NCBI RefSeq assembly: GCF_921293095.1
Contig: NC_060247.1
Coordinates: 110,627,111-110,691,110, forward strand
Reading direction: 5' to 3'
Origin: Ischnura elegans
Lineage: Eukaryota; Arthropoda; Insecta; Odonata; Coenagrionidae
Length of the DNA stretch: 64,000 bases
The notes under the pieces are model-generated. The model had not been told where the DNA came from. It searched no databases and saw only the letters and a program-made list of their open reading frames with translations. Positions 1-64,000 of this stretch are shown in pieces (the first letter of the stretch is position 1; each line of letters starts with the position of its first letter). Position numbers and translations under genes: made by a program.

Positions 1-2
1 AT

Positions 3-95
3 TCAATTGATGGTAGTGGTCAGTCAACCGGAGTAGATGCGACAATATCGCTTGTTCCGTCTCGTTATTTTGCCAATGGGAATAACTTGTCTTGA
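3..95 (+). pseudogene. C-terminal fragment of an unrecognised protein-coding sequence
   Basis: The window opens inside an open frame of about 30 codons that ends at TGA 93-95. Its residues (a DATISLVPS core and a terminal NGNNLS) closely match the end of the 84-residue minus-strand frame at 45471-45725. Both frames are followed by the same non-coding sequence and SINE, so this is one arm of an inverted duplication. I do not recognise the protein. It could be a host exon or part of a transposable element. The 5' part lies outside the window. Confidence 0.35.
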
Positions 96-304
96 GAAAG
101 AGTTTTTACTAGTTTCTGCAAAAGACAAATTGAATCCAAAACGCTTCAACTGGGAATTCTGGGCTTTGAGCCGAAGATTATTCATAATTTAAAATTAGTA
201 TAAGTCTGGACAAGCTGGATTTTTCCGCTCACTTAAATTTTTTTACTAAATTAATAAATAATTATAATTCAATCCACAGTTTATTCACAATACATCTCCA
301 CTTT

Positions 305-545
305 ATGAAAATCTAGGCTGTAGGCTTGATGACTAGAGCACTTACTTTCCACCCAATGGGCCTTGGTTCATACCCCAGCGGAGGCCAAGATTTTTCAGAG
401 ATCACCCTATACCTGCTTGGGTGCAGAATGTACACATGGAATGTATACATGGAATCACATGTAGTACAGCGATCTGTCCGTCGGATGGGACGTTAAGATG
501 TGGTCCTCTTGGCACCTTTCTTTAAGTGCAGGCTATTAAATGGCG
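305..545 (+). mobile_element. tRNA-derived SINE (copy 1)
   Basis: The tRNA-like head includes a B-box-like GGTTCATACCC (363-373) and is followed by a conserved middle with CCGTCGGATGGGACGTTAA (478-496), then GGTCCTCTTGGCACC. The same order of parts occurs at 11229-11426, 45050-45260 and, deleted, at 23450-23580. The middle resembles conserved central domains of widespread invertebrate SINEs. That family link is from memory and not tested. Confidence 0.65.
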
Positions 546-773
546 TTTTATGATTTTCTATAAAATGCAGATCTGACTACATACTACTATTGGCCTAAAA
601 AAATTAGATCGCTGAACTTAAAACATTTACATGATATTCTAATGAAGCATAATATGGGTCGAGTAATATATCGTGGTACTCCTTGGCTTTTCGACTACAA
701 TAATAAATCATTAAACAGCGCTGAAACGTGATCATCACATTCGACGGGAAGAGTGATGTTCTTTAGCTGATTT

Positions 774-945
774 CCATTCTGCACCCAAGCATGCATAAGG
801 ATGGTTGGGTACTTTTCACGATTTCATTAGAGTGGTATCATTAACGTTCATTCCAAATTTCATCTTGTTGGGAAGTTGTGTAAGGGTACCTCAATTTTTT
901 TTGGCCTAATTTGTTCGGGCTGTATATGATTTGATATCTTTGAAA
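774..945 (+). repeat. Dispersed repeat shared with 59105-59240
   Basis: The block with GGGTACTTTTC, ATTTCAT, GTGGTAT and AACGTTC, then a TTGTTGG segment and a poly-T-rich stretch, recurs in the same order and strand near 59117-59240. No terminal repeats or coding sequence are visible. The rest of 946-1620 is AT-rich with only short chance ORFs. Confidence 0.45.
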
Positions 946-1619
946 GTTTCCTTCATTTTCTTCCGCATGAGGGCAAAAAATGCAATTAAAAGACAGTAGT
1001 AGAAGAACGTAATAAGAATTTAAATTCAAGAATACCAAAAAAGTAAAATAATACCCTGAAACTTTCACGGAAAACGAGTACAGTGTATTATCCCTCACAA
1101 TATTTCTAGTGCACCGATTTTTTAGCATTAATCTTATATGTAAAATTCTCGTCTCGCAGTTTTTTTTAGTCAAACTCATCCGAAACAGCAGCACCGAAGG
1201 ACTAAAAATAGGTTGTAAACTATTTTACATAATTCCGCATGGCCCAGGAGGCCCTGGATTGGTCCCTGAATCCACCTCATAAGAAATACATGTAAAGTTC
1301 GTTATTAATGCCTGCAGACTATTTTTTTGCATGCTTAAATCAGCGATAATGGTCACATTTAGTTGAGAGATATACCATTGCAAAAAAATAAACATTCTTA
1401 TCCTTGCAATCGTTTTTTCATTTTCTACCTGATTTGCAGTGAAATTTGTAAAACAATACAAAAGAAAATAATGAAAATTTAGCGTTTTTGGCTTACTGTC
1501 CCCTTGCCAGTATTGCTCAAGTAGTTTGACATTTCTTATAACGATACAATTGGCAATACCAGCGAACCTTTAAATTATACACACGAGTTTATTTAATTTA
1601 TCAGATTTGCTAGGCATAC

Positions 1620-2307
1620 CATCGCGCCGTTTACAGCAAGGTTGGATCTTCAGTTAAATATGATTTGTAATTTGAACCCACCACGGCTGTGCATTGGCAC
1701 GTGATAAGTCATTTTAAAATTGTTGAAAAACGTTGTCGAAGTCAGCGGGAATTTGAATGAAAATTTTAAGGAGAATATGTATATCAACCACGAATCCCTA
1801 TTATTCCGACAGATGTACCAATTGAATTGAAACAGGTTCAATTTCCAATTACATCGGCTTTCGCAATGACAGTCGATAAGTCACAAGGCCAAACGATGTC
1901 TGTTAGTGGATTAGATTTAGCTACACCGATTTTTCACACGGACAATTATGCGTAGTAAACCATCCAGTTCGTTTTAGTGGCTACAGATGGACTCATTCAA
2001 AATATCGTACACTCCATTGCACTAAGAGACTGATAATTTTTCTTTTTTTACTGTCATAATTTCTTAAAGAGAGGTGATTAAAAAGTTTTTGATTAAGATA
2101 ATGAAATTGCAATGAATTCATAAAATGAACGTTCGATCTTTTACTATTTTTACAGGTCGTTATCGTTCACAGTCCTCCATTCCTCTTTGAGTCATATATA
2201 TGCCACATCCCCATTCATTTGCAATAGGTTAGTTATTTTTATTTGACCTCAAAAATATTCACTAGAAATAATTTATTTGGCAAAACAACGTTAGCCGGGT
2301 CAGCTAG
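1620..2307 (+). mobile_element. Helitron 3' remnant with helicase C-terminal fragment
   Basis: Translated with several stops and frameshifts, 1633-1700 gives the NLNPPRLC-type motif of Helitron helicases. Then 1849-2010 gives AFAMTVDKSQGQTMSVSGLD, the characteristic C-terminal PIF1-like helicase block, followed by GLDLATPIF. About 300 bp downstream the sequence ends GGGTCAGCTAG followed by T, the CTRR-type 3' terminus of Helitrons, at 2297-2307. The Rep domain and 5' TC end are absent, so this is a truncated non-autonomous relic. Confidence 0.75.
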
Positions 2308-2544
2308 TATTAATATAAAATTTTTCATATGATTTGCTACAATTACGTGTTACCTTCATATCATTGGAATTTCCTGTCACAGATGTTGGAAATGCTCACA
2401 CAGATCGCAACTCAAATAGCGGAGAGTATATTTAAAAAGTTTAGTCGATATTAAATTTTAAATTCTTTTGCTATTCCAAAAATATCTCGGGAAATATTGT
2501 CAAATAGCTGAAAAAATCCGGCACCCATGCTTGGGGTGACTATA

Positions 2545-2980
2545 AGGTTATTGCGGGGCAAGAGTCCGCATGGGGCAAGATTCCATTCCCGAACTATTTC
2601 TCTGAATGCCGGAATGATGCCACTTGTAGTAAATCAGTTTCGTTAACGTGACGGAATGTAGCAAAGGATTTTTTTCAGGAGAAGGCTGTGAACGACAGAA
2701 CGTGAGTTTTTCTTATTTTTTTTATTTTTACGCGAAGTTGATCTAATTTGTGGGACAGCGTAATTTTTATTTGTGCTTCGGGCGTGTATTTAACTGCAAT
2801 TTTTGTTTAGTATTCTTTGCCTCAGAAATTCATGAAGTTAACAGGTTTGCAGATCACCATGTAGTTGTGTTATGGCGTATTAGGTGTAGGAAGCGCAGTT
2901 GGGGCAAGAGTCATGGGGCAAGTGTCCGCATGAGGGCTCTCGCCCTACGGGCGTTGACTCCTGCCCCACTTTATAGCATT
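2545..2980. mobile_element. Candidate MITE with GGGGCAAGAGTC-type ends
   Basis: GGGGCAAGAGTCCGCATGGG (2557-2576) recurs in altered form around 2900-2935. The right edge, GACTCCTGCCCC (2959-2970), is its inverted counterpart. No transposase frame is visible. The boundaries are approximate and no target duplication could be fixed. The adjacent 2985-3610 holds only short, unrecognised ORFs. Confidence 0.4.
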
Positions 2981-3618
2981 GCTTTCTCTATGACCTCATA
3001 TTGTCTCCCATAAATATCACATGAACTTTGTTGATAATTTTTTTAGGCGTTTTATTCGTAGATATGCATCATACTGCCTGTTGTCGTCCAAACAACCCGT
3101 GTACGGGCATGAGTGTGCATTCCCTCGGGCCTAATTTTCCCGAGAAAGAGTTTGAAAAATGGGCTTGCAGTTGGAGCAACTCCAGCAACTCCTTTGCTAA
3201 CGACTGATTTGGAATTCATAAATCCAAAAATGTATATTGATTGGTAGAAACATTTAAGTAAAAATGTAAAACTCTCTGCTGATGATCCAGTCTTACTCAT
3301 TTTAGGCAACTATACTCCCCATGTTTACCTTCCTACGGTAGAATTTTGTAATACAAACTTCATCCAATTATTTCTTAGCCTTCTCATAGCGCACGCAAAG
3401 CTCGGCCAGCAGAGAAAACTTTTTTGGCCCTCTGAAAAGTTTTAACATGACTGTGTGTGATATGACGTCTAACCCCGGAAGAGGAATCACTTGGTTCCAA
3501 GTAGCAATGCAATTTGGAAGGGCCTATGAGAAAGCATCAATTAATTATATTGGGAATGTAACAAAGGGATTATAGACTTGCAGTATTGACCTAATTGGTC
3601 CATAGGTGTTTAGTGAGT

Positions 3619-4065
3619 ATTATGAATAAAAACTTTTGGGCTATGTCCCCGCGTCAATTCTTGGGTGGCTCCAACGTTTCCCGACCGATGCTGGTCGCTT
3701 TTTCAAGGGATTCTGAATAGTTGGGAATTTAAATTCTTTTATATAGGTATCTGTGTCAGGTGGTGGGGGGAGGGGAGCGGGAGGTTGGAGGAATGGGTTG
3801 CTGATTGTTTTTCCTCACTACGGGTTGCCAAGTACGGCTAATTTTAATGCCGGTGTCCCTGTTGAAATTCTTTTCTTCTTTGGATATTTCAATGGCTTCA
3901 CTGACGAGTCTCTATTTAAAACCTTTTACTTTGGCAAGAATTTTGGCTTCCTTGGGATCTTCCTTGAGAGAAATCCTTGCCAAAATAAAAGTTAAAGTAA
4001 AAGAAAACATTCGGGCCACCCAAGAATTGACGCGGCGACATAGCCCAAAAGTTTTTATTCATAAT
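3619..4065. mobile_element. MITE with 51-bp terminal inverted repeats
   Basis: Positions 3619-3669 and the reverse complement of 4015-4065 match over 51 bp with one mismatch that I can see. The arms begin ATTATGAATAAAAACTTTTG. The total length is 447 bp and the interior has no credible transposase, so it is non-autonomous. The overlapping small ORFs in this interval are chance frames. Confidence 0.75.
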
Positions 4066-4069
4066 GACG

Positions 4070-5440
4070 AGCACCCGCGAAAGTTTTAACGAAGTGTTTA
4101 GTGAGGTTGATTTCCTACCTTTATTAGCCTCAGAAACATTGAATCCTAAACAAGGAGGAGAGGAAATTTAAAAAAGAGGGAACTCCGGGAGAGAAAATGA
4201 TAATAGAAGGCGGAGAAACTTAAAAAAAAAATGTGCATCATAAAAGCAATGTAATTGCACACCAAGTTTAATAATCAATTGTAATATCTTTTACAGATTG
4301 AATAAAAGGCGTTATTATCCCAAGATTAGATACTTCAGCCTAATGGCCATATTCTCACTGCTATTGAGAAACTGACTCTTAGGTGTTTACATGCACCATT
4401 CATTTTTTTCTTTGATGAATTGGTTATTTGTATGCAGCGCAGGAATATGAGGTTAAAAACTTAGTCATAAATATGCTCAGAATTTTCTCTGTACTATCTG
4501 AGTATGATGTTACGTGTTCCTTGCAGTAATCTAAATAGTAAGCTATGATCCAAAAAATAAGCTATAAATTAATAATTGCTGGCCAAATTACATCACATTT
4601 GTGTCCCAGCGAAAGCTAATGTGATCTAACATGAGCACAATTTTTTTTGTTTTTGATAACTGAAATATTATTCTAAAAATTATTTTCTCTCTCATCAATC
4701 ATATTTGAAATTTACAATAAAATTAAGGGGTCGCAGACAGTTACTTTCTTCTTTTCAATAAAAGTGGTTTTTAGAAAAATTTAATTCTTATTCTTAACAT
4801 TGTTTTAGACTTTAAAGTTTTGTTAAAGAGGACTTTTGCTATCGATTTTATATTTTCATTACAATTACCAAGTGGTTTCCACAAATATTGTCTTTAATGC
4901 CCGACATTGATGACAATTACGATAATTTCTAGCTGCAAGAAAAGTTATGTAATATACCTAAAACAAAATACCAGAGCCAACTTGGTTGGCAAGTAATGAT
5001 GATGTTTAAATGATACAAGCACATTAAATCATGTCGGATATTTATTATTGTCATAATTGGTGTATCTATGGAAGACCGGGGTAATACCGTACGGGCAGCG
5101 GGACAATACATTGCACCATAATTTAAGATCCACTGGAGTATTTAGTGAACACTGGGAAGTACTTCTGCATAGCGGAAGGAAATCGAAACCAATAAAGACA
5201 ATCTGGGAGCTTCTGCCTTTACACACGTGAATATGACGAAAGATTTTCTGTTTTGTCAAAGTTTCTTATAATTTTAATGACTAACTCAAACTGAGGTAAG
5301 GCAAACATGTTATTGGTGACTATGTTCAAACTAGTGGTTTAGAATAGCCAATACTATGGGTTAGTTTTTTATAGCAAACACAAGTCGTATATTGTTCTTA
5401 TTTCAGGTAAGGGTTGAAAATGCTACGTCATGTCGTTTTG
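4070..5440. other. AT-rich intergenic stretch, nothing recognised
   Basis: This holds only short ORFs without homology I recognise, simple A/T runs and no clear terminal repeats. Two overlapping minus-strand frames at 4929-5259 show no family motif. Confidence 0.4.
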
Positions 5441-5448
5441 GGGCAATA

Positions 5449-7944
5449 GGGAAGTACACTAGTGTTTCAAATGCACCAAACACGTTTTTTGAATCAGAGT
5501 TCAGAATACCAAAATGCCGTAAAACCACAGTTTAAATCTTAATAGTGAATACTTGATTCGAGATAACCGTTCGAAATATGGAAAAATTCAAAGGCCGCTA
5601 AAACGGGTGTCCATGTTGAATATTGGCCATGACGTCACAAGGCAGTAGCAGAAGGCAGCTTCTACGCCGTTTAGTTCTACCACTATTATTGCATAGAAAT
5701 ATTACTGAATTTGAGGGTATCCGTTTTTTGCTGTCATAAAATATCTTCAGAATATATATGTGTCTGCTTCTCTTTTGAGTACATGACTTCATCATTGCGT
5801 AATATATTAATGTTCATTTACGTGTCAACTTCAAGTTTGGAAAGAGTAGTGCGAATAGCACATTGAATCTTTAATAAATAAATGATGGTATTTATTTTTC
5901 GCTGGGTATATTTTGGCACAATGCCGTTTATCATGTAAAAACTTTTTTTGTTAGAACTGAGTCAAACTAATAAACCTATTTCAGACGTTTGCTGCGAGAC
6001 TTATTCGTTGCGTATGTATTCACGCCGGCCGGAACGTTCGCCCTTCGCAACTAGAATCATGGGATATTAGCCTTATTTCCGTGCTGGCTGGTTGTTGCAA
6101 TGGTTCGCTGTCCAGATTGGGTTCAAGAAAAGTTAATCTTGGTTGGGAGAAGGACAATTCCAACGATTTATAAATGGTATACCAAACTTTGATGTATTTA
6201 TGTTCACTGAATTTTTAAAAAAGGAGGACGGGTTAAACGCTCCATAGAAATGCGAGGCGCTAAGGCTAACAAGGGGAGACCACGTACCTTGCTCCGTCTT
6301 TTAGTTAGGCTGTAATTAATTTTCATGCGGTACTTTTCACAAGTCATATATAAATTTAAAATATCTACCATTATATGATGGGTCAGTTGAGGTAGTGGTA
6401 GCGTGTACGACTGCCACCCTGAGGACTAGGGTTCAAGGCTTCGTTATGGTAGTATATTTTGTTGTCTTCATTGTGATCATACAGCGTCAAGTTTATCATT
6501 AATTTTAATCGCAGCAATCATAGACATGAGACAACTTTTTATCATCATAATGGCGTTTAGTTATTTTAGCAGTGTCATTACAAGCGCAGAGATACGACGA
6601 CTACAAGGGTTGGTGTGCGCTAAAATGTTAATTTTTTCTTTGCTTATACTGACCAACTTCCACATTAAAAATGAAAACCACTCTTGCAAGAGCACATACC
6701 ATTAAAGGCTCGCGGCAAGCAACAATAGGCGTACAGACATAATCAATAAGAACGCAAAACGAATATAAAATGCCATATATCTCGAACACTTGTAATTCAC
6801 ATTACTCCAAAGGGAGTTTACTTTCTCAGTATCTACCTCAGTACCTAGTACTCAGTACCTACCAGTTTACCTCAGTAGCAGTACTAAAAGAACCATTCCG
6901 AAATATAATTTCAATTAACAAATAGGATCAAATAAAAGTTGACAACCCTGGACGGGGCGCGCTGGCATATAAAATACGTCAATCTTTGAAAACCAAGGAT
7001 TAAAACATCGTACGTACATTCTGGGCTAGAATGGTCTCGTGTATTCATACAATGTACTTTGACTACCTATATTGCGAGTTTTCAAAGTTCGAGGAATTGT
7101 AGCTAATTTTTTAGGTGAGCAAGATGAACCCGTCACCAGTGGAGTATAAATTACGCCGCGCGACCGGCCGTGTACCTTTATATCTATATCACCTATAAAT
7201 GTACTAATTTCAACAAATAAAGATAAACTTTAACAAAAATCGTTTTTTATCATATATGCACATATCATGGGCAAAGTAGGCATTTTGCCCGGTCGTGTAA
7301 AATAACAGTCGCGCCATAATTCTTTAACCAAACTACTTTCAGTGCATACATTACTTAGGTCTACGCGGAAGACGCTATATTTTGGCTCAACACACTTTCT
7401 GATATGACTGAGGTACCTATTCAGTAAATTATTATAATATAAATATCAATTTGATCTTACAATACCTTCGAATGATCTTCAAAACAGAATATCATCGATA
7501 GGTAAGAGTCAGGAGCAGTCTTGAACCATTTATTCCGTATGGCTCGTTCTTTAGGCACGGGAATGAATATCTTCTCCAGGCTTTTGTTTCGACGTCGAGA
7601 TGAAATTTGGAACAAAAAATCATTTATAATTTTTTTTTTTTATTCATTTTTTCCATCCTAGCCGACATTTTTAGGAATAATTTCTCCGCCGATTCCCGGA
7701 AACTCTCGCCGCGCTAAAGAAGGCGACGGAATACAGCGATACTCCACTGGTGACTACTGCCTTGTGACGTCACATCTCAATCAAGATGGAGGCACTGTGT
7801 TTCAGCGCAACATGAAATTTTCCGACTTTCAAAATGTTTTATAGTGCATACCCCAGACGCAGGAAATCAAAGTGACTATACTAATGTTTCTTTTTTTGGC
7901 TAAACTTTCAAATTCAGCAATAAAAAAAAATTAGTGCACTTCCC
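5449..7944. mobile_element. Non-autonomous DNA transposon, TA-flanked
   Basis: The left end GGGAAGTACACTA (5449-5461) and right end TTAGTGCACTTCCC (7931-7944) are inverted repeats with one mismatch, each flanked by TA (5447-5448, 7945-7946). A second inverted pair lies inside, TGACGTCACAAGGCAGTAG near 5630 and its complement near 7757-7776. No transposase frame is visible in the 2.5 kb. A TA duplication is typical of the IS630/Tc1/mariner superfamily, but the superfamily assignment is inference. Confidence 0.55.
6380..6450 (+). repeat. tRNA-like (SINE-type) segment
   Basis: GAGGTAGTGGTAGCG resembles an A box, and AGGGTTCAAGGC about 40 bp later resembles a B box. A complete cloverleaf with an acceptor stem is not evident, so this is more likely a SINE head or tRNA relic than a functional tRNA. 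Confidence 0.35.
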
Positions 7945-8217
7945 TATGTAGGCATCTAAAATGAGTGGATAAACCACATTTTAGATGAATATTTGGACAT
8001 GAAAAAGCTATCCATAAGATGGGTGCCGCGATTCCTCACAATTGAGCATAAGCACATCCGTATGACCACTGCAAAGAAGTGTTTGGCGATTTTCATTCGT
8101 AGTACGAACGAGTTTTTGCACTACTTCGTAACCGTGGACGAAGTATGGATTCATCACACTTAATTCCAGAATAAAGTCAATGTCAAGCAATAAAAAAAAA
8201 TTAGTGCACTTCCCTAT
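7917..8217. repeat. 31-bp direct repeat bracketing a mariner piece
   Basis: An identical 31-bp sequence (an A-run, then TTAGTGCACTTCCCTAT) occurs at 7917-7947 and 8187-8217. It includes the right terminus of the 5449-7944 element, so the terminus is duplicated on both sides of a mariner transposase fragment. Confidence 0.8.
7993..8190 (+). pseudogene. mariner transposase fragment
   Basis: The plus-strand frame reads through KLSIRWVPRFLTIEHKHIRM and then FVTVDEVWIHH before a stop at about 8161. This matches the WVPR-L block and the catalytic region around the second aspartate (V-T-x-D-E-x-W-I-H) of mariner transposases. About 65 codons are kept and both ends are missing. It is a dead fragment. 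The overlapping minus-strand frames are shadows. Confidence 0.75.
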
Positions 8218-8559
8218 TCCGTACACCTTGCATGGGACAATACCGTACAAGGCGCAAGGTGCACGGTATTGTCCCGTGTTGAGCAATTCCCCATATAGTA
8301 CCTATTATAATTTTTCTGAGAAACTTGAACATTTAAATAATAATGGAACCTGCTGATAAGTATAATGCTTGGCAGGACCATTAAAAATGCAAGAATAATG
8401 TGTTTGTTCAAATGTAAAAATTAGTGAATATAAATGTTTCATTGTAAGATATACTTAACTGAATAAATTTTATAAAATAAAAATACACGGAAATACGAAT
8501 ACTATAGCGCCTATTTTATCCCATTTATGAGAAAATACTCTCACAACGGAGGGTGCAAG

Positions 8560-8660
8560 AAAGCACAAATTCCATGAAAAGGGGTCTTCAGCTGAGCGTG
8601 AGTCAAATCCGCAACCTTTGGTTTGCCAGGCAAGGACATTACCCCGCTGACATTGAGGTC
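8560..8660 (-). repeat. tRNA-like SINE block upstream of copy A
   Basis: On the minus strand a GACTC-type B-box-like block precedes a CTCAGC end. The same block lies upstream of copy B (about 18255-18330) and copy C (about 59870-59945, + strand), so it predates the gene duplications. It may be a fixed SINE relic at the edge of the promoter region. Confidence 0.45.
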
Positions 8661-8779
8661 AGTCTTTTTCTTCCGACGATTCCAGCTGCATTGAAGATTG
8701 TTCTGAAATTTTTCCTTATCAAAATCGCAATTTCTTTCTTTTCCGTTGATTCATTTACGAAACAACATTGAGAATATGC

Positions 8780-8993
8780 TTCCGCCATTTCTCAACCTAT
8801 ATATGCTACGCTCTCGAATATATATCAGCTGGCCATTATTGTTGGAATCATTCTGAGTTGCAGACAGCTGATTGCTGAACAGAGAACGCTCGGCTTCCTA
8901 AGACACTTCTCCTCTTCTTAGATTCGCTTTACTTTACCAACATACTGAAGTTATAATATTATTAACATATATAGCATCACGTGCTACCTAAGC
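8780..8993 (+). promoter_or_regulatory. Putative promoter and 5' UTR of copy A
   Basis: CTATATATGC (8798-8807) lies about 190 bp before the ATG. It is conserved as CTATATATGC at 18451-18460 before copy B and as GCATATATGC (minus strand, 59729-59738) before copy C. The block from there to the ATG is alignable in all three copies. A CACGTG E-box (8978-8983) sits 10 bp before the ATG in A, is repeated in B (18638-18643), and is absent from C. The transcription start is not proven. Confidence 0.45.
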
Positions 8994-11900
8994 ATGGCGT
9001 CTACGAATCAACTATTTGTATTCGGTGAGTAATCAACATTTTTTAAAAGTAGCATGTGAAGTTCGGATGCATAAAATTCTAAGCCTTTGGAAAAATCTTG
9101 ATAATAGTCTCTCGAAACAGTGTTATGTGACATCTACGACATATTCCTTCTTTAGAATGCAAATAGGTTGGTTTTAGTACAAAAACTTCTTTTTTGTGAA
9201 TAAAATAGTACTTTGCAGCCACTGTGGTTTAATTTCTTTTAATCCGTGATGCAATAGATATTCAACAAAGGTCCTCTCTTTAAGTACATGCATATACTTA
9301 TAAAGTTTCAAGGTGTTAGTAGGGGATTTTTAGCAAGCAGTACGTCAGAAAAAGGACCCAAAATTAAACCGATAGAAAGGGAATAATTCGTAATCCTAAA
9401 GGCGCGTAAATTTGAAGAATAGCCATCCCAAATTAAAAACCCAAACTTTAATAATTTAACTTTGAACTACATTCTCAGATTATCTGAAACACGCTGTTAT
9501 ACTTCAATGATACTTTAGAAATTAATAATACATAGGGCTAATTATGCCCGCATATTTTTGTAGGTATTTTATGCGACTTATGGTAAAATTCAGCCTTTTA
9601 TACAGATGTTGATTCTGTCAATTGAATTATTTTTTTTAATACATTCCATCTTCTGTTAAATAATTCCTTTAATGTGTCCTTTTTTCCACCAACCTGACTT
9701 TCAAAGAAAATTAATTCTCGCTTTATTTTATTCCACTGATTACCCGGGGGAACAATGTTTAACACATTTGCTCATGACCTGAGTTTTTCAGATGCCCTAT
9801 GCTAAAATGGATACGGTGATTTCAAAACGGCAGTCAGATTCCTTCTAAGTTATCTCACTAAGCCTTGTGTAATTGTGACCACTCTCTACTACATTGAGCG
9901 CCGATCACAGGAAACATTACTGCTCACCAAATGACTGATATAAGCATTATCAGACTGGAGGCGGATGGTTGACATGGTAGGAGACCAGGGACAGGTACAT
10001 AGCTGTCTAATACGAGTAACAGGCCATCTTTACTGAATTATATATAGCTCGATGAATTCTTAATTTTAGTGATGAAAATATTAAAATTAATGATAATTAG
10101 CCGTAATTTATGTATTTGATATCTTTTGGAAGCGGCATTGCGTTTGCTTTCGGCGATTCTTTCGGACCGCCGAAGTATCAAATCGAAGGATCGGATTGCG
10201 CTAGGCGAAATTCTTCAGTGCACAGAAACTCTGGGAGCACTATAGTTATGCAGGAGATACTATGGTGAGACTTGCTTCTGGGAGGGAAGGAGGGATTAGG
10301 GATCATTTTTTATCTTTTAACACCTACATAATTCCTCTTCTTTACAACCTTCACCCCCTACTCTATGCACCTGTCTCATCCTAGGAGTACCTTCGCTCCT
10401 TCTTCCATTCCACCGGTCGTTAAACGATAACTTATATTAGAACTTCGTGTCACTTGATTTCGCCAATCAATTTGCCCCGTATTGTACCCAAACTTTACAA
10501 ATGACCTCTCTCCTGATCCTCTAAGAACTTCCGCATTGCTAACACTCGCCAAGCAGCAAACAATATCCCAACAACATCCAGACAACATTGTCGGCGTTAG
10601 CATATAACATTCGTGCAATATCCATGTTAGTACAATTAATGTTCTTTTGATATCAGTCAAATATTTAAAGGAATCACCAAACAACGTTGCAGCTATGTCC
10701 AACGGTGGACATGGAGATCCAAATTACAACATGTCTTAGATATCTTCACCGCATCTAATGAGTAGATAATGGGCATGCTTATAATGGTTTTTGGTAATCC
10801 CCAGACAAAAAACATGTTTTCTCTTAAATTCTCTACAGAAGATATGCTTACTATGGATATTGTTTGAAAAAACAATTTTTTTAATCATGGATACTACAAC
10901 TTGAATATCTATGATATATCACTTTAACAACTCGTTATATTTATATAACGTTGTCAAAATATCCATCGTGTAAAACAAACTTGTTTCGGGTATAAATATA
11001 TTCGGATATAAATATTTAGATATCCGATGGATATCGTCCGCTGCTTGGCTATCTGTCCTTTTGAACTGATTCTTCACCATTCCTCTAATCCCTAAAATTT
11101 CGAAAGCTTCCAATTTTAATTTTTTATGGCTATGGTATTTGGAGAAGGCGACCGAGATTTAACGCTTCTGGAACCCATTTTCAACGTGGGTATGGAAGTG
11201 AGGGTGGAGAGAAACCCGGCGTCGGTATTAGCCTGCTCTTAAAGAAAGGCGCCAAGGGGACCACGGCTTTACGTCCCATCCGACGGACAGAGTGTTGCAC
11301 TTAAAACATCCTCCACATAGCATGCAAGCAGGGATCGGGCAGTCAGTGAAAATTCTCTGCCAACGCCGGGATTTGAACCCATGCCTGCGGGGTAGAAAGC
11401 CAACACTCCAACACGATCCCCTCCAATCTTAGTTTCTCCATAGATAGATATAATACTAATTAAAATTTCATTCTCGATTTTCAGGACTTTTTCTGACATT
11501 TACGACGATCACAATCGCTACACCTCCAGCTTACCTGCAAACTGAGAGTTTTCTGGAATGCCGGGAAAGATCTAACGTGAGTAATGGAACAGAATAAATT
11601 TATGGCCCCAGAAAATAATTTAGATAAATGGTTTAAAATGTACAGCCTTTTGAGGTTATTTTACTAATCCAAAAAATATACTGTAAGTAAAGCAATCCTA
11701 TTGAGTAAATTAAATTAAACCTAATAATTTCACTGAGCTCTGGGAAATGTTTAATCCCACAAAACCCCTCTCGCTGCAGCACTTGTTGAAGAAAAGAAGT
11801 ATTGTGAAGAAAAATTAAAATAAATTACAATTATTAATTGATCCAATTGTGAAATTTAAGTAAGCTGAAAATTTTTTCAGGATCTTCTAGAGCCCGTAAT

Positions 11901-14900
11901 ACGTTGTCTCTCCAATGAATTCTCACCGGACAAAGTGAACGAAACAGCAAGACTTTACAGCGACACTACTGCATGCCTCTATTGCAAACACGTATGCAGG
12001 TGAGCAATAATACTTCATGACTTACTCGAGCATTGCTGAATTGAGATTAATTGTTCCACTGCATGAAATGTTGAAGTTAATATCTGATTGATTCATCTAC
12101 CTCCGGAGGTCTATTGACTTCACTTGTTCTTTATTAAACGAGGCCCAGGTGAGGACGAAATTCGGCCCCCTCTTCTCCAGGGCCTGGGCTCTTTTACATG
12201 ATTAATTACTTTGATTTCAGTCATTCAGCTCAGATATACATATAACTTCGGTTAACAGATGAGATTCTAAAAACATCCATTGAACATATGTCACTTCCTT
12301 CCTCTGATGGTTAACAATTATGACATTAGATTGAGCTGGTCAAGTCATGGTTGAGCATCATGTCACTAATATCACTCAGGAAGCCAGGATGCATGACATT
12401 ATTTTTTGCGAAAGCAGATAGTGAGCATTTTTTATTTAATCCAGGTCAATCATGCATAATAAACGCAATAAATAACAATTAAAAATTGGTAGATGATTAC
12501 CCCAAATCAACTATAATTAAATTTTTAATTAATGACCTTAAACGTTTTTAAAAGAATAACATGAAAAACAGGTAATAGCTTTTAAAATTTGTTTGTAAAA
12601 GTTGAAACTCAATTAATAATTAAATAATCATTAAGTGATGGACATATAAAACTTTAAATAAAATCAGCTAAAAAAATGAATGCCGTAGCTCTTTTACGTT
12701 GTATATGACGGTAAAAATTGTAAAAAATACAGCCAATAAATAATTGATCACTCGAATACATTAAATAGTTAGAGAAAGAATAAAATTCTACGTTACTGGC
12801 ATTGTGTAGTCCTTTTTTAATAAATATCATTGCAACTTTGTTTGAACATGCTTACTGTTAACCGATTAGGGATTTAAACATTCGGGATAGTGATCCCATA
12901 AAAGATCCTTACATACGGGTAGTAAGACGATGACGTATTAAAATCATCGTTTTTGCATTCCACGTTTTTCTCAGCGTGACGCTGCTCTAGCGGAAAGAAA
13001 TTGGTATACGAGGGTAACCCGTTTAAGAAAGTATCTGTCGTTTTAAAATTTAAATTATACCACTGATGATAAAACTTTATTATTATCTTCATATGGTGCG
13101 AAAGATCCACAGAGAAAAAATCATCTGCCTTGCCCGGGCGGGATCTTTCGCACGAGTGTGCAGTGCGGGTGACTCCCGTGTAAGTAATCTCCCTGGCTAG
13201 GCCCGGTATACTTAAAACCAAAATCTTGAAATGCTTCGCAATCCCTTCTTCATAAAAATTTCCTGCCTGTGAATGGTGCCAACCTGTCACCACGTTTTGA
13301 AGATCTGCGTTAATGTTGAGCCCCCGAAATCGTTGAGTAGTGAATGTTTGTTCTTCCAATTTTGAATAATCCTGCACAAAGACGGACTACACCTTCACAC
13401 ACACTGTCCGGGCCATAAACCTCACTCAATTCACGATGAGTTTCGGCTGCTGATCGATTTTTTCCCAAAAAAAACGTTTAATACCGCGCAAGATGCACGT
13501 AAAGGTACTCAATTCATTCTACAAACTCTGGCAAAATCAATGGGCATTAAAAATTACATTGGAGATAACCTTTTCTTATGATGTGTAATGTTATCACCAG
13601 ATCAATCTAACTATGTATTTTCAGGTTAATTATTGCTTAGGTAAGTTTTTGAAAGATTTATACCTACTAGCTAAACTCGATACAAGGCTGAATTTGTTGC
13701 AATCATTTTAATTTATAACATTTAGATTACGCGGTACTCTGCCGCTAGTTTTGAAAACATCATATTCACTTCAATCACTTTAAGAAAGATTGTATTCTCA
13801 TTTTCTCACCAGTATTAAGGGAAAATTGATCTTTTTTTGTGGAATTTAACATACAATCAATAACAATCAATTGTGGTACATAACTTTCTATTTATAGATG
13901 TGTTCGTTACGGTTGGTATGAAAACTTATATTTTTGTGTTATTGATAATAAATACTTAATTGTATTGTTTTCCGAACATTTTTACATGTTACCCTTGCTA
14001 TGATTTCTTCAAACCCGATATTTACTTTTGAGGGGCTGATAAGGCATATGTAGAAATAATATAGTTTTCACAGCGGAACATTGTAAGCATTTTCTATTCT
14101 GTTCACTTATAGGTTTTTCCTTCAGGATAATGTGTCTGCACTTATTTTTCACTTGATATGCACTCATTCAACTTGTCTATCAGTATTTTTATTTCATGGA
14201 GTTTTATAACGAAAATAATGCATATGCCATGCTTAAAACATTGTTCCAGGGAACTAAACCAGATAAAGGAGTGTCTGAGACAAGGAGTGGAAAGTATGAA
14301 GGATTTCTCCAATAAAGCGAAGACCATGATTCCATCCAGCGTGCAGTTGGCCGAGACATTAGCAGATTATTTCTGTAGCGCTGAAAGGGAAATGTTTCTT
14401 GGTAATTTGTAGTTCCTACCTACGCTTTGGGTTCACTGAAAAGATAACTTCCAGTTTGAAGATAAATTTCGGCAACACGCCATTATATTGTTGATGAAGT
14501 CTTCACGGGAAATCAGCCGGGTCAAGATTCATATTGCTGCCAACGTTTCAATGGCCTTCTCTGCCATCGTCTTCAGGGGGAATGATGGCAATGGTTAGTG
14601 GCGGGGTTATATCTCCCATCCCCACCCATCTGGGGCGGTGAAATCGTCTGTGAATGGTCAGTTTTGTAAAAGAGGTGATTGAAATAAGAATCGAAAACAA
14701 TGAAATGAATACAGACGCGGGTGTTAACCTCAGCAAAATATGGAATTCCATGATCAAAAGAATGAGAAAGCTAAGAGGAGGAAGACAACCAAAAACTGAC
14801 CAACCACAGATGACTTGACCGCCTCGCCCTGAAGACCATGGCAGAGAAGGGCATCGAAACGTTGGATGCAATATTTATATTTACACGGCTGATTTGCCGT

Positions 14901-16581
14901 GAAGACTTCATGAACAAGATTAGCCGGAAAAGTACCAGATCCTTCGCCATTATATTTTAAGGGCATTTTCTCGTGCTTGGGAAAAAAGGGGCCATTGTAT
15001 TCGGTTTGTCTGTATATGTATATATCTGACTTCGCTTTCACATCAATTTTGAGAACAACATGCAATGTAACATGATTTCAATGGCGGTTTTAGGTTCGGT
15101 ATGAAATGCCAAATTCTATAACTTATTATTCTGCCAAGGTCTGTTATCCAGGACCTTAGTCTGAGGCTTTCTTTGATTAGACATGATGACTTCTTTTCAT
15201 GACTTTCAGCGAATTTGGAGATATAACTTCAATGATGTTGGTTGTGATTTTAGGAAAAAGTTTGTAGAGGAATTATAAGTTCACTTAAGTTTACTTAATG
15301 TCACCAAGGTGATTCAAGGTCACCCAAGTTCAAATTATAGATGTTGACTAAGTTTGCAAAATAACTTTAATGAAACTGATCTCAACAAGAGAAAATGCGC
15401 TGCATGTCACTCACTGCAGAGAGTACTGACTTCTTTTTAAATCTATCATAAACTTTTCAGGCCTAACCGACGAAGATATGAGTTGTCTCAAGAATAGTTG
15501 GGACGAATGTAAATCAAATTTAGACTTCGTCAGAAACATGGATGCTGTCGCACTCTGCGAATTTGAAGATCCGGTTGCAACTAATCTGTATACGATGGAA
15601 TATGTCTGCAAGTAAGTATATGCTGATAACATTGACAGGACGGTCGCGACCGAGTGACTCACGCTTTGGACGCTACACTATGCTGAAATTTCGCGGGTTT
15701 TGTTGTAGCTTTGTTCCCAGGTGTATCTTACGCTTTGGAGATATTTTGTGTGATAGATTTATGACCGGTATCACCCCGACGAACGATACAACCTTTTTTT
15801 TGGAAGCATTGGCTTCAAGTGGGGATGAGCAGTGGTGTTGCGAGGGGAGAGGTCCGGGGGGTGTATAACCCCCTCTCCTTCTCCCCCGAAACATAAAAAC
15901 ACTATATCCTTCCTCAATAATATAATCAAAATATTGAAAAATCATGAATTTACAAAAGAGTTCTCCGACAAATGAAGTTTTTTCGATTATGAATTGAATT
16001 AAAATTATTTTATAACCTACTTAGGGCCGCGTTTTTCAAAAATGTTCCGCCCTGGTTTTGGACTCCCCCCCCAAAACAAATACCTGATCCAATACATACC
16101 AGAATACCTTTCGTCCTTGATTGTCATAAATAGTGACCGACTTTCGACTTTTCACGGTTGGCTTATTAAAGTGCATGGTGAACGGCGGTTGACATCGATC
16201 GATTTCCCATAATCATGAGTTTGGACACGGAATAGCAAAGATGAAACAAAATTGCATTAAAGAGCGTGGGAGGCGAGAATCCATTTTTTGACTTCTCAAC
16301 TCACCTGTACTAATTCAAAAGAATCTCCTCACTTGCATAAGTTTTCTTCCATAAGTTTTCTGCATGTTTATTACAAATTTATGAGAATTACGAATAACAT
16401 ATCCGACAATACATTTAATAACTCAAACCTTTTTTTCAACAGGGAATCGGGCGCCTATTTGGATTGCTCCAAAAAAAGCGTTTTGCCATGCTCATATAGA
16501 GTGCATAATACTTTTGCTGCATTTAAAGCGGTATTATTGATCTCTGCTCCCTGTGATAAATATGATGTTAAAGTGAGGTGA
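8994..16581 (+). CDS. Copy A: secreted 14-cysteine protein, 27-kDa hemolymph glycoprotein (DUF1397)-like
   Basis: Six coding exons: 8994-9024, 11485-11576, 11881-11999, 14250-14401, 15461-15611 and 16443-16581. All have GT/AG borders and compatible phases. They total 684 nt and give 227 residues. Residues 1-22 are a hydrophobic signal peptide, with cleavage likely after Ala22. Cysteines lie at 36, 50, 73, 76, 80, 89, 123, 140, 148, 164, 181, 190, 198 and 219, and N61-E-T is a sequon. The spacing of Cys pairs around helical segments resembles insect 27-kDa hemolymph glycoproteins. Those are secreted proteins of unclear function, so extracellular location is likely but activity is unknown. The ATG was chosen because it starts the signal peptide and is conserved in all copies. 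Introns 1-5 carry a SINE, a broken mariner, a MITE and another repeat. Family assignment is by pattern, not by search. Confidence 0.75.
11114..11426 (-). mobile_element. tRNA-derived SINE just before exon 2 of copy A
   Basis: On the minus strand it has a tRNA-like head with GGGTTCAAATCCCGGCGTTG, the conserved core CCGTCGGATGGGACG (complement near 11274-11288) and a 3' part. Copy C lacks it: there CTTCCAA runs straight into the exon-2-proximal intron (57934-57957). CTTCCAA (11107-11113) and CTCCAA (11421-11426) are probably the target duplication. The element ends about 60 bp before the exon 2 acceptor. Confidence 0.7.
12870..13570 (-). mobile_element. Internally deleted mariner in intron 3 of copy A
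   Basis: On the minus strand, the N-terminal mariner sequence (FARVCRMN type, around 13470-13560) runs within about 200 bp into a C-terminal-like segment (LQNVVTGWHHSQAGNFYEEG, about 13255-13315). The catalytic core is missing. A sister copy lies at the same place in copy B (about 31200-31840). Copy A alone carries an extra GC-rich piece near 13095-13205. The 167-residue open frame here is this relic, not a gene. Confidence 0.65.
14490..14944. mobile_element. MITE in intron 4 of copy A with precise empty site in copy B
   Basis: It is flanked by CGCCATTATATT at 14478-14489 and 14945-14956. Copy B has a single CGCCATTATATT at 32777-32788 and no insert. Subterminal inverted repeats of about 90 bp include GAAGTCTTCACGG, CCAACGTTTC and CTTCTCTGCCAT (left) and their complements near 14822-14912. 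It is 455 bp with no coding capacity. The minus-strand frames at 14548-15065 are chance. Confidence 0.8.
15830..16080 (+). repeat. CAGTGGCGTTGCG-family repeat in intron 5 of copy A
   Basis: It begins CAGTGGTGTTGCGAGG, has a GGTCCGGGGGG block and an A/T-rich middle with ATCATGAATTTACAAAAG, and ends near a GGTTTTGGAC plus C-run. Family members occur at 33678-33960 (copy B), about 49095-49240 on the minus strand (copy C), 39292-39520 and, in part, 36825-36910. Presence in intron 5 of all three genes implies insertion before the triplication. Confidence 0.65.
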
Positions 16582-16737
16582 ATTTCTCTGGGTCGTTTTA
16601 TATTATTTATCTGTATGTATTTCTCAACGCCAGCTCTTCGTGATGAGAAAAATATGACTAACTGAAGTTGTCATAATATGTCATAAGTAGTGATTGGAAC
16701 AAATTTTCATTTTGTTTATTGTATTTTTGGTTCAGAT

Positions 16738-16743
16738 AATAAA
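16738..16743 (+). terminator. Poly(A) signal of copy A
   Basis: AATAAA about 155 nt after the stop codon lies in a block conserved with copy B (38450-38455). A matching TTTATT (46764-46769, minus strand) follows copy C. Confidence 0.5.
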
Positions 16744-16879
16744 ATTTTACGAGATTTTTGCAACACGATTTGTTTACTTATGGGTGTACCCAAGGGTACA
16801 GCCGTCTCCCCTCCCCTCCTACGAATGGGCTTCATTCGCAACCAGTTGAATTGAGATATATCTCAGGAATTACAGAATA

Positions 16880-18240
16880 TCTGTTGTTCGTGGACAAGAT
16901 CTTCCAGAGGCAAATACTGTCAAAATGTTTGCTGTCCTTATTAATTTATTTTCTTATTGAGTATTATTAGATTCACGATACCTAGAACTTAATCAATCTA
17001 CAACAATTTTATTATTACTACAGTAACTTAAATACCAATCACATAATTCTCTATGTTATCACATATAAGAAATGGCACATTCTAACACGCCTCCTCAATT
17101 TCTCATTCATCTAAACTCTTACCTTTTAATTGTATTCATTTAACATTTAATACAACTTTACATCATTATCCTTCAATCAGACCAAGTTCTGCTCTGTGCT
17201 TTACAAATTATGTATATGGCTAAAATGTCTGCTGCTTGACATTTATTAGATAGATAATTAACATCTAACAATTTATTATTAACTATATCTCTAACAAAAT
17301 TATATTTTACATCGATATGCTTCAGTCTCTTACCTAGTAATTGGATGTTTCACCTTAATTTTCAATTCAATTAGTAAATTATTCAACCGAAGCAGGTCTG
17401 CAGTGACTGAACCTAGGGCATTCAACTAACCTTCAGTAGATGAAAGTTCAACTGTGCGCTGTTTTCTTGAAGACCAAACAACTGCATCTCCAAAAACTGT
17501 TAAAACTTTTGAAAACGTATTTAAGTGGTGATACCAACTTTTTAAATCTATTTCCATTTGATATTAAGTCAAATTGCTGTCTTAAATTTTTCATAATCGT
17601 AATGATCGATCAGAACCGTAATATTCTATTACCATTTTGGTTAACAATTCTGATAATTCAGTCTCTTCAAAATTTGCCGTTTTGGACTGATTTGTGTCAA
17701 CCTGTTCTACATCGAATTGACAATTGATAATTCCTAAGTTTGCTGTTTATAAATTTAGTTCTCCGGTTGCGCTGCGGGACACGGGATTGTTGGTGGTTCA
17801 ACTTCGTTATATGTAGGTACAACATTTAAGCTGATTTCATCCTGACTTAATGGTGTGTCTATAAGGCTACATATGGACAATTATTTGCTTACTTGATGTT
17901 TTATTTCTCCCAGTATTGGAACTGGTAATAGGTTTTTTAATACAATTGCACCCCTCTGGTCAGTGACTCTTTTCTCGGTGATTACACACTCTGGGAAATG
18001 CTCTATAAATTTCTCAAAAATGTATTTTCTAAAATTAGTTTATGTAAAATTGTACAGTCGGTTTATTGTGTAAAACGCATGCATGGCACATATATTCATT
18101 TCGAGAGTCCATTTCATGCGTACACGATTTTTTCCTGCTTTAATGGTTCCAAGATTTTCTACACATGTAAATTGGGAAGCATCTATAGGAGGTGTTAGCG
18201 TGGTGTTCAATCTATTTTGATCGGCTGTTTCTTTCCGGTT
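16880..18240 (-). mobile_element. copia-like LTR retrotransposon remnant downstream of copy A
   Basis: Minus-strand translation at 17380-17500 gives FGDAVVWSSRKQRTVELSST, the RNase H end of copia pol. A polypurine-like GAGGAGGCG then precedes TGTTAGAATGTGCCA, a likely 3' LTR start at 17087. Broken coding sequence continues to about 18240 without the RT core, indicating an internal deletion. The same remnant lies downstream of copy B, so it belongs to the duplicated unit. The short plus-strand ORFs here are shadows. Confidence 0.65.
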
Positions 18241-18440
18241 CCCCGATTGTAAAGTTTCCCCTGCCAAACCTTTGGTTTGGCAGGCGAGAACATTACACCG
18301 TCGATATTGAGGGCAGTTTTTTTCTTTGGACGATTACAGCTAGATTGGAGCTGGTTCTGTAATGTTTCCTAATCAAAATCGCAATTTCCCTGTTCTCCTT
18401 TGATTCATTTACGCAACAACATTGAGAATATGCGTGCGTC

Positions 18441-18653
18441 ATTTCTCAGCCTATATATGCAACGCTCGCGAATATATTGAAGATATCAGCTGGTCAATAT
18501 TGTTGGAGTCATTCTAAGTCGAGCTGTTGCTTGCTAAACAGAGAGCGCTCGATTTTCCTCAGACATTTCTCCTATTCTCAGATTCGCTTTACTTTACCAA
18601 CATACTGAAGTTATAATATTATTAACATATATAGCATCACGTGCAACCTAAGC
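18441..18653 (+). promoter_or_regulatory. Putative promoter and 5' UTR of copy B
   Basis: CTATATATGC (18451-18460) and the E-box CACGTG (18638-18643) align with copy A. The last 60 bp before the ATG differ from A at only one or two positions. A SINE-like block precedes it from about 18255. Confidence 0.45.
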
Positions 18654-21600
18654 ATGGCGTCTACGAATCAACTATTTATATTCGGTGAGTAATCAAAGTT
18701 TTTAAAAAGAAGCATGTGAAGTTCGGATGCATAGAATTCTAAGCCTTTGGCAGATTCTTGATAATAGAGTCTCTCGAATCAGTGTTATGTGACTCCTACA
18801 ACATATTCCTAATTTAGAATGCAAATAGGCTGGTTTTAGTACAAAAACTACTTTTTGGTGAATAAATAGCACTTTGCAGCCAATGAGCTTTAATTTCTTA
18901 TAATCCGGGATGCTATAGATAATTAACAAAGGTCTACTCTTTATGTACATATGTATACTTTGAAAGTTTCTAGGTCTCAGAAGCGAAATTTTTGAGAATG
19001 CATTACGTCAGAAAAAGGAGTCAAATTGAACCGATAGAAGGGGAATAATTCGAAAAATCTAAAGGCGTAACTTTGAAGAACGGCGATGTACAACCCAAAC
19101 TATAATAGTTTAGCATTGAACTTTGTTCTCAGATTATCTGAAAGATCCTTTGATGATTGTATGAATCAAATAAAGGGCTAATGGTGCTCGCATATTTTTG
19201 TAGGTATTTTATGCTACTGTTAGTAAACTTTAACTTTTTATACAGATGTTGATTCTGACAATTGAATTCTTTTTTTAATATATTCCATCTTCCGTTAAAT
19301 AATTCCTTTAATATGTCTTTTTTTCCACCAATTTTATCACAAGTGACTTTCAAAGAGAATTAATTCTCGCTTTATTTTCTTCCACTGATTACCCAGGGGA
19401 ATATTTTTTAACACATTTGCTGATGACTTGAGTTTTTGAGATGCCCTATGCGAAAATGGATGCTTTGATTTCAAAACTGGAGTTAGTTTTCTTCTAAGTT
19501 ATCTCACTACGCCTTGTGTAATTGTAACCGCTCTCTGCTAGATTGAGCGGCGATCACAGGAAGCATTACTGCTCTCCGATTGACTGATATAAGCATTATC
19601 AGACTGGAGGCGGATGGTTGACGCTGTAGGAGACCAGAGACAGGTGCATAGCTGTGTAACACGAGTCTTTACTGAATTATATATAGCTGGATGAATTCTT
19701 AGTTTTAGTGATGAAAATATTAAAATTCATGATAATTAGTCGTAATTTATGTATTTGATTTCTTTTTGAAGCGGCATTGCGTTTGCTTTCGGCGATTCTT
19801 TCGGACCGCCACTTTCGGCGGATCGTACCCGGCGATCACTGACAATGAGTTGAGAACCGATTTACGGGATTGGTCGCCGGTAGCCAATAGCAGTCCCTCT
19901 ACCATGGACGATTGTGCTAGGCGAAATTCTCTAGTGCACAGAAATTCCGGGAGCACTATAGTTATGCAGGAGATACTATAGTGAGAGTTGCTTCTGGGGG
20001 GAAGGAGGGCGTTGTAAGCTTTTAACACCTATATAATTCCTCTGCTTTCCAACCGTCACCCCCTATTCTATGCACCTGTCTCATCCTTGGAGGACCTTTG
20101 CTCTTCTTCCATTCCACCGGTTCGTAAACGATAAATTTTATTAGAACTTCGTGTCGCTTTATTACGCCAATCGAATTGTCCCGTATTTTACCCAAACTTT
20201 GCAAAAGACTTCTCTCCTGATCCTCTAAGCACTTCCGCGTTGCACTTCCACTAGCACTAGCCAAGCAGCAACCAATATCCCAACAACATCCAGACAAAAT
20301 TGTCAGCGTTAGCATATAACATTCTTCAATATCCATGTTAATACAATTAATATTCCACTGATATCAGTCAAATATTTAAAGGACCCATCAAACAACGTTG
20401 CAGCTATGTACTATCGTTTTCAAAAGTATGTAGACCACCACGAGCCCCACTTAAATGATGTGGTAGGGTCGGTAAAAACATGGAAGGTTGGCACATAAGG
20501 TAGCCTGCATCTCTCACCAGTACGCCGACGAGAGCCGACGAGGACGGACGCGAGGGCGACCGGGATAGCGAGACAGGAGTCAAACTACAGGCGCTATAGC
20601 CCAAGCGGATGGAATACACTGAGGAAACTCACGCACACGTTTTGGCCGTATGGAGATTTTCCATTTGGGCTCCCTGGCGAGGTTGTTCCTCTCTTTAGAT
20701 ACAAATTTGGACTCTCCATGAATACGGAATGTGTATGTGGCTCCGTAGTTGAGTAGGATTACTTCACGCGCATTTGATGCACTGAAGTTATGGGGAGGGG
20801 GTTCAAATCTGAGTCAATTGTATTTTATTTATTTTGTGAAATGTCAATTGATAACATCAACATAAGAGATATAGATTACTCAAAAAAAATAAACATCGAA
20901 TTTTTTTAGCGACTAATTTTTTTTTAATCCTTAATCCGCCTCAGTCAATGACGCAATCCGCCTTAACACATTTATTTCTAAGCAAATTTTTTCAAAGAGT
21001 GGAAATAAGCAGGGGAAGAGGCAGAGGTTGTAATTTGTCCGTTGAAGAAATGGATGATATCCATGCAGTCATAAATTTATATTATTTACATCAATGACGA
21101 ATTTAAATAATTTTTTCTCATGAAAACAATCTTAATTTTTGCAATGATGCAACAGTTCTCCCTGTTATGGATACTCTTAGTTTTGAATACAACACAGATG
21201 ATTAGGTTTATTGATTCCTGTAACGACAGTTTAAAGGCTGTTTTCTAACATAATGGATTGGAACTCCCCTCGAAAGCATTATCTCATGGAACTGACATGA
21301 AAGAATCTTACCAGAATATGTAGTAAATTTTTCATTACGCAAAATTTGTGGAAAATTAAAAGTAGCTGCATTTTTACTAGGCATACAGTTTGACTGCACG
21401 AAATATTAATGCTTCTTCTGCGATTAGGATAGCAGAGACAGAAAAAGTCATTACTTGGAAAAAGTGGGCTATAAGGTAAGCACTCGTTACTGGATTCAAA
21501 AATGTCCTTTCATCTTTTTTTACGATCCTAAAAATATTATTTTGCCACCTTTAAGTATTAAATTAGGGCTTTTTAAAATTTTTGTAAAAGATATGTGTAA

Positions 21601-24600
21601 AAATGGTGCAGTTTTTACTTATTTGAAACAAATGTCCTAAAAATCAGTAAAAAAAAACAGATAATAGAATGATTTTGTACTGGGCCGCAGATTTTTTTTA
21701 AGAAGCGCTGAAGAATTCGTAATTTTGACCACAAGAGTTCCACAAAAAAAGCGCGTGGAAGGCATTCAAAAATGCATTTGAAGATTTTCTAGGAAAGAGA
21801 ATGGCTAAATATCATCACGATCTGGTGGTTAATGTAATTAAATAGCACAAAAAATGGGCTGCTCTGCGTTGTCAAAACAAAACACTTCATTGGCTCACAC
21901 CTGGACTTTTTTCCTACAAACCTTGGCGTCGTTAGTGATCAACACGATAGGTGTTTCCACCAGAATATTCTACTGATACACGAACGGCACCAGCAAAAGT
22001 TCAGCAACATTTTGTCAGATTAGTGGTGGACACTGAAAAGGGATTCGACAGAAACTAAATATGCAAGAAAAATCCGAGTGAGTACCCATTTTTCACATTA
22101 TTTTAACTCACAATTTATTTACTTAAACTCCCTTGAATCCCCGTTGAATCCGATTGTCCTAAAAAAACTTAACGTGATGGAAAACATCTGGGCCCAGTTT
22201 CGGAATCAGCCCGAAAAAGACCAGAGGATCGGCAAAAAACATGGCTAGAACAGAAAAAATTATTTTTTGGTTGATCAGTGTTATCGATTGAGTTGCAAAC
22301 ATCATGATCTACGGCTATAATTCTGATTTCAACAACGAGTGTATCTGGCTATTGATTGAGTATTGTCCATTATATCAGTACAGATTTTTATCAATGGAAA
22401 TTTGACAGTAGCAAGGACAAATTACAACCTCTGCCACTTCCCCTGCTTATTTCCCCTCTTTGAATAAACTTGCTTAGAAATAAATGTGTGCAGATTGAGC
22501 CATTTATGTTAAAAAATTTGTCACTAAAAATTCGGTGTTAGTATTTTATTGAGTAAACTATATATATAATATTGATGTTATCAATTGACCTTTCACAAAA
22601 TAAAAAAATACAATTGGTTCATATTCAAATCCCCCCATAACTTCAGTGCGGGTGAAGTATATCGTCCACAGCTACGGAGCCATAGACACATTCCGTGTTC
22701 ACGGTGAGTCCAAATATGAATCTGAAGAGAGGAAATCCTCGCCAAGGAGCTCGCAAGAAAACACACCGAAGGCCCAACATGAGCGTGTACGTGAGTTTCC
22801 TATCCACTGGGGCATTTGAGCTTGTAGTTTGACTCCTGTCTCGCTAGCTCGGTCGCCCCCGCGTCCGTCCTCGTCGGCTATTGCTGGCGCACTGGTGAGG
22901 GATGCAGGCTAACTCATGTGCCAACCTTCCAAGTTTTTACCGACCCTACCACATCATTTAAGTGGGGCTCGTGGGTGTCTACATACTTTTGAAAACGATA
23001 GTACAACGGTGGACATGGAGGTCCATATTACAACATGTCTTAGATATCTTCTCTACATCTGAGTAGATAATTGGTATGTTTATTATGGTTTTTGGTGATC
23101 CGCAGACAAAAAAAACATGTTTACTCTTGAATTCTCTACGGAACATATGCTAACTATGGATACTGATTGAAATAACATTTTTAAATCATGGATACTACAA
23201 CATGAATATCTATGGAACTTCACTTTAAAAACTCGTTATATTTATGTAACGCTTTCAAAATATCCATCGTGTTATGAAACTGGTTTCGAGTATAAATACG
23301 TTATTTAGACATCCGATGGATATCGTCCACTGCTTGGGTATCTGTCCTTTTGAACTTCAGTGACTCTTGATTCTTCACCATTCCTCTAATCCACAACATT
23401 TCGAAAGCTTCCAATTTTAATTGGTATGGGACCATATTACCACATGACGGAGTGTTGCGCTTAAAATGTCCTCCACATAGCATTCAAGCAGGGATCGGGC
23501 AGTCTGTGAATATTCTCAGGCACCGCCGGGATTTGAACCCAAGCCTGCGGGGTGGAAAGCCAACTCCCCAACCTGATCATCTTCAATCTCAGTTTCTCCA
23601 TGCATAGATATAATACTAATTTAAATTTCACTCTCGATTTCCAGGACTTTTCCTGACATTTACAACGATCACAGTCGCTACAACTCCAGCCTACCTGCTA
23701 ACTGAGAGTTTTCTGGAATGCCGGGAAAGATCTAGTGTGAGTAATGGAGCAGATTCAACTTATGGGTCATTTTTTACATGAGAGGGTCGACTTGATCATT
23801 ACATGATAGCTGCCATTGTACACTCATTATTGACACCTTGTCTTTCATGATGCCATACACTATTCAGTGCGTTGGCAGTTCAGGCATTGATCTTTTTCCC
23901 GTTGAAATTGGTCCCCATTATCTATATAAAACAGTCCCATCTTCCAATCACGAATTATTATAAAAGAGAATGTGTATTATTTTTAACCCTGCCGCGTGAA
24001 CGGCGGTGAAATATACAAGAATGCCATTAGAAAAAATTCCCCTGGACCGGGAATGAACTACGGTCCTTGGCTTTCGATTAAATAAGCTTTTATTGCTTAA
24101 TTTTTGGTACAAACAGATACATAATACATCTAATGGGAACAATTTCAAACGTATTGGTATCACATACAAGTATATGAAAACACAACCTTATAAGCATTTA
24201 AAATTTTGATCTCAATCATTTGAATAAGCTTTTCTATACGTATCTTAGACATTTTCATTCAAATAAGAATTTGGAGGTAAACATAAGCAAAGAACATAAA
24301 AAATAGATTATTATTCTTTTATCAAATTTTCCAAAAAAAAGCATAGGTAAAAATGACCGGCGGGGCTCGGTAACGAACGTCCGATCCTCGGCACAGAGGC
24401 CAACCCTGCGTATGGGACCTGCCCAAACGTCCATTTCCACCTCAGCACAGATTTTTTAGTATATATTTATTTAGACATTTTTTATGTATATGCATAAAAT
24501 GGAACGTAAACATAAGTAAACATTATTTACAAAGGATTATTTTACATAGAATTCGAGAGAATACAATACGGGAAAATATTTCCTAAGCAGATGTCATTTC

Positions 24601-27600
24601 CGTATTAAAAAACATTCAACAGCCATTCTTTCTGCTCTTTCGTTGTATTGATTTTTTTGTTTAAATATATAATTTTTTCAATCAAATTAGATCTGATGTC
24701 TCCTCTATTCATTTTGTTAAAAACATATGTGCTTATCAGTTCTGATAAAATGTGTGCCTTCGTGCGTGGGAAGAGTTGGAAATTTAATTTCAGTAGATCC
24801 TTATCGTTAACACTTCCCGAACCGAAGGTGTCAAATTCTTTAAAAATGTTTGTTATGGTTTCTTAAAATACGTCATGGTTGCAACCCAGAACTGTGTGCG
24901 TCATGCCCTCATGCCCCTTACACTCCGGGCACTCGTCCTCTGTTCGTAGACCCAGTTTCCTTCTCATTGTATTAGTCACGAGGCATTCCGAACATATGAC
25001 GAACATAACGTCTGCCTCCTTCGCACCACTCCCCAGCCTGGAATAGTTTTCCCAAGTTTTGCTTACCCTTATGCGTGGAGTCGCTTTCAGCTCGTCCCTG
25101 AGTACGCTCTCATATATCTGCTTAGTAGTTTGCAGCCTGTCGTTATGTGCGTATTTGCTTTTGAAAATGTTTGCTTCGTGTAAAATTTTATTTAAGTACC
25201 TCAGTCCCCTTGCTTTCTTCATGGAATTTGCTAATAAACGTTTTCTTTGGTTGTTATTTGAGTGTAAAATCTTAGCGATATTTTTCACGGTTATAATGCG
25301 TGCCTTGATTTTAGTGTTAATAAGGTTTAGGCCACCATATTTTGGGGGCGCGTACAGTCTTTTTCTTTCGACTTTTTGAAGATAGCCTTTCCATATAAAA
25401 TTATTCGTCATTTTAATTATGTTTGCGTTTGCTTTTTCAGGCATTGGCCAGACGTGTGCCACATACCATAAGTTTGGGAACAGTATCTGATTAAGTAGTT
25501 TGATTTTAGACGTGATGTACGTGTTGTATTCCGCATATCCAAGTAGAATTTTACGGATTTTTCCCGTTGCTCTATCCCAGTTTTTATTAATAGTGGCGGC
25601 AAGGTCTTTCTCCCACCATAGCCCTAGGATGTTTTGGCCACTGACTTTATTCCAGCCTTTTGTGTCAGATAATTCCATTCCTTTTACTTGTATGAGTGTG
25701 GACTTGGTCGTGTTGATTTTCACGCCGATCGAAGTGTATTTTTTCATGATATCGCTTATTTTCTCGAGTTCCGATGCGTCTTTCACAAAAACGGTGATGT
25801 CATCGGCATATATGCACGATGTGTACGTTTTTCCGCACCTCCTGATTCCAATGCTGTGTTCAAGGTCCATGACCAGAGGTTCCATCGCCAAAAAGAAGAG
25901 CAACATCGACAACGGGCACCCCTGTCGGACCGAGTTTTTTATTATAAAATTATCAGATATTTTGTTTCTTATTTTTATTTGAGATGTGATTTCATGGTAA
26001 AGTGTTTGGATCATTCTTATAAGCCCTTCTGGAAAATGTTTTTCTCTTAAAATTTTTATAATCCATTCTGTTCCAATATTGTCAAAGGCTATTTCCAAGT
26101 CGATAGCTAAAATGCTTAAAGAATTTTCCTCCTTTGGCATACTACTATGCATGATGTCCCTGATTAAAGTACTAGCTTCTACTGAGGATTTCCCTTCTCC
26201 CCCTCCAAACTGATTTTCCAGGCCTGCGCCATCCATTATCATCGTCATTTTTTGGACTACTGTGTGAGCTAATATTTTATAATCGGTATTTAGTAAAGAG
26301 ATTGGTCTAAATTCCGTTATATGTTTTGCATTTCTCTTTTTTGGTATTAGCGTTATTATTGCGTTTTTCATTCGCGCACTCATTTCCCCTTTTCGCGCTA
26401 TGCTATTGAAAACCACGCAGAGAATGGGTTTTATTTGTTCCCAGAATGTCAAATAAAACTCATTTGGCAGGCCGTCCTCCCCGGGAGCGTTTCCCTTTTT
26501 AAGCTTTAGTTTCGTAGCGTCTATTTCCTGTTCCGTGATATTTGTCTCGAAGCGCTGCGTTTTTTCGGGGTTGAGTTTGGGGAGAGGAAGGACAGCCATT
26601 CCCCGTACTGGTGGTAGAGCCGGCTATATAATCTCGTCGCCTCCTCAAGCCGCTTTTCGGGGTCGTCTAGATCTCCTATTTCACCTCCGCTCGCATATTT
26701 TATCGTCTTCCGCAATTGTTCTACTGTCAGGGCTTCGGATTCACTTTTGTCATGACCTCGCTCCCATTCCCTAAGGGGCAAGCTTCACCTCCCGTCGGAA
26801 AATTTCTTTTTTGAGTTCTTTTATTTCGGCATTTACTCTGGGCGACCTGTTCTCTGTGTCTATTTGGTGTTGGAGCACCTCTCGATAGAAATCTATTGTT
26901 TCGTTTTTCTCCCTATATTATTCGCTAGTTAGTTTTTGTAATTTCTTTATGATACCTGTTTTAAAGATTTTTTCCCACCAAATTAAAGTGCCATTCTCGC
27001 TGAGAGCGTGATTTGAGAGTTGTAATATTTCGGTTTCAATACTTTTACACATTGTTACGTCTTTTAATAGGTTAGTATCTAAACGCCAATTTTTTTTTCT
27101 CCATATTGTTTACATTCCGTGCATCAAAGTCCATTTTAATTTTGATATGAATGGCGTGGTGATCCGAAATAGCTATAGGGGTCGTACTGTATTGTATGAA
27201 TTCGTTTTTTAGTTTCTTTGAAATAAAAATATAGTCAATTCAGTTTTGAGAGTGTGTTCCTATTCTTGTAAATTGTATTCTGTTTTGTACTGTATTTTTC
27301 CCGTATTCTATTGCGTCTATATTGCTAACTAAGGTTTTCAGTGTCTTGTTTATTCGGTGTCTTATTTTCTTGTTATTTGCCCCGCTGTCCTCTCTTCTGT
27401 ATATAGCGTTAAAATCTCCTCCCATTATCGCCATGTCCTTGAAAAGGCAGGCGTAGGGCAGAATTTCGCTAGCCAGGAACTCTCGCCTTTCTTCGCTCTT
27501 TTCATGTCCTGAAGGGACATATACGTTAATAAAGTATGTGTCTCCGATTTGCAATGCAGTTATTCTCCCGGTGGCATGACGACGAACATTTTTAACATTT

Positions 27601-30600
27601 AAAAACTTTTTTGTTAAAATTGCTGTACCTAATGAGGAGTCATCAGTATTGCCAAATATGCGGTAATTTTTGCTCTGCCAAGCAGGTGATTCTTTGTATT
27701 CTTGAATAAAGATGACATCTGTTTTTAAATCATTGTACATAAAATTTTGAATTTCCATGATTTTTAAGGCATTCGTGATTCCGGCCACATTCAGTGACGC
27801 TACCGTTATATCTCGCTTATTTGAAGAGGTACTCATTGTTCGTTTTTTTGGAAGGAAGTAAAACTTTCTCTATTACGTTGTTGAAACAAACGAAGGGCGT
27901 TTGCATGCGAAATTCGTATCTTAAAAAGGGTGTCCAAAAGGAGAAAAAAGTTAAATTTAAATGGCGAGGTTCGGAAAAAGAGTCCGGCCCTCGACATCGT
28001 TCATATAGACCAACTCTGAATTTAATACCTCCGTATTCTTTACATAAGACAAGGGTTTGTAGACATTTTACATTCATGGTTATAACTGAAGCAAGATAAG
28101 AGCTATTCAAATAATTTAACATTAACTTTAACAAAACTTTAAAGGATTTATTAATCATTTTCCTTTTTTACTTGATTTTTTTTGTTCCCTTTGCGGTCAC
28201 CCTCCTGGAATCTGATGCCCCGGTTCCTAAGCTGTTCGTTCCACCTCTTCTTTTTGGTAGGTGAGAGGTCCTTCCCGAATAGCTTTTTCAGTTCCGCAGC
28301 TACGGCTCTGTTCTTGGCCTCATCCTCGGTGAGGTTGAGGGGCGCGCTGCCGCTGGAGGCCGCCTCATCCTCCTCCCCTCGCTCAGACCACAATCTGCTT
28401 GTACCTGGTAGGGTAAGGAAAGAAGAAGGTGGAAAAACTCCCCCCAAGCACCCCCCCAACCTCCAGGAAAATTTCCTTTTCTCCCAGCACGTTATTTTGG
28501 TCATCGCTCACTCCCTCCTTCACGTCCATGATTTCAATAGACTCCACACTGCCTGACATACTCACTCCCTCCCTCACCTCCTTGATTTCATTAGACCCCC
28601 CATTGTCTGAGGCACTCACTCCCTCCCTCACTTCCATGTTTTCTGTAGACCCCTCATTGCCTGAGGCATTTATGAAATCATTTGTCCCCTCATCCACACC
28701 AGAATTTTTGTCAATTTCATCGTTGGGCTCTCCCGCCGTCACTACAGCTTCTTCCGTGTCCGTCTCAGAGGAAGAAGATCCTTCTCCTTCATTTTGTTCG
28801 CCTTTGGAACTTTTTTTCTGTGTGTTCTATTTCTCCTTTTCGACTTCTTCTTTATCCCCCTCTCTGATGCACTCACATGACTCACGTAGTTATTTTGCAA
28901 GACTTTTTCCCCACTTTCATCTGGTTTTGGTGTCTCCTCCGGCAATTTGACTCCGTCTTCCGCCGGGATATCCATCCCCTCCTTGTCTTCTTCCACCTTC
29001 CCAGAATTTTTTAGAGCACTAGCGTATGATGGCCCCGGCCTAGTTTCTGGGCACTGTAGCCTTAAGTGCTCCTCGCTTCCACACCTTGAGCACGTCAGCT
29101 TTTGCCCATATTAGTGGATAACTGCGCGTTCACCGCCAACACTTATTACACTAGATATATTTTCCGTAAGTGACATCTTGACGGTTCTAGTGCCCGTCAT
29201 CGTGCCCTGGTGTATACCATCGCCGCTCCACTTATTCTCTGAGTATCCACAGACTTTGCCGTATTTGCTCAGCGCTGCATCGACTTCCTCACGTGTTACC
29301 TCGAAAGGAAACTGACACACTTTAACAAAAGTATATCTTTTGCATATTGATTCACACCACTATGAGAAATTTTTGGTGCCTTTAGCCGGGAACTGAAACT
29401 TTTCACCCACTTTCACTATAATTCTTTCTAAGGTAGATTCCTGCTTGACTTTCACAAGGAATGACTTCCTTCCTGGACCCAGCTGGATGCCATAAATTTC
29501 CTCAGTTTTCAGCCCGAGGTCTCCAACAACTAGTTGGTGGACCTCCAGGACCGAAGGCGTTTCACTAACACTCTCGATGTTTACACGCAGAGTGTTCTTC
29601 CTTTCCACCGGCATTTTGCGTCGACTCGCACTGCGTTCACCGACACGAAAACGCTAACAGACCGCGTACCCCTGGTACAGGAGTGCGCACACAAATAGTA
29701 CACTTTTTGCCTTCACTGGAAAAGTAAGTCACTTCACCGGGAACGCAACACTACGCTCCCGGCGATCAAGCGCTCGATCGCCGCGGCAAGAAAACCCGCA
29801 GTCGCTGACTCACAACAGAGCTCCCATAAGACGTCCGCTCACTAGTCGGCTTCCCGGGCCAATGCGCAGACCACTACGCTATCCAGGTTCTTAAATTCCC
29901 ATGGCAATTATACCAGGCTCATGGTACTAGGTGTAAGGCCCTCGCGGTCCATCAAGGATATTTTATTATAGCCATTTGAGGGATATTTTATTAATTCTAC
30001 CACTATTCTATTATTAATATCAATTATTGAGTAATTTTGGTTAACTTAAAAAATTTTCTGAGCTCTGGAGGGGTGTGTCATCCCGCAAAACCCCCCTATC
30101 TGCGCCACTTGTTGAAGAGACGACGTATTGCGAAGAGAAAGTCAAATAAATTATAATTATCAATTGATTCAATTATGAAATTTAAGTAAGCCGAACATTT
30201 TTTTCAGGTTCTTCTAGCGCCTGTAATGCATTGCCTCTCCGATCAATTCTCACCGGACAAGGTGAACGAAACAGCAAGACTTTACAGCGACACTACTGCA
30301 TGCCTCTATTGCAAACACGTATGCAGGTGAGCAATAATACCTCATGTCTTACTCGAGCATTGCTGAAGTGAGATTTATTGTTCCACTGCATGAAATTTAG
30401 AAGTTAATACCTGATTGATTCAACTACCTCCGGAGGACTATTGACTTCACTTGTTCTTTATTAAACGAGGCCCAGGTGAGGACAAAATCCGGCCACCTCT
30501 TCCCTAGGACCTGGGCTCTTTTACATGATTAATTACTTTCATTTCAGTAATTCAGCTCAGATTAAGATATAACAATGGTTGATAGATGATTTTCTCAAAT

Positions 30601-33600
30601 CGTCCATTGAATATACCTATTTCATCTTCTTCATCTGATGGTTGACTTTTTTAGACATTAAATTGAGCTGGTCAAGTCAAGGTTGAGCCTCCTGTCACTA
30701 ATATCCCCCAGGAAGCCAGGATGCATGACATATTAAAAAAAACAGAAAGTGTCCATATATAATTAAATCCAGGCCAAAAAAATCTCATGAACACAACAAA
30801 TAACAAGTAAAAGAGGATGATAGGTAGATGATTACCCCTTATTGGATATAATACATTTTTTGATTAATTACCTTAAACTCATTTAAAATAATTACATTAA
30901 AAACAGATAAATCTTTTTTTAAAAATGTTTGTAAAAGTTAAAAAAAAATAATAAAGTCAATAAATAATTTTTTTAAAAATAACATATAAAAATTTAAATA
31001 AAATTAGGTCAAACAATAAATCCCGTAGCTCTTTAACGGTGTATATGATGGTAGACATTGTGATAATATACACCCAGTTAATAATTAATCACTCGATTAT
31101 ATTAAATAAGTAGAGAAACAATAGAAGAATAAAAGTCTAGGTTACTGGCATTGTATTGTACCATTTTAACAAATACGATTGCAACTTTTGTTTAGGCATG
31201 CTTTGTGTCAACCCATGCGGTGGGGATTTAAACATTCGGGAAAATGATACCATAAAAGATCATGGCACACGGGAAGTGCGATGATGAGGAGTTAATATCA
31301 TTTTGCATGCATTCCTTGTTTTACACATCGTGACGCTGCCATAGCGGATAGAAATTGGTATACGAGGGTAACCCGTTTAAGAGAATAACCACAGTTTTAA
31401 AATTCAAATTAAACCAGTGGAATTAGAACAATTTTACTATTTAAAATGAAAACTATTTTTCCACAGAGTCATCAAATTGATTCGAGCACTTGTTCTACCT
31501 TTTAAAAGTCTTGGCGATCCCCTCTTTATGAAAATCTGAATGAGGACAACCTGTCAATACGTATTAAAAAGATCTCAGTTATTCTTGAAACCCCGAAATC
31601 GTTGAGTCGTGAGTGTTTGTTCATCCATTTTTGTATAATCGTACCCAATGACGGACTACAATTTCACTCATATTGTTTTGGCCGTAAACCGCACTCAATT
31701 CACGATGAATTTCGGATGCTGAGTGACTTTTTGCAAAAAAAAAGTCTAGCATCACGCACTTTACGCGTAAAGGTTCACAATTCATTCTACAAACTCGGGC
31801 AAAATGAATTGCCATTAAAAATTACATTGGAGATAACATTCTCTTTAGATGCGTAAAGTTATTACAAGATCAAGCTAATTATGTATTTTCATGTTAATTT
31901 TTACGTAGCTAAGTTTTTAAGGGATTTATACCAATTAGATTTACTTGATACAAGGTTAAATGTGTCGGAATATTTCTTATCTGTGAGAGACTTAAAGAAA
32001 TTCTTCAATCCCACACCAGTATGTATACTTAAAATCTTTTCAACTTACAGCATTTAGATTCCGTGGTACCCTACCGCTAGATATGAATACGACTCGTAAA
32101 TCGTATTTACACAATCACTTAAAGAATGAATTTTCTTATTTGATAACCAGGATTAAGGAAAATTTGTCTTTTTTTGTTGTTGTCAAAACTTTCTATTGAT
32201 AGATGTGTTTGTTATGGTCGGTGAGAAAACTTATATTTTTGTGTTATTGATATTAAATATTTTATTGTATTGTTTTCCGAACATTTTTTTACTTGTTAAG
32301 CCTTTCTATGGTTTCTTCAAAGCCGGATATTTATTTTTTGCATCGCTGAATTGGTATATTTTTCACAGCGGAACATTATAAGCATTTCCTATTCTTTACA
32401 CTTAAAGGTTTTTCCTCCAGGACGATATGTACTCATTCATTCTTTCATCACTTGATATGCAAAAATTCAACTTGTCTCTATCATTATTTTGCTTTAATGC
32501 AGTTTTATAACCAAAAATGCTTATGCCATACTTAAAACATTCTTCCAGGACACGGGAGCAGATATGGGAGTGCATGAGACAAGGAGTCGAAAGCATGAAG
32601 GATTTCTCCAATAAATCGAAGACTATGATTCCATCCAGTGTGCAGTTGTTTAAGAATATCGTGAATTATTTCTGTGACAGTGAAGATGAAATGTTTCTTG
32701 GTAATTTTTAGTACCTACCTACGTTTTGTGATCACTGAAAAGATAACTTTCAATTTGAAGATAAATTTCGGCAACACGCCATTATATTTTTTAGCGCATT
32801 TTCTCATATATGGGAGAAAAAAGGTGCTTTGTATCCGGTTTGTCTGTATATGTACATATCTGTCCTCATTTTCACGTCAATTTACAGAACACCAAGCAAA
32901 GTAACATGATTTCAATGGCGGTTTTAGGTTCGGTATGGAATGTCATTTTCTATAACATATTAAGCTGCCTAGGTCTATTATCCACGACCTTAGCCTGAGG
33001 CATTGTTTGATTAGACATGATGAATTCTTTTTGTGATTTTCACGATTTTTGCGATATATTTTCAATACTTTTGGTTGTGATGTTAGGCAGAAGCTTGCAG
33101 AAGAATTCTCAAGTTCACCTAAGGTCACTAAAGGTCAGCCATAATCACCCAAGATGATTCAAGGTCACCAAAGTTCAAATCACAGTTATGACGATGTTTG
33201 CAAAATAACTTTATTGAAACTGATCACAACAAGAGAAAATGAGTCACTCACTGCAGAGAGTACTGACTTTTTTTTAATCTATCATAAACTTTTCAGGCTT
33301 AACCGACGAAGACATGAATTGTCTCAAGAATAGTTGGGACGAATGTAAATCAAATTTAGACTTCATCAGAAACATGGATGCTGTCGCGCTCTGCGAATTT
33401 GAAGATCCGGATGCTACTAATCTGTATACGATGGAATATGTCTGCAAGTAAGTACCTATATGCTGATAACAACGACAGGACGGTCGCTTCCGAGTGACTC
33501 ACGCTTTGGACGCAACACTACGCTTTAATTCCGCGGGCATTGTTGTAGCCCAAGTTCCCAACTATATCTCACGCTTTGGAGATATTTTAAGCGATCGATT

Positions 33601-36600
33601 TATGACCGGAATCACCCCGACGAACAATACAACCTTTTTTTTGGTAGCTCAATGCATTGGCTTCAAGTGGGGATGAGCAGTGGCGTTGCGAGGGATAGAG
33701 GACCAGGGGGTCCGGACCCCCATACCACTCCCCCAAAATATAGAAACAATATATACATTTCCTTCATAAAATGAACAATATTTTAAAAAATCATGAATTT
33801 ACAAAAGATTTCTTTGACGAATTAAGTTTTTTTTTCGATTATGAATGTAGTTAAAATTATTTTAAAACCCTCTGCTCAGTACCACGTTTTTCAAACATTC
33901 TCCATCCTGGTTTTGTGCCCCCCCCCCCCCCCCCCCCCAGAACGAAATTTCTGGCTACCCCACTCAATCAATAGCCGAATCAGTTTCCGATTTCGTCCTT
34001 GATTGACATAAATAGTGGCCGACGATCGAGTATTTACGATTGACTTATTAAAGTGAATGGTGAACGTTCAACATCTATCTACATCTATATAATACCCCGC
34101 AAGCCACCTAAAAGGCGTGTGGCAGGGGGTGTTAGGACACCAGCCGTTTACAGCTCAAAAAAAATGAAGTACTCTAACGAGGTTGGTACTAGCGTTTATT
34201 AAAGTCCTTTATGGTTCGGGGGAAAAACGAATTCCCATATCGATCCGTTCGGCAAAACATCTCTCTTAATTTATCGCTTCTATCGGACCTGGAAATATAG
34301 TGTGGCTCTAATATTATGTTCTCTGTGTCGCTCTTAAAGATATCCATTCTCATTTGTTCAACTAATCTAAGCCTAGCGGCAGCCTCCGAGTCTCCAATGG
34401 CTCCCAGCCTAATTCGCTTAACATCTGGGTAACGCTGTCTGTACGCCCGTAGCAGTTTTTGACGAAACGCGCAGCCTTCCTTTGTATTTTATTCAGTTCG
34501 CGGATTAAGTCTTTCTGCACCGGATCCCATACGCTCGCTGCATATTCAAGGTGCGGTCGGACGAGAGCGAAATAGCACCTTTCTTTCACTTTCTCATCCG
34601 AAAATCTTCCCACAATACGCTTGACGAATCCTAATTTCTTCAGGGCTATGCGGCAAATATTCTTTATATGTGTTCCCCACGTGAGGTTCGAGGTTATCGT
34701 AACTCCCAGGTATTTCACTTCGTCTGTTGCCTTTATGTTAATACCGTCCACTGCATAAACATCGTTAGAATTGGAAAAATTCCGCAAGAAATATAACGCC
34801 ATGCATTTGCTCAGATTAAGTTCGAGTCCCCACTCTTTGCTCCACAAATGAACGTTGTTTTGGTCAGATGATAGATTTTCATAGTCAGAGTGATCACTAA
34901 TTTCGCGATAGATGACAGCGTCGTCAGCAAATAAGCGTATTTTACTGCTAATGCGGGAGCAGATATCATTAATGTATATAATGAACAACAGGGGGCCGAT
35001 TACGCTTCGTTGTGGAACACCTGATGTAACTTTTACAACATCAGAGCTAATTCCGTCAAGAACTACTTTTTGTTTACGATCACTGAGAAAGTCGCGCATC
35101 GAGTTGATCGACCTCACTGAACGACCGGCTCCAGTAACTCTGGTAAAAATCTACTTAAACAAAAAAAATTTAAAGCACGGCACCATTTTCAGTGCATGTG
35201 TACTGTATTGGATTAAAGTTCGAATTATAACATTTTCTAGCATGTGGAGCTATACTTAAAATCAAGTAAACTTTTATAACTCAATAAACGAAAGTAACAC
35301 TGTCTTTCTTTTAATGCTTGTGTAAATAAAGCTTTCTCGGGTTTCCGCGCGTTTAAGAAAATCTAAAATCGCCGACCTTTGGGGTTCCGTCTCGTCACCT
35401 ATACTCAAGACTACTATTCTATTGTGGTCTTGAGAATGGTTGACGAGAAGGAACCCGAAACGTTGGTGCTCTCACATTTTCTTACCTGCGCGGAAACGCG
35501 AGAAAAGTTTAATTATTCTGATTGCCAGGAGAGTTTTAAATCATACATAATGATTGTGAAGCTTTTTATCTTTTTTCTTCTTCCAAAAAACTTCTTTTGC
35601 CATCCCTATCCTTCTTTTTATTTCTCGTATTCTTTTCCAGTCTTCTGTTATCAAAGTTTCCAAGTAGCCGTTGGTTCTCACATTCTCTATTTCACTTTAG
35701 TCTTCTTAACAGTTATTTTCATTCTATATTTTTTCATTCCTTCCTCCAACCCTGTTACCAATATCTGCAATGACTTTGTGTCCTCGGCTAAAACCACCAT
35801 ATCATCAGCAAATATAATGCATCTTATTTTTACTCCACCAATGCTTATTTCCTCTTCTCTTTCGTCCAACTTATCATGTCTTCAAAATTCAAATTGAACA
35901 GAGGTGGTGACTGACAACATCCTTGTGTAACCCCTCTACCTAGCTCCACCCATTCAGTGATGTTTTAATTCAATTTCACTGCTGCCTTTTGTCACAAATA
36001 CAATTCACTTATTAGTCTTCTTTCCTTCCAGTCCACTTTATTCATCTTCAAAGTTTCCATCAGTTTCTTCCAATTTGCCATACCGAAAGCCTTTTCTGGC
36101 TCTGGCAAAAATCTACTTAAAACAAAAAAGTTAAAATCATGGCCCTATTTTCAAAGCATGTGTGCTATAATGGAGTAAAAGGTCAAATTTTAATATTTTC
36201 CAGTAACTGTAGCACTAGTTAAATCAAGTAACTAAAGGAACACGGTCTTTCCTTTATTGCTTGCGTTGTATTTTTATCATCGGGAGAGAGATTACCTATT
36301 ATTTATTACGTTTATATAGCCATTAAGACTATATAATGCGTGTAAGGCCTGAATCATACGATATTTTTTTTTCAATTCATTCCGAGGGACAGCTCCAGCG
36401 ATTGCTCGTATGATAGTGGGAAAAACTGACCACCACTGGCGAACATTTTCCGCGATTGCACTGCAAATGGAAATCCCATCCCTCGGCACATCCACTTTTC
36501 CGCCGCTGAAATCAGGGGGACCGCATACGATTAGAGGAGACTCAATTCATCCCATAGAAGGCTGATTTCTGCGGCCACTTCGTATTTTAATCGACTTTCA

Positions 36601-38294
36601 AAAATGTCCGCGGTGCAGTGATGAGTGCAATGCGATTCACCATTTTTTCCAATATTTTGCATTATAATGCTTGCATTTGCGAGGAAAGGCATTGAAAAGT
36701 TAAGAATTAGATATATTATATCATCATCATGTACCTACATATATTTCGGTTAACATCCATAATTATACGTTATTTTCCTGTGAAACTCAGATCAATTTGT
36801 CCGTCTCAGTAACCGTAAAAACCATCTACTTAGTACCCCCTTTTTTTTCAAATATTTTTCACCCAGGTTTTGGACCTCTCCCCCCGCCGGAAATTTCTGT
36901 CAACCCAAATAGGGAGGGGGTATCATCAAATTATTTAATTGAATTCGATCATAAAGACGCTCACTCGAGAGGTTTTTTACTTAGCTGGATAGGGTAGATG
37001 TAAGTGCCTTTGTTTGATTTTCATTTATAAAATATAATTCGGAGAATACATGCTTTTTTCATCGTTCGTGATTGATTGGGCGATAGTTGTGATAATGCTT
37101 GAGGATTTAATATGTTACCTTCCTTTTCCTCAAGGTAGAGTGCCACGGCGAAGTAACAAGTATTCGATGGAACTTTGGTCGCATATTTTTTGAAAGCTTA
37201 ATTTTCCAATGATCCAAAGTAAAAGGGATTCTTATGTGCCGTTTTTGAGTTATTTTACGGTAAAATTAGGATGATTTAAGATAGGCACTTATGGAGAAAT
37301 ACTGTTTCTTCGAGCTAGCGAAGCAGTTCGCAGCAAGAAGCTATTGAGACGGCACTTATTCGAAGCAAAATTATGTGAAACATCTAAATACTGTATATAC
37401 GAGAAAGTATTGGTTCATGATAAAATAAGAGATATATTTGCGAAAAACTTCCAGAAACTGGCTTGATGGCCGCCGGGATCTCTGGTACCAACATCGCAGA
37501 ATGATAACCAAAGCATTGACTTCGCCTAAATCACGCAAATATATGTAGGCTTTACATACGTTTCACATATCTTTTGCTTAAAAATAAATGTATTTATTTG
37601 GGATTTACATCATATTGCTGGATTGAGAATATTTATTCAAGGTTTGTCGTCAACAGTTCAGTTGCAAATATTCGAAGCAGTGTTGAAACTAATCAAGTAG
37701 ATTATTGTAAATACCTTTTTTAAATCATTTTTGACGTTTGCATTGTGCTGGTGCAAAATTGCGCTTCATTTTCGTACTATGTTTCATTTTGTTTAACATT
37801 GTTTTTCAACACTTTTACGTAAGTAATAAGTAGCCCGAGTAATTCACTTGACTTCAGCCGTTGCCGCTTTAACTACCTTATGATATGGATGTTGCAGATC
37901 TCGGACTGGATCATTAGGGGTGCTCGAACTCAGATAATCATGAGTTTGACCTCAGAATAACAAAGATGAAACAAAATTGCATCAAAGAGAATGAGAGGCA
38001 CGACTCCATTTTTTTTAACTTCTCAACTCACCTGTACTAATTCAAAGGAACCTCCTCATTTCCATAAGTTTACTGCATGATTATTATAAATTTATGAGAA
38101 CAGCGAATAACATATCCGACAATGCATTTAATAACTCAAATCTTTTTTTTTACAGGGAATCGAATGCTTATTTAGATTGCTCCAGAGACAACGTTTTGCG
38201 ATGTCATTCTAGAGTTTATACTGCTTTTCTTACATTAAAAGCGGTATTATTGATCGGTGCTCCCTGTGGTAAATATGATATTGAAGTAAGGTGA
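18654..38294 (+). CDS. Copy B: secreted 14-cysteine protein, 27-kDa hemolymph glycoprotein (DUF1397)-like
   Basis: Six coding exons: 18654-18684, 23645-23736, 30208-30326, 32549-32700, 33297-33447 and 38156-38294. Each has the same length as in copy A and all splice borders are intact, again giving 227 residues. Signal peptide, the N61-E-T sequon and all 14 cysteines are kept. Compared with A, the second half of exon 3 and most of exon 5 are nearly identical. Exon 6 (about 17 of 45 residues), the start of exon 3 and both ends of exon 4 differ strongly. The gene is stretched to 19.6 kb by a Tc1-like element in intron 1, a LINE in intron 2 and LINE pieces in intron 5. No disabling change is visible, so it is probably functional if those introns splice. 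Confidence 0.75.
20411..23001 (+). mobile_element. Tc1-like transposon with very long terminal inverted repeats, in intron 1 of copy B
   Basis: The arms of about 600-640 bp (20411-21050 and 22400-23001) start CTATCGTTTTCAAAAGTATG and are flanked by TA (20409-20410, 23002-23003). Copy A at about 10692-10704 is uninterrupted. The centre, plus strand 21430-22400, is a stop-ridden transposase; about 22174-22240 reads LNVMENIWAQFRNQPEKDQR, the Tc1-type C-terminal block after the catalytic DE region. Both arms carry a tRNA-like segment with GGCTCCGTAG and a GGTTCAAATC-type B box (20741-20811). The element is dead but structurally complete. Confidence 0.75.
23408..23592 (-). mobile_element. Deleted copy of the exon-2-proximal SINE in copy B
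   Basis: It aligns with 11107-11430 of copy A: same TTTTAATT start, GATTTGAACCC head and CTTCAATCTCAG exit. The conserved core is missing, an internal deletion of about 130 bp relative to A. Confidence 0.6.
23737..23900 (+). repeat. Ancestral intron 2 segment shared with copy C
   Basis: After exon 2, about 150 bp including GTCGACTTGATCATTAC and ACTATTCAG-GCGTTGGCAG align with the minus strand of copy C at about 57640-57795. Copy A lacks it. This sets the left edge of the later inserted material. From about 23940 to 24480 is AT-rich sequence with tRNA-like motifs, probably SINE pieces. Confidence 0.6.
24863..27836 (-). pseudogene. LINE ORF2: endonuclease and reverse transcriptase, broken
   Basis: The N-terminal piece (27240-27836) is an AP-type endonuclease with SLNVAG, IFIQE, NVYVPSGH and GGDFNAI motifs. 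An in-frame stop at 27237-27239 separates it from the next part. A frameshift near 26590 separates a linker frame (26521-26781) from a 578-residue frame (24863-26599). That frame has RT motif A AIDLEIAFD (about 165-173), motif B RQGCPLS (225-231) and YADD (264-267). The C-terminus has a CxxC-type zinc-binding cluster typical of L1/Tx1 ORF2. The motif-B position usually followed by P-x-L-F reads MLLFF. Enzymatic motifs are present but the ORF is disrupted. Confidence 0.8.
28151..29614 (-). pseudogene. LINE ORF1: nucleic-acid-binding protein with zinc knuckle, broken
   Basis: Minus-strand frames 29360-29614, 29111-29320, 28742-28996 and 28151-28742 read as one gag-like protein split by stops and frameshifts. 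The second frame is followed, past one stop, by LTCSRCGSEEHLRLQCPE, a CCHC zinc knuckle at about 29056-29107. After it come lysine-rich (KKKSKRRNRTHRKK) and Glu/Gly-rich repeats. The plus-strand ORFs over the same interval are shadows. Confidence 0.65.
31200..31845 (-). mobile_element. Internally deleted mariner in intron 3 of copy B
   Basis: The minus-strand frame 31621-31815 gives the N-terminal mariner block FAKSHSASEIHRELSAVYGQ and MSEIVVRHWVRLYKNG. The core is missing and only C-terminal and 3' end sequence follows. GGTATACGAGGGTAACCCGT (31359-31378) is kept in copy A too (13000-13019). Orthologous to the relic in copy A, so inserted before the A/B duplication. Confidence 0.7.
33678..33960 (+). 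repeat. CAGTGGCGTTGCG-family repeat in intron 5 of copy B, with C21 tract
   Basis: It is orthologous to 15830-16080. The right part holds an uninterrupted run of 21 C (33918-33938), then AGAACGAAATTTCTGGCTAC, which may be the opposite terminus. The C-run may be length-variable or partly an assembly artefact. Confidence 0.6.
34069..35138 (-). pseudogene. CR1/jockey-like LINE 3' fragment
   Basis: The 251-residue frame (34362-35117) starts mid-RT. It has SGVPQRSVIGPLLFIIYIND (motif B), LFADDAVIY (catalytic FADD) and a C-terminal thumb ending IQRKAARFVKNCYGRT. A frameshift near 34362 leads to the true C-terminus, and a 3' tail at 34069-34100 reads as TAGATG repeats on the minus strand. It is 5'-truncated, as is usual for LINE copies. 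Inserted in intron 5 of copy B after GGTGAACG (copy A has the uninterrupted site near 16172-16180). Confidence 0.8.
35336..35505. repeat. Short foldback repeat
   Basis: TCTCGGGTTTCCGCGCG...TAAGAAAAT at the left and ATTTTCTTACCTGCGCGGAAACGCGAGA at the right form an interrupted hairpin. A second inverted pair inside has ACTATTCTATTGTGGTCTTG and its near-complement. Probably a small MITE of about 170 bp. Confidence 0.6.
35520..36100 (-). pseudogene. RTE-like or related LINE reverse-transcriptase fragment
   Basis: The frame 35687-35869 reads GVKIRCIIFADDMVVLAED and LEEGMKKYRMKITVKKTKV, the catalytic FADD region and downstream block of a LINE RT. Frameshifted sequence at lower coordinates continues with an ITED...EIKRRIGMAKEVF segment. 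Truncated and degenerate. The clade is uncertain. Confidence 0.65.
36105..37930. other. Intron 5 of copy B: repeats shared with copy C
   Basis: The segment 36105-36290 duplicates 35139-35335 (AAAAATCTACTTAAA start). 36290-36540 matches 48210-48490 in copy C but in the opposite orientation relative to the gene. 36825-36910 is a partial CAGTGGCG-family piece. 37130-37930 aligns with the minus strand of copy C at about 47300-48110 and is therefore ancestral intron missing from copy A. Confidence 0.5.
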
Positions 38295-38522
38295 ATTTCT
38301 CTGGGTTTTTTCATTTTATTTATACGCATGTATTTCTCAACGCCAGTTCTCCGTAATGAGAAGAATATGACAAACTGAAGTTATCATAACATGTGATAAG
38401 TAGTGATTGGAATAAATTTTCATTTTATTATTGTATTTTTGGTTCAGATAATAAAATTTTACGAGATTTTTACCACACAATTTTTTTTACTAATGGGTGT
38501 AACCAAGGGTACAGCCATCTCT

Positions 38523-38536
38523 CCCCCCCCCCCCCC
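38523..38536 (+). repeat. Poly-C tract (14 C)
   Basis: A run of 14 C downstream of copy B; copy A has a mixed CCCCTCCCCTCC sequence at the same place (16808-16820), so the tract expanded in B. Confidence 0.6.
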
Positions 38537-38956
38537 TTATGAATGAATTTACTGGTATACTTCATTCACAACCTGTTGAATTGAAATATATATCAAGAAT
38601 TACTCAAAGAAGGTCTGTTGTTCGAAGTCAAGTTCTCCCAGAGGCAAATAATGTTGAAATTTATGCTGTTCTTATTATTTAATTTTCTTATTAAGCATTA
38701 CTACACGTTCACGATACCTAGAACTTAATCAATCTACAACAACAATTTTATTATTACTGCAGTAACCCAAATACCTTTAACATCATTCTTTTATTCATCA
38801 CATATGAGAAATTGAACATTATTACACTCCTCAATTTCTTATTCATATATTCTTATCTTTTAATTGTATTCATTATCACAAAATACATCTTTACATCATT
38901 ATCCTTCAGTCAGACCAATTTCTGCTCTGTGTTATACGAATAATATGCATAGTAAC

Positions 38957-40858
38957 TAGGGATGGACGGATCACGGATTTTCTTCGGATCCGGATTTGGA
39001 TCGGATCCTTGATTTTCGGAGCCGGATCTTTCGGATCGGATACTTTCGGATCCAAATGCATTTTCAAATTCCTGCTATTAAACGAAGTAATTATTCAAGT
39101 TTATTCTAGGACCATGCAATCAAAGGAATGCTTTTTAGATTTTCATACACATATTAATATTTTTATAAATTAAAAATCATTTTGATTGACTTTCAAGGGG
39201 TTTTTAAAAACTTTTTACATACTCGGGACCCAAACTGTTACGCTTGGGTTTGGAAATGAAAATAGGAAAAATGTTAGGATAAACCACTGACCAGTGGCGT
39301 AGCGAGAGGGGGAAGATCGGGGGGTCCGGACGCCCGAAATATAAAAACACCATGACTTTCCTTCATAAAAGGAAACAAAATATTAAAAAAGCATGAATTT
39401 ACAATGGATTTTTTTGAAAAATGAAGTTTTTTTTCGATTATGAAGGGTGTTAATATTAGTTTTAAACCATCTACTTCGTACCCTGTTGTTTAAAAATTTC
39501 CCCCCCTAGTTTTGGACTGAATTCTAATATTCCTCACGCACGTTTCCCCCGAATTTTGTCACTTTCTCATCGCATACCGACTTATGTTTCACCCGAAAAT
39601 GCTTCAGTATGGTGAGGTTGATTTAGCACTTCCCCGCGATAATTTCACGCCTCATTGCACGCACATGGAATACATATGTTCTCCATATTTCAATATAAAT
39701 GGTTCTACACAATGAAATACATTTTTATCAGTATATCATTAAATTACATTGCAACTGCAAGCAAAATTGGTATTTAAAATAGCATTAACGTCACGTGCGA
39801 CGAGGTGCTCGACCGCTCAGCATGAGGAAGGGGTTAGCAGTAGAAGCGCGTAAAGGAAAGGTGGAGGGGAAGGAGCGCGCTCCCTCAATATATCAAGCAA
39901 CGAGGCTACAAATGAGGGAGTCAAGAACGAACAAGTCAGCTTCAGTGACGTCGTTGCCTTCAAAGCGAAGCCGTGCGAGCCATGTGATATATATGCGTTT
40001 GCGTTTTCAATGCGTCTCTACTTGTTTGAGGGGTTAATGTTGCGCTCGTTTCTTTGAAAGTTGTGCTGTTTGGACAATGTTGCATATTAGTATAGTCTAA
40101 CTTTAAACAGAAAACTTAGTGGCAATCAATTAGAGCTGAAAAATAAACAGATATATTGTCAGGAATGCGTCGCGTTTGGTCTGATTCTTTTTTAAATCTC
40201 GTGCATGTCATCTAATTGTCGAAGATATCGAGACATCTTCAGGCCCAGAAAGTCACTCACCTAGCATTTATCGTCTGGAAACGGAGATTTGAAGCAGGTA
40301 GGCCCAAAAAGGTCAGTTGGTGAAACGGGGTAGGGATGAAACACGCTTCAATTTTTCTCGTGTAATTTGATATTTTTCTTAGAAGACAATTATTTATCGT
40401 CCGAGTGATTTCGGAAACAAAAAGATAACAGAGGCACGGGCTGATGGACGGCCGAGGGTGGTTTTCTGAAATCTGTGACGTTGTTACTTTTGACGTGGCT
40501 ATTTTCCTACGATGCTGTGATTCCCCCGATGATTGTTCAATCTCTTGGGAAGAGTCACACTAAGTGTCACTCGCATTTTGCCATTTTTATTTTCCACGGC
40601 TGAAAATCTGCTACGTAACTTCTGCGAGAGCTTTCAAACAAAACGTTTCATCAGTAGGACAAGAATCGCATGCGACGGCGCATTCGAAGAGAGAATCGGA
40701 ACTCTTTCTACCCTTATGGAGCGTTGAATTTACTGAAGCTATTATTCAAAATTTCGGATCCAGATCCGATGTATTCCGCGAATCGGGATCCAATGTATCC
40801 GATGAAAGGCAATATATGCGGATATTTGGATCCGAGGTATCCAATCCGACCATCCTTA
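38957..40858. mobile_element. Non-autonomous hAT-like transposon
   Basis: The ends TAGGGATGGACGGAT (38957-38971) and, inverted, ATCCGACCATCCTTA (40844-40858) are a 15-bp TIR with two mismatches. The 8-bp target duplications ATAGTAAC (38949-38956) and ATGGTAAC (40859-40866) differ at one base. GGATCC/CGGAT subterminal repeats crowd both ends. An 8-bp duplication with a (C/T)AGGGATGG-type end is the hAT signature. 1902 bp, no transposase; it contains a nested CAGTGGCG repeat (39292-39520). The 80-residue frame at 39795 is probably chance. Confidence 0.75.
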
Positions 40859-41002
40859 ATGGTAACCCTTCGGTGAAAATTTCTGCTGTTTGACAATTAG
40901 AAGGTAGGTATTTAACATCTAACAATTTCTTATTTACTAAATCTCTTACAAAATTATATTTTACATCGATATGCTTCAGTCTCTTTTGATACCATTTTGA
41001 CT

Positions 41003-43342
41003 AATCATACAGGCCTGAAAAAAAATATTTTTTGAAAATTGTTTGAAATTTGATAACTGATTTACATGTACTTTCCAGTGCTGATTTCAAAAATGCAATC
41101 AATTTTTCCCTATCACGTCAGGTTTTTTCACAAAGTACAGAGTATGTTTGCGTATAGTAACAAACTGTAAGAAATTTTTCTCATTTTTTCCAACGTTATA
41201 AAATTTTAGTTTATTTATATATCATGTTTTTAACTGCATTTCCAGCACACTTCCATTTCTCTTAAAGCTCATAAGTCTATTAAATAATGCTTTCGCTTTC
41301 TGTCGAAGCTTCTCTTACTGCTTTTCCGGCTGTGGACTCGTTGAGGACCATCTCTTTTTATCATCCAGCAGTAGTTCGCTGTCATGTGGACGTTCCATCT
41401 TCCTTCATATCTTCTTTCCATTTGTTTGATGCCTTGGCGGAATCTTTCGCCCTGCTCTTCACTTACATTACCAAGGTTTGCAGGGAAGTAGTCAAGATGT
41501 GAGTTGAGAAAAAGGCCATTGGAGGTTCATCCCTTGTTACGGCCATTGGAGTGTTTCTTTCCCCATTCGACCTTGAGGCCGTAGAGCTCACCTTTTTATC
41601 CAACTGTGAGTTGAGAAATCGAAATTTAATGCTCATGTTACAGCCAAGCTTCTTAAAGTTGTCGAGCATGTCTGCGACAATTGTCTTGTAGTTCGGATCT
41701 CTTTTGTTTCCCAGGAAACCACTAACAACTAATTTAAAATATTTGATGCTGCTGAAGTTGGGATCTGTCATTAGTGTTCTAATGTATGGTCCGACAAGAA
41801 TGCCTTCCTTTACCCTTACCTCGGATAAACCAAGAAACCGTCCACAAAGATATCTGAAGCACTTCCCTTCTTTTGGCAATGCCTTAACAAATTGTTTCAT
41901 CAGCCCCAACTTAAGGTGAAGTGGTGGAAGTAACACCTTTTTGGGATCCTCAACATTCTTAATTTAACTTAATCCTCTCAACATTTTTAACCCCTACCTT
42001 TTTCTCCAAGGGCAAAGCTTTTTTGTGCATTGTTTCTTTCTGTATCTACTGTCATTCATCGAGAAAATCTCCCGTTTAAAGAAAAAGCAAGGGAACTTTG
42101 TATAGCAACTTTGTTTACCAAGCAGCATTGAAATCACTTTAAATCACCACAGTGTCCATTTGTGGTCTGAATAGCAGAGTTTGCTTAAAACCACTTCAAA
42201 GCTTTTGTAACATTATTTTAAGTGAACCGAATGTCCAACTGGTATAGAAGCATACATATTGCCATTGAGTACAAGTACTGCTTTAAGGCTTCTTTTTGAA
42301 GAATCGATAAAAAGTATCTACTCATCATGAGCATATTCTATTTTGAAACGTGTCATAACCCCAGGAACATCACTGCAAAACACCAGGTCATCTTCTTGAG
42401 AGAAGAAAGATACAAACTCTTTTCCCCTTAATTGATACCAAGAAAAAGATGTACATGTGTTTATCTTTCAATCTAGATCCTAAAATCTCTGCTGATTCTT
42501 AAGAAAGTCCTACGTCTCTGACTAAATCGTTCTGTATCATCATGTATATCATCCAAAGAATCTGGAGGAGAGGGTATTAGTAGGTCCTTCAGGTCCATGA
42601 GGAACAGGGCGAATGGCTAATTGAATGTTAGGGTAAGAAATATAATTTTTGTTTCTTAAATTGAAACCTCATACGTCGCCAGAACAAAAACAGCAGTCAT
42701 CACTATGATTTTTTGGCTCCATCCAAACTATTGGTATTCCAAAACGTAAGGACTGTTTTTTACCTTGAAACTATTGCCTCAGTTATTCAACACACACTGA
42801 ACAAACTTTGTGTGTGGCCCAAGACTCATCTTGATCACCTAACTTCATAACAAAGTAGGCGAAATATACTTTTCTAACAAAATCGGAAACATTTCTTGGC
42901 TGCATTTTAACGGTATAGTTACCATAAATGTAGCAAAGTGTGGCGAGTTTATACATCCTCTGGTAGCCATTGTCTGAGGCGCAGTGAGTCAGCATGTGGA
43001 AGGGGGAGGGGGCAAGGACAAATGCTGACATCAAAATACTGCTGATTTCTCCTAATTACTCTTTGTCTTACGTATATCTTATATAAAAACGGCTAAATAA
43101 CAGTTTATGGAGATCCTAAAAACCGAAAATCAAACTCACTGGAGTGCTGATGTATGTATAAAAATATCGAAAAAAGCTAAAACTAGATCAGCAATTTATG
43201 AAATAACTGTGCGTGATGGAACTTTTTCATTATTTTTCCCAAAATCAGTGTTGAAAACACTATAAAAATCACTTATTAAATTTGAAACAATTTTTATGTC
43301 GCACACCTGTGTAAAAAATACAAGCTTGATTATTTTTATATA
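41003..43342 (-). pseudogene. Degenerate arthropod transposon-associated ORF family
   Basis: Minus-strand frames, broken by stops, read in order YKLATLCYIYGNYTVKMQPR and VGDQDESWA-like (42783-43034), PKNHSDDCCFC (about 42700), FIDSSKRSLKAVL and PVGHSVHLK (42230-42330), LLPPLHLKLGLMKQFVKALP (41877-41936) and GERFRQGIKQMERRYEGRWN (about 41400-41460). I recognise this as a protein family found in many copies in insects and other arthropods, without a named domain that I can cite, presumably transposon-encoded. It was inserted into the copia remnant. The plus-strand ORFs are shadows. Confidence 0.6.
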
Positions 43343-43798
43343 TAGCAATTGGATGTTTCAATTCAATTTTCAATTCAATAAGTAAATTATTCAACCAAAG
43401 CAGTTCTGCAGTAGCTGTACTAGGGCATACAACTCAGCCTCAGTAGATGAAAGTGAAACTGTGCGTTGTTTTCTTGAAGCCCAAACAACTGCATCTCCAA
43501 AAGCTTTTAGAACATAGCCTAACACAGACTTTCTGTCATTATGATTGGCATAGTCTGCATCAGCATACCCAACAACATTGCTATCAATAAAATCCTTGAA
43601 TAAAAACCCATAGTTCTTAGCTATTTTGAAATGACACAGGACTCTTTTTAAACCAGTTCAAAGAGCTTTAGTGGGTTTGGTGTTATAGTGACCATAAAAA
43701 CTAATTGATACCGAAATACCTGGCCTTGTTGTTACGTATGAATACATAAGTCCTCCTAGCAACTCTCTATATACTGATTGTCCCACAGGTTGTGTGTC

Positions 43799-44442
43799 AT
43801 TTTTTCCTCTAATTTTAGTAACTTTGAATCGAGAGATATTTAATGAAAATTGGCACAGTTATGGGGAAAGTTCCCATGTTTTGTTGAGTGTGAGCGAAAT
43901 TTTACAATTTTGACCTTTTGACCTCACAATGTGGGTCCAAACCAACAATTTGAATTTGCCTTATATGGTATTTCATTGTTCAAAAAATCATAATTGAAAA
44001 AAGTCTGAATTTCATTGACTAATATGTCAATAATTGGTTTTCGGATACGAGAAACCCGAAAATAACACTTTCATTTACGAAAGTACAACCATTGACCCAG
44101 TAAGATCACAGTCAACGTCATAAGGGTGGTAATAAGAATAGCATACCAACAAAGCTGTCGGTCCATGGGTTTTAATGGGTGCCCAAGTCAATGGTATTGT
44201 CCTTATACCCCTGTTATCCACTAACTAACCTCCAAAGAAATGAGGAGGTCAAAGGTCATAGAATGAAATGTCGGGCCATCGTGACAACCAACGAGTGAAA
44301 ACATAGGTTTTAAAGGGTGTCAAAGTCGATTTTGCCGTTCATAGATCTGTATTGTTGATATTTTGACCTCCGAATGTCATAATGGGTGCCAAAGGTCATA
44401 GAGTTAAACATCACCATGACAACCAATGTGTGAAATTGCAAC
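43799..44442. mobile_element. 644-bp non-autonomous insertion with GTGTC target duplication
   Basis: It is flanked by GTGTC at 43794-43798 and 44443-44447. Removing it restores the copia RT reading frame (SEPIRH to TQPVGQ). The interior has repeated TGACCTTTTGACCTC / CAAAGGTCATAGA phrases and no coding capacity. Terminal inverted repeats are not obvious. Confidence 0.65.
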
Positions 44443-44861
44443 GTGTCGAATTGGTTCTGATTGAACATCACAGAATTTACCAGATGCCACGGGGGTATCT
44501 CTTGGATTTGCTGCAACCACATTAAATCTCTCTAGTAATTTTTCAATATATTTAGTTGGACTCAGAAACATACTTCCCTCCCTTCTTTCAATCTTTATAC
44601 CCTAGAAATAGTTTTATTCACCAAGATCTCTCATTTGAAACTATTCCCCAAGCCTAAAATTTCTAATTTACTGTCCGAACGCGTAGTATTATGTACGGCT
44701 AAAGCAGGGATGATAATTCAGACCTACAGATAGAATTGCTTTTGAGGATTGACACTGAAAATATACCATCAATGAAAACGTCCGGAATAAACTGCATAAC
44801 AACGGCCACAGGGAAGATCAGCCTAAGTAAAGCACTCGGCCCCTCTCATGAGATGATCACG

Positions 44862-45590
44862 TTTAAATGCTGTTTAACGAGTTATTATTTTAGTCGAAAA
44901 GCCAAGGAGTACCAATATATATTACACGACCTAATTGAGACTCAGCAGAGTTTAATAAAAATTTTTATATTTCAGCGTTCTATCTTTTTTGTTCCGATAT
45001 CAGTATATCGTCAGATCAACATTTCAAAGAAAATCATAGAACGGCATTCAATAGCCTGCTCTTAAATAAGGGCGCCAAGAGGATCACATATTAACGTCCC
45101 ATCCGACGGACAGATCGCTGTACTTCATGTGATTTCCATTCTGCAACCAAGCTGATATTTTGTGACCCCAGAAAAATCTTGGCCTCCGCCAGGGTATGGA
45201 CCAAGGCCCATGGGGTGGAAAGCAAGCGCTATAGTCATCAAGCCTATATCCTAGATTTTTAGAAAGCGGAGACGTATTGTGAATAAACTATGGATTGAAT
45301 TTTAATTATTTATTGATATGTACAAAAATTTAAGTGAACGGAAAAATACAGTTTGCCCAGATTTATACTAATTTGAAATTATGAATAACCTTCGGCCCAA
45401 AGTCCAGAATTCCCAGTTGAAGCGTTTCGGATTCAATGTGTCTTAGCAGAAGCTAATGAAAAACTCATGCTCAAGACAAGGTATTCCCATCGGCAAAATA
45501 ATGAGACGGAACAAGCGATATTGTTGCATCTACTCGTGGTAGACCGCTACCGGCAATTTCATTTTCTATCATCTGGAGTAGAGTATCAAC
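44862..45590 (-). repeat. Right arm of the long inverted duplication
   Basis: Reverse-complementary to 1-755, including SINE copy 45050-45260 (CGTCCCATCCGACGGACAG at 45095-45113) and the coding tail that ends at 45471. The unit may run beyond 45590, but its partner lies outside the window. Confidence 0.7.
45050..45260 (-). mobile_element. tRNA-derived SINE (copy in the inverted duplication)
   Basis: Same order of parts as 305-545 and 11229-11426 on the opposite strand: B-box-like TGGTCCATACCC (complement), core GTCCGTCGGATGGGACG and a TAAGAGCAGGCTATT 3' end. Confidence 0.65.
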
Positions 45591-45725
45591 TTCAAGATTC
45601 TGTGCGACTGAGAGGTCGGCCAAAGTGTTTTGGGTGGTGAGGGGATGTGACTTCATGAGAAGAAAGCAAAATGCAATAGGGAGAGTCCAGCCACCGGGAT
45701 TTTCTGCCGATTTTAGACCACCCAT
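45471..45725 (-). CDS. Unrecognised 84-codon open frame (possible terminal exon)
   Basis: Open from ATG 45725 to TGA 45471, ending VDATISLVPSHYFADGNTLS, with a homologous tail at 3-95. Conservation of the frame between the two arms favours real coding origin. No family motif is recognised, and a splice acceptor could lie upstream of or inside the frame. It may be a gene end or a transposon ORF piece. Confidence 0.35.
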   Translation of the reverse strand: MGGLKSAENPGGWTLPIAFCFLLMKSHPLTTQNTLADLSVAQNLEVDTLLQMIENEIAGSGLPRVDATISLVPSHYFADGNTLS

Positions 45726-45729
45726 TGTC

Positions 45730-46950
45730 TTCGTGAATAAGTGAGGTTAGTTGCCATGTGAAAAGGCTTTATTTAGACAGTCTTTCGTTGCGATGCAGTG
45801 ACAAAAACTTATGAGAAAATATTGCATCGCTCGTGTCTCTCGCCCTCTCTCTCCAAGCCACATCGCAAATTCCTTCTCCTGCCGCGACACCGCTCGATAC
45901 ATTCCGACCTTTCACGACCGGGCCAGTCGCAGAGATATTTGAAAAGGATCATAGGAGGTATGATAGATAGATAGGAAAAATTTATTGCTAAGGAAAAGAA
46001 ATCCATAAGAACCAAAATAATACCGAACAATTTGCAGGCACATTAATTATTAAATAGATAGTTACAGCAATGAAAAAACTTTGAAATTTTTATGCATGAT
46101 TTTTTTTAAATTTTCATGCATAATATTTACCATTTCATAATATAACAACGTATATAACTTTCCTGAGTAAGCACAAAATTTATATAGAACAATTCTTAGG
46201 CATATTAATTACAAAATAGATGATTGCTGTAACGAAAAACTTTGAATTTTATAAATTTCTCTATGTAACGTTTTACTCTTTCATAACATAACATTACAAA
46301 TGCATGAAACATAATTCAAAAACGGAATTAAATGGAACTAACAGAGCCATATTTCATACAAACTAATTTAAAACTCTTGTGCTCTTAGTTAAATAAATAA
46401 AAAAATGCTACTGAAAAAAGGAACCATGGTAAAGAGAACTAAAAAAAATAATTGAAAAAATAAGAACAAAAATATGCTATTCCCGAGACATTAAAAAATC
46501 ATTATTACTTTATAAATGTTATAACAGAGATGCTATTCCCGAGAAATTAAATAATCATTATATTAAATAAGAGGTGGGGAATAAGTCTTTAGGGCAATCT
46601 TGTCCGCGAACAACTAGATAGAATAGTTCTTGAGATATATTCTAATTCAGCATGTTGCTTAAAGTATGCCAGAAAATTCCTTAATGGGAGGGGGTAGGGT
46701 TACGGCTGTACCCTGGGTTACATTTAGGAGCAAATAAATCTTAATGTAAAAATCTTGTAAACATTTATTACCTGAGCAACAAACACTATAAACAAAATGA
46801 GAATTTAAAAATTGATTCAAATCACTACATGCAATGATAACTTCAGTTATATAGATAAATAGATAAGGTCATATTTTTCTCATCACGGAAAACTGGTGTT
46901 GAGAAATATATACCGACCATGAGAGAAATTCACCCTAAGTAATTAACCAT
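45730..46950. other. AT-rich flank downstream of copy C with short local duplications
   Basis: Near-repeats are seen at 46035-46085 and 46197-46250 (CATATTAATTA-type, AAAACTTTGAA). A TGCTATTCCCGAGA-ATTAAA unit occurs twice, about 57 bp apart (46474-46565). From 46680 it aligns (minus strand) with the sequence following copy A's poly(A) signal. Confidence 0.5.
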
Positions 46951-47077
46951 CTAACTATATTTAACACAGGAAGCAGATGTCGATAATGTCGTTTTTAATG
47001 CCGTGAAAGTAGTTGCCAGTATATTCCAATATGCTGAAGCACTTTTATTGGAGTAATCAAAATAATCGGCCGATTTC

Positions 47078-49884
47078 CTGTTAAAAAAAGATTTGAGTTA
47101 TAAAATTCATTGTAATATTCGCAGTTCTCATAAATTCATAATAATCAAGCATAAAACTTATGGATATGACGAGGTACACTACAGTTAGTACAGGTGATTT
47201 GAGATATAAAAAAATAGAGTCGCGCCACTTATGCTATTCGAAGCAAATTTATTTCATCTTTGTTATTCTGGGGCCAAACTCATGATCATCAGAATTCGAG
47301 CGCTCTCCGAGATCTATAATAACCATCGCTTGAGGCTGTTGGAGCGGCAAGCGGCTTTCAAAAGTCAAGTGAATTATTCGGGCTACTTATTATTTGGGTA
47401 AAATAGCTGCATAACAATGTTAAACAAAATGAAATATAGGACTTAAATGAAGCGCAATTTTGCACCAGCATAATACAAATGTCAAAAATTATTCTCAAAA
47501 AGGTATTTAAAGTAATCTACTTGACTAGTTTTAACACTGCTACGATCCTTTGCACACTGAACTGTTGACAACATACATGGACTAAATATTCACAATCTAA
47601 ATAGTAAATCCCAACAAAATATATTTATTTTTAGGCAAAAGATATGTTAGACGTACGTAAAAGCCGAAAAACTACATATATTTGCGTGATTTAGACGAAG
47701 TCATTGCTGTGGTTTTCGTTCTGTTATGTTGGTACCAGAGATCCCGGCGGCCATGAAGCCAGTTTCTGACAGTTTTTCGCGAATATATCTCTTATTTTAT
47801 CATGAATGTCTTATTTTACCATATTACTTTCCCGTACATATTTAGATTTTTTTCATATAAATTTGCTTCAAATTAGTGCCGTCTCAACAACTTCTTGCTA
47901 CGAACGGCTTCGCTAGCTCGAAGAAACCGTATTTATCCATAAGATCCCATCTTAAATCATCCTACGTTTACCGTCAAATATCTCAAAAACGGCACATGAG
48001 ATTCCCATTTTCTTTTGATCATCGGTACATTGAGCTTTAAAAAAATATGCGACCAAACTTTCATCAAATCCTAGTTACTTTCACCGAGGCGCGCTAATTA
48101 CCTTAAGGGAAAGGAGGGGATAATATTAAATCCACACGCAATATGTAGCTACGGATAAATCAAGTAAACTTCTGAATAATGCAAGAAACGAAAGAAACAC
48201 GTTCTTTCCTTTAATGATTGCCTAGTTTTTTACCATCGGAAGATAGATTACATTTTAATTATTACGTTTATAGCGTCATTTAGACTATTTAATGTGTTTG
48301 TAGGGCCTGAATCACTGGATAATTTTTCCAATCCATCCTAAGAGACAGCTCTAGCGATTACTCCAATGATGGTGGGAATAGTTGACCACCATTGGCGATC
48401 CTTTTCCGCGTTTGCTTGAGGAATACTAATCCCAACCCATTTCCCATCCCTCGGCACGTCCCTTATTCTGTAGCTGAAACCATCGCTGGCACTGTCCTTC
48501 TGACAAACCATAACGCACGGCTTCTAAAAGCAATTGAAACGCCACTCTTCCTTTATAATTTAATGACAGTTATAATTACGTAAAATGGTGGAATAAACAA
48601 ATGAAAATGGGAACGGTGGGAATGAATGACTCAGAAAATGATGGGTCGGACGATCATTTGTTTGGTCCCTGAAAAGATAGATGTCAATAGAGCTATCATT
48701 CTGAGGGATAGAAAAAATGAACGTATGAATCAGGCACTAAGCGGCACTCATTATTACGAGTTAAATGCCATAGAAAAAGGTGATTTTGGCTCTTTTTGGA
48801 CAGCCTCCCTTTCCCCGCTCTCAAACAGAGATCGTGAGATATGGCTCGATCCCCTCACTCCAATCTCACGTGAGATTGTTCAAATTGCATATTTTTAGTG
48901 TAAACACGCCAATGCTTCATTGCATTGAATTTACAAAAAAATGATTTCTTTAATTATTTTATTTAATATTAGTTAAGAATAGGATTTTAAATCGATAAGG
49001 CCGCAGTTATACTGAGTTTCTCACGGATATAGAACAGTCTTTTAGTGTAAACGTATATCTATAATAATCTAATTTTATCTATAAATTCCATAAACCGTGA
49101 AATCCTACTTAAATTCATGATTTTTCAATGTTTTGTTTGCTTTTATGATGGAAAGAAATTGTGTTTTTATAATTCAGAGTGGGGGGTCCGGACTGCCAGG
49201 TGCTCCCCCCTCTCTACGCCTTTGTTCATCCTCTCTTGAAGCCAATACATTGAGCTTCCACCCATCCTTGGATGGACATCAAGTATTGCTCTACTTTCAG
49301 AGACATGCAACCTTGAATTTTCAAATAGTTTTCTAAGCAGTGGTATCGCATTGAGGTGCAATTTAGATTTAAAATTATATTTAAAAGAATTAAAATGTAA
49401 TCCCTCTTCCGATGATAAACAACTACACATTAAAAGAAAGACCGTTTTTTTGCATTATTTGAAATTTTACTTGATATAACCATAGCTACAGATACTGGAT
49501 AATGTTAAAATATGATCTTTTAATCTATTATAGCACATATACACTTAAAACAGGGCCGTGCTTTTAAATTTTTCGTTTAAAGTAGATTTTAACGGAGTCA
49601 TGAGAGCATGTCGTTCAGTGATGTCGATCACAGTTCACCATTTACTTAAATTAGTCAATCGTAAATAGTCGATCGACGGTCTTTACTCACGTCAATCAAG
49701 ACCGATATCGGCCACCACCCATGCCAGTCACGATCGACTTCTTCTCGAGTGATCAGCGACTGATTCGGTCGGGAATGGCAAAAATAGTTGTATTCCGGTC
49801 ATTAATCGATCGCACAAAAGATCTCCAAAGCGTGAGTCGCTCGGTCACGACCGTCCCATCAATTATTTTTCAGTATATACTTAC
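47078..49884 (-). other. Intron 5 of copy C
   Basis: Contains ancestral intron sequence shared with copy B (47300-48110), a block inverted relative to copy B (48150-48490), a CAGTGGCG-family repeat (49095-49240) and a segment (49437-49590) that matches 35139-35335 and 36105-36290. The plus-strand 90-residue frame at 48626-48898 has no recognised motif. Confidence 0.5.
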
Positions 49885-51067
49885 TTGCACACGTATTCCA
49901 TCGTATACAGATTATCAGTATCTTCAAAATCGCAGAGCGCAACATCATCCATGTCTCTGACGAAGTTTAAATTTGATTTACATAATTCCCAGCTATTCTT
50001 GAGACAACCCATGTCTTCGTCGGTTAGACCTGAAAAGTTGATGATAGATAAAAATAAATATCAGCACTCACTGCAGTGAGTGGCAAACAGTTATTTTGTA
50101 AGTTTTGTTGAATTTAATAATGTCACCTTGTTTGACCTCGAGTAACCTTCGGTGACCATGAGTCAAGGTCAAGACTCGAGACTTCTTATGCAAGCTTGTA
50201 CAATCAAAACTATTGAAGTCATTTCGCAAAATTCGAGAAAACCGCCAAAAGAATTCATCGTGTCTATTTAATCAAAGCCTCAAACTAAGGTCGTGGATAT
50301 TGGACCTGGGCATCATCATATGTTTTTTGGAAATGGCATTTCATACCGACCCTAGAACCGCCATTGAAATCATGTTACGTTGCATGGTGTTCAGTAAATT
50401 GACGCGAAAAGGAGGAATGATACATACGTTTAGAGACAAACCGAATATTATAGCGCCTTTTTTTTCTCCCAGGTATGGGGAAATGCGCTTAAAATATAAT
50501 GGACTTTTGCTCAAATTACTCTTAAAATTGGAAGATATCTTTTCAGTGATCTCAAAACTTAGGCACCAAAATTACCTAGAAGCATTTCCTCCTCATTATC
50601 ACAGAAAGCATTTTCAATTGTCTCAGCTAACTTCACGCTGAATGGAACCATAGTCTTCGATTTATTGGAGACATCCTTCATAATATGGATTCCTTCTCTC
50701 ACGCACTCCCATATCTGCTCTCGTTTTCTGGAAGAATGTTTTAAGAATGGCATAAGCATTTATTTGCGTTATAATACTGTAATGCTATGAAATCAAAATG
50801 CTGAAAGAGACAAGTTGAATCAGTACATCTGATATGATGAATGTATTAATGAATATATATTATTCTGCAGGAAAAACCTGCATTAGGAAAGAATAGAAAA
50901 TACATACAATGCTCTGCTCTAAAAATATCCTTTTTCAAAAATATAGCAAATCAGTGATACAAAAAAATATTCAGTTTTAAAGAAATGATAGCGAGGCTTA
51001 GTAAGTAAAAAATCTTTGGACAACAGCACAATAAAATATTCAATTTAAACAACACAAAAATATAAAT

Positions 51068-51640
51068 TTGCACACAAATTTCCAGGTCATTGCTATCATT
51101 TACCCAATCAATCAACCACCCAGTTCATTGTTATCGATATTTTCCAAAATAATAGAGAAGCTAGTCAAGTCGAGATTAATTAAATTTCTAGACAAAAAAT
51201 GCTTGTTCAGCAAAAACCAGCTTGGGTTTTTAAGTGGAAAAGGCACAGAAGATGCTGGAAGCTTATTCATTTATATTAACAAGGCTTTTGATTCCATTGA
51301 TCACAAGATTCTGCTTTTTAAACTTCAGAGGACCGGAATTTGTGGAATACCACTAAAATGGTTTACCAGTTATTTGTCATCGAGGATTCAGTATGTAAAA
51401 ATGGGTGATGTTTATAGCAATTATAGCATGCTAACTTCTGGAGTGCCTCACGGCTCTGCCCTGGATCCAATCCAATTTCTAGTTTATATAAACGATCTAT
51501 GTAATTTCAATTTTAGAGGCCATGTGACAGCATTTGCTGATGATGTCGCCTTAAATTATTCAGGTTTAAACTGGTTTGATGTAAAATATGATATCTAGTA
51601 GAAAAACGAACTTAAATCCTGGTCTTCAAATAAGAATACG
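51068..51640 (+). pseudogene. Jockey/CR1-superfamily LINE RT fragment
   Basis: The plus-strand frame 51068-51598 reads SIFSKIIEKLVKSRLIKFLD, then INKAFDSIDHKIL (motif A), SGVPHGSALDPIQFLVYIND (motif B, degenerate) and FADDVAL (catalytic FADD). An internal deletion between GTEDA and the motif A region removed part of the fingers. Ends within intron 3 of copy C. Confidence 0.7.
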
Positions 51641-51749
51641 GTCTTTATTTAAATGACTGTAGTTGTGTAAAAAAGATTTCTGTTTGTGGGAAAAAACATG
51701 AGGATAAGGGTGTAATATCCTTCAATGAAAAAACTCACAGCAGGAAAAC

Positions 51750-52400
51750 GCCTACACAAGAAGGGGGGCGTTAAAAAACTGCGGAAACCTACTGAGTGAA
51801 AGCTTATGTCATGTTACATGCAAAATACAACATAGTTCATGAGGTACATAGAAAACACAAATATTACACATGCAATTAAGATATAATATATAACATATAT
51901 ATACAAGCATTCAGTGATACATATCACTTTGTCACAGGCTCTGCTCAGTGTCATCTATATTTACCTACTAGTTGTGAAGTGAAAAAGGCTTCGTGTAGCC
52001 TCTTAAAAGATACCAGTGATGATGAGCTCCTAGTTGAAAGGTTAAGATTATTCCATTCCCTACATGCAGTAACGGTAAATGATTTGTTGTAAATGACAGT
52101 TCGGTGATTAGGTATAACAAGATTGTGATTCCCTCTTGTGTTTGTCATATGCACAGTGTCAAGACTCCTGAACTCGCATGATAGGTAAGGGGGTGTTTTT
52201 GTGTTTAGAATTTGATATAGAGAGAAGAGATTATTATTGATTATTGATAGAGAGAAAGAGTATGCAGCCGGCGTCGAGAGTCGAGTTTCAGGTGAATTTA
52301 AATATCCTTTGAAGAAGTCATCGTAAAAGGGAACAAAAACAGCTGCAAATACTAAAATGACTGACCAGTATATGTCCTTAAGAAAACAGCATGCATATAT
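51750..52400 (-). pseudogene. LINE ORF2 C-terminus and 3' region, convergent with the preceding fragment
   Basis: The minus-strand frame ending at about 51951 has the conserved LINE tail: FRSLDTVHMTNTRGN, then FTVTACREWNNL and SLVSFKRLHEAFF. About 200 bp of AT-rich 3' UTR-like sequence follows to about 51750. The 3' sides of this and the 51068-51640 piece face each other. Confidence 0.6.
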
Positions 52401-54133
52401 ATCAGGGGGTATTCATAGATCCATAGATATAACGGCCGTATTCATAGATTTCCGCTAAAACACGCTAGTAGGGCGACTAACTTAGTTGGCTGCTAAGGCC
52501 TTTTATTCGCCTACTATGATATGGTATTCATGGATTCTATTAAGTGAGCTACTAAGAGCTACTAACTTAGTATGCTACTAGCCAGCTCGGCAGCGATTTT
52601 TGTTCTACCGGTTAGGCTACTCTTGGCAACAGTGGATCCGACTCTTCTGCAGCGCGGAAAATTCGTAAAACTATAAAACAAAAGAAATGGATGCAGCAAA
52701 ATGCAGCAAAATTTTACTTGGTTATGGATAAATCGATGTAAATCCATCGAAGAAATATTTATTGATTATTGTTCACTAACAATTATGTTACATCATTGAG
52801 AAAGGGGAGATTTATGAGTACTAACGAAGCATTTGTATGTATGAGATGCAGTAAATCTTGTACAAACGGCCGTGTATTCGTTGATCATATTTATTACATA
52901 TTATATGCACTTCGGATATTTATTTTCATTGGTGCATTGGTGTATGCGTGAAGAGTATGAAAAAAGCGTAATTAGCAACGTCAGTGTTAAGGCCTGGTTA
53001 CACGGTACATTAGAATGTACAAGATTCTGTACATTTTTCTGAATGGTTTTCTGAACAGATTCTTGTACATTCTCATGGACAAGATCCACGAGTAGGTGGT
53101 TACACGGTACATTTTTTCGGACATTTTTTCGTACATTTTAAATGCGCAACAAATTATTTCAACTTCAAATATAAACCAAAGGGGAATATGCAAACTTTTT
53201 TAAAAGTACTAGAACAATAAGATACTTACCTCAAATGTACTTTACGAAAATTTCGCGGACGAATAATGTTTTATAGCTGAGATATGAGTCATTAAAAATA
53301 ATCTTCATCGACTGTTTGAAAACACGTGAAGGAGCGTGCGCACGTTACATCACGGCACGGTATCCACTGATGAAAGGCCTAGGAAGTGGATAGAAAAACT
53401 GTCTATGTGGGGCCTCAAACGCATATTTGGCGAATATAATTGCTGTTTTAACGTCAAACTTCGGATTGTGAATATTTTGGGTTGCCAAGGCGTTGTTGAA
53501 ATAAATAAAGGCGATTGTTTGGGGAGCTTTGGAAAGATTGAATCCAAATAAATTGATTGCAGATTGTGATCTACGTTACACACCTATATCATTTGCTTAA
53601 TGCAGTAAGTGTATTTCAGCATGGGCCTTCAATAGAAAAACGTGTGAAAACCAAATAAATAGTGTATCCCATAAAACCATATAAAGTGCTCCGTCCTCTT
53701 GTACCTCCATTTACTCGCCGGACAGGTTTTTTGCTTGTGTTCGAAAGGACAAAAATAAGAGGAATAAGTGGTTAATGATTCACAGAATGGAGTCAAATAC
53801 ATTATCTATATTGTCAACGTGATATCCAAAACGTAAGTACACTCTTAAATCATGGTTACCGCAGGATTTTATCAAGTTACTTATTTCACTTTGTAAACAA
53901 CTCTATAAATGTACCTATCATTCTACCCATTGTAGGATCAAATTATAAGGAAAGTGGCTGTTTACGAGAATAAATACTGATTACGTTTAATCCACGGAGA
54001 AAAATAACGAATGCAATGGGCAGCCGGCCTCTCGTCGAAAGGAGCCCCTAACAAGGAATATTCATGAAGTGTCTTTCGCCGATATCGTTCAAATTTTGTT
54101 GGATAGTAGTGTTCCATAATAAAAGCATATTTT

Positions 54134-55015
54134 AAAATTTTGGTAAATTTTTACAAGAGGTACAATCCGGATTTCACCTTCAAACCTTCACTTTCCTGTA
54201 GTATTTTTGCCTCCTGATTAACGTGGTGACATTCATTCCTGGCGGAAATTAATAGTTTTCGAGATATTTTAACTTTTATGGATAGCGATTTTCGGGTTCT
54301 GCGCATGCGCGGCCATATTGGAATGGCGGTAAATGAGTTTCACGGAACATGTTTGAAATTGTAAACAAGAGAAAAATATCCCTAGTGATGGTCCAATACA
54401 TGACAAAGTGGGAGGTAGAAGTGGATAAATCACTTTCTGGGCACATGTAGGGGCTGGTCAACTAGAAAAAAATATCCTTCGAGCTGGTCCAGTTGGTAAA
54501 GTGGGTAAATCACTTTCTGGGCACATGTACGGGCTGGTCAACTAGAAAAAAATATCCTTCGAGCTGGTCCAGTTGGTAAAGTGGGTAAATCACTTTCCGG
54601 GCACATGTACGAGTTGGTCAACTAGAAAAAAATATCCTTCGAGCTGGTCCAGTTGGTAGGGTGGGAGGTAGAAGTGGGTAAAATATGCTTACCTTCCAGT
54701 GCTTATGGTTGCCCAGATGTCCCAGGCAGGTCTTCCTCAGTGGGTAAACTTTAAATTTGGCGGCATGGTAATGTTTGCGCATGCGCAGAAGGTGAAGTGC
54801 GTAAAGTAAAGGGTGAGTAAGTGAAGATCGTAAATGGCGGCGCATGCGCAGAACCCGAAAATCGCTATCCATAAAAGTTAAAATATCTCGAAAACTATTA
54901 ATTTCCGCCAGGAATGAATGTCACCACGTTAATCAGGAGGCAAAAATACTACAGGAAAGTGAAGGTTTGAAGGCGAAATCCGGATTGTACCTCTTGTAAA
55001 ATAATACCAAAATTT
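54134..55015. mobile_element. Foldback element with about 180-bp arms
   Basis: Positions 54134-54315 and the reverse complement of 54835-55015 match with few differences. The arms contain CTCCTGATTAACGTGGTGAC and end near GCGCATGCGC, itself a palindrome. The loop carries the 80-bp tandem array. No coding sequence. Confidence 0.8.
54420..54659 (+). repeat. Tandem array, 80-bp unit, three copies
   Basis: The unit contains TCACTTTCTGGGCACATGTA, GGTCAACTAG, an A-run, CCTTCGAGCTGG and CCAGTTGGTAAAGTGGG. Copies start near 54420, 54500 and 54580 and differ at only a few bases. Confidence 0.85.
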
Positions 55016-58000
55016 TCTCGTGCCCTTACGCCTTGTGATATAAAAAACAGGACATAATAAAGGCAGTTGAATTTTAGTCTTGAAAGTGAGTGTGTCATGA
55101 TTTCCCTCAATCCTTCTTCTGTGAATCGTCGCACGCTACAGGAATATACTAGAAATATGAGGCTTGTGGCAAGGTAAATTCAATATTTATTACTGCGATG
55201 CCAATAGCGTTCGCTGCATGTCAACGCAACACCCTATTAAATTCAAAGGACAAAAATAAGAGGAATAAGTGGTTAATGGCGGAATTTCGTCTCGTTTTGC
55301 ATTCGGTCTTGATTCAAAAACAGGAACTCGAGTAAATACAGCGTAAATAGTTCTTGAAACTTATTTCTTTGCCTATCACATGCTTTTTTATGACCTTTTA
55401 ACGATCATTTGGATCTCATTCTTGGACAATTCTCGCGGTTCATACATTAATGGCCTTTCCATCTGATCCTTCCTTTTACCCATCCCCTTTTCTTGTGTTC
55501 CATTCTTTCGCTGCCCATATCCAATCAGTGAGATATCCAAGTCAAGCAAGATCATATCAAATCCAAATAACTATCGGGGCCGTACGTAAACAAAGAAGTC
55601 GCCTATAAAAGCCAGATGGAATGAATGTGTCGTTTTCGTAGTCTGCCACCAGGTGACTGAGTTCAAATTGTATGATTGTCTGAATGAAATTAGAGCAGGC
55701 GTTCAGAAATTCATACATTCTTACATTTTGCGTGGTTACACGGTGCATTTTCGCGTTCATTCTGAGATTCAGACATTCTCACATTTTCTTGTACATTCTC
55801 ATGTTCCGTGTAACCAGGCCTTTGTACACATTTATACTCGAAAAGCAGAAATAAACCTCTATGTCGGAGTATAAACTAAAAGTTATAAAAATTTTATAAT
55901 GCAGAAAAGAATCGTAAAGAAAATAATGTTAAGATAAATGTGTGAATGATACAAGTTTATTACGTTACAAATACTTAGGAGCGAGATATTAGTAACATAT
56001 GTTTGCAGCTCCTAAAATGTTGTAAGTAAGGAAATACAACAATCTGCCTCGCCACATTAACATTTTTTAAATATTGACAGCGTACAAGTGCGGAAAAATA
56101 GGGCATATAGTTAACTAAAGGTGGTTGATATAAAAAACAACATATAATTAAGCTTACTTGTTGTACTTTTTTATTGCTGATCGTAGCACAAATAGCACTA
56201 CAACGCACACAACATTTCACTGCACATTTTACGAGCTGCATTTATGGTACTTATAATCAGTAAATTCCGAATCAACTGATTTAATGAAAAACTTGGCTAA
56301 TTTTAATTTTAAAACTATATCGTAACACTAATAAAGCATTATAATCACTCTGCACACACTAAAAGCATTTGCACTCCTTGAAGTTCGAAAGAATTCTTCA
56401 CATCTCACTTCCCTGTCATCACTTACGATTTAGAACCACTTCATGTTATTTCACATTAGGGTACCATCACGTATAAAATGAAATGAATAGGCTGAAACAA
56501 ATTTCTAAACCAGTTATTGTAACATCAACAAACTTCCAATCTCACTATCACTCTTACCGTAACCAAAACAAAAAAAACAGCGCAACGAAATGCGTGAAAT
56601 CTAAACACTGGTGATAGTTCGCGATGAAGTGACCAGAATAAGTAATAAAATCAAACAGAACTTGTAAGCGTGCAAACGAACGAAAATTAATGAGCGTTCA
56701 ATGTATTCCTAAAGATTAACTACTACAAATATGAAGCATATCCCCCTCACAACAGTTAGATACCCTTGATGGAAATGTATAGGGTTGATTAAACCAGTAT
56801 GGAAGAAATAAATAATTTTGCCGAACCTCATACACTAACAATCACTTCAAATGCCGCTTCACTCTTAACTTCATCGTCTATATGCAATCAATTCACTTAG
56901 GGGTACACTAAAAGCAAATTTTGTTCACTTACACTAGAGGCACAAGTTCACTGCACGTCGTAGTTTCCTTGTAGCTATTAAAAAAAATTCAATTCCTGTC
57001 AAAAATTACACTACATACGATGATTGATGACTACCTTACTTTAAGAATGGATTTTCGTGTTCCATTTTAGCGCAAATGCGTAAAAAATCCTTAACAGTAT
57101 ACAAATAATACCGGAGTTCGATCATCCATAACGGTCCGCCATATTTAGTAGCTCCCTTAGAAAAGGCAGGTGGGCGACTAAGAGCCGGCTACTATGATAG
57201 TAGCATACCAAGCTTAGTAGCCCTTACTAAAGATCTATGAATACCATTGTGCCAGTATGCAACTACTTAGAACGCTACTTAGGCGTTATTAGCTTACTAA
57301 GGAAACTACGAATACGGCCGCAAGTCTAAATCAGTTGAAGAAAGAGCACCTACCAAAATGTATATATATATTTCTAGGTGTTGGTGGTGTAAATTTTCGA
57401 ATTGTGAATTCTAGAACTATTTTGGAGTAGAAACTTCTAAAGCATACATTTGCATTATAATGTTATTTTGTAAGAAAGGTTATAACATTTTCGAGGTTAC
57501 CAAAAAAGTTTTTTTGTAGGGAGTAGAACACTTTGACGATGAATAAAATATCAATGAAAAGACTGGGAGCAACTGAGTGCAACTTAAGATGGCTTCTCAA
57601 AATTTCATGGATCAAGAGCGTTTTAAACACTTAGGTTGTGCAACGCCTGAGCTGCCAACGCTCTGAATAGTGATCGGCATCAAGAAGAACAAGATGTGAA
57701 AAATATGTCTACAGTGGCAGTTATAAAGTAATGATCAAGTCGACACTCTCGTGTAATAAAAATGACACATAAGTTGTATCTTTTACATATCTCACGTCAC
57801 ATCTTCTCCGGCATTCCAGGAAGCTCTCAGTTAGCAGGTGGGCGTGCGGAGATGCAGCGACTTTGAACGTCGTAAATGCTATGAAAAGTCCTGGAAGCCG
57901 AGAATAAAATTTAATTAGTGTTATATCTATCTATGGAGAAATTCAGATTGGAAGCTTTCGAAATGTGGGTGCATAGAAGAATAGTGAAGTTCAGATAATG

Positions 58001-58424
58001 AGGGCCAGTGGCGTTACTATGGTGGGATTAGGATGATAGATTCCCCCTAAAGCCTCAGAGAAATAAAAAAATATTTTTAACTTAATTATTTGTTTAGGAA
58101 AATGAGACGGTGAGGAGCCAAGGGGTTAAAAGTGTTTTTTTTCTTAACAGTTAGGTATAGATATTGATAGAAGAAACATGCAAAGCTTGGTGCTTGACGG
58201 GTACGAATGAGTTCTTCTGAGCTGACATCTAGTGGAAAATCAAATTCGCTTCTAAATATCTAGCCAATCTCGTTTGTTTTCTTTACCTAATTTCTGTACC
58301 TAACTCAATATATATAAATATATCACTTGTGCCCGTTGGCTTCAAACACCCTCATATGATAACTGCATCTGCCAGTGCAACTGCAGCTCAGTGCCAAAAT
58401 GATATAAAATGTACTTGGGGGACC

Positions 58425-58800
58425 CATGACTAACCGGAAAACATTTGTTTAAATTCAAAATTTAATTTTTCGTTTTACAAACGTTATTCACCTTCGAAGT
58501 ACTATCCTTTTGCACTGATATACAGGTTAAAAAGTTTTTTCCACTCCGCAAAACACCTTTAGTTCTCGTCGTTTCCGATGCCTTGCAGCGCCGCCTTCGA
58601 TTTTCTCTTCACCTCCGTAAGGTGTCCAAGCATTTCCCTTTCATCACCATTTTCATCCGGGGTAAGAAAGGGAAATTACAAGGTGCGATATTTGGTGAGT
58701 AGGGTGGGTGAGGAAGTAGTGTAATACAGTTTTTTTACAAAAATCTCAAGTCACGGCACGCTGCTACACGTACCACTTCTTGATCATGAGTCAACAAGCC
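58425..58800 (-). pseudogene. mariner transposase C-terminal fragment in intron 1 of copy C
   Basis: Minus-strand translation near 58650-58720 gives HPPYSPNIAPCNFPFLPRMK, the mariner block around the third catalytic residue. Further on, in a shifted frame, come the KVFCGVEK-like region and YISAKG-type end (about 58495-58560). Frameshifted and without the N-terminal half. Sequence between 58800 and 59100 may be more of the same element but is not clear. Confidence 0.7.
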
Positions 58801-59104
58801 GGGGATGAAATTCTCCGCGATTCCTCACAATTGCTAATATTTATCCAAAATTCGCAGTAATTAACTCCGTAATGTGCATGACTATATTGCTGCGCTCTCC
58901 GAACATTATTGGACAGCTCGTGCTAACTTTCGAATGGCTTTTTCTCAGAAATGGTCGAGAAAAAAGCATAATAAATATTTTGTGAATATTACCTGATCTA
59001 CACTTTTTTCTGGAGAAATTATTATCATTAAACCAACAGTTTGGCCAAAAAATGCAACAACAAAAAACATTTTTGTGACCTTTGATTTTTAATTAAACCT
59101 TTTC

Positions 59105-59240
59105 ACACACGGGATCGATGGGTACTTCTCGGAATTTCATGAAAGTGGTATTACTAACGTTCCTGTAAATTTTGAGCTTGTTGGAAATTTATGCAAGGGT
59201 CAATGTCTATTTTTATCGGGCTATATTTGATTCATATATA
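59105..59240 (+). repeat. Dispersed repeat shared with 800-945
   Basis: Same order of blocks: GATGGGTACTTCTCGGAATT, GTGGTATTACTAACGTTC, TTGTTGGAAATTT. It lies in intron 1 of copy C. Confidence 0.45.
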
Positions 59241-59548
59241 AGTATCAAACCGTCTTCCAGATACTCTGAGAACGAAGCTCAATGCTAATGTATTAAATTT
59301 TGGGGTGTTCATCGCCATTCTTCAAAGATAACTGCGGCTGCGGCAACTGCATTTGCCGCAGCTTAGAATTTATTTATATTTTCAAGATAAGAATATGTAG
59401 TAGGAGTCACATTACACTGATTTGAGAGACTCAATGATCAAAAATCTGGCAATGGTTTAAAACCTTATGCAGCCCAACTTCGCATGCAACTTTTCTAAAA
59501 CGCTGATTATTATTCACCAAATATAGCTAGTTGATTCGTCAACGCCAT

Positions 59549-59760
59549 GCTTAGGCTGCATTTGGTGCTATATATGTTAATAATATTATAACTTCAGAAT
59601 GTTGGTAAATTAAATTGAATCTGAGAAAAGGAAAAATGTCTGAGGAAAATCGAGCGTTCTCCGTTCGGTAAGCAACTCAGCTAAACTTAGAGTGATTCGC
59701 TGATATCTTCAATATATTCGCGAACTTAGCATATATGCGTTGAGAAATAACGCAAGGATA
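59549..59760 (-). promoter_or_regulatory. Putative promoter and 5' UTR of copy C
   Basis: GCATATATGC (59729-59738) and the block CAACATTCTGAAGTTATAAT plus following bases before the ATG are conserved with A and B. The E-box next to the ATG is lost, since the A/B CACGTG aligns with a sequence without that motif. Confidence 0.4.
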
Positions 59761-59984
59761 TTCTCAATGTTGTTGCGTAAATGAATCGAAGGAAAACAGG
59801 AAAATTGCGATTTTGATAAGGAAACGTTTGAGAACCAGCTCCCATCCAACTAGAGTCGTCGAAAGAAAAAGACTGCCCTCAATAGCGGCGGATAAAGTCC
59901 TTGCCTTCCAAACTAAAGGTCGGGGGTTTGAGTCACGCTCAGCATATGGCCTCTTTCCATGGAATGTGAGTTCTCAAACGTCCT

Positions 59985-60300
59985 CCGTTGTAAACACATT
60001 TTCTCTTGTATGGGAAAATATGCGCTATTGTATTCGGTTTGTCTGCGTATTTGTCCTCACTTTCGAATCAATTTACATCACTCCATGCAATGTAACATGA
60101 TTTTGATGATGGTTACATGTTCGGTATGGAATGCCATTTCCATGAACATTTGATGATGCCCAGGTATCGAATCCACGACTTTAGCCTGAGGCTTTGTTTG
60201 ATTAGACGTGCTGAATTTGTTTTTGCATTTTCTCGAATTTTGCGAAATAATTTCACTAACTTATTTGGATTAAGTTTAAATAGAATATTTGTGCTGTAAA
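59985..60300 (+). repeat. Orphan copy of the family's intron 4 sequence
   Basis: The plus strand aligns with intron 4 of copy A (about 14960-15235), copy B (about 32790-33070) and, best, copy C (minus 50210-50520), sharing GATGATGCCCAGG and TCTCGAATTTTGCGAAAT with C only. No exon 4 or 5 flanks it. Either the remnant of a fourth gene copy or a mobile sequence that sits in intron 4. Confidence 0.6.
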
Positions 60301-60475
60301 CATCCCATTAATTTTACAGCATTGGGTAAAACTGATTCCTCTGAAATAATTGTCTTTGAAAAATATAATTTCTAGTTTTTTTTACTATCAGCAGTTGAAT
60401 GCACTGATTGCTATAAAAAACGGATTTAGAGTTTCCTTCGCAATTAACTTATTAGGTTAATTTGACCATCATACG

Positions 60476-60860
60476 TGTTCCGTAAACAAGGCGTGTTTTA
60501 GCTGTCGTAACTGCCACTAGAGGGCGTAGTTTTTTGATGTTCTATTTTTTTGTGTGTGTGCGCCTGAGTCAGTCGTCAACTCCTCGTCAGTCGAGTGTGT
60601 GGAACTCTCAGTGAGAACGCGTAGTGCTCCAATCGCTCCTACTGCCCCTTCCCCTCCCACGCTCCCAAAGTGTACATAAGTTGTTCGGCGGAGCTGGAGG
60701 CAAGACAAGGCTCACTGATAAGTGAAATTTCGCCCCCTATTTTCATTATCGTTATGATATTGTTAAAGGGTAAAGAATATAATTGTTTTGAATGTTTGAA
60801 AGTGTATTTCTCTGGTCTTTCGGGGTTTTTTTTATGAACATTATTTTCCATTCCGTGACA
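60476..60860 (+). repeat. Possible 5' LTR of the BEL/Pao element
   Basis: TGTTCCG at 60476 and CCGTGACA ending at 60860 would give a TG...CA LTR of 385 bp. It is followed by TTTGGTCCTTTGGGCCGG, a sequence I associate with the leader of BEL elements. The second LTR is outside the window, so this is unconfirmed. Confidence 0.3.
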
Positions 60861-61314
60861 TTTATTTGGTCCTTTGGGCCGGATGTTTTTCCGTTTTATT
60901 TGTTGAACGCTCTCATTTAAAGTTGAACTTAAGCGCTATAGATTCAGTGTTCTTTCTCTTATTACCTTTGCAATGTTGTTGAATTACATTTTGCGTAATC
61001 CGGTAGCAGTTAGTTGGGGCGTTATTTCTCTCTTCCTCTGAAATTGTGTATTTCGTAGCGATCTTTGACTCTGTCAATCCTCTGACTTCTCTCTCATCCT
61101 TCAACCCTTCCCCTTGCGTTCGTACGCACTAATCATCGCTCGCCGCCCGATGTTCGAACTGCGCTATCTCCAAGTCCAGCAGTTGCTCAACCCCTACTCC
61201 TAGGCAACGGTACATCTACGAACAGCTGATTTTGAACGCCCTCCGCAATGCGTTACATTGCATTCTCCCGCCAAGCAGAACTAATAAAAAATTGATTTAT
61301 TAAAATAAATAGTT

Positions 61315-64000
61315 ATGTCAAGCAACTCCTTCCTCAAGCTCCACGAGCTCCTGAGGAAGGTTACGCTCTTATTTGGAGGAAGTGGAACAGAAAGATAGCA
61401 ATTTTCAACAGTTACTAGAAAATATATAATGGCGATGAAACCTCAGAAATAAATGACCAAGCAGTTGGACTTTATTCTGAGGAAATATCGGACATTTATG
61501 GCGATGTGAAGGAAGTAATTAGAACTTTACTCAGATCGGAGGAAAATGTCGATTTCCCAAGCAATACTACCCCTCCAACCACTTCGGCGCTACCAATTTC
61601 GTTAGTGAGATTACCCAATTTCGAATTGCTTCTTTTTCGAATTGCTTTTTCTGGAGATTTGAATGGCTGGATATACTTTTCAAATCTATTTGAAAACATT
61701 ATCTATCACAATGAGTGTCTTTCAGATATTGAATGATTTCAGTATCTTCTTTCCTTACTCCGAGGAGAAGCTCTAAATGCTATTTAAGGTTTACCTATCT
61801 CCGCTACCAACAACAACATTGCAGGGAAATTTTTACATAAACGTTATCACAACATTAGACGCTCGGTGAGCAATCATGTTAGCAGTGTCATTGATTTGCC
61901 AAACATTAACGGCTCGTTGAAAAGTATTCAAAACTTCTTGGATATTTTTCGCGAGAATACGCAGGAACAAACTGCCTTAGGACATGACATTACTAACGAA
62001 GGATTTCTTTTATCAACTCTGCTTTTACAGAAGTTGAACCAAGAGACACGGAAACGCTTTGAAGTTCACAAAGTTACAGAAAATGAGATTCCCTCCATTA
62101 ATGATTTGATTGATTCTCTTGAAAAGGAATTCTCGAAATTGGAAGATAAAAATATCGGATGAAATCGCCCTCAAGGAACGAAAAACGCTGCATCTTCACG
62201 CCCCCTAAAATCACACTTTTATCAGCGGAAAAGGCAATGTGCAATTATTGCCATACCCCCAATCACAATGTTTATAGTTTTGACTCTTTTCTGAAGTTAA
62301 GTGCCGAGGATTGACAAAGATTTGTCCGGACCAATGGTTGGTGTTACAATTGTCTTGGTCCTTCTCACTCCATTAAATTTTGTAAATCGACTCTCTCATG
62401 CAAGACGTGTAAAAGAAAGGTACCATTCATTGCTGTATCTCCCGAATTTCGCTTCTGTATCATCAAGTCCGTCGAATACACCTGCATGCAAACCATCCCC
62501 GATTGACAACTCAGAAGAAAGATCTCATCCAGACGCCTTTGTAGGAGTTCCTTCAGCGAAGACAACTGCCTCTGTTATCCTGGCCACAACATTGGTGAAA
62601 CTCTCCACCCCGGAAGGGAACTATTGTGTATTACGAGGCGTTTTTGACTCAGCTGCTCAGAACAGCTGTATATTTGATCCGACTCAGCTACTCAGCTAGC
62701 ATTGTGCGCAGCTCCTCAGAGTAAAACGTTAAGTCTGCCAACCTCCTTGGTGGACTATCTCAAGCTAGTCTTAGCACTCGAGGAATAACCAAATTAAATA
62801 TAGATAGTTTGAATGGAAAATCCATCGCGCAATCCTACTTTGTTCAAATTGTAGATAACATTAGCTCAAACTTACCTCAAATACTACTTCGAAGAAAGTG
62901 AGACAAAGATTGTGCTAGTCTTGGCAGATCCTACTTTTTATGTACCATCTCCGGTGGATATTCTAATGGGAGCAGATCTTTTTGCATTTGCATTCATGGG
63001 TCAGCGTCTACCTCTTGGTCCTCATCTACCAGTTGCATTCGGTGTTATATTTGGATTACACAAAGGCAGTCCCCCTCAGAAGGGCGGCTTTACAAAACGC
63101 GACTTACTGGCTAACTATATTATATCTGAATCAAAGGCCAGTATTTACCATTGTTTTACGACAATGGAAAAAGGCGAACGAACGGCTCCAAAATACGCAG
63201 AGTATTTCAAGAAAAGGATCGAAGGCAGAATCGGGAGGGAATATCTTTACCGCAAATTCAATGGTGATATGAAATCTTTCGTTGACATGTGGTGTTAGGG
63301 CGGTGTCCTTTGCGAAGTGGAAAAGGTGGAATCCGGAGACACGATACTGAAAATGAGGATGAAGCCATAGAGAAAAGAATACAATAATAAGGGCGGAGTC
63401 TTACTGGAGCATCGCCACTCGGAGGGGGGGCCACATGCGCGGAGGGATGGGGTCCAAGGTTGCGGTAACCAGCCCCTTCGGCGGACCTCCCCTGTGCGCG
63501 GCCTTTCCCCTCGGAGAGTGGAAGAGCGATGGAAAAGACATTGAACGGAAAAATGAATGAATAAAAATGGAAGAAAATGAAAGAATAATGATGATATATT
63601 GATGAATAAAACAAGGTGGTGATGAAAAACTTTTAAACCTTTTAAAAAAAACCGCCCTTATAGTAATAATAATTATATTTGGATTTGTCCTCATAGGATC
63701 TTGCAGTGTCGTATCGCCTCAAGTTATCCTCAATGAAGATGAGATATTTGTTACTATAACTGATATGGACCTCCATACGTCCATACAGAAGTTTTGGCAA
63801 ATTTAAGAACCACCAAACCAAACTCTTTCTCCGGAAGAAATTTATACGGAACAGCACTTCGCCACAACATTCAAATGGGATCTTTCGGGGAAATACATAG
63901 TTAGACTTAATTTCAAGAAAACTCACCCCAATCTCGTAGACTCCGGATCTATTGCAAAAAAACGATTTTTCTCGTTGGAAAGAAGATCCTTATCGTAACC
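61315..64000 (+). pseudogene. BEL/Pao retrotransposon gag-pol, broken
   Basis: Plus-strand frames in order. Gag, with an F-G-D core at 61600-61690 and LLSLLRGEALNAI then SNHVSSVIDLPNINGSLKS (61740-61930). A zinc-knuckle region starting MCNYCHTPNHN and GWCYNCLGPSHSIKFC (62238-62395). An aspartic-protease-like segment LRGVFDSAAQNSCIF (62630-62680). A BEL-type linker with DILMGADLF and GQRLPLGPHLPVA (62957-63046). After a 615-bp insert come LSPEEIYTEQHF and the start of the RT region (63813 on). Stops and frameshifts break it; the RT core lies beyond the window. Confidence 0.75.
63058..63672 (+). mobile_element. 615-bp retroposed insertion in the BEL/Pao pol, 13-bp target duplication
   Basis: Flanked by TTATATTTGGATT at 63045-63057 and 63673-63685. 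Excising it rejoins the BEL reading (VIFG to FVLIGSC). It carries a coding tail (FKKRIEGRIGREYLYRKFNG, ending at the TAG 63296-63298), a GC-rich 3' part and ends in a TAATAATAA-like tail. This fits the 3' end of a LINE or a retroposed transcript made by LINE machinery. The parent is unknown. Confidence 0.7.

Follow-up and report, generated by a model that had tools for sequence, protein, structure and literature searches.

Genes for 14-cysteine proteins in Ischnura elegans belong to a megabase tandem array with a gene structure in common with DUF1397

To which protein family do the short-exon genes in a 64,000-nucleotide stretch of chromosome 2 from a damselfly, Ischnura elegans (assembly ioIscEleg1.1; the whole stretch analysed is called the window) belong, and how far does that family extend? 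A first-pass annotation had described a three-gene cluster of secreted, cysteine-rich proteins and had suggested kinship with the insect 27-kDa hemolymph glycoproteins (that is, DUF1397; Pfam PF07165). Below, E1–E6 denote exons 1–6, A, B and C the copies within the window, D–K and M–O further array copies, and C1 and C2 chromosomes 1 and 2.

Copies A and B each comprise six exons of 31, 92, 119, 152, 151 and 139 nt with AG/GT splice sites and intron phases 1-0-2-1-2, and each spliced open reading frame of 684 nt encodes 227 amino acids (14 of them cysteines) and a stop codon (Table 1). Copy C, which is inverted relative to A and B, is a pseudogene; its E3 was looked for across positions 50728–57795 and not found. 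The exons, phases and splice sites thus bear out the earlier description of two intact six-exon, 227-residue genes beside a decayed, inverted third copy, and the marks of secretion and glycosylation that it named (that is, a hydrophobic N terminus, judged by eye, the cysteines and an N-glycosylation sequon) are all found in the sequence. Its view that this is the one host gene system supportable in the window met no contradiction from the analyses, which dealt with this family. The E3 sequon occurs in 10 of 11 copies, at either of two sites seven residues apart. Searched by sequence, the PDB yielded no relative of the array proteins (best E 0.85 and 0.34).

Table 1 Features of copies A, B and C by position in the window
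Feature	Position	Strand	Remarks
5' flank of copy A	8613–8993	+	resembles flanks of B (18267–18653) and C (59549–59920, minus strand)
Copy A E1	8994–9024	+	start codon, part of signal peptide
Copy A E2	11485–11576	+	
Copy A E3	11881–11999	+	sequon N61-E-T
Copy A E4	14250–14401	+	
Copy A E5	15461–15611	+	dN/dS 0.15 versus copy B
Copy A E6	16443–16581	+	holds stop; AATAAA at 16738
Copy B E1	18654–18684	+	
Copy B E2	23645–23736	+	
Copy B E3	30208–30326	+	
Copy B E4	32549–32700	+	
Copy B E5	33297–33447	+	
Copy B E6	38156–38294	+	holds stop; polyA-type signals at 38411, 38450
Copy C E6 remnant	46951–47077	-	two of three cysteines gone, premature stop
Copy C E5	49885–50029	-	open, shorter by two codons
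Copy C E4	50576–50727	-	open
Copy C E2	57796–57890	-	open
Copy C E1	59518–59548	-	start codon retained, donor altered

The gene pair A–B exceeds chance, because, when copy A was changed neutrally in simulation until it carried as many differences as separate it from B, 93% of trials acquired a stop codon, and nonsynonymous codons would outnumber those found (57.6 expected, 45 observed; p 0.0005). Between these two copies, E5 is the constrained part and E6 the most freely changing exon. Over E3–E5 in seven copies, nonsynonymous codons lay below the neutral expectation in all 21 pairs, with p < 0.05 in 16 (the pairs are not independent), and over E3–E6 neither A–D nor B–D departed from neutrality at 0.05 (p 0.11 and 0.058, respectively), with nonsynonymous codons in E6 of A–D slightly above the neutral expectation.

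The family extends well beyond the window. When three protein queries were run against the genome, 311 of 322 matches fell within 1.26 Mb (C2:109.75–111.01 Mb); matches at E ≤ 1 formed 62–65 locus groups, 51 of them with at least two exons in order, and a cut-off of E ≤ 0.001 left 102 exon places, every one inside the core array, in 41–46 locus groups. Beyond the window, nine more copies across E3–E5 and two more across E4–E5 show these exons and phases again, and exon lengths among the further copies vary only by multiples of three. The genes of the window are therefore a slice of a megabase tandem array of approximately 40–60 related loci for putatively secreted proteins, and 'three-gene cluster' had the scale wrong. 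Family size of this order is usually a sign of repeated selection. It is improbable, in our judgement, that the array is mostly dead (that is, that most loci have decayed in the manner of copy C and only a few still work): the decay of copy C, the 11–14 of 62–65 locus groups that hold one exon only and the several copy pairs near neutrality speak for such a state, but E3–E5 are all open with usable splice sites in 11 copies, a weak counterargument given that the exon finder takes open exons only, so that broken copies are under-seen, and that these copies are mostly best matches.

The proposed kinship with DUF1397 fared differently according to the kind of evidence. Direct Pfam assignment, a check that the first-pass annotation had itself proposed, failed and places the proteins outside DUF1397: of the 13 different proteins scanned from the array (A, B, D–K and M–O, several of them partial), none matched the PF07165 profile at E ≤ 10 (gathering score, 25.7 bits), and the positive control, the true DUF1397 gene of this genome (C1:29,786,007–29,797,916), scored 218 bits. 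Alignment with hhalign of two array profiles (A1 and A2) against the single C1 protein sequence was not significant (E 0.11 with a probability of 0.5% for A1, E 0.024 with one of 2% for A2), and the C1 protein, used as a genome query, reached no core-array exon at E ≤ 10. Three other domains, Flagellar_rod (best E 0.0034, 3 of 10 members), DUF6812 (E 0.0029, 1 of 10 members) and GF_recep_IV (E 0.009 in copy M, under its cut-off), were judged to be chance or cysteine/coiled-coil matches. These failures to connect the array with PF07165 or with the C1 protein are what an unrelated, novel secreted family would produce, its DUF1397-like structure and cysteines having arisen by convergence. Against this, the sole PF07165 match in the genome outside the C1 gene (E 4.3) lies in the array, at the equivalent exon of one copy, an E4 at C2:110179630 that three array queries also recovered.

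Gene structure likewise argues for kinship. The array and the C1 gene have introns in common at four of four places and phases (E2/E3, phase 0; E3/E4, phase 2; E4/E5, phase 1; E5/E6, phase 2; the uncertain E1/E2 boundary of the C1 gene was left out of this count), and in both families the two phase-2 introns directly follow a cysteine (E3/E4 at C-R and E5/E6 at C-K). Exon-by-exon similarity between the array and the C1 protein exceeded that of shuffled sequences (z 7.1, and z 4.4 with cysteines fixed; 0 of 60 shuffles in each case), and the true exon order was the best of 24. This similarity is carried by E4 and E6; with cysteines fixed, E3 (z 0.5) and E5 (z 1.0) contribute nearly none. In addition, a last exon with the spacing C-7-C-20-C, near that of the C1 gene, lies at C2:109.532 Mb, 0.2 Mb from the array. 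Given these agreements, we regard convergence as quite unlikely: the profile search stands against the suggested kinship, whereas the introns, the exon-by-exon similarity and the E 4.3 match stand for it.

The two families nevertheless differ in detail. Both are cysteine-rich, and the last exon of the C1 gene, like that of copy A, opens K/x7-C-x7-C, but in copy A E3 carries two extra cysteines, E5 carries one and E4 lacks its middle cysteine. A hydrophobic tail, possibly a GPI signal, closes the C1 protein but not A or B, and chromosome 1 holds one gene and a partial neighbour, in contrast to the dozens of loci on chromosome 2. Because the phase-2 introns after cysteines match, a two-fold internal repeat (E3+E4 versus E5+E6) was considered; the pooled sequences hint at one for E4 versus E6 only (z 6.2, and 4.8 with cysteines fixed), with lower values for E3 versus E5 (z 1.7 and 1.0) and E4 versus E5 (z 2.9 and 2.6). 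In proteins taken singly, E4–E6 similarity ranged from z −0.8 to 2.1.

On balance, we lean towards the array being a diverged offshoot of DUF1397 that encodes secreted, disulfide-rich, soluble glycoproteins, perhaps a defence or recognition repertoire. A DUF1397-type ancestor gene would have been duplicated and would have diverged heavily and fast, with the exon plan, the phases and the greater part of the cysteine frame preserved and similarity at the profile level lost. Each copy would leave the cell as a soluble, N-glycosylated protein of approximately 227 residues locked by disulfides, and the array may thereby provide many variants of one putative binding surface; a recognition or defence repertoire engaged in an arms race would match such divergence. 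Beyond the gene structures, array size, coding constraint and gene structure in common with DUF1397 that are established here, a role in defence is perhaps to be read from reports on relatives and from the pattern of divergence. Tandem families that are large and diverging are likewise favoured in reproductive, salivary and digestive settings, which counts for another reading of the same family and array, namely a reproductive, salivary, digestive or peritrophic-matrix role with diversity driven by mating conflict or diet. For the defence role, a 27-kDa hemolymph protein of Galleria is reported to rise after fungal challenge (PMC4224417); for the others, DUF1397 is listed in mosquito peritrophic matrix (PMC5865745) and in scutigeromorph centipede venom (PMC6878950), and louse salivary glands are reported to contain a 27-kDa hemolymph protein (PMC12106848). 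No sequence feature indicates any one tissue, and we hold a non-defence role to be possible, at clearly less than an even chance.

Damselflies are not known to make galls, and the array can be likened to the bicycle genes of aphids by description only. Those genes form a large, fast-diverging, multi-exon, cysteine-bearing secreted family, with kinship likewise traced through gene structure (PMC9168663, PMC13041983); their products, gall effectors, are reported to have saposin-like folds (PMC13041983). In the portions available of the literature on Ischnura and Odonata gene families and damselfly hemolymph protein, and of the genome papers on Calopteryx and Pantala, the array family was not found; among the papers searched, those that mention DUF1397 or 27 kDa hemolymph name no odonate in their titles.

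Odonates are an early branch of the winged insects. It is a rather doubtful, though conceivable, extension of the offshoot reading that they made a hemolymph glycoprotein into a megabase repertoire of approximately 60 secreted and diversified proteins, recognition molecules or effectors, which may vary between individuals and would be an unrecognised arm of insect immunity. With no Pfam domain to be recognised in the array family, surveys of damselfly gene families by domain would overlook it. Through the gene-structure link to DUF1397, the array gains an ancestor, and DUF1397 gains many natural variants with which its role may be probed.

Both intact genes proposed by the first-pass annotation could be rebuilt as six-exon models (copies A and B), with exons of 31, 92, 119, 152, 151 and 139 nt (E1–E6) in each, intron phases of 1, 0, 2, 1 and 2, AG/GT splice sites, and products of 227 residues carrying 14 cysteines each. 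The decay ascribed to the inverted copy C is likewise confirmed: its E1 donor is altered, no E3 was found within 50728–57795, and its E6 has lost two of three cysteines and contains a premature stop. The 5′ flank immediately before the start codon is alike among all three. Introns of B and C also house four retroelement open reading frames (ORFs), three matching RVT_1 and one giving a weak endonuclease/exonuclease match under its cut-off. Across the chromosomes, 43 scattered COX1-like matches (nearly all partial, most with stops in the standard code) are probably nuclear mitochondrial fragments.

Features in the window (unprefixed positions) and outlying exon groups on chromosome 2 (C2)
Feature	Position	Strand	Remarks
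Copy A	8994–16581	+	six exons, rebuilt from sequence
Copy B	18654–38294	+	six exons, rebuilt from sequence
Copy C	59548 down to 46951	inverted	E1, E2, E4 and E5 kept
Retroelement piece	24863–26599	-	ORF
Retroelement piece	27240–27836	-	ORF
Retroelement piece	34362–35117	-	ORF
Retroelement piece	51068–51598	+	ORF; inside the interval where copy C lacks E3
Outlying array-type exons	C2:119725435–119726890		
Outlying array-type exons	C2:121444935–121449296		
Outlying array-type exons	C2:121476385–121477839		

These copies belong to a far larger array, of which the window covers C2:110,627,111–110,691,110. Searching with copy A yielded 112 matches at E ≤ 1, every one on C2 (109.81–110.95 Mb), and searches with two divergent array members yielded 78 and 132; pooled, 311 of 322 rows fall in C2:109.75–111.01 Mb (that is, 0.07% of the genome), with nine elsewhere on C2 (109.53, 119.7 and 121.4–121.5 Mb) and two on C9 and C10 (E 0.56 and 0.16), the last two being left out when rows were merged into exon places. 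After merging, the core holds 163 places (57 E4, 46 E3, 44 E5, 9 E2 and 7 E6), forming 62–65 locus groups depending on the allowed gap, as estimated from exon-level matches rather than annotated genes; 51 have at least two exons in order and 31–34 have E3, E4 and E5. At the stricter E ≤ 0.001, all 102 places (39 of them E4) lie in the core, in 41–46 groups. Small outlying groups of array-type exons occur 9–10 Mb from the main array, two keeping the same 1.3-kb E3–E4 spacing.

Copies A and B show coding constraint. Across the 86 sites at which A and B differ in E2–E6 codons, 45 nonsynonymous codons were seen against 57.6 expected under neutral simulation (P = 0.0005), and a stop codon arises in 93% of the neutral trials. 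Overall dN/dS is 0.54 and the per-exon values (E2 0.33, E3 0.55, E4 0.49, E5 0.15 and E6 0.99) mark E5 as constrained and E6 as free to change in this pair; when the exons, all of them short, are tested singly, only E4 differs from the neutral expectation at the 0.05 level (P = 0.0025). We read E3–E5 in eleven copies (A, B, D, E, F, Gg, H, I, M, N and O) and E4–E5 in two more (J and K); these exons are open and differ in length by multiples of three. The finder takes open exons only and the copies read were mostly best matches, so broken copies are under-represented in this tally. That the array is largely non-functional seems improbable to us.

The proposed relation to the 27-kDa hemolymph glycoproteins (DUF1397) fails by profile and is probable by history. 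The suggested profile search found no PF07165 match at E ≤ 10 in any of 13 distinct array proteins (several partial), yet introns and residual similarity make the family probably a relative. A gene on chromosome 1 (C1) is a true DUF1397 member (218 bits over PF07165 positions 3–207, after adding its exon 2), and its introns lie at places matching those of the array, with identical phases: the intron preceding E3 is in phase 0 and that between E4 and E5 in phase 1, while those at E3/E4 (C-R) and E5/E6 (C-K) are in phase 2 and sit right behind a cysteine. Exon-by-exon alignment of the C1 protein with A and three copies outside the window (D, M and N) gave z 7.1 over full shuffles and z 4.4 over shuffles keeping cysteines in place (0/60 in each case), the true exon order ranking best of 24; the cysteine-fixed signal comes from E4 (z 4.0) and E6 (z 3.2), with little from E3 (0.5) and E5 (1.0). 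Genome-wide, the sole PF07165 match at E ≤ 10 beyond the C1 gene (C2:110,179,630–110,179,797; E 4.3; profile positions 64–120) is worthless by itself and takes its weight from its place, as it is an array E4 also matched by all three array queries. Some 0.2 Mb off the array, at C2:109.532 Mb, there is a last exon whose cysteines are spaced C-7-C-20-C. Against kinship count hhalign comparisons of array profiles with the C1 protein (E 0.11 and 0.024; probabilities 0.5% and 2%) and the C1 protein as query, which matched no core-array exon at E ≤ 10. A second DUF1397-like last exon (C1:29815411–29815614; 49% identity, E 1.7e-5) lies about 18 kb downstream of the C1 gene. E4 resembles E6 above shuffles in pooled sequences (array members and the C1 gene), not within single proteins; with the phase-2-after-cysteine introns common to E3/E4 and E5/E6, this hints at an internal duplication. 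The array is probably a variant of the DUF1397-type family that the PF07165 profile does not detect, and no published account of it was found in the portions available of the literature on DUF1397/27-kDa hemolymph proteins and odonates (including the Calopteryx and Pantala genome papers).

Judged by eye, the proteins begin with a hydrophobic segment such as signal peptides typically have. The C-termini of A and B are polar, whereas that of the C1 protein is hydrophobic and could be a GPI signal. The E3 sequon stands at position 20 in 6 of 11 copies and at position 27 in 4, never at both (Fisher P = 0.015, weaker than it looks because the copies are related); N has it at neither, and M has an additional one at position 5. 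These two places (for example, within 11881–11999) are seven residues apart, the same face if helical, and one is used in 10 of 11 copies.

Beyond the observed gene structure, array and coding constraint, we suggest that the proteins would be exported, locked by disulfides and glycosylated, and that the array may present many variants of one binding surface. Earlier papers report a 27-kDa hemolymph protein up following fungal challenge in Galleria (PMC4224417), and list DUF1397 in mosquito peritrophic matrix (PMC5865745) and scutigeromorph venom (PMC6878950); the salivary glands of lice are listed as a source of a 27-kDa hemolymph protein (PMC12106848). As relatives are thus listed in several places besides hemolymph, no single tissue is favoured. 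An expression count in PMC8418000 may concern another family, since in a table of that paper the name DUF1397 stands beside PF11901, not PF07165. A recognition or defence repertoire, hemolymph or epithelial, is a tentative reading, and the other secreted roles, taken together, have about an even chance. Our best overall explanation, which blends high confidence in identity and array with a lower one in function, is slightly favoured: the array would be a diversified set of secreted DUF1397-type proteins that may serve recognition or defence.
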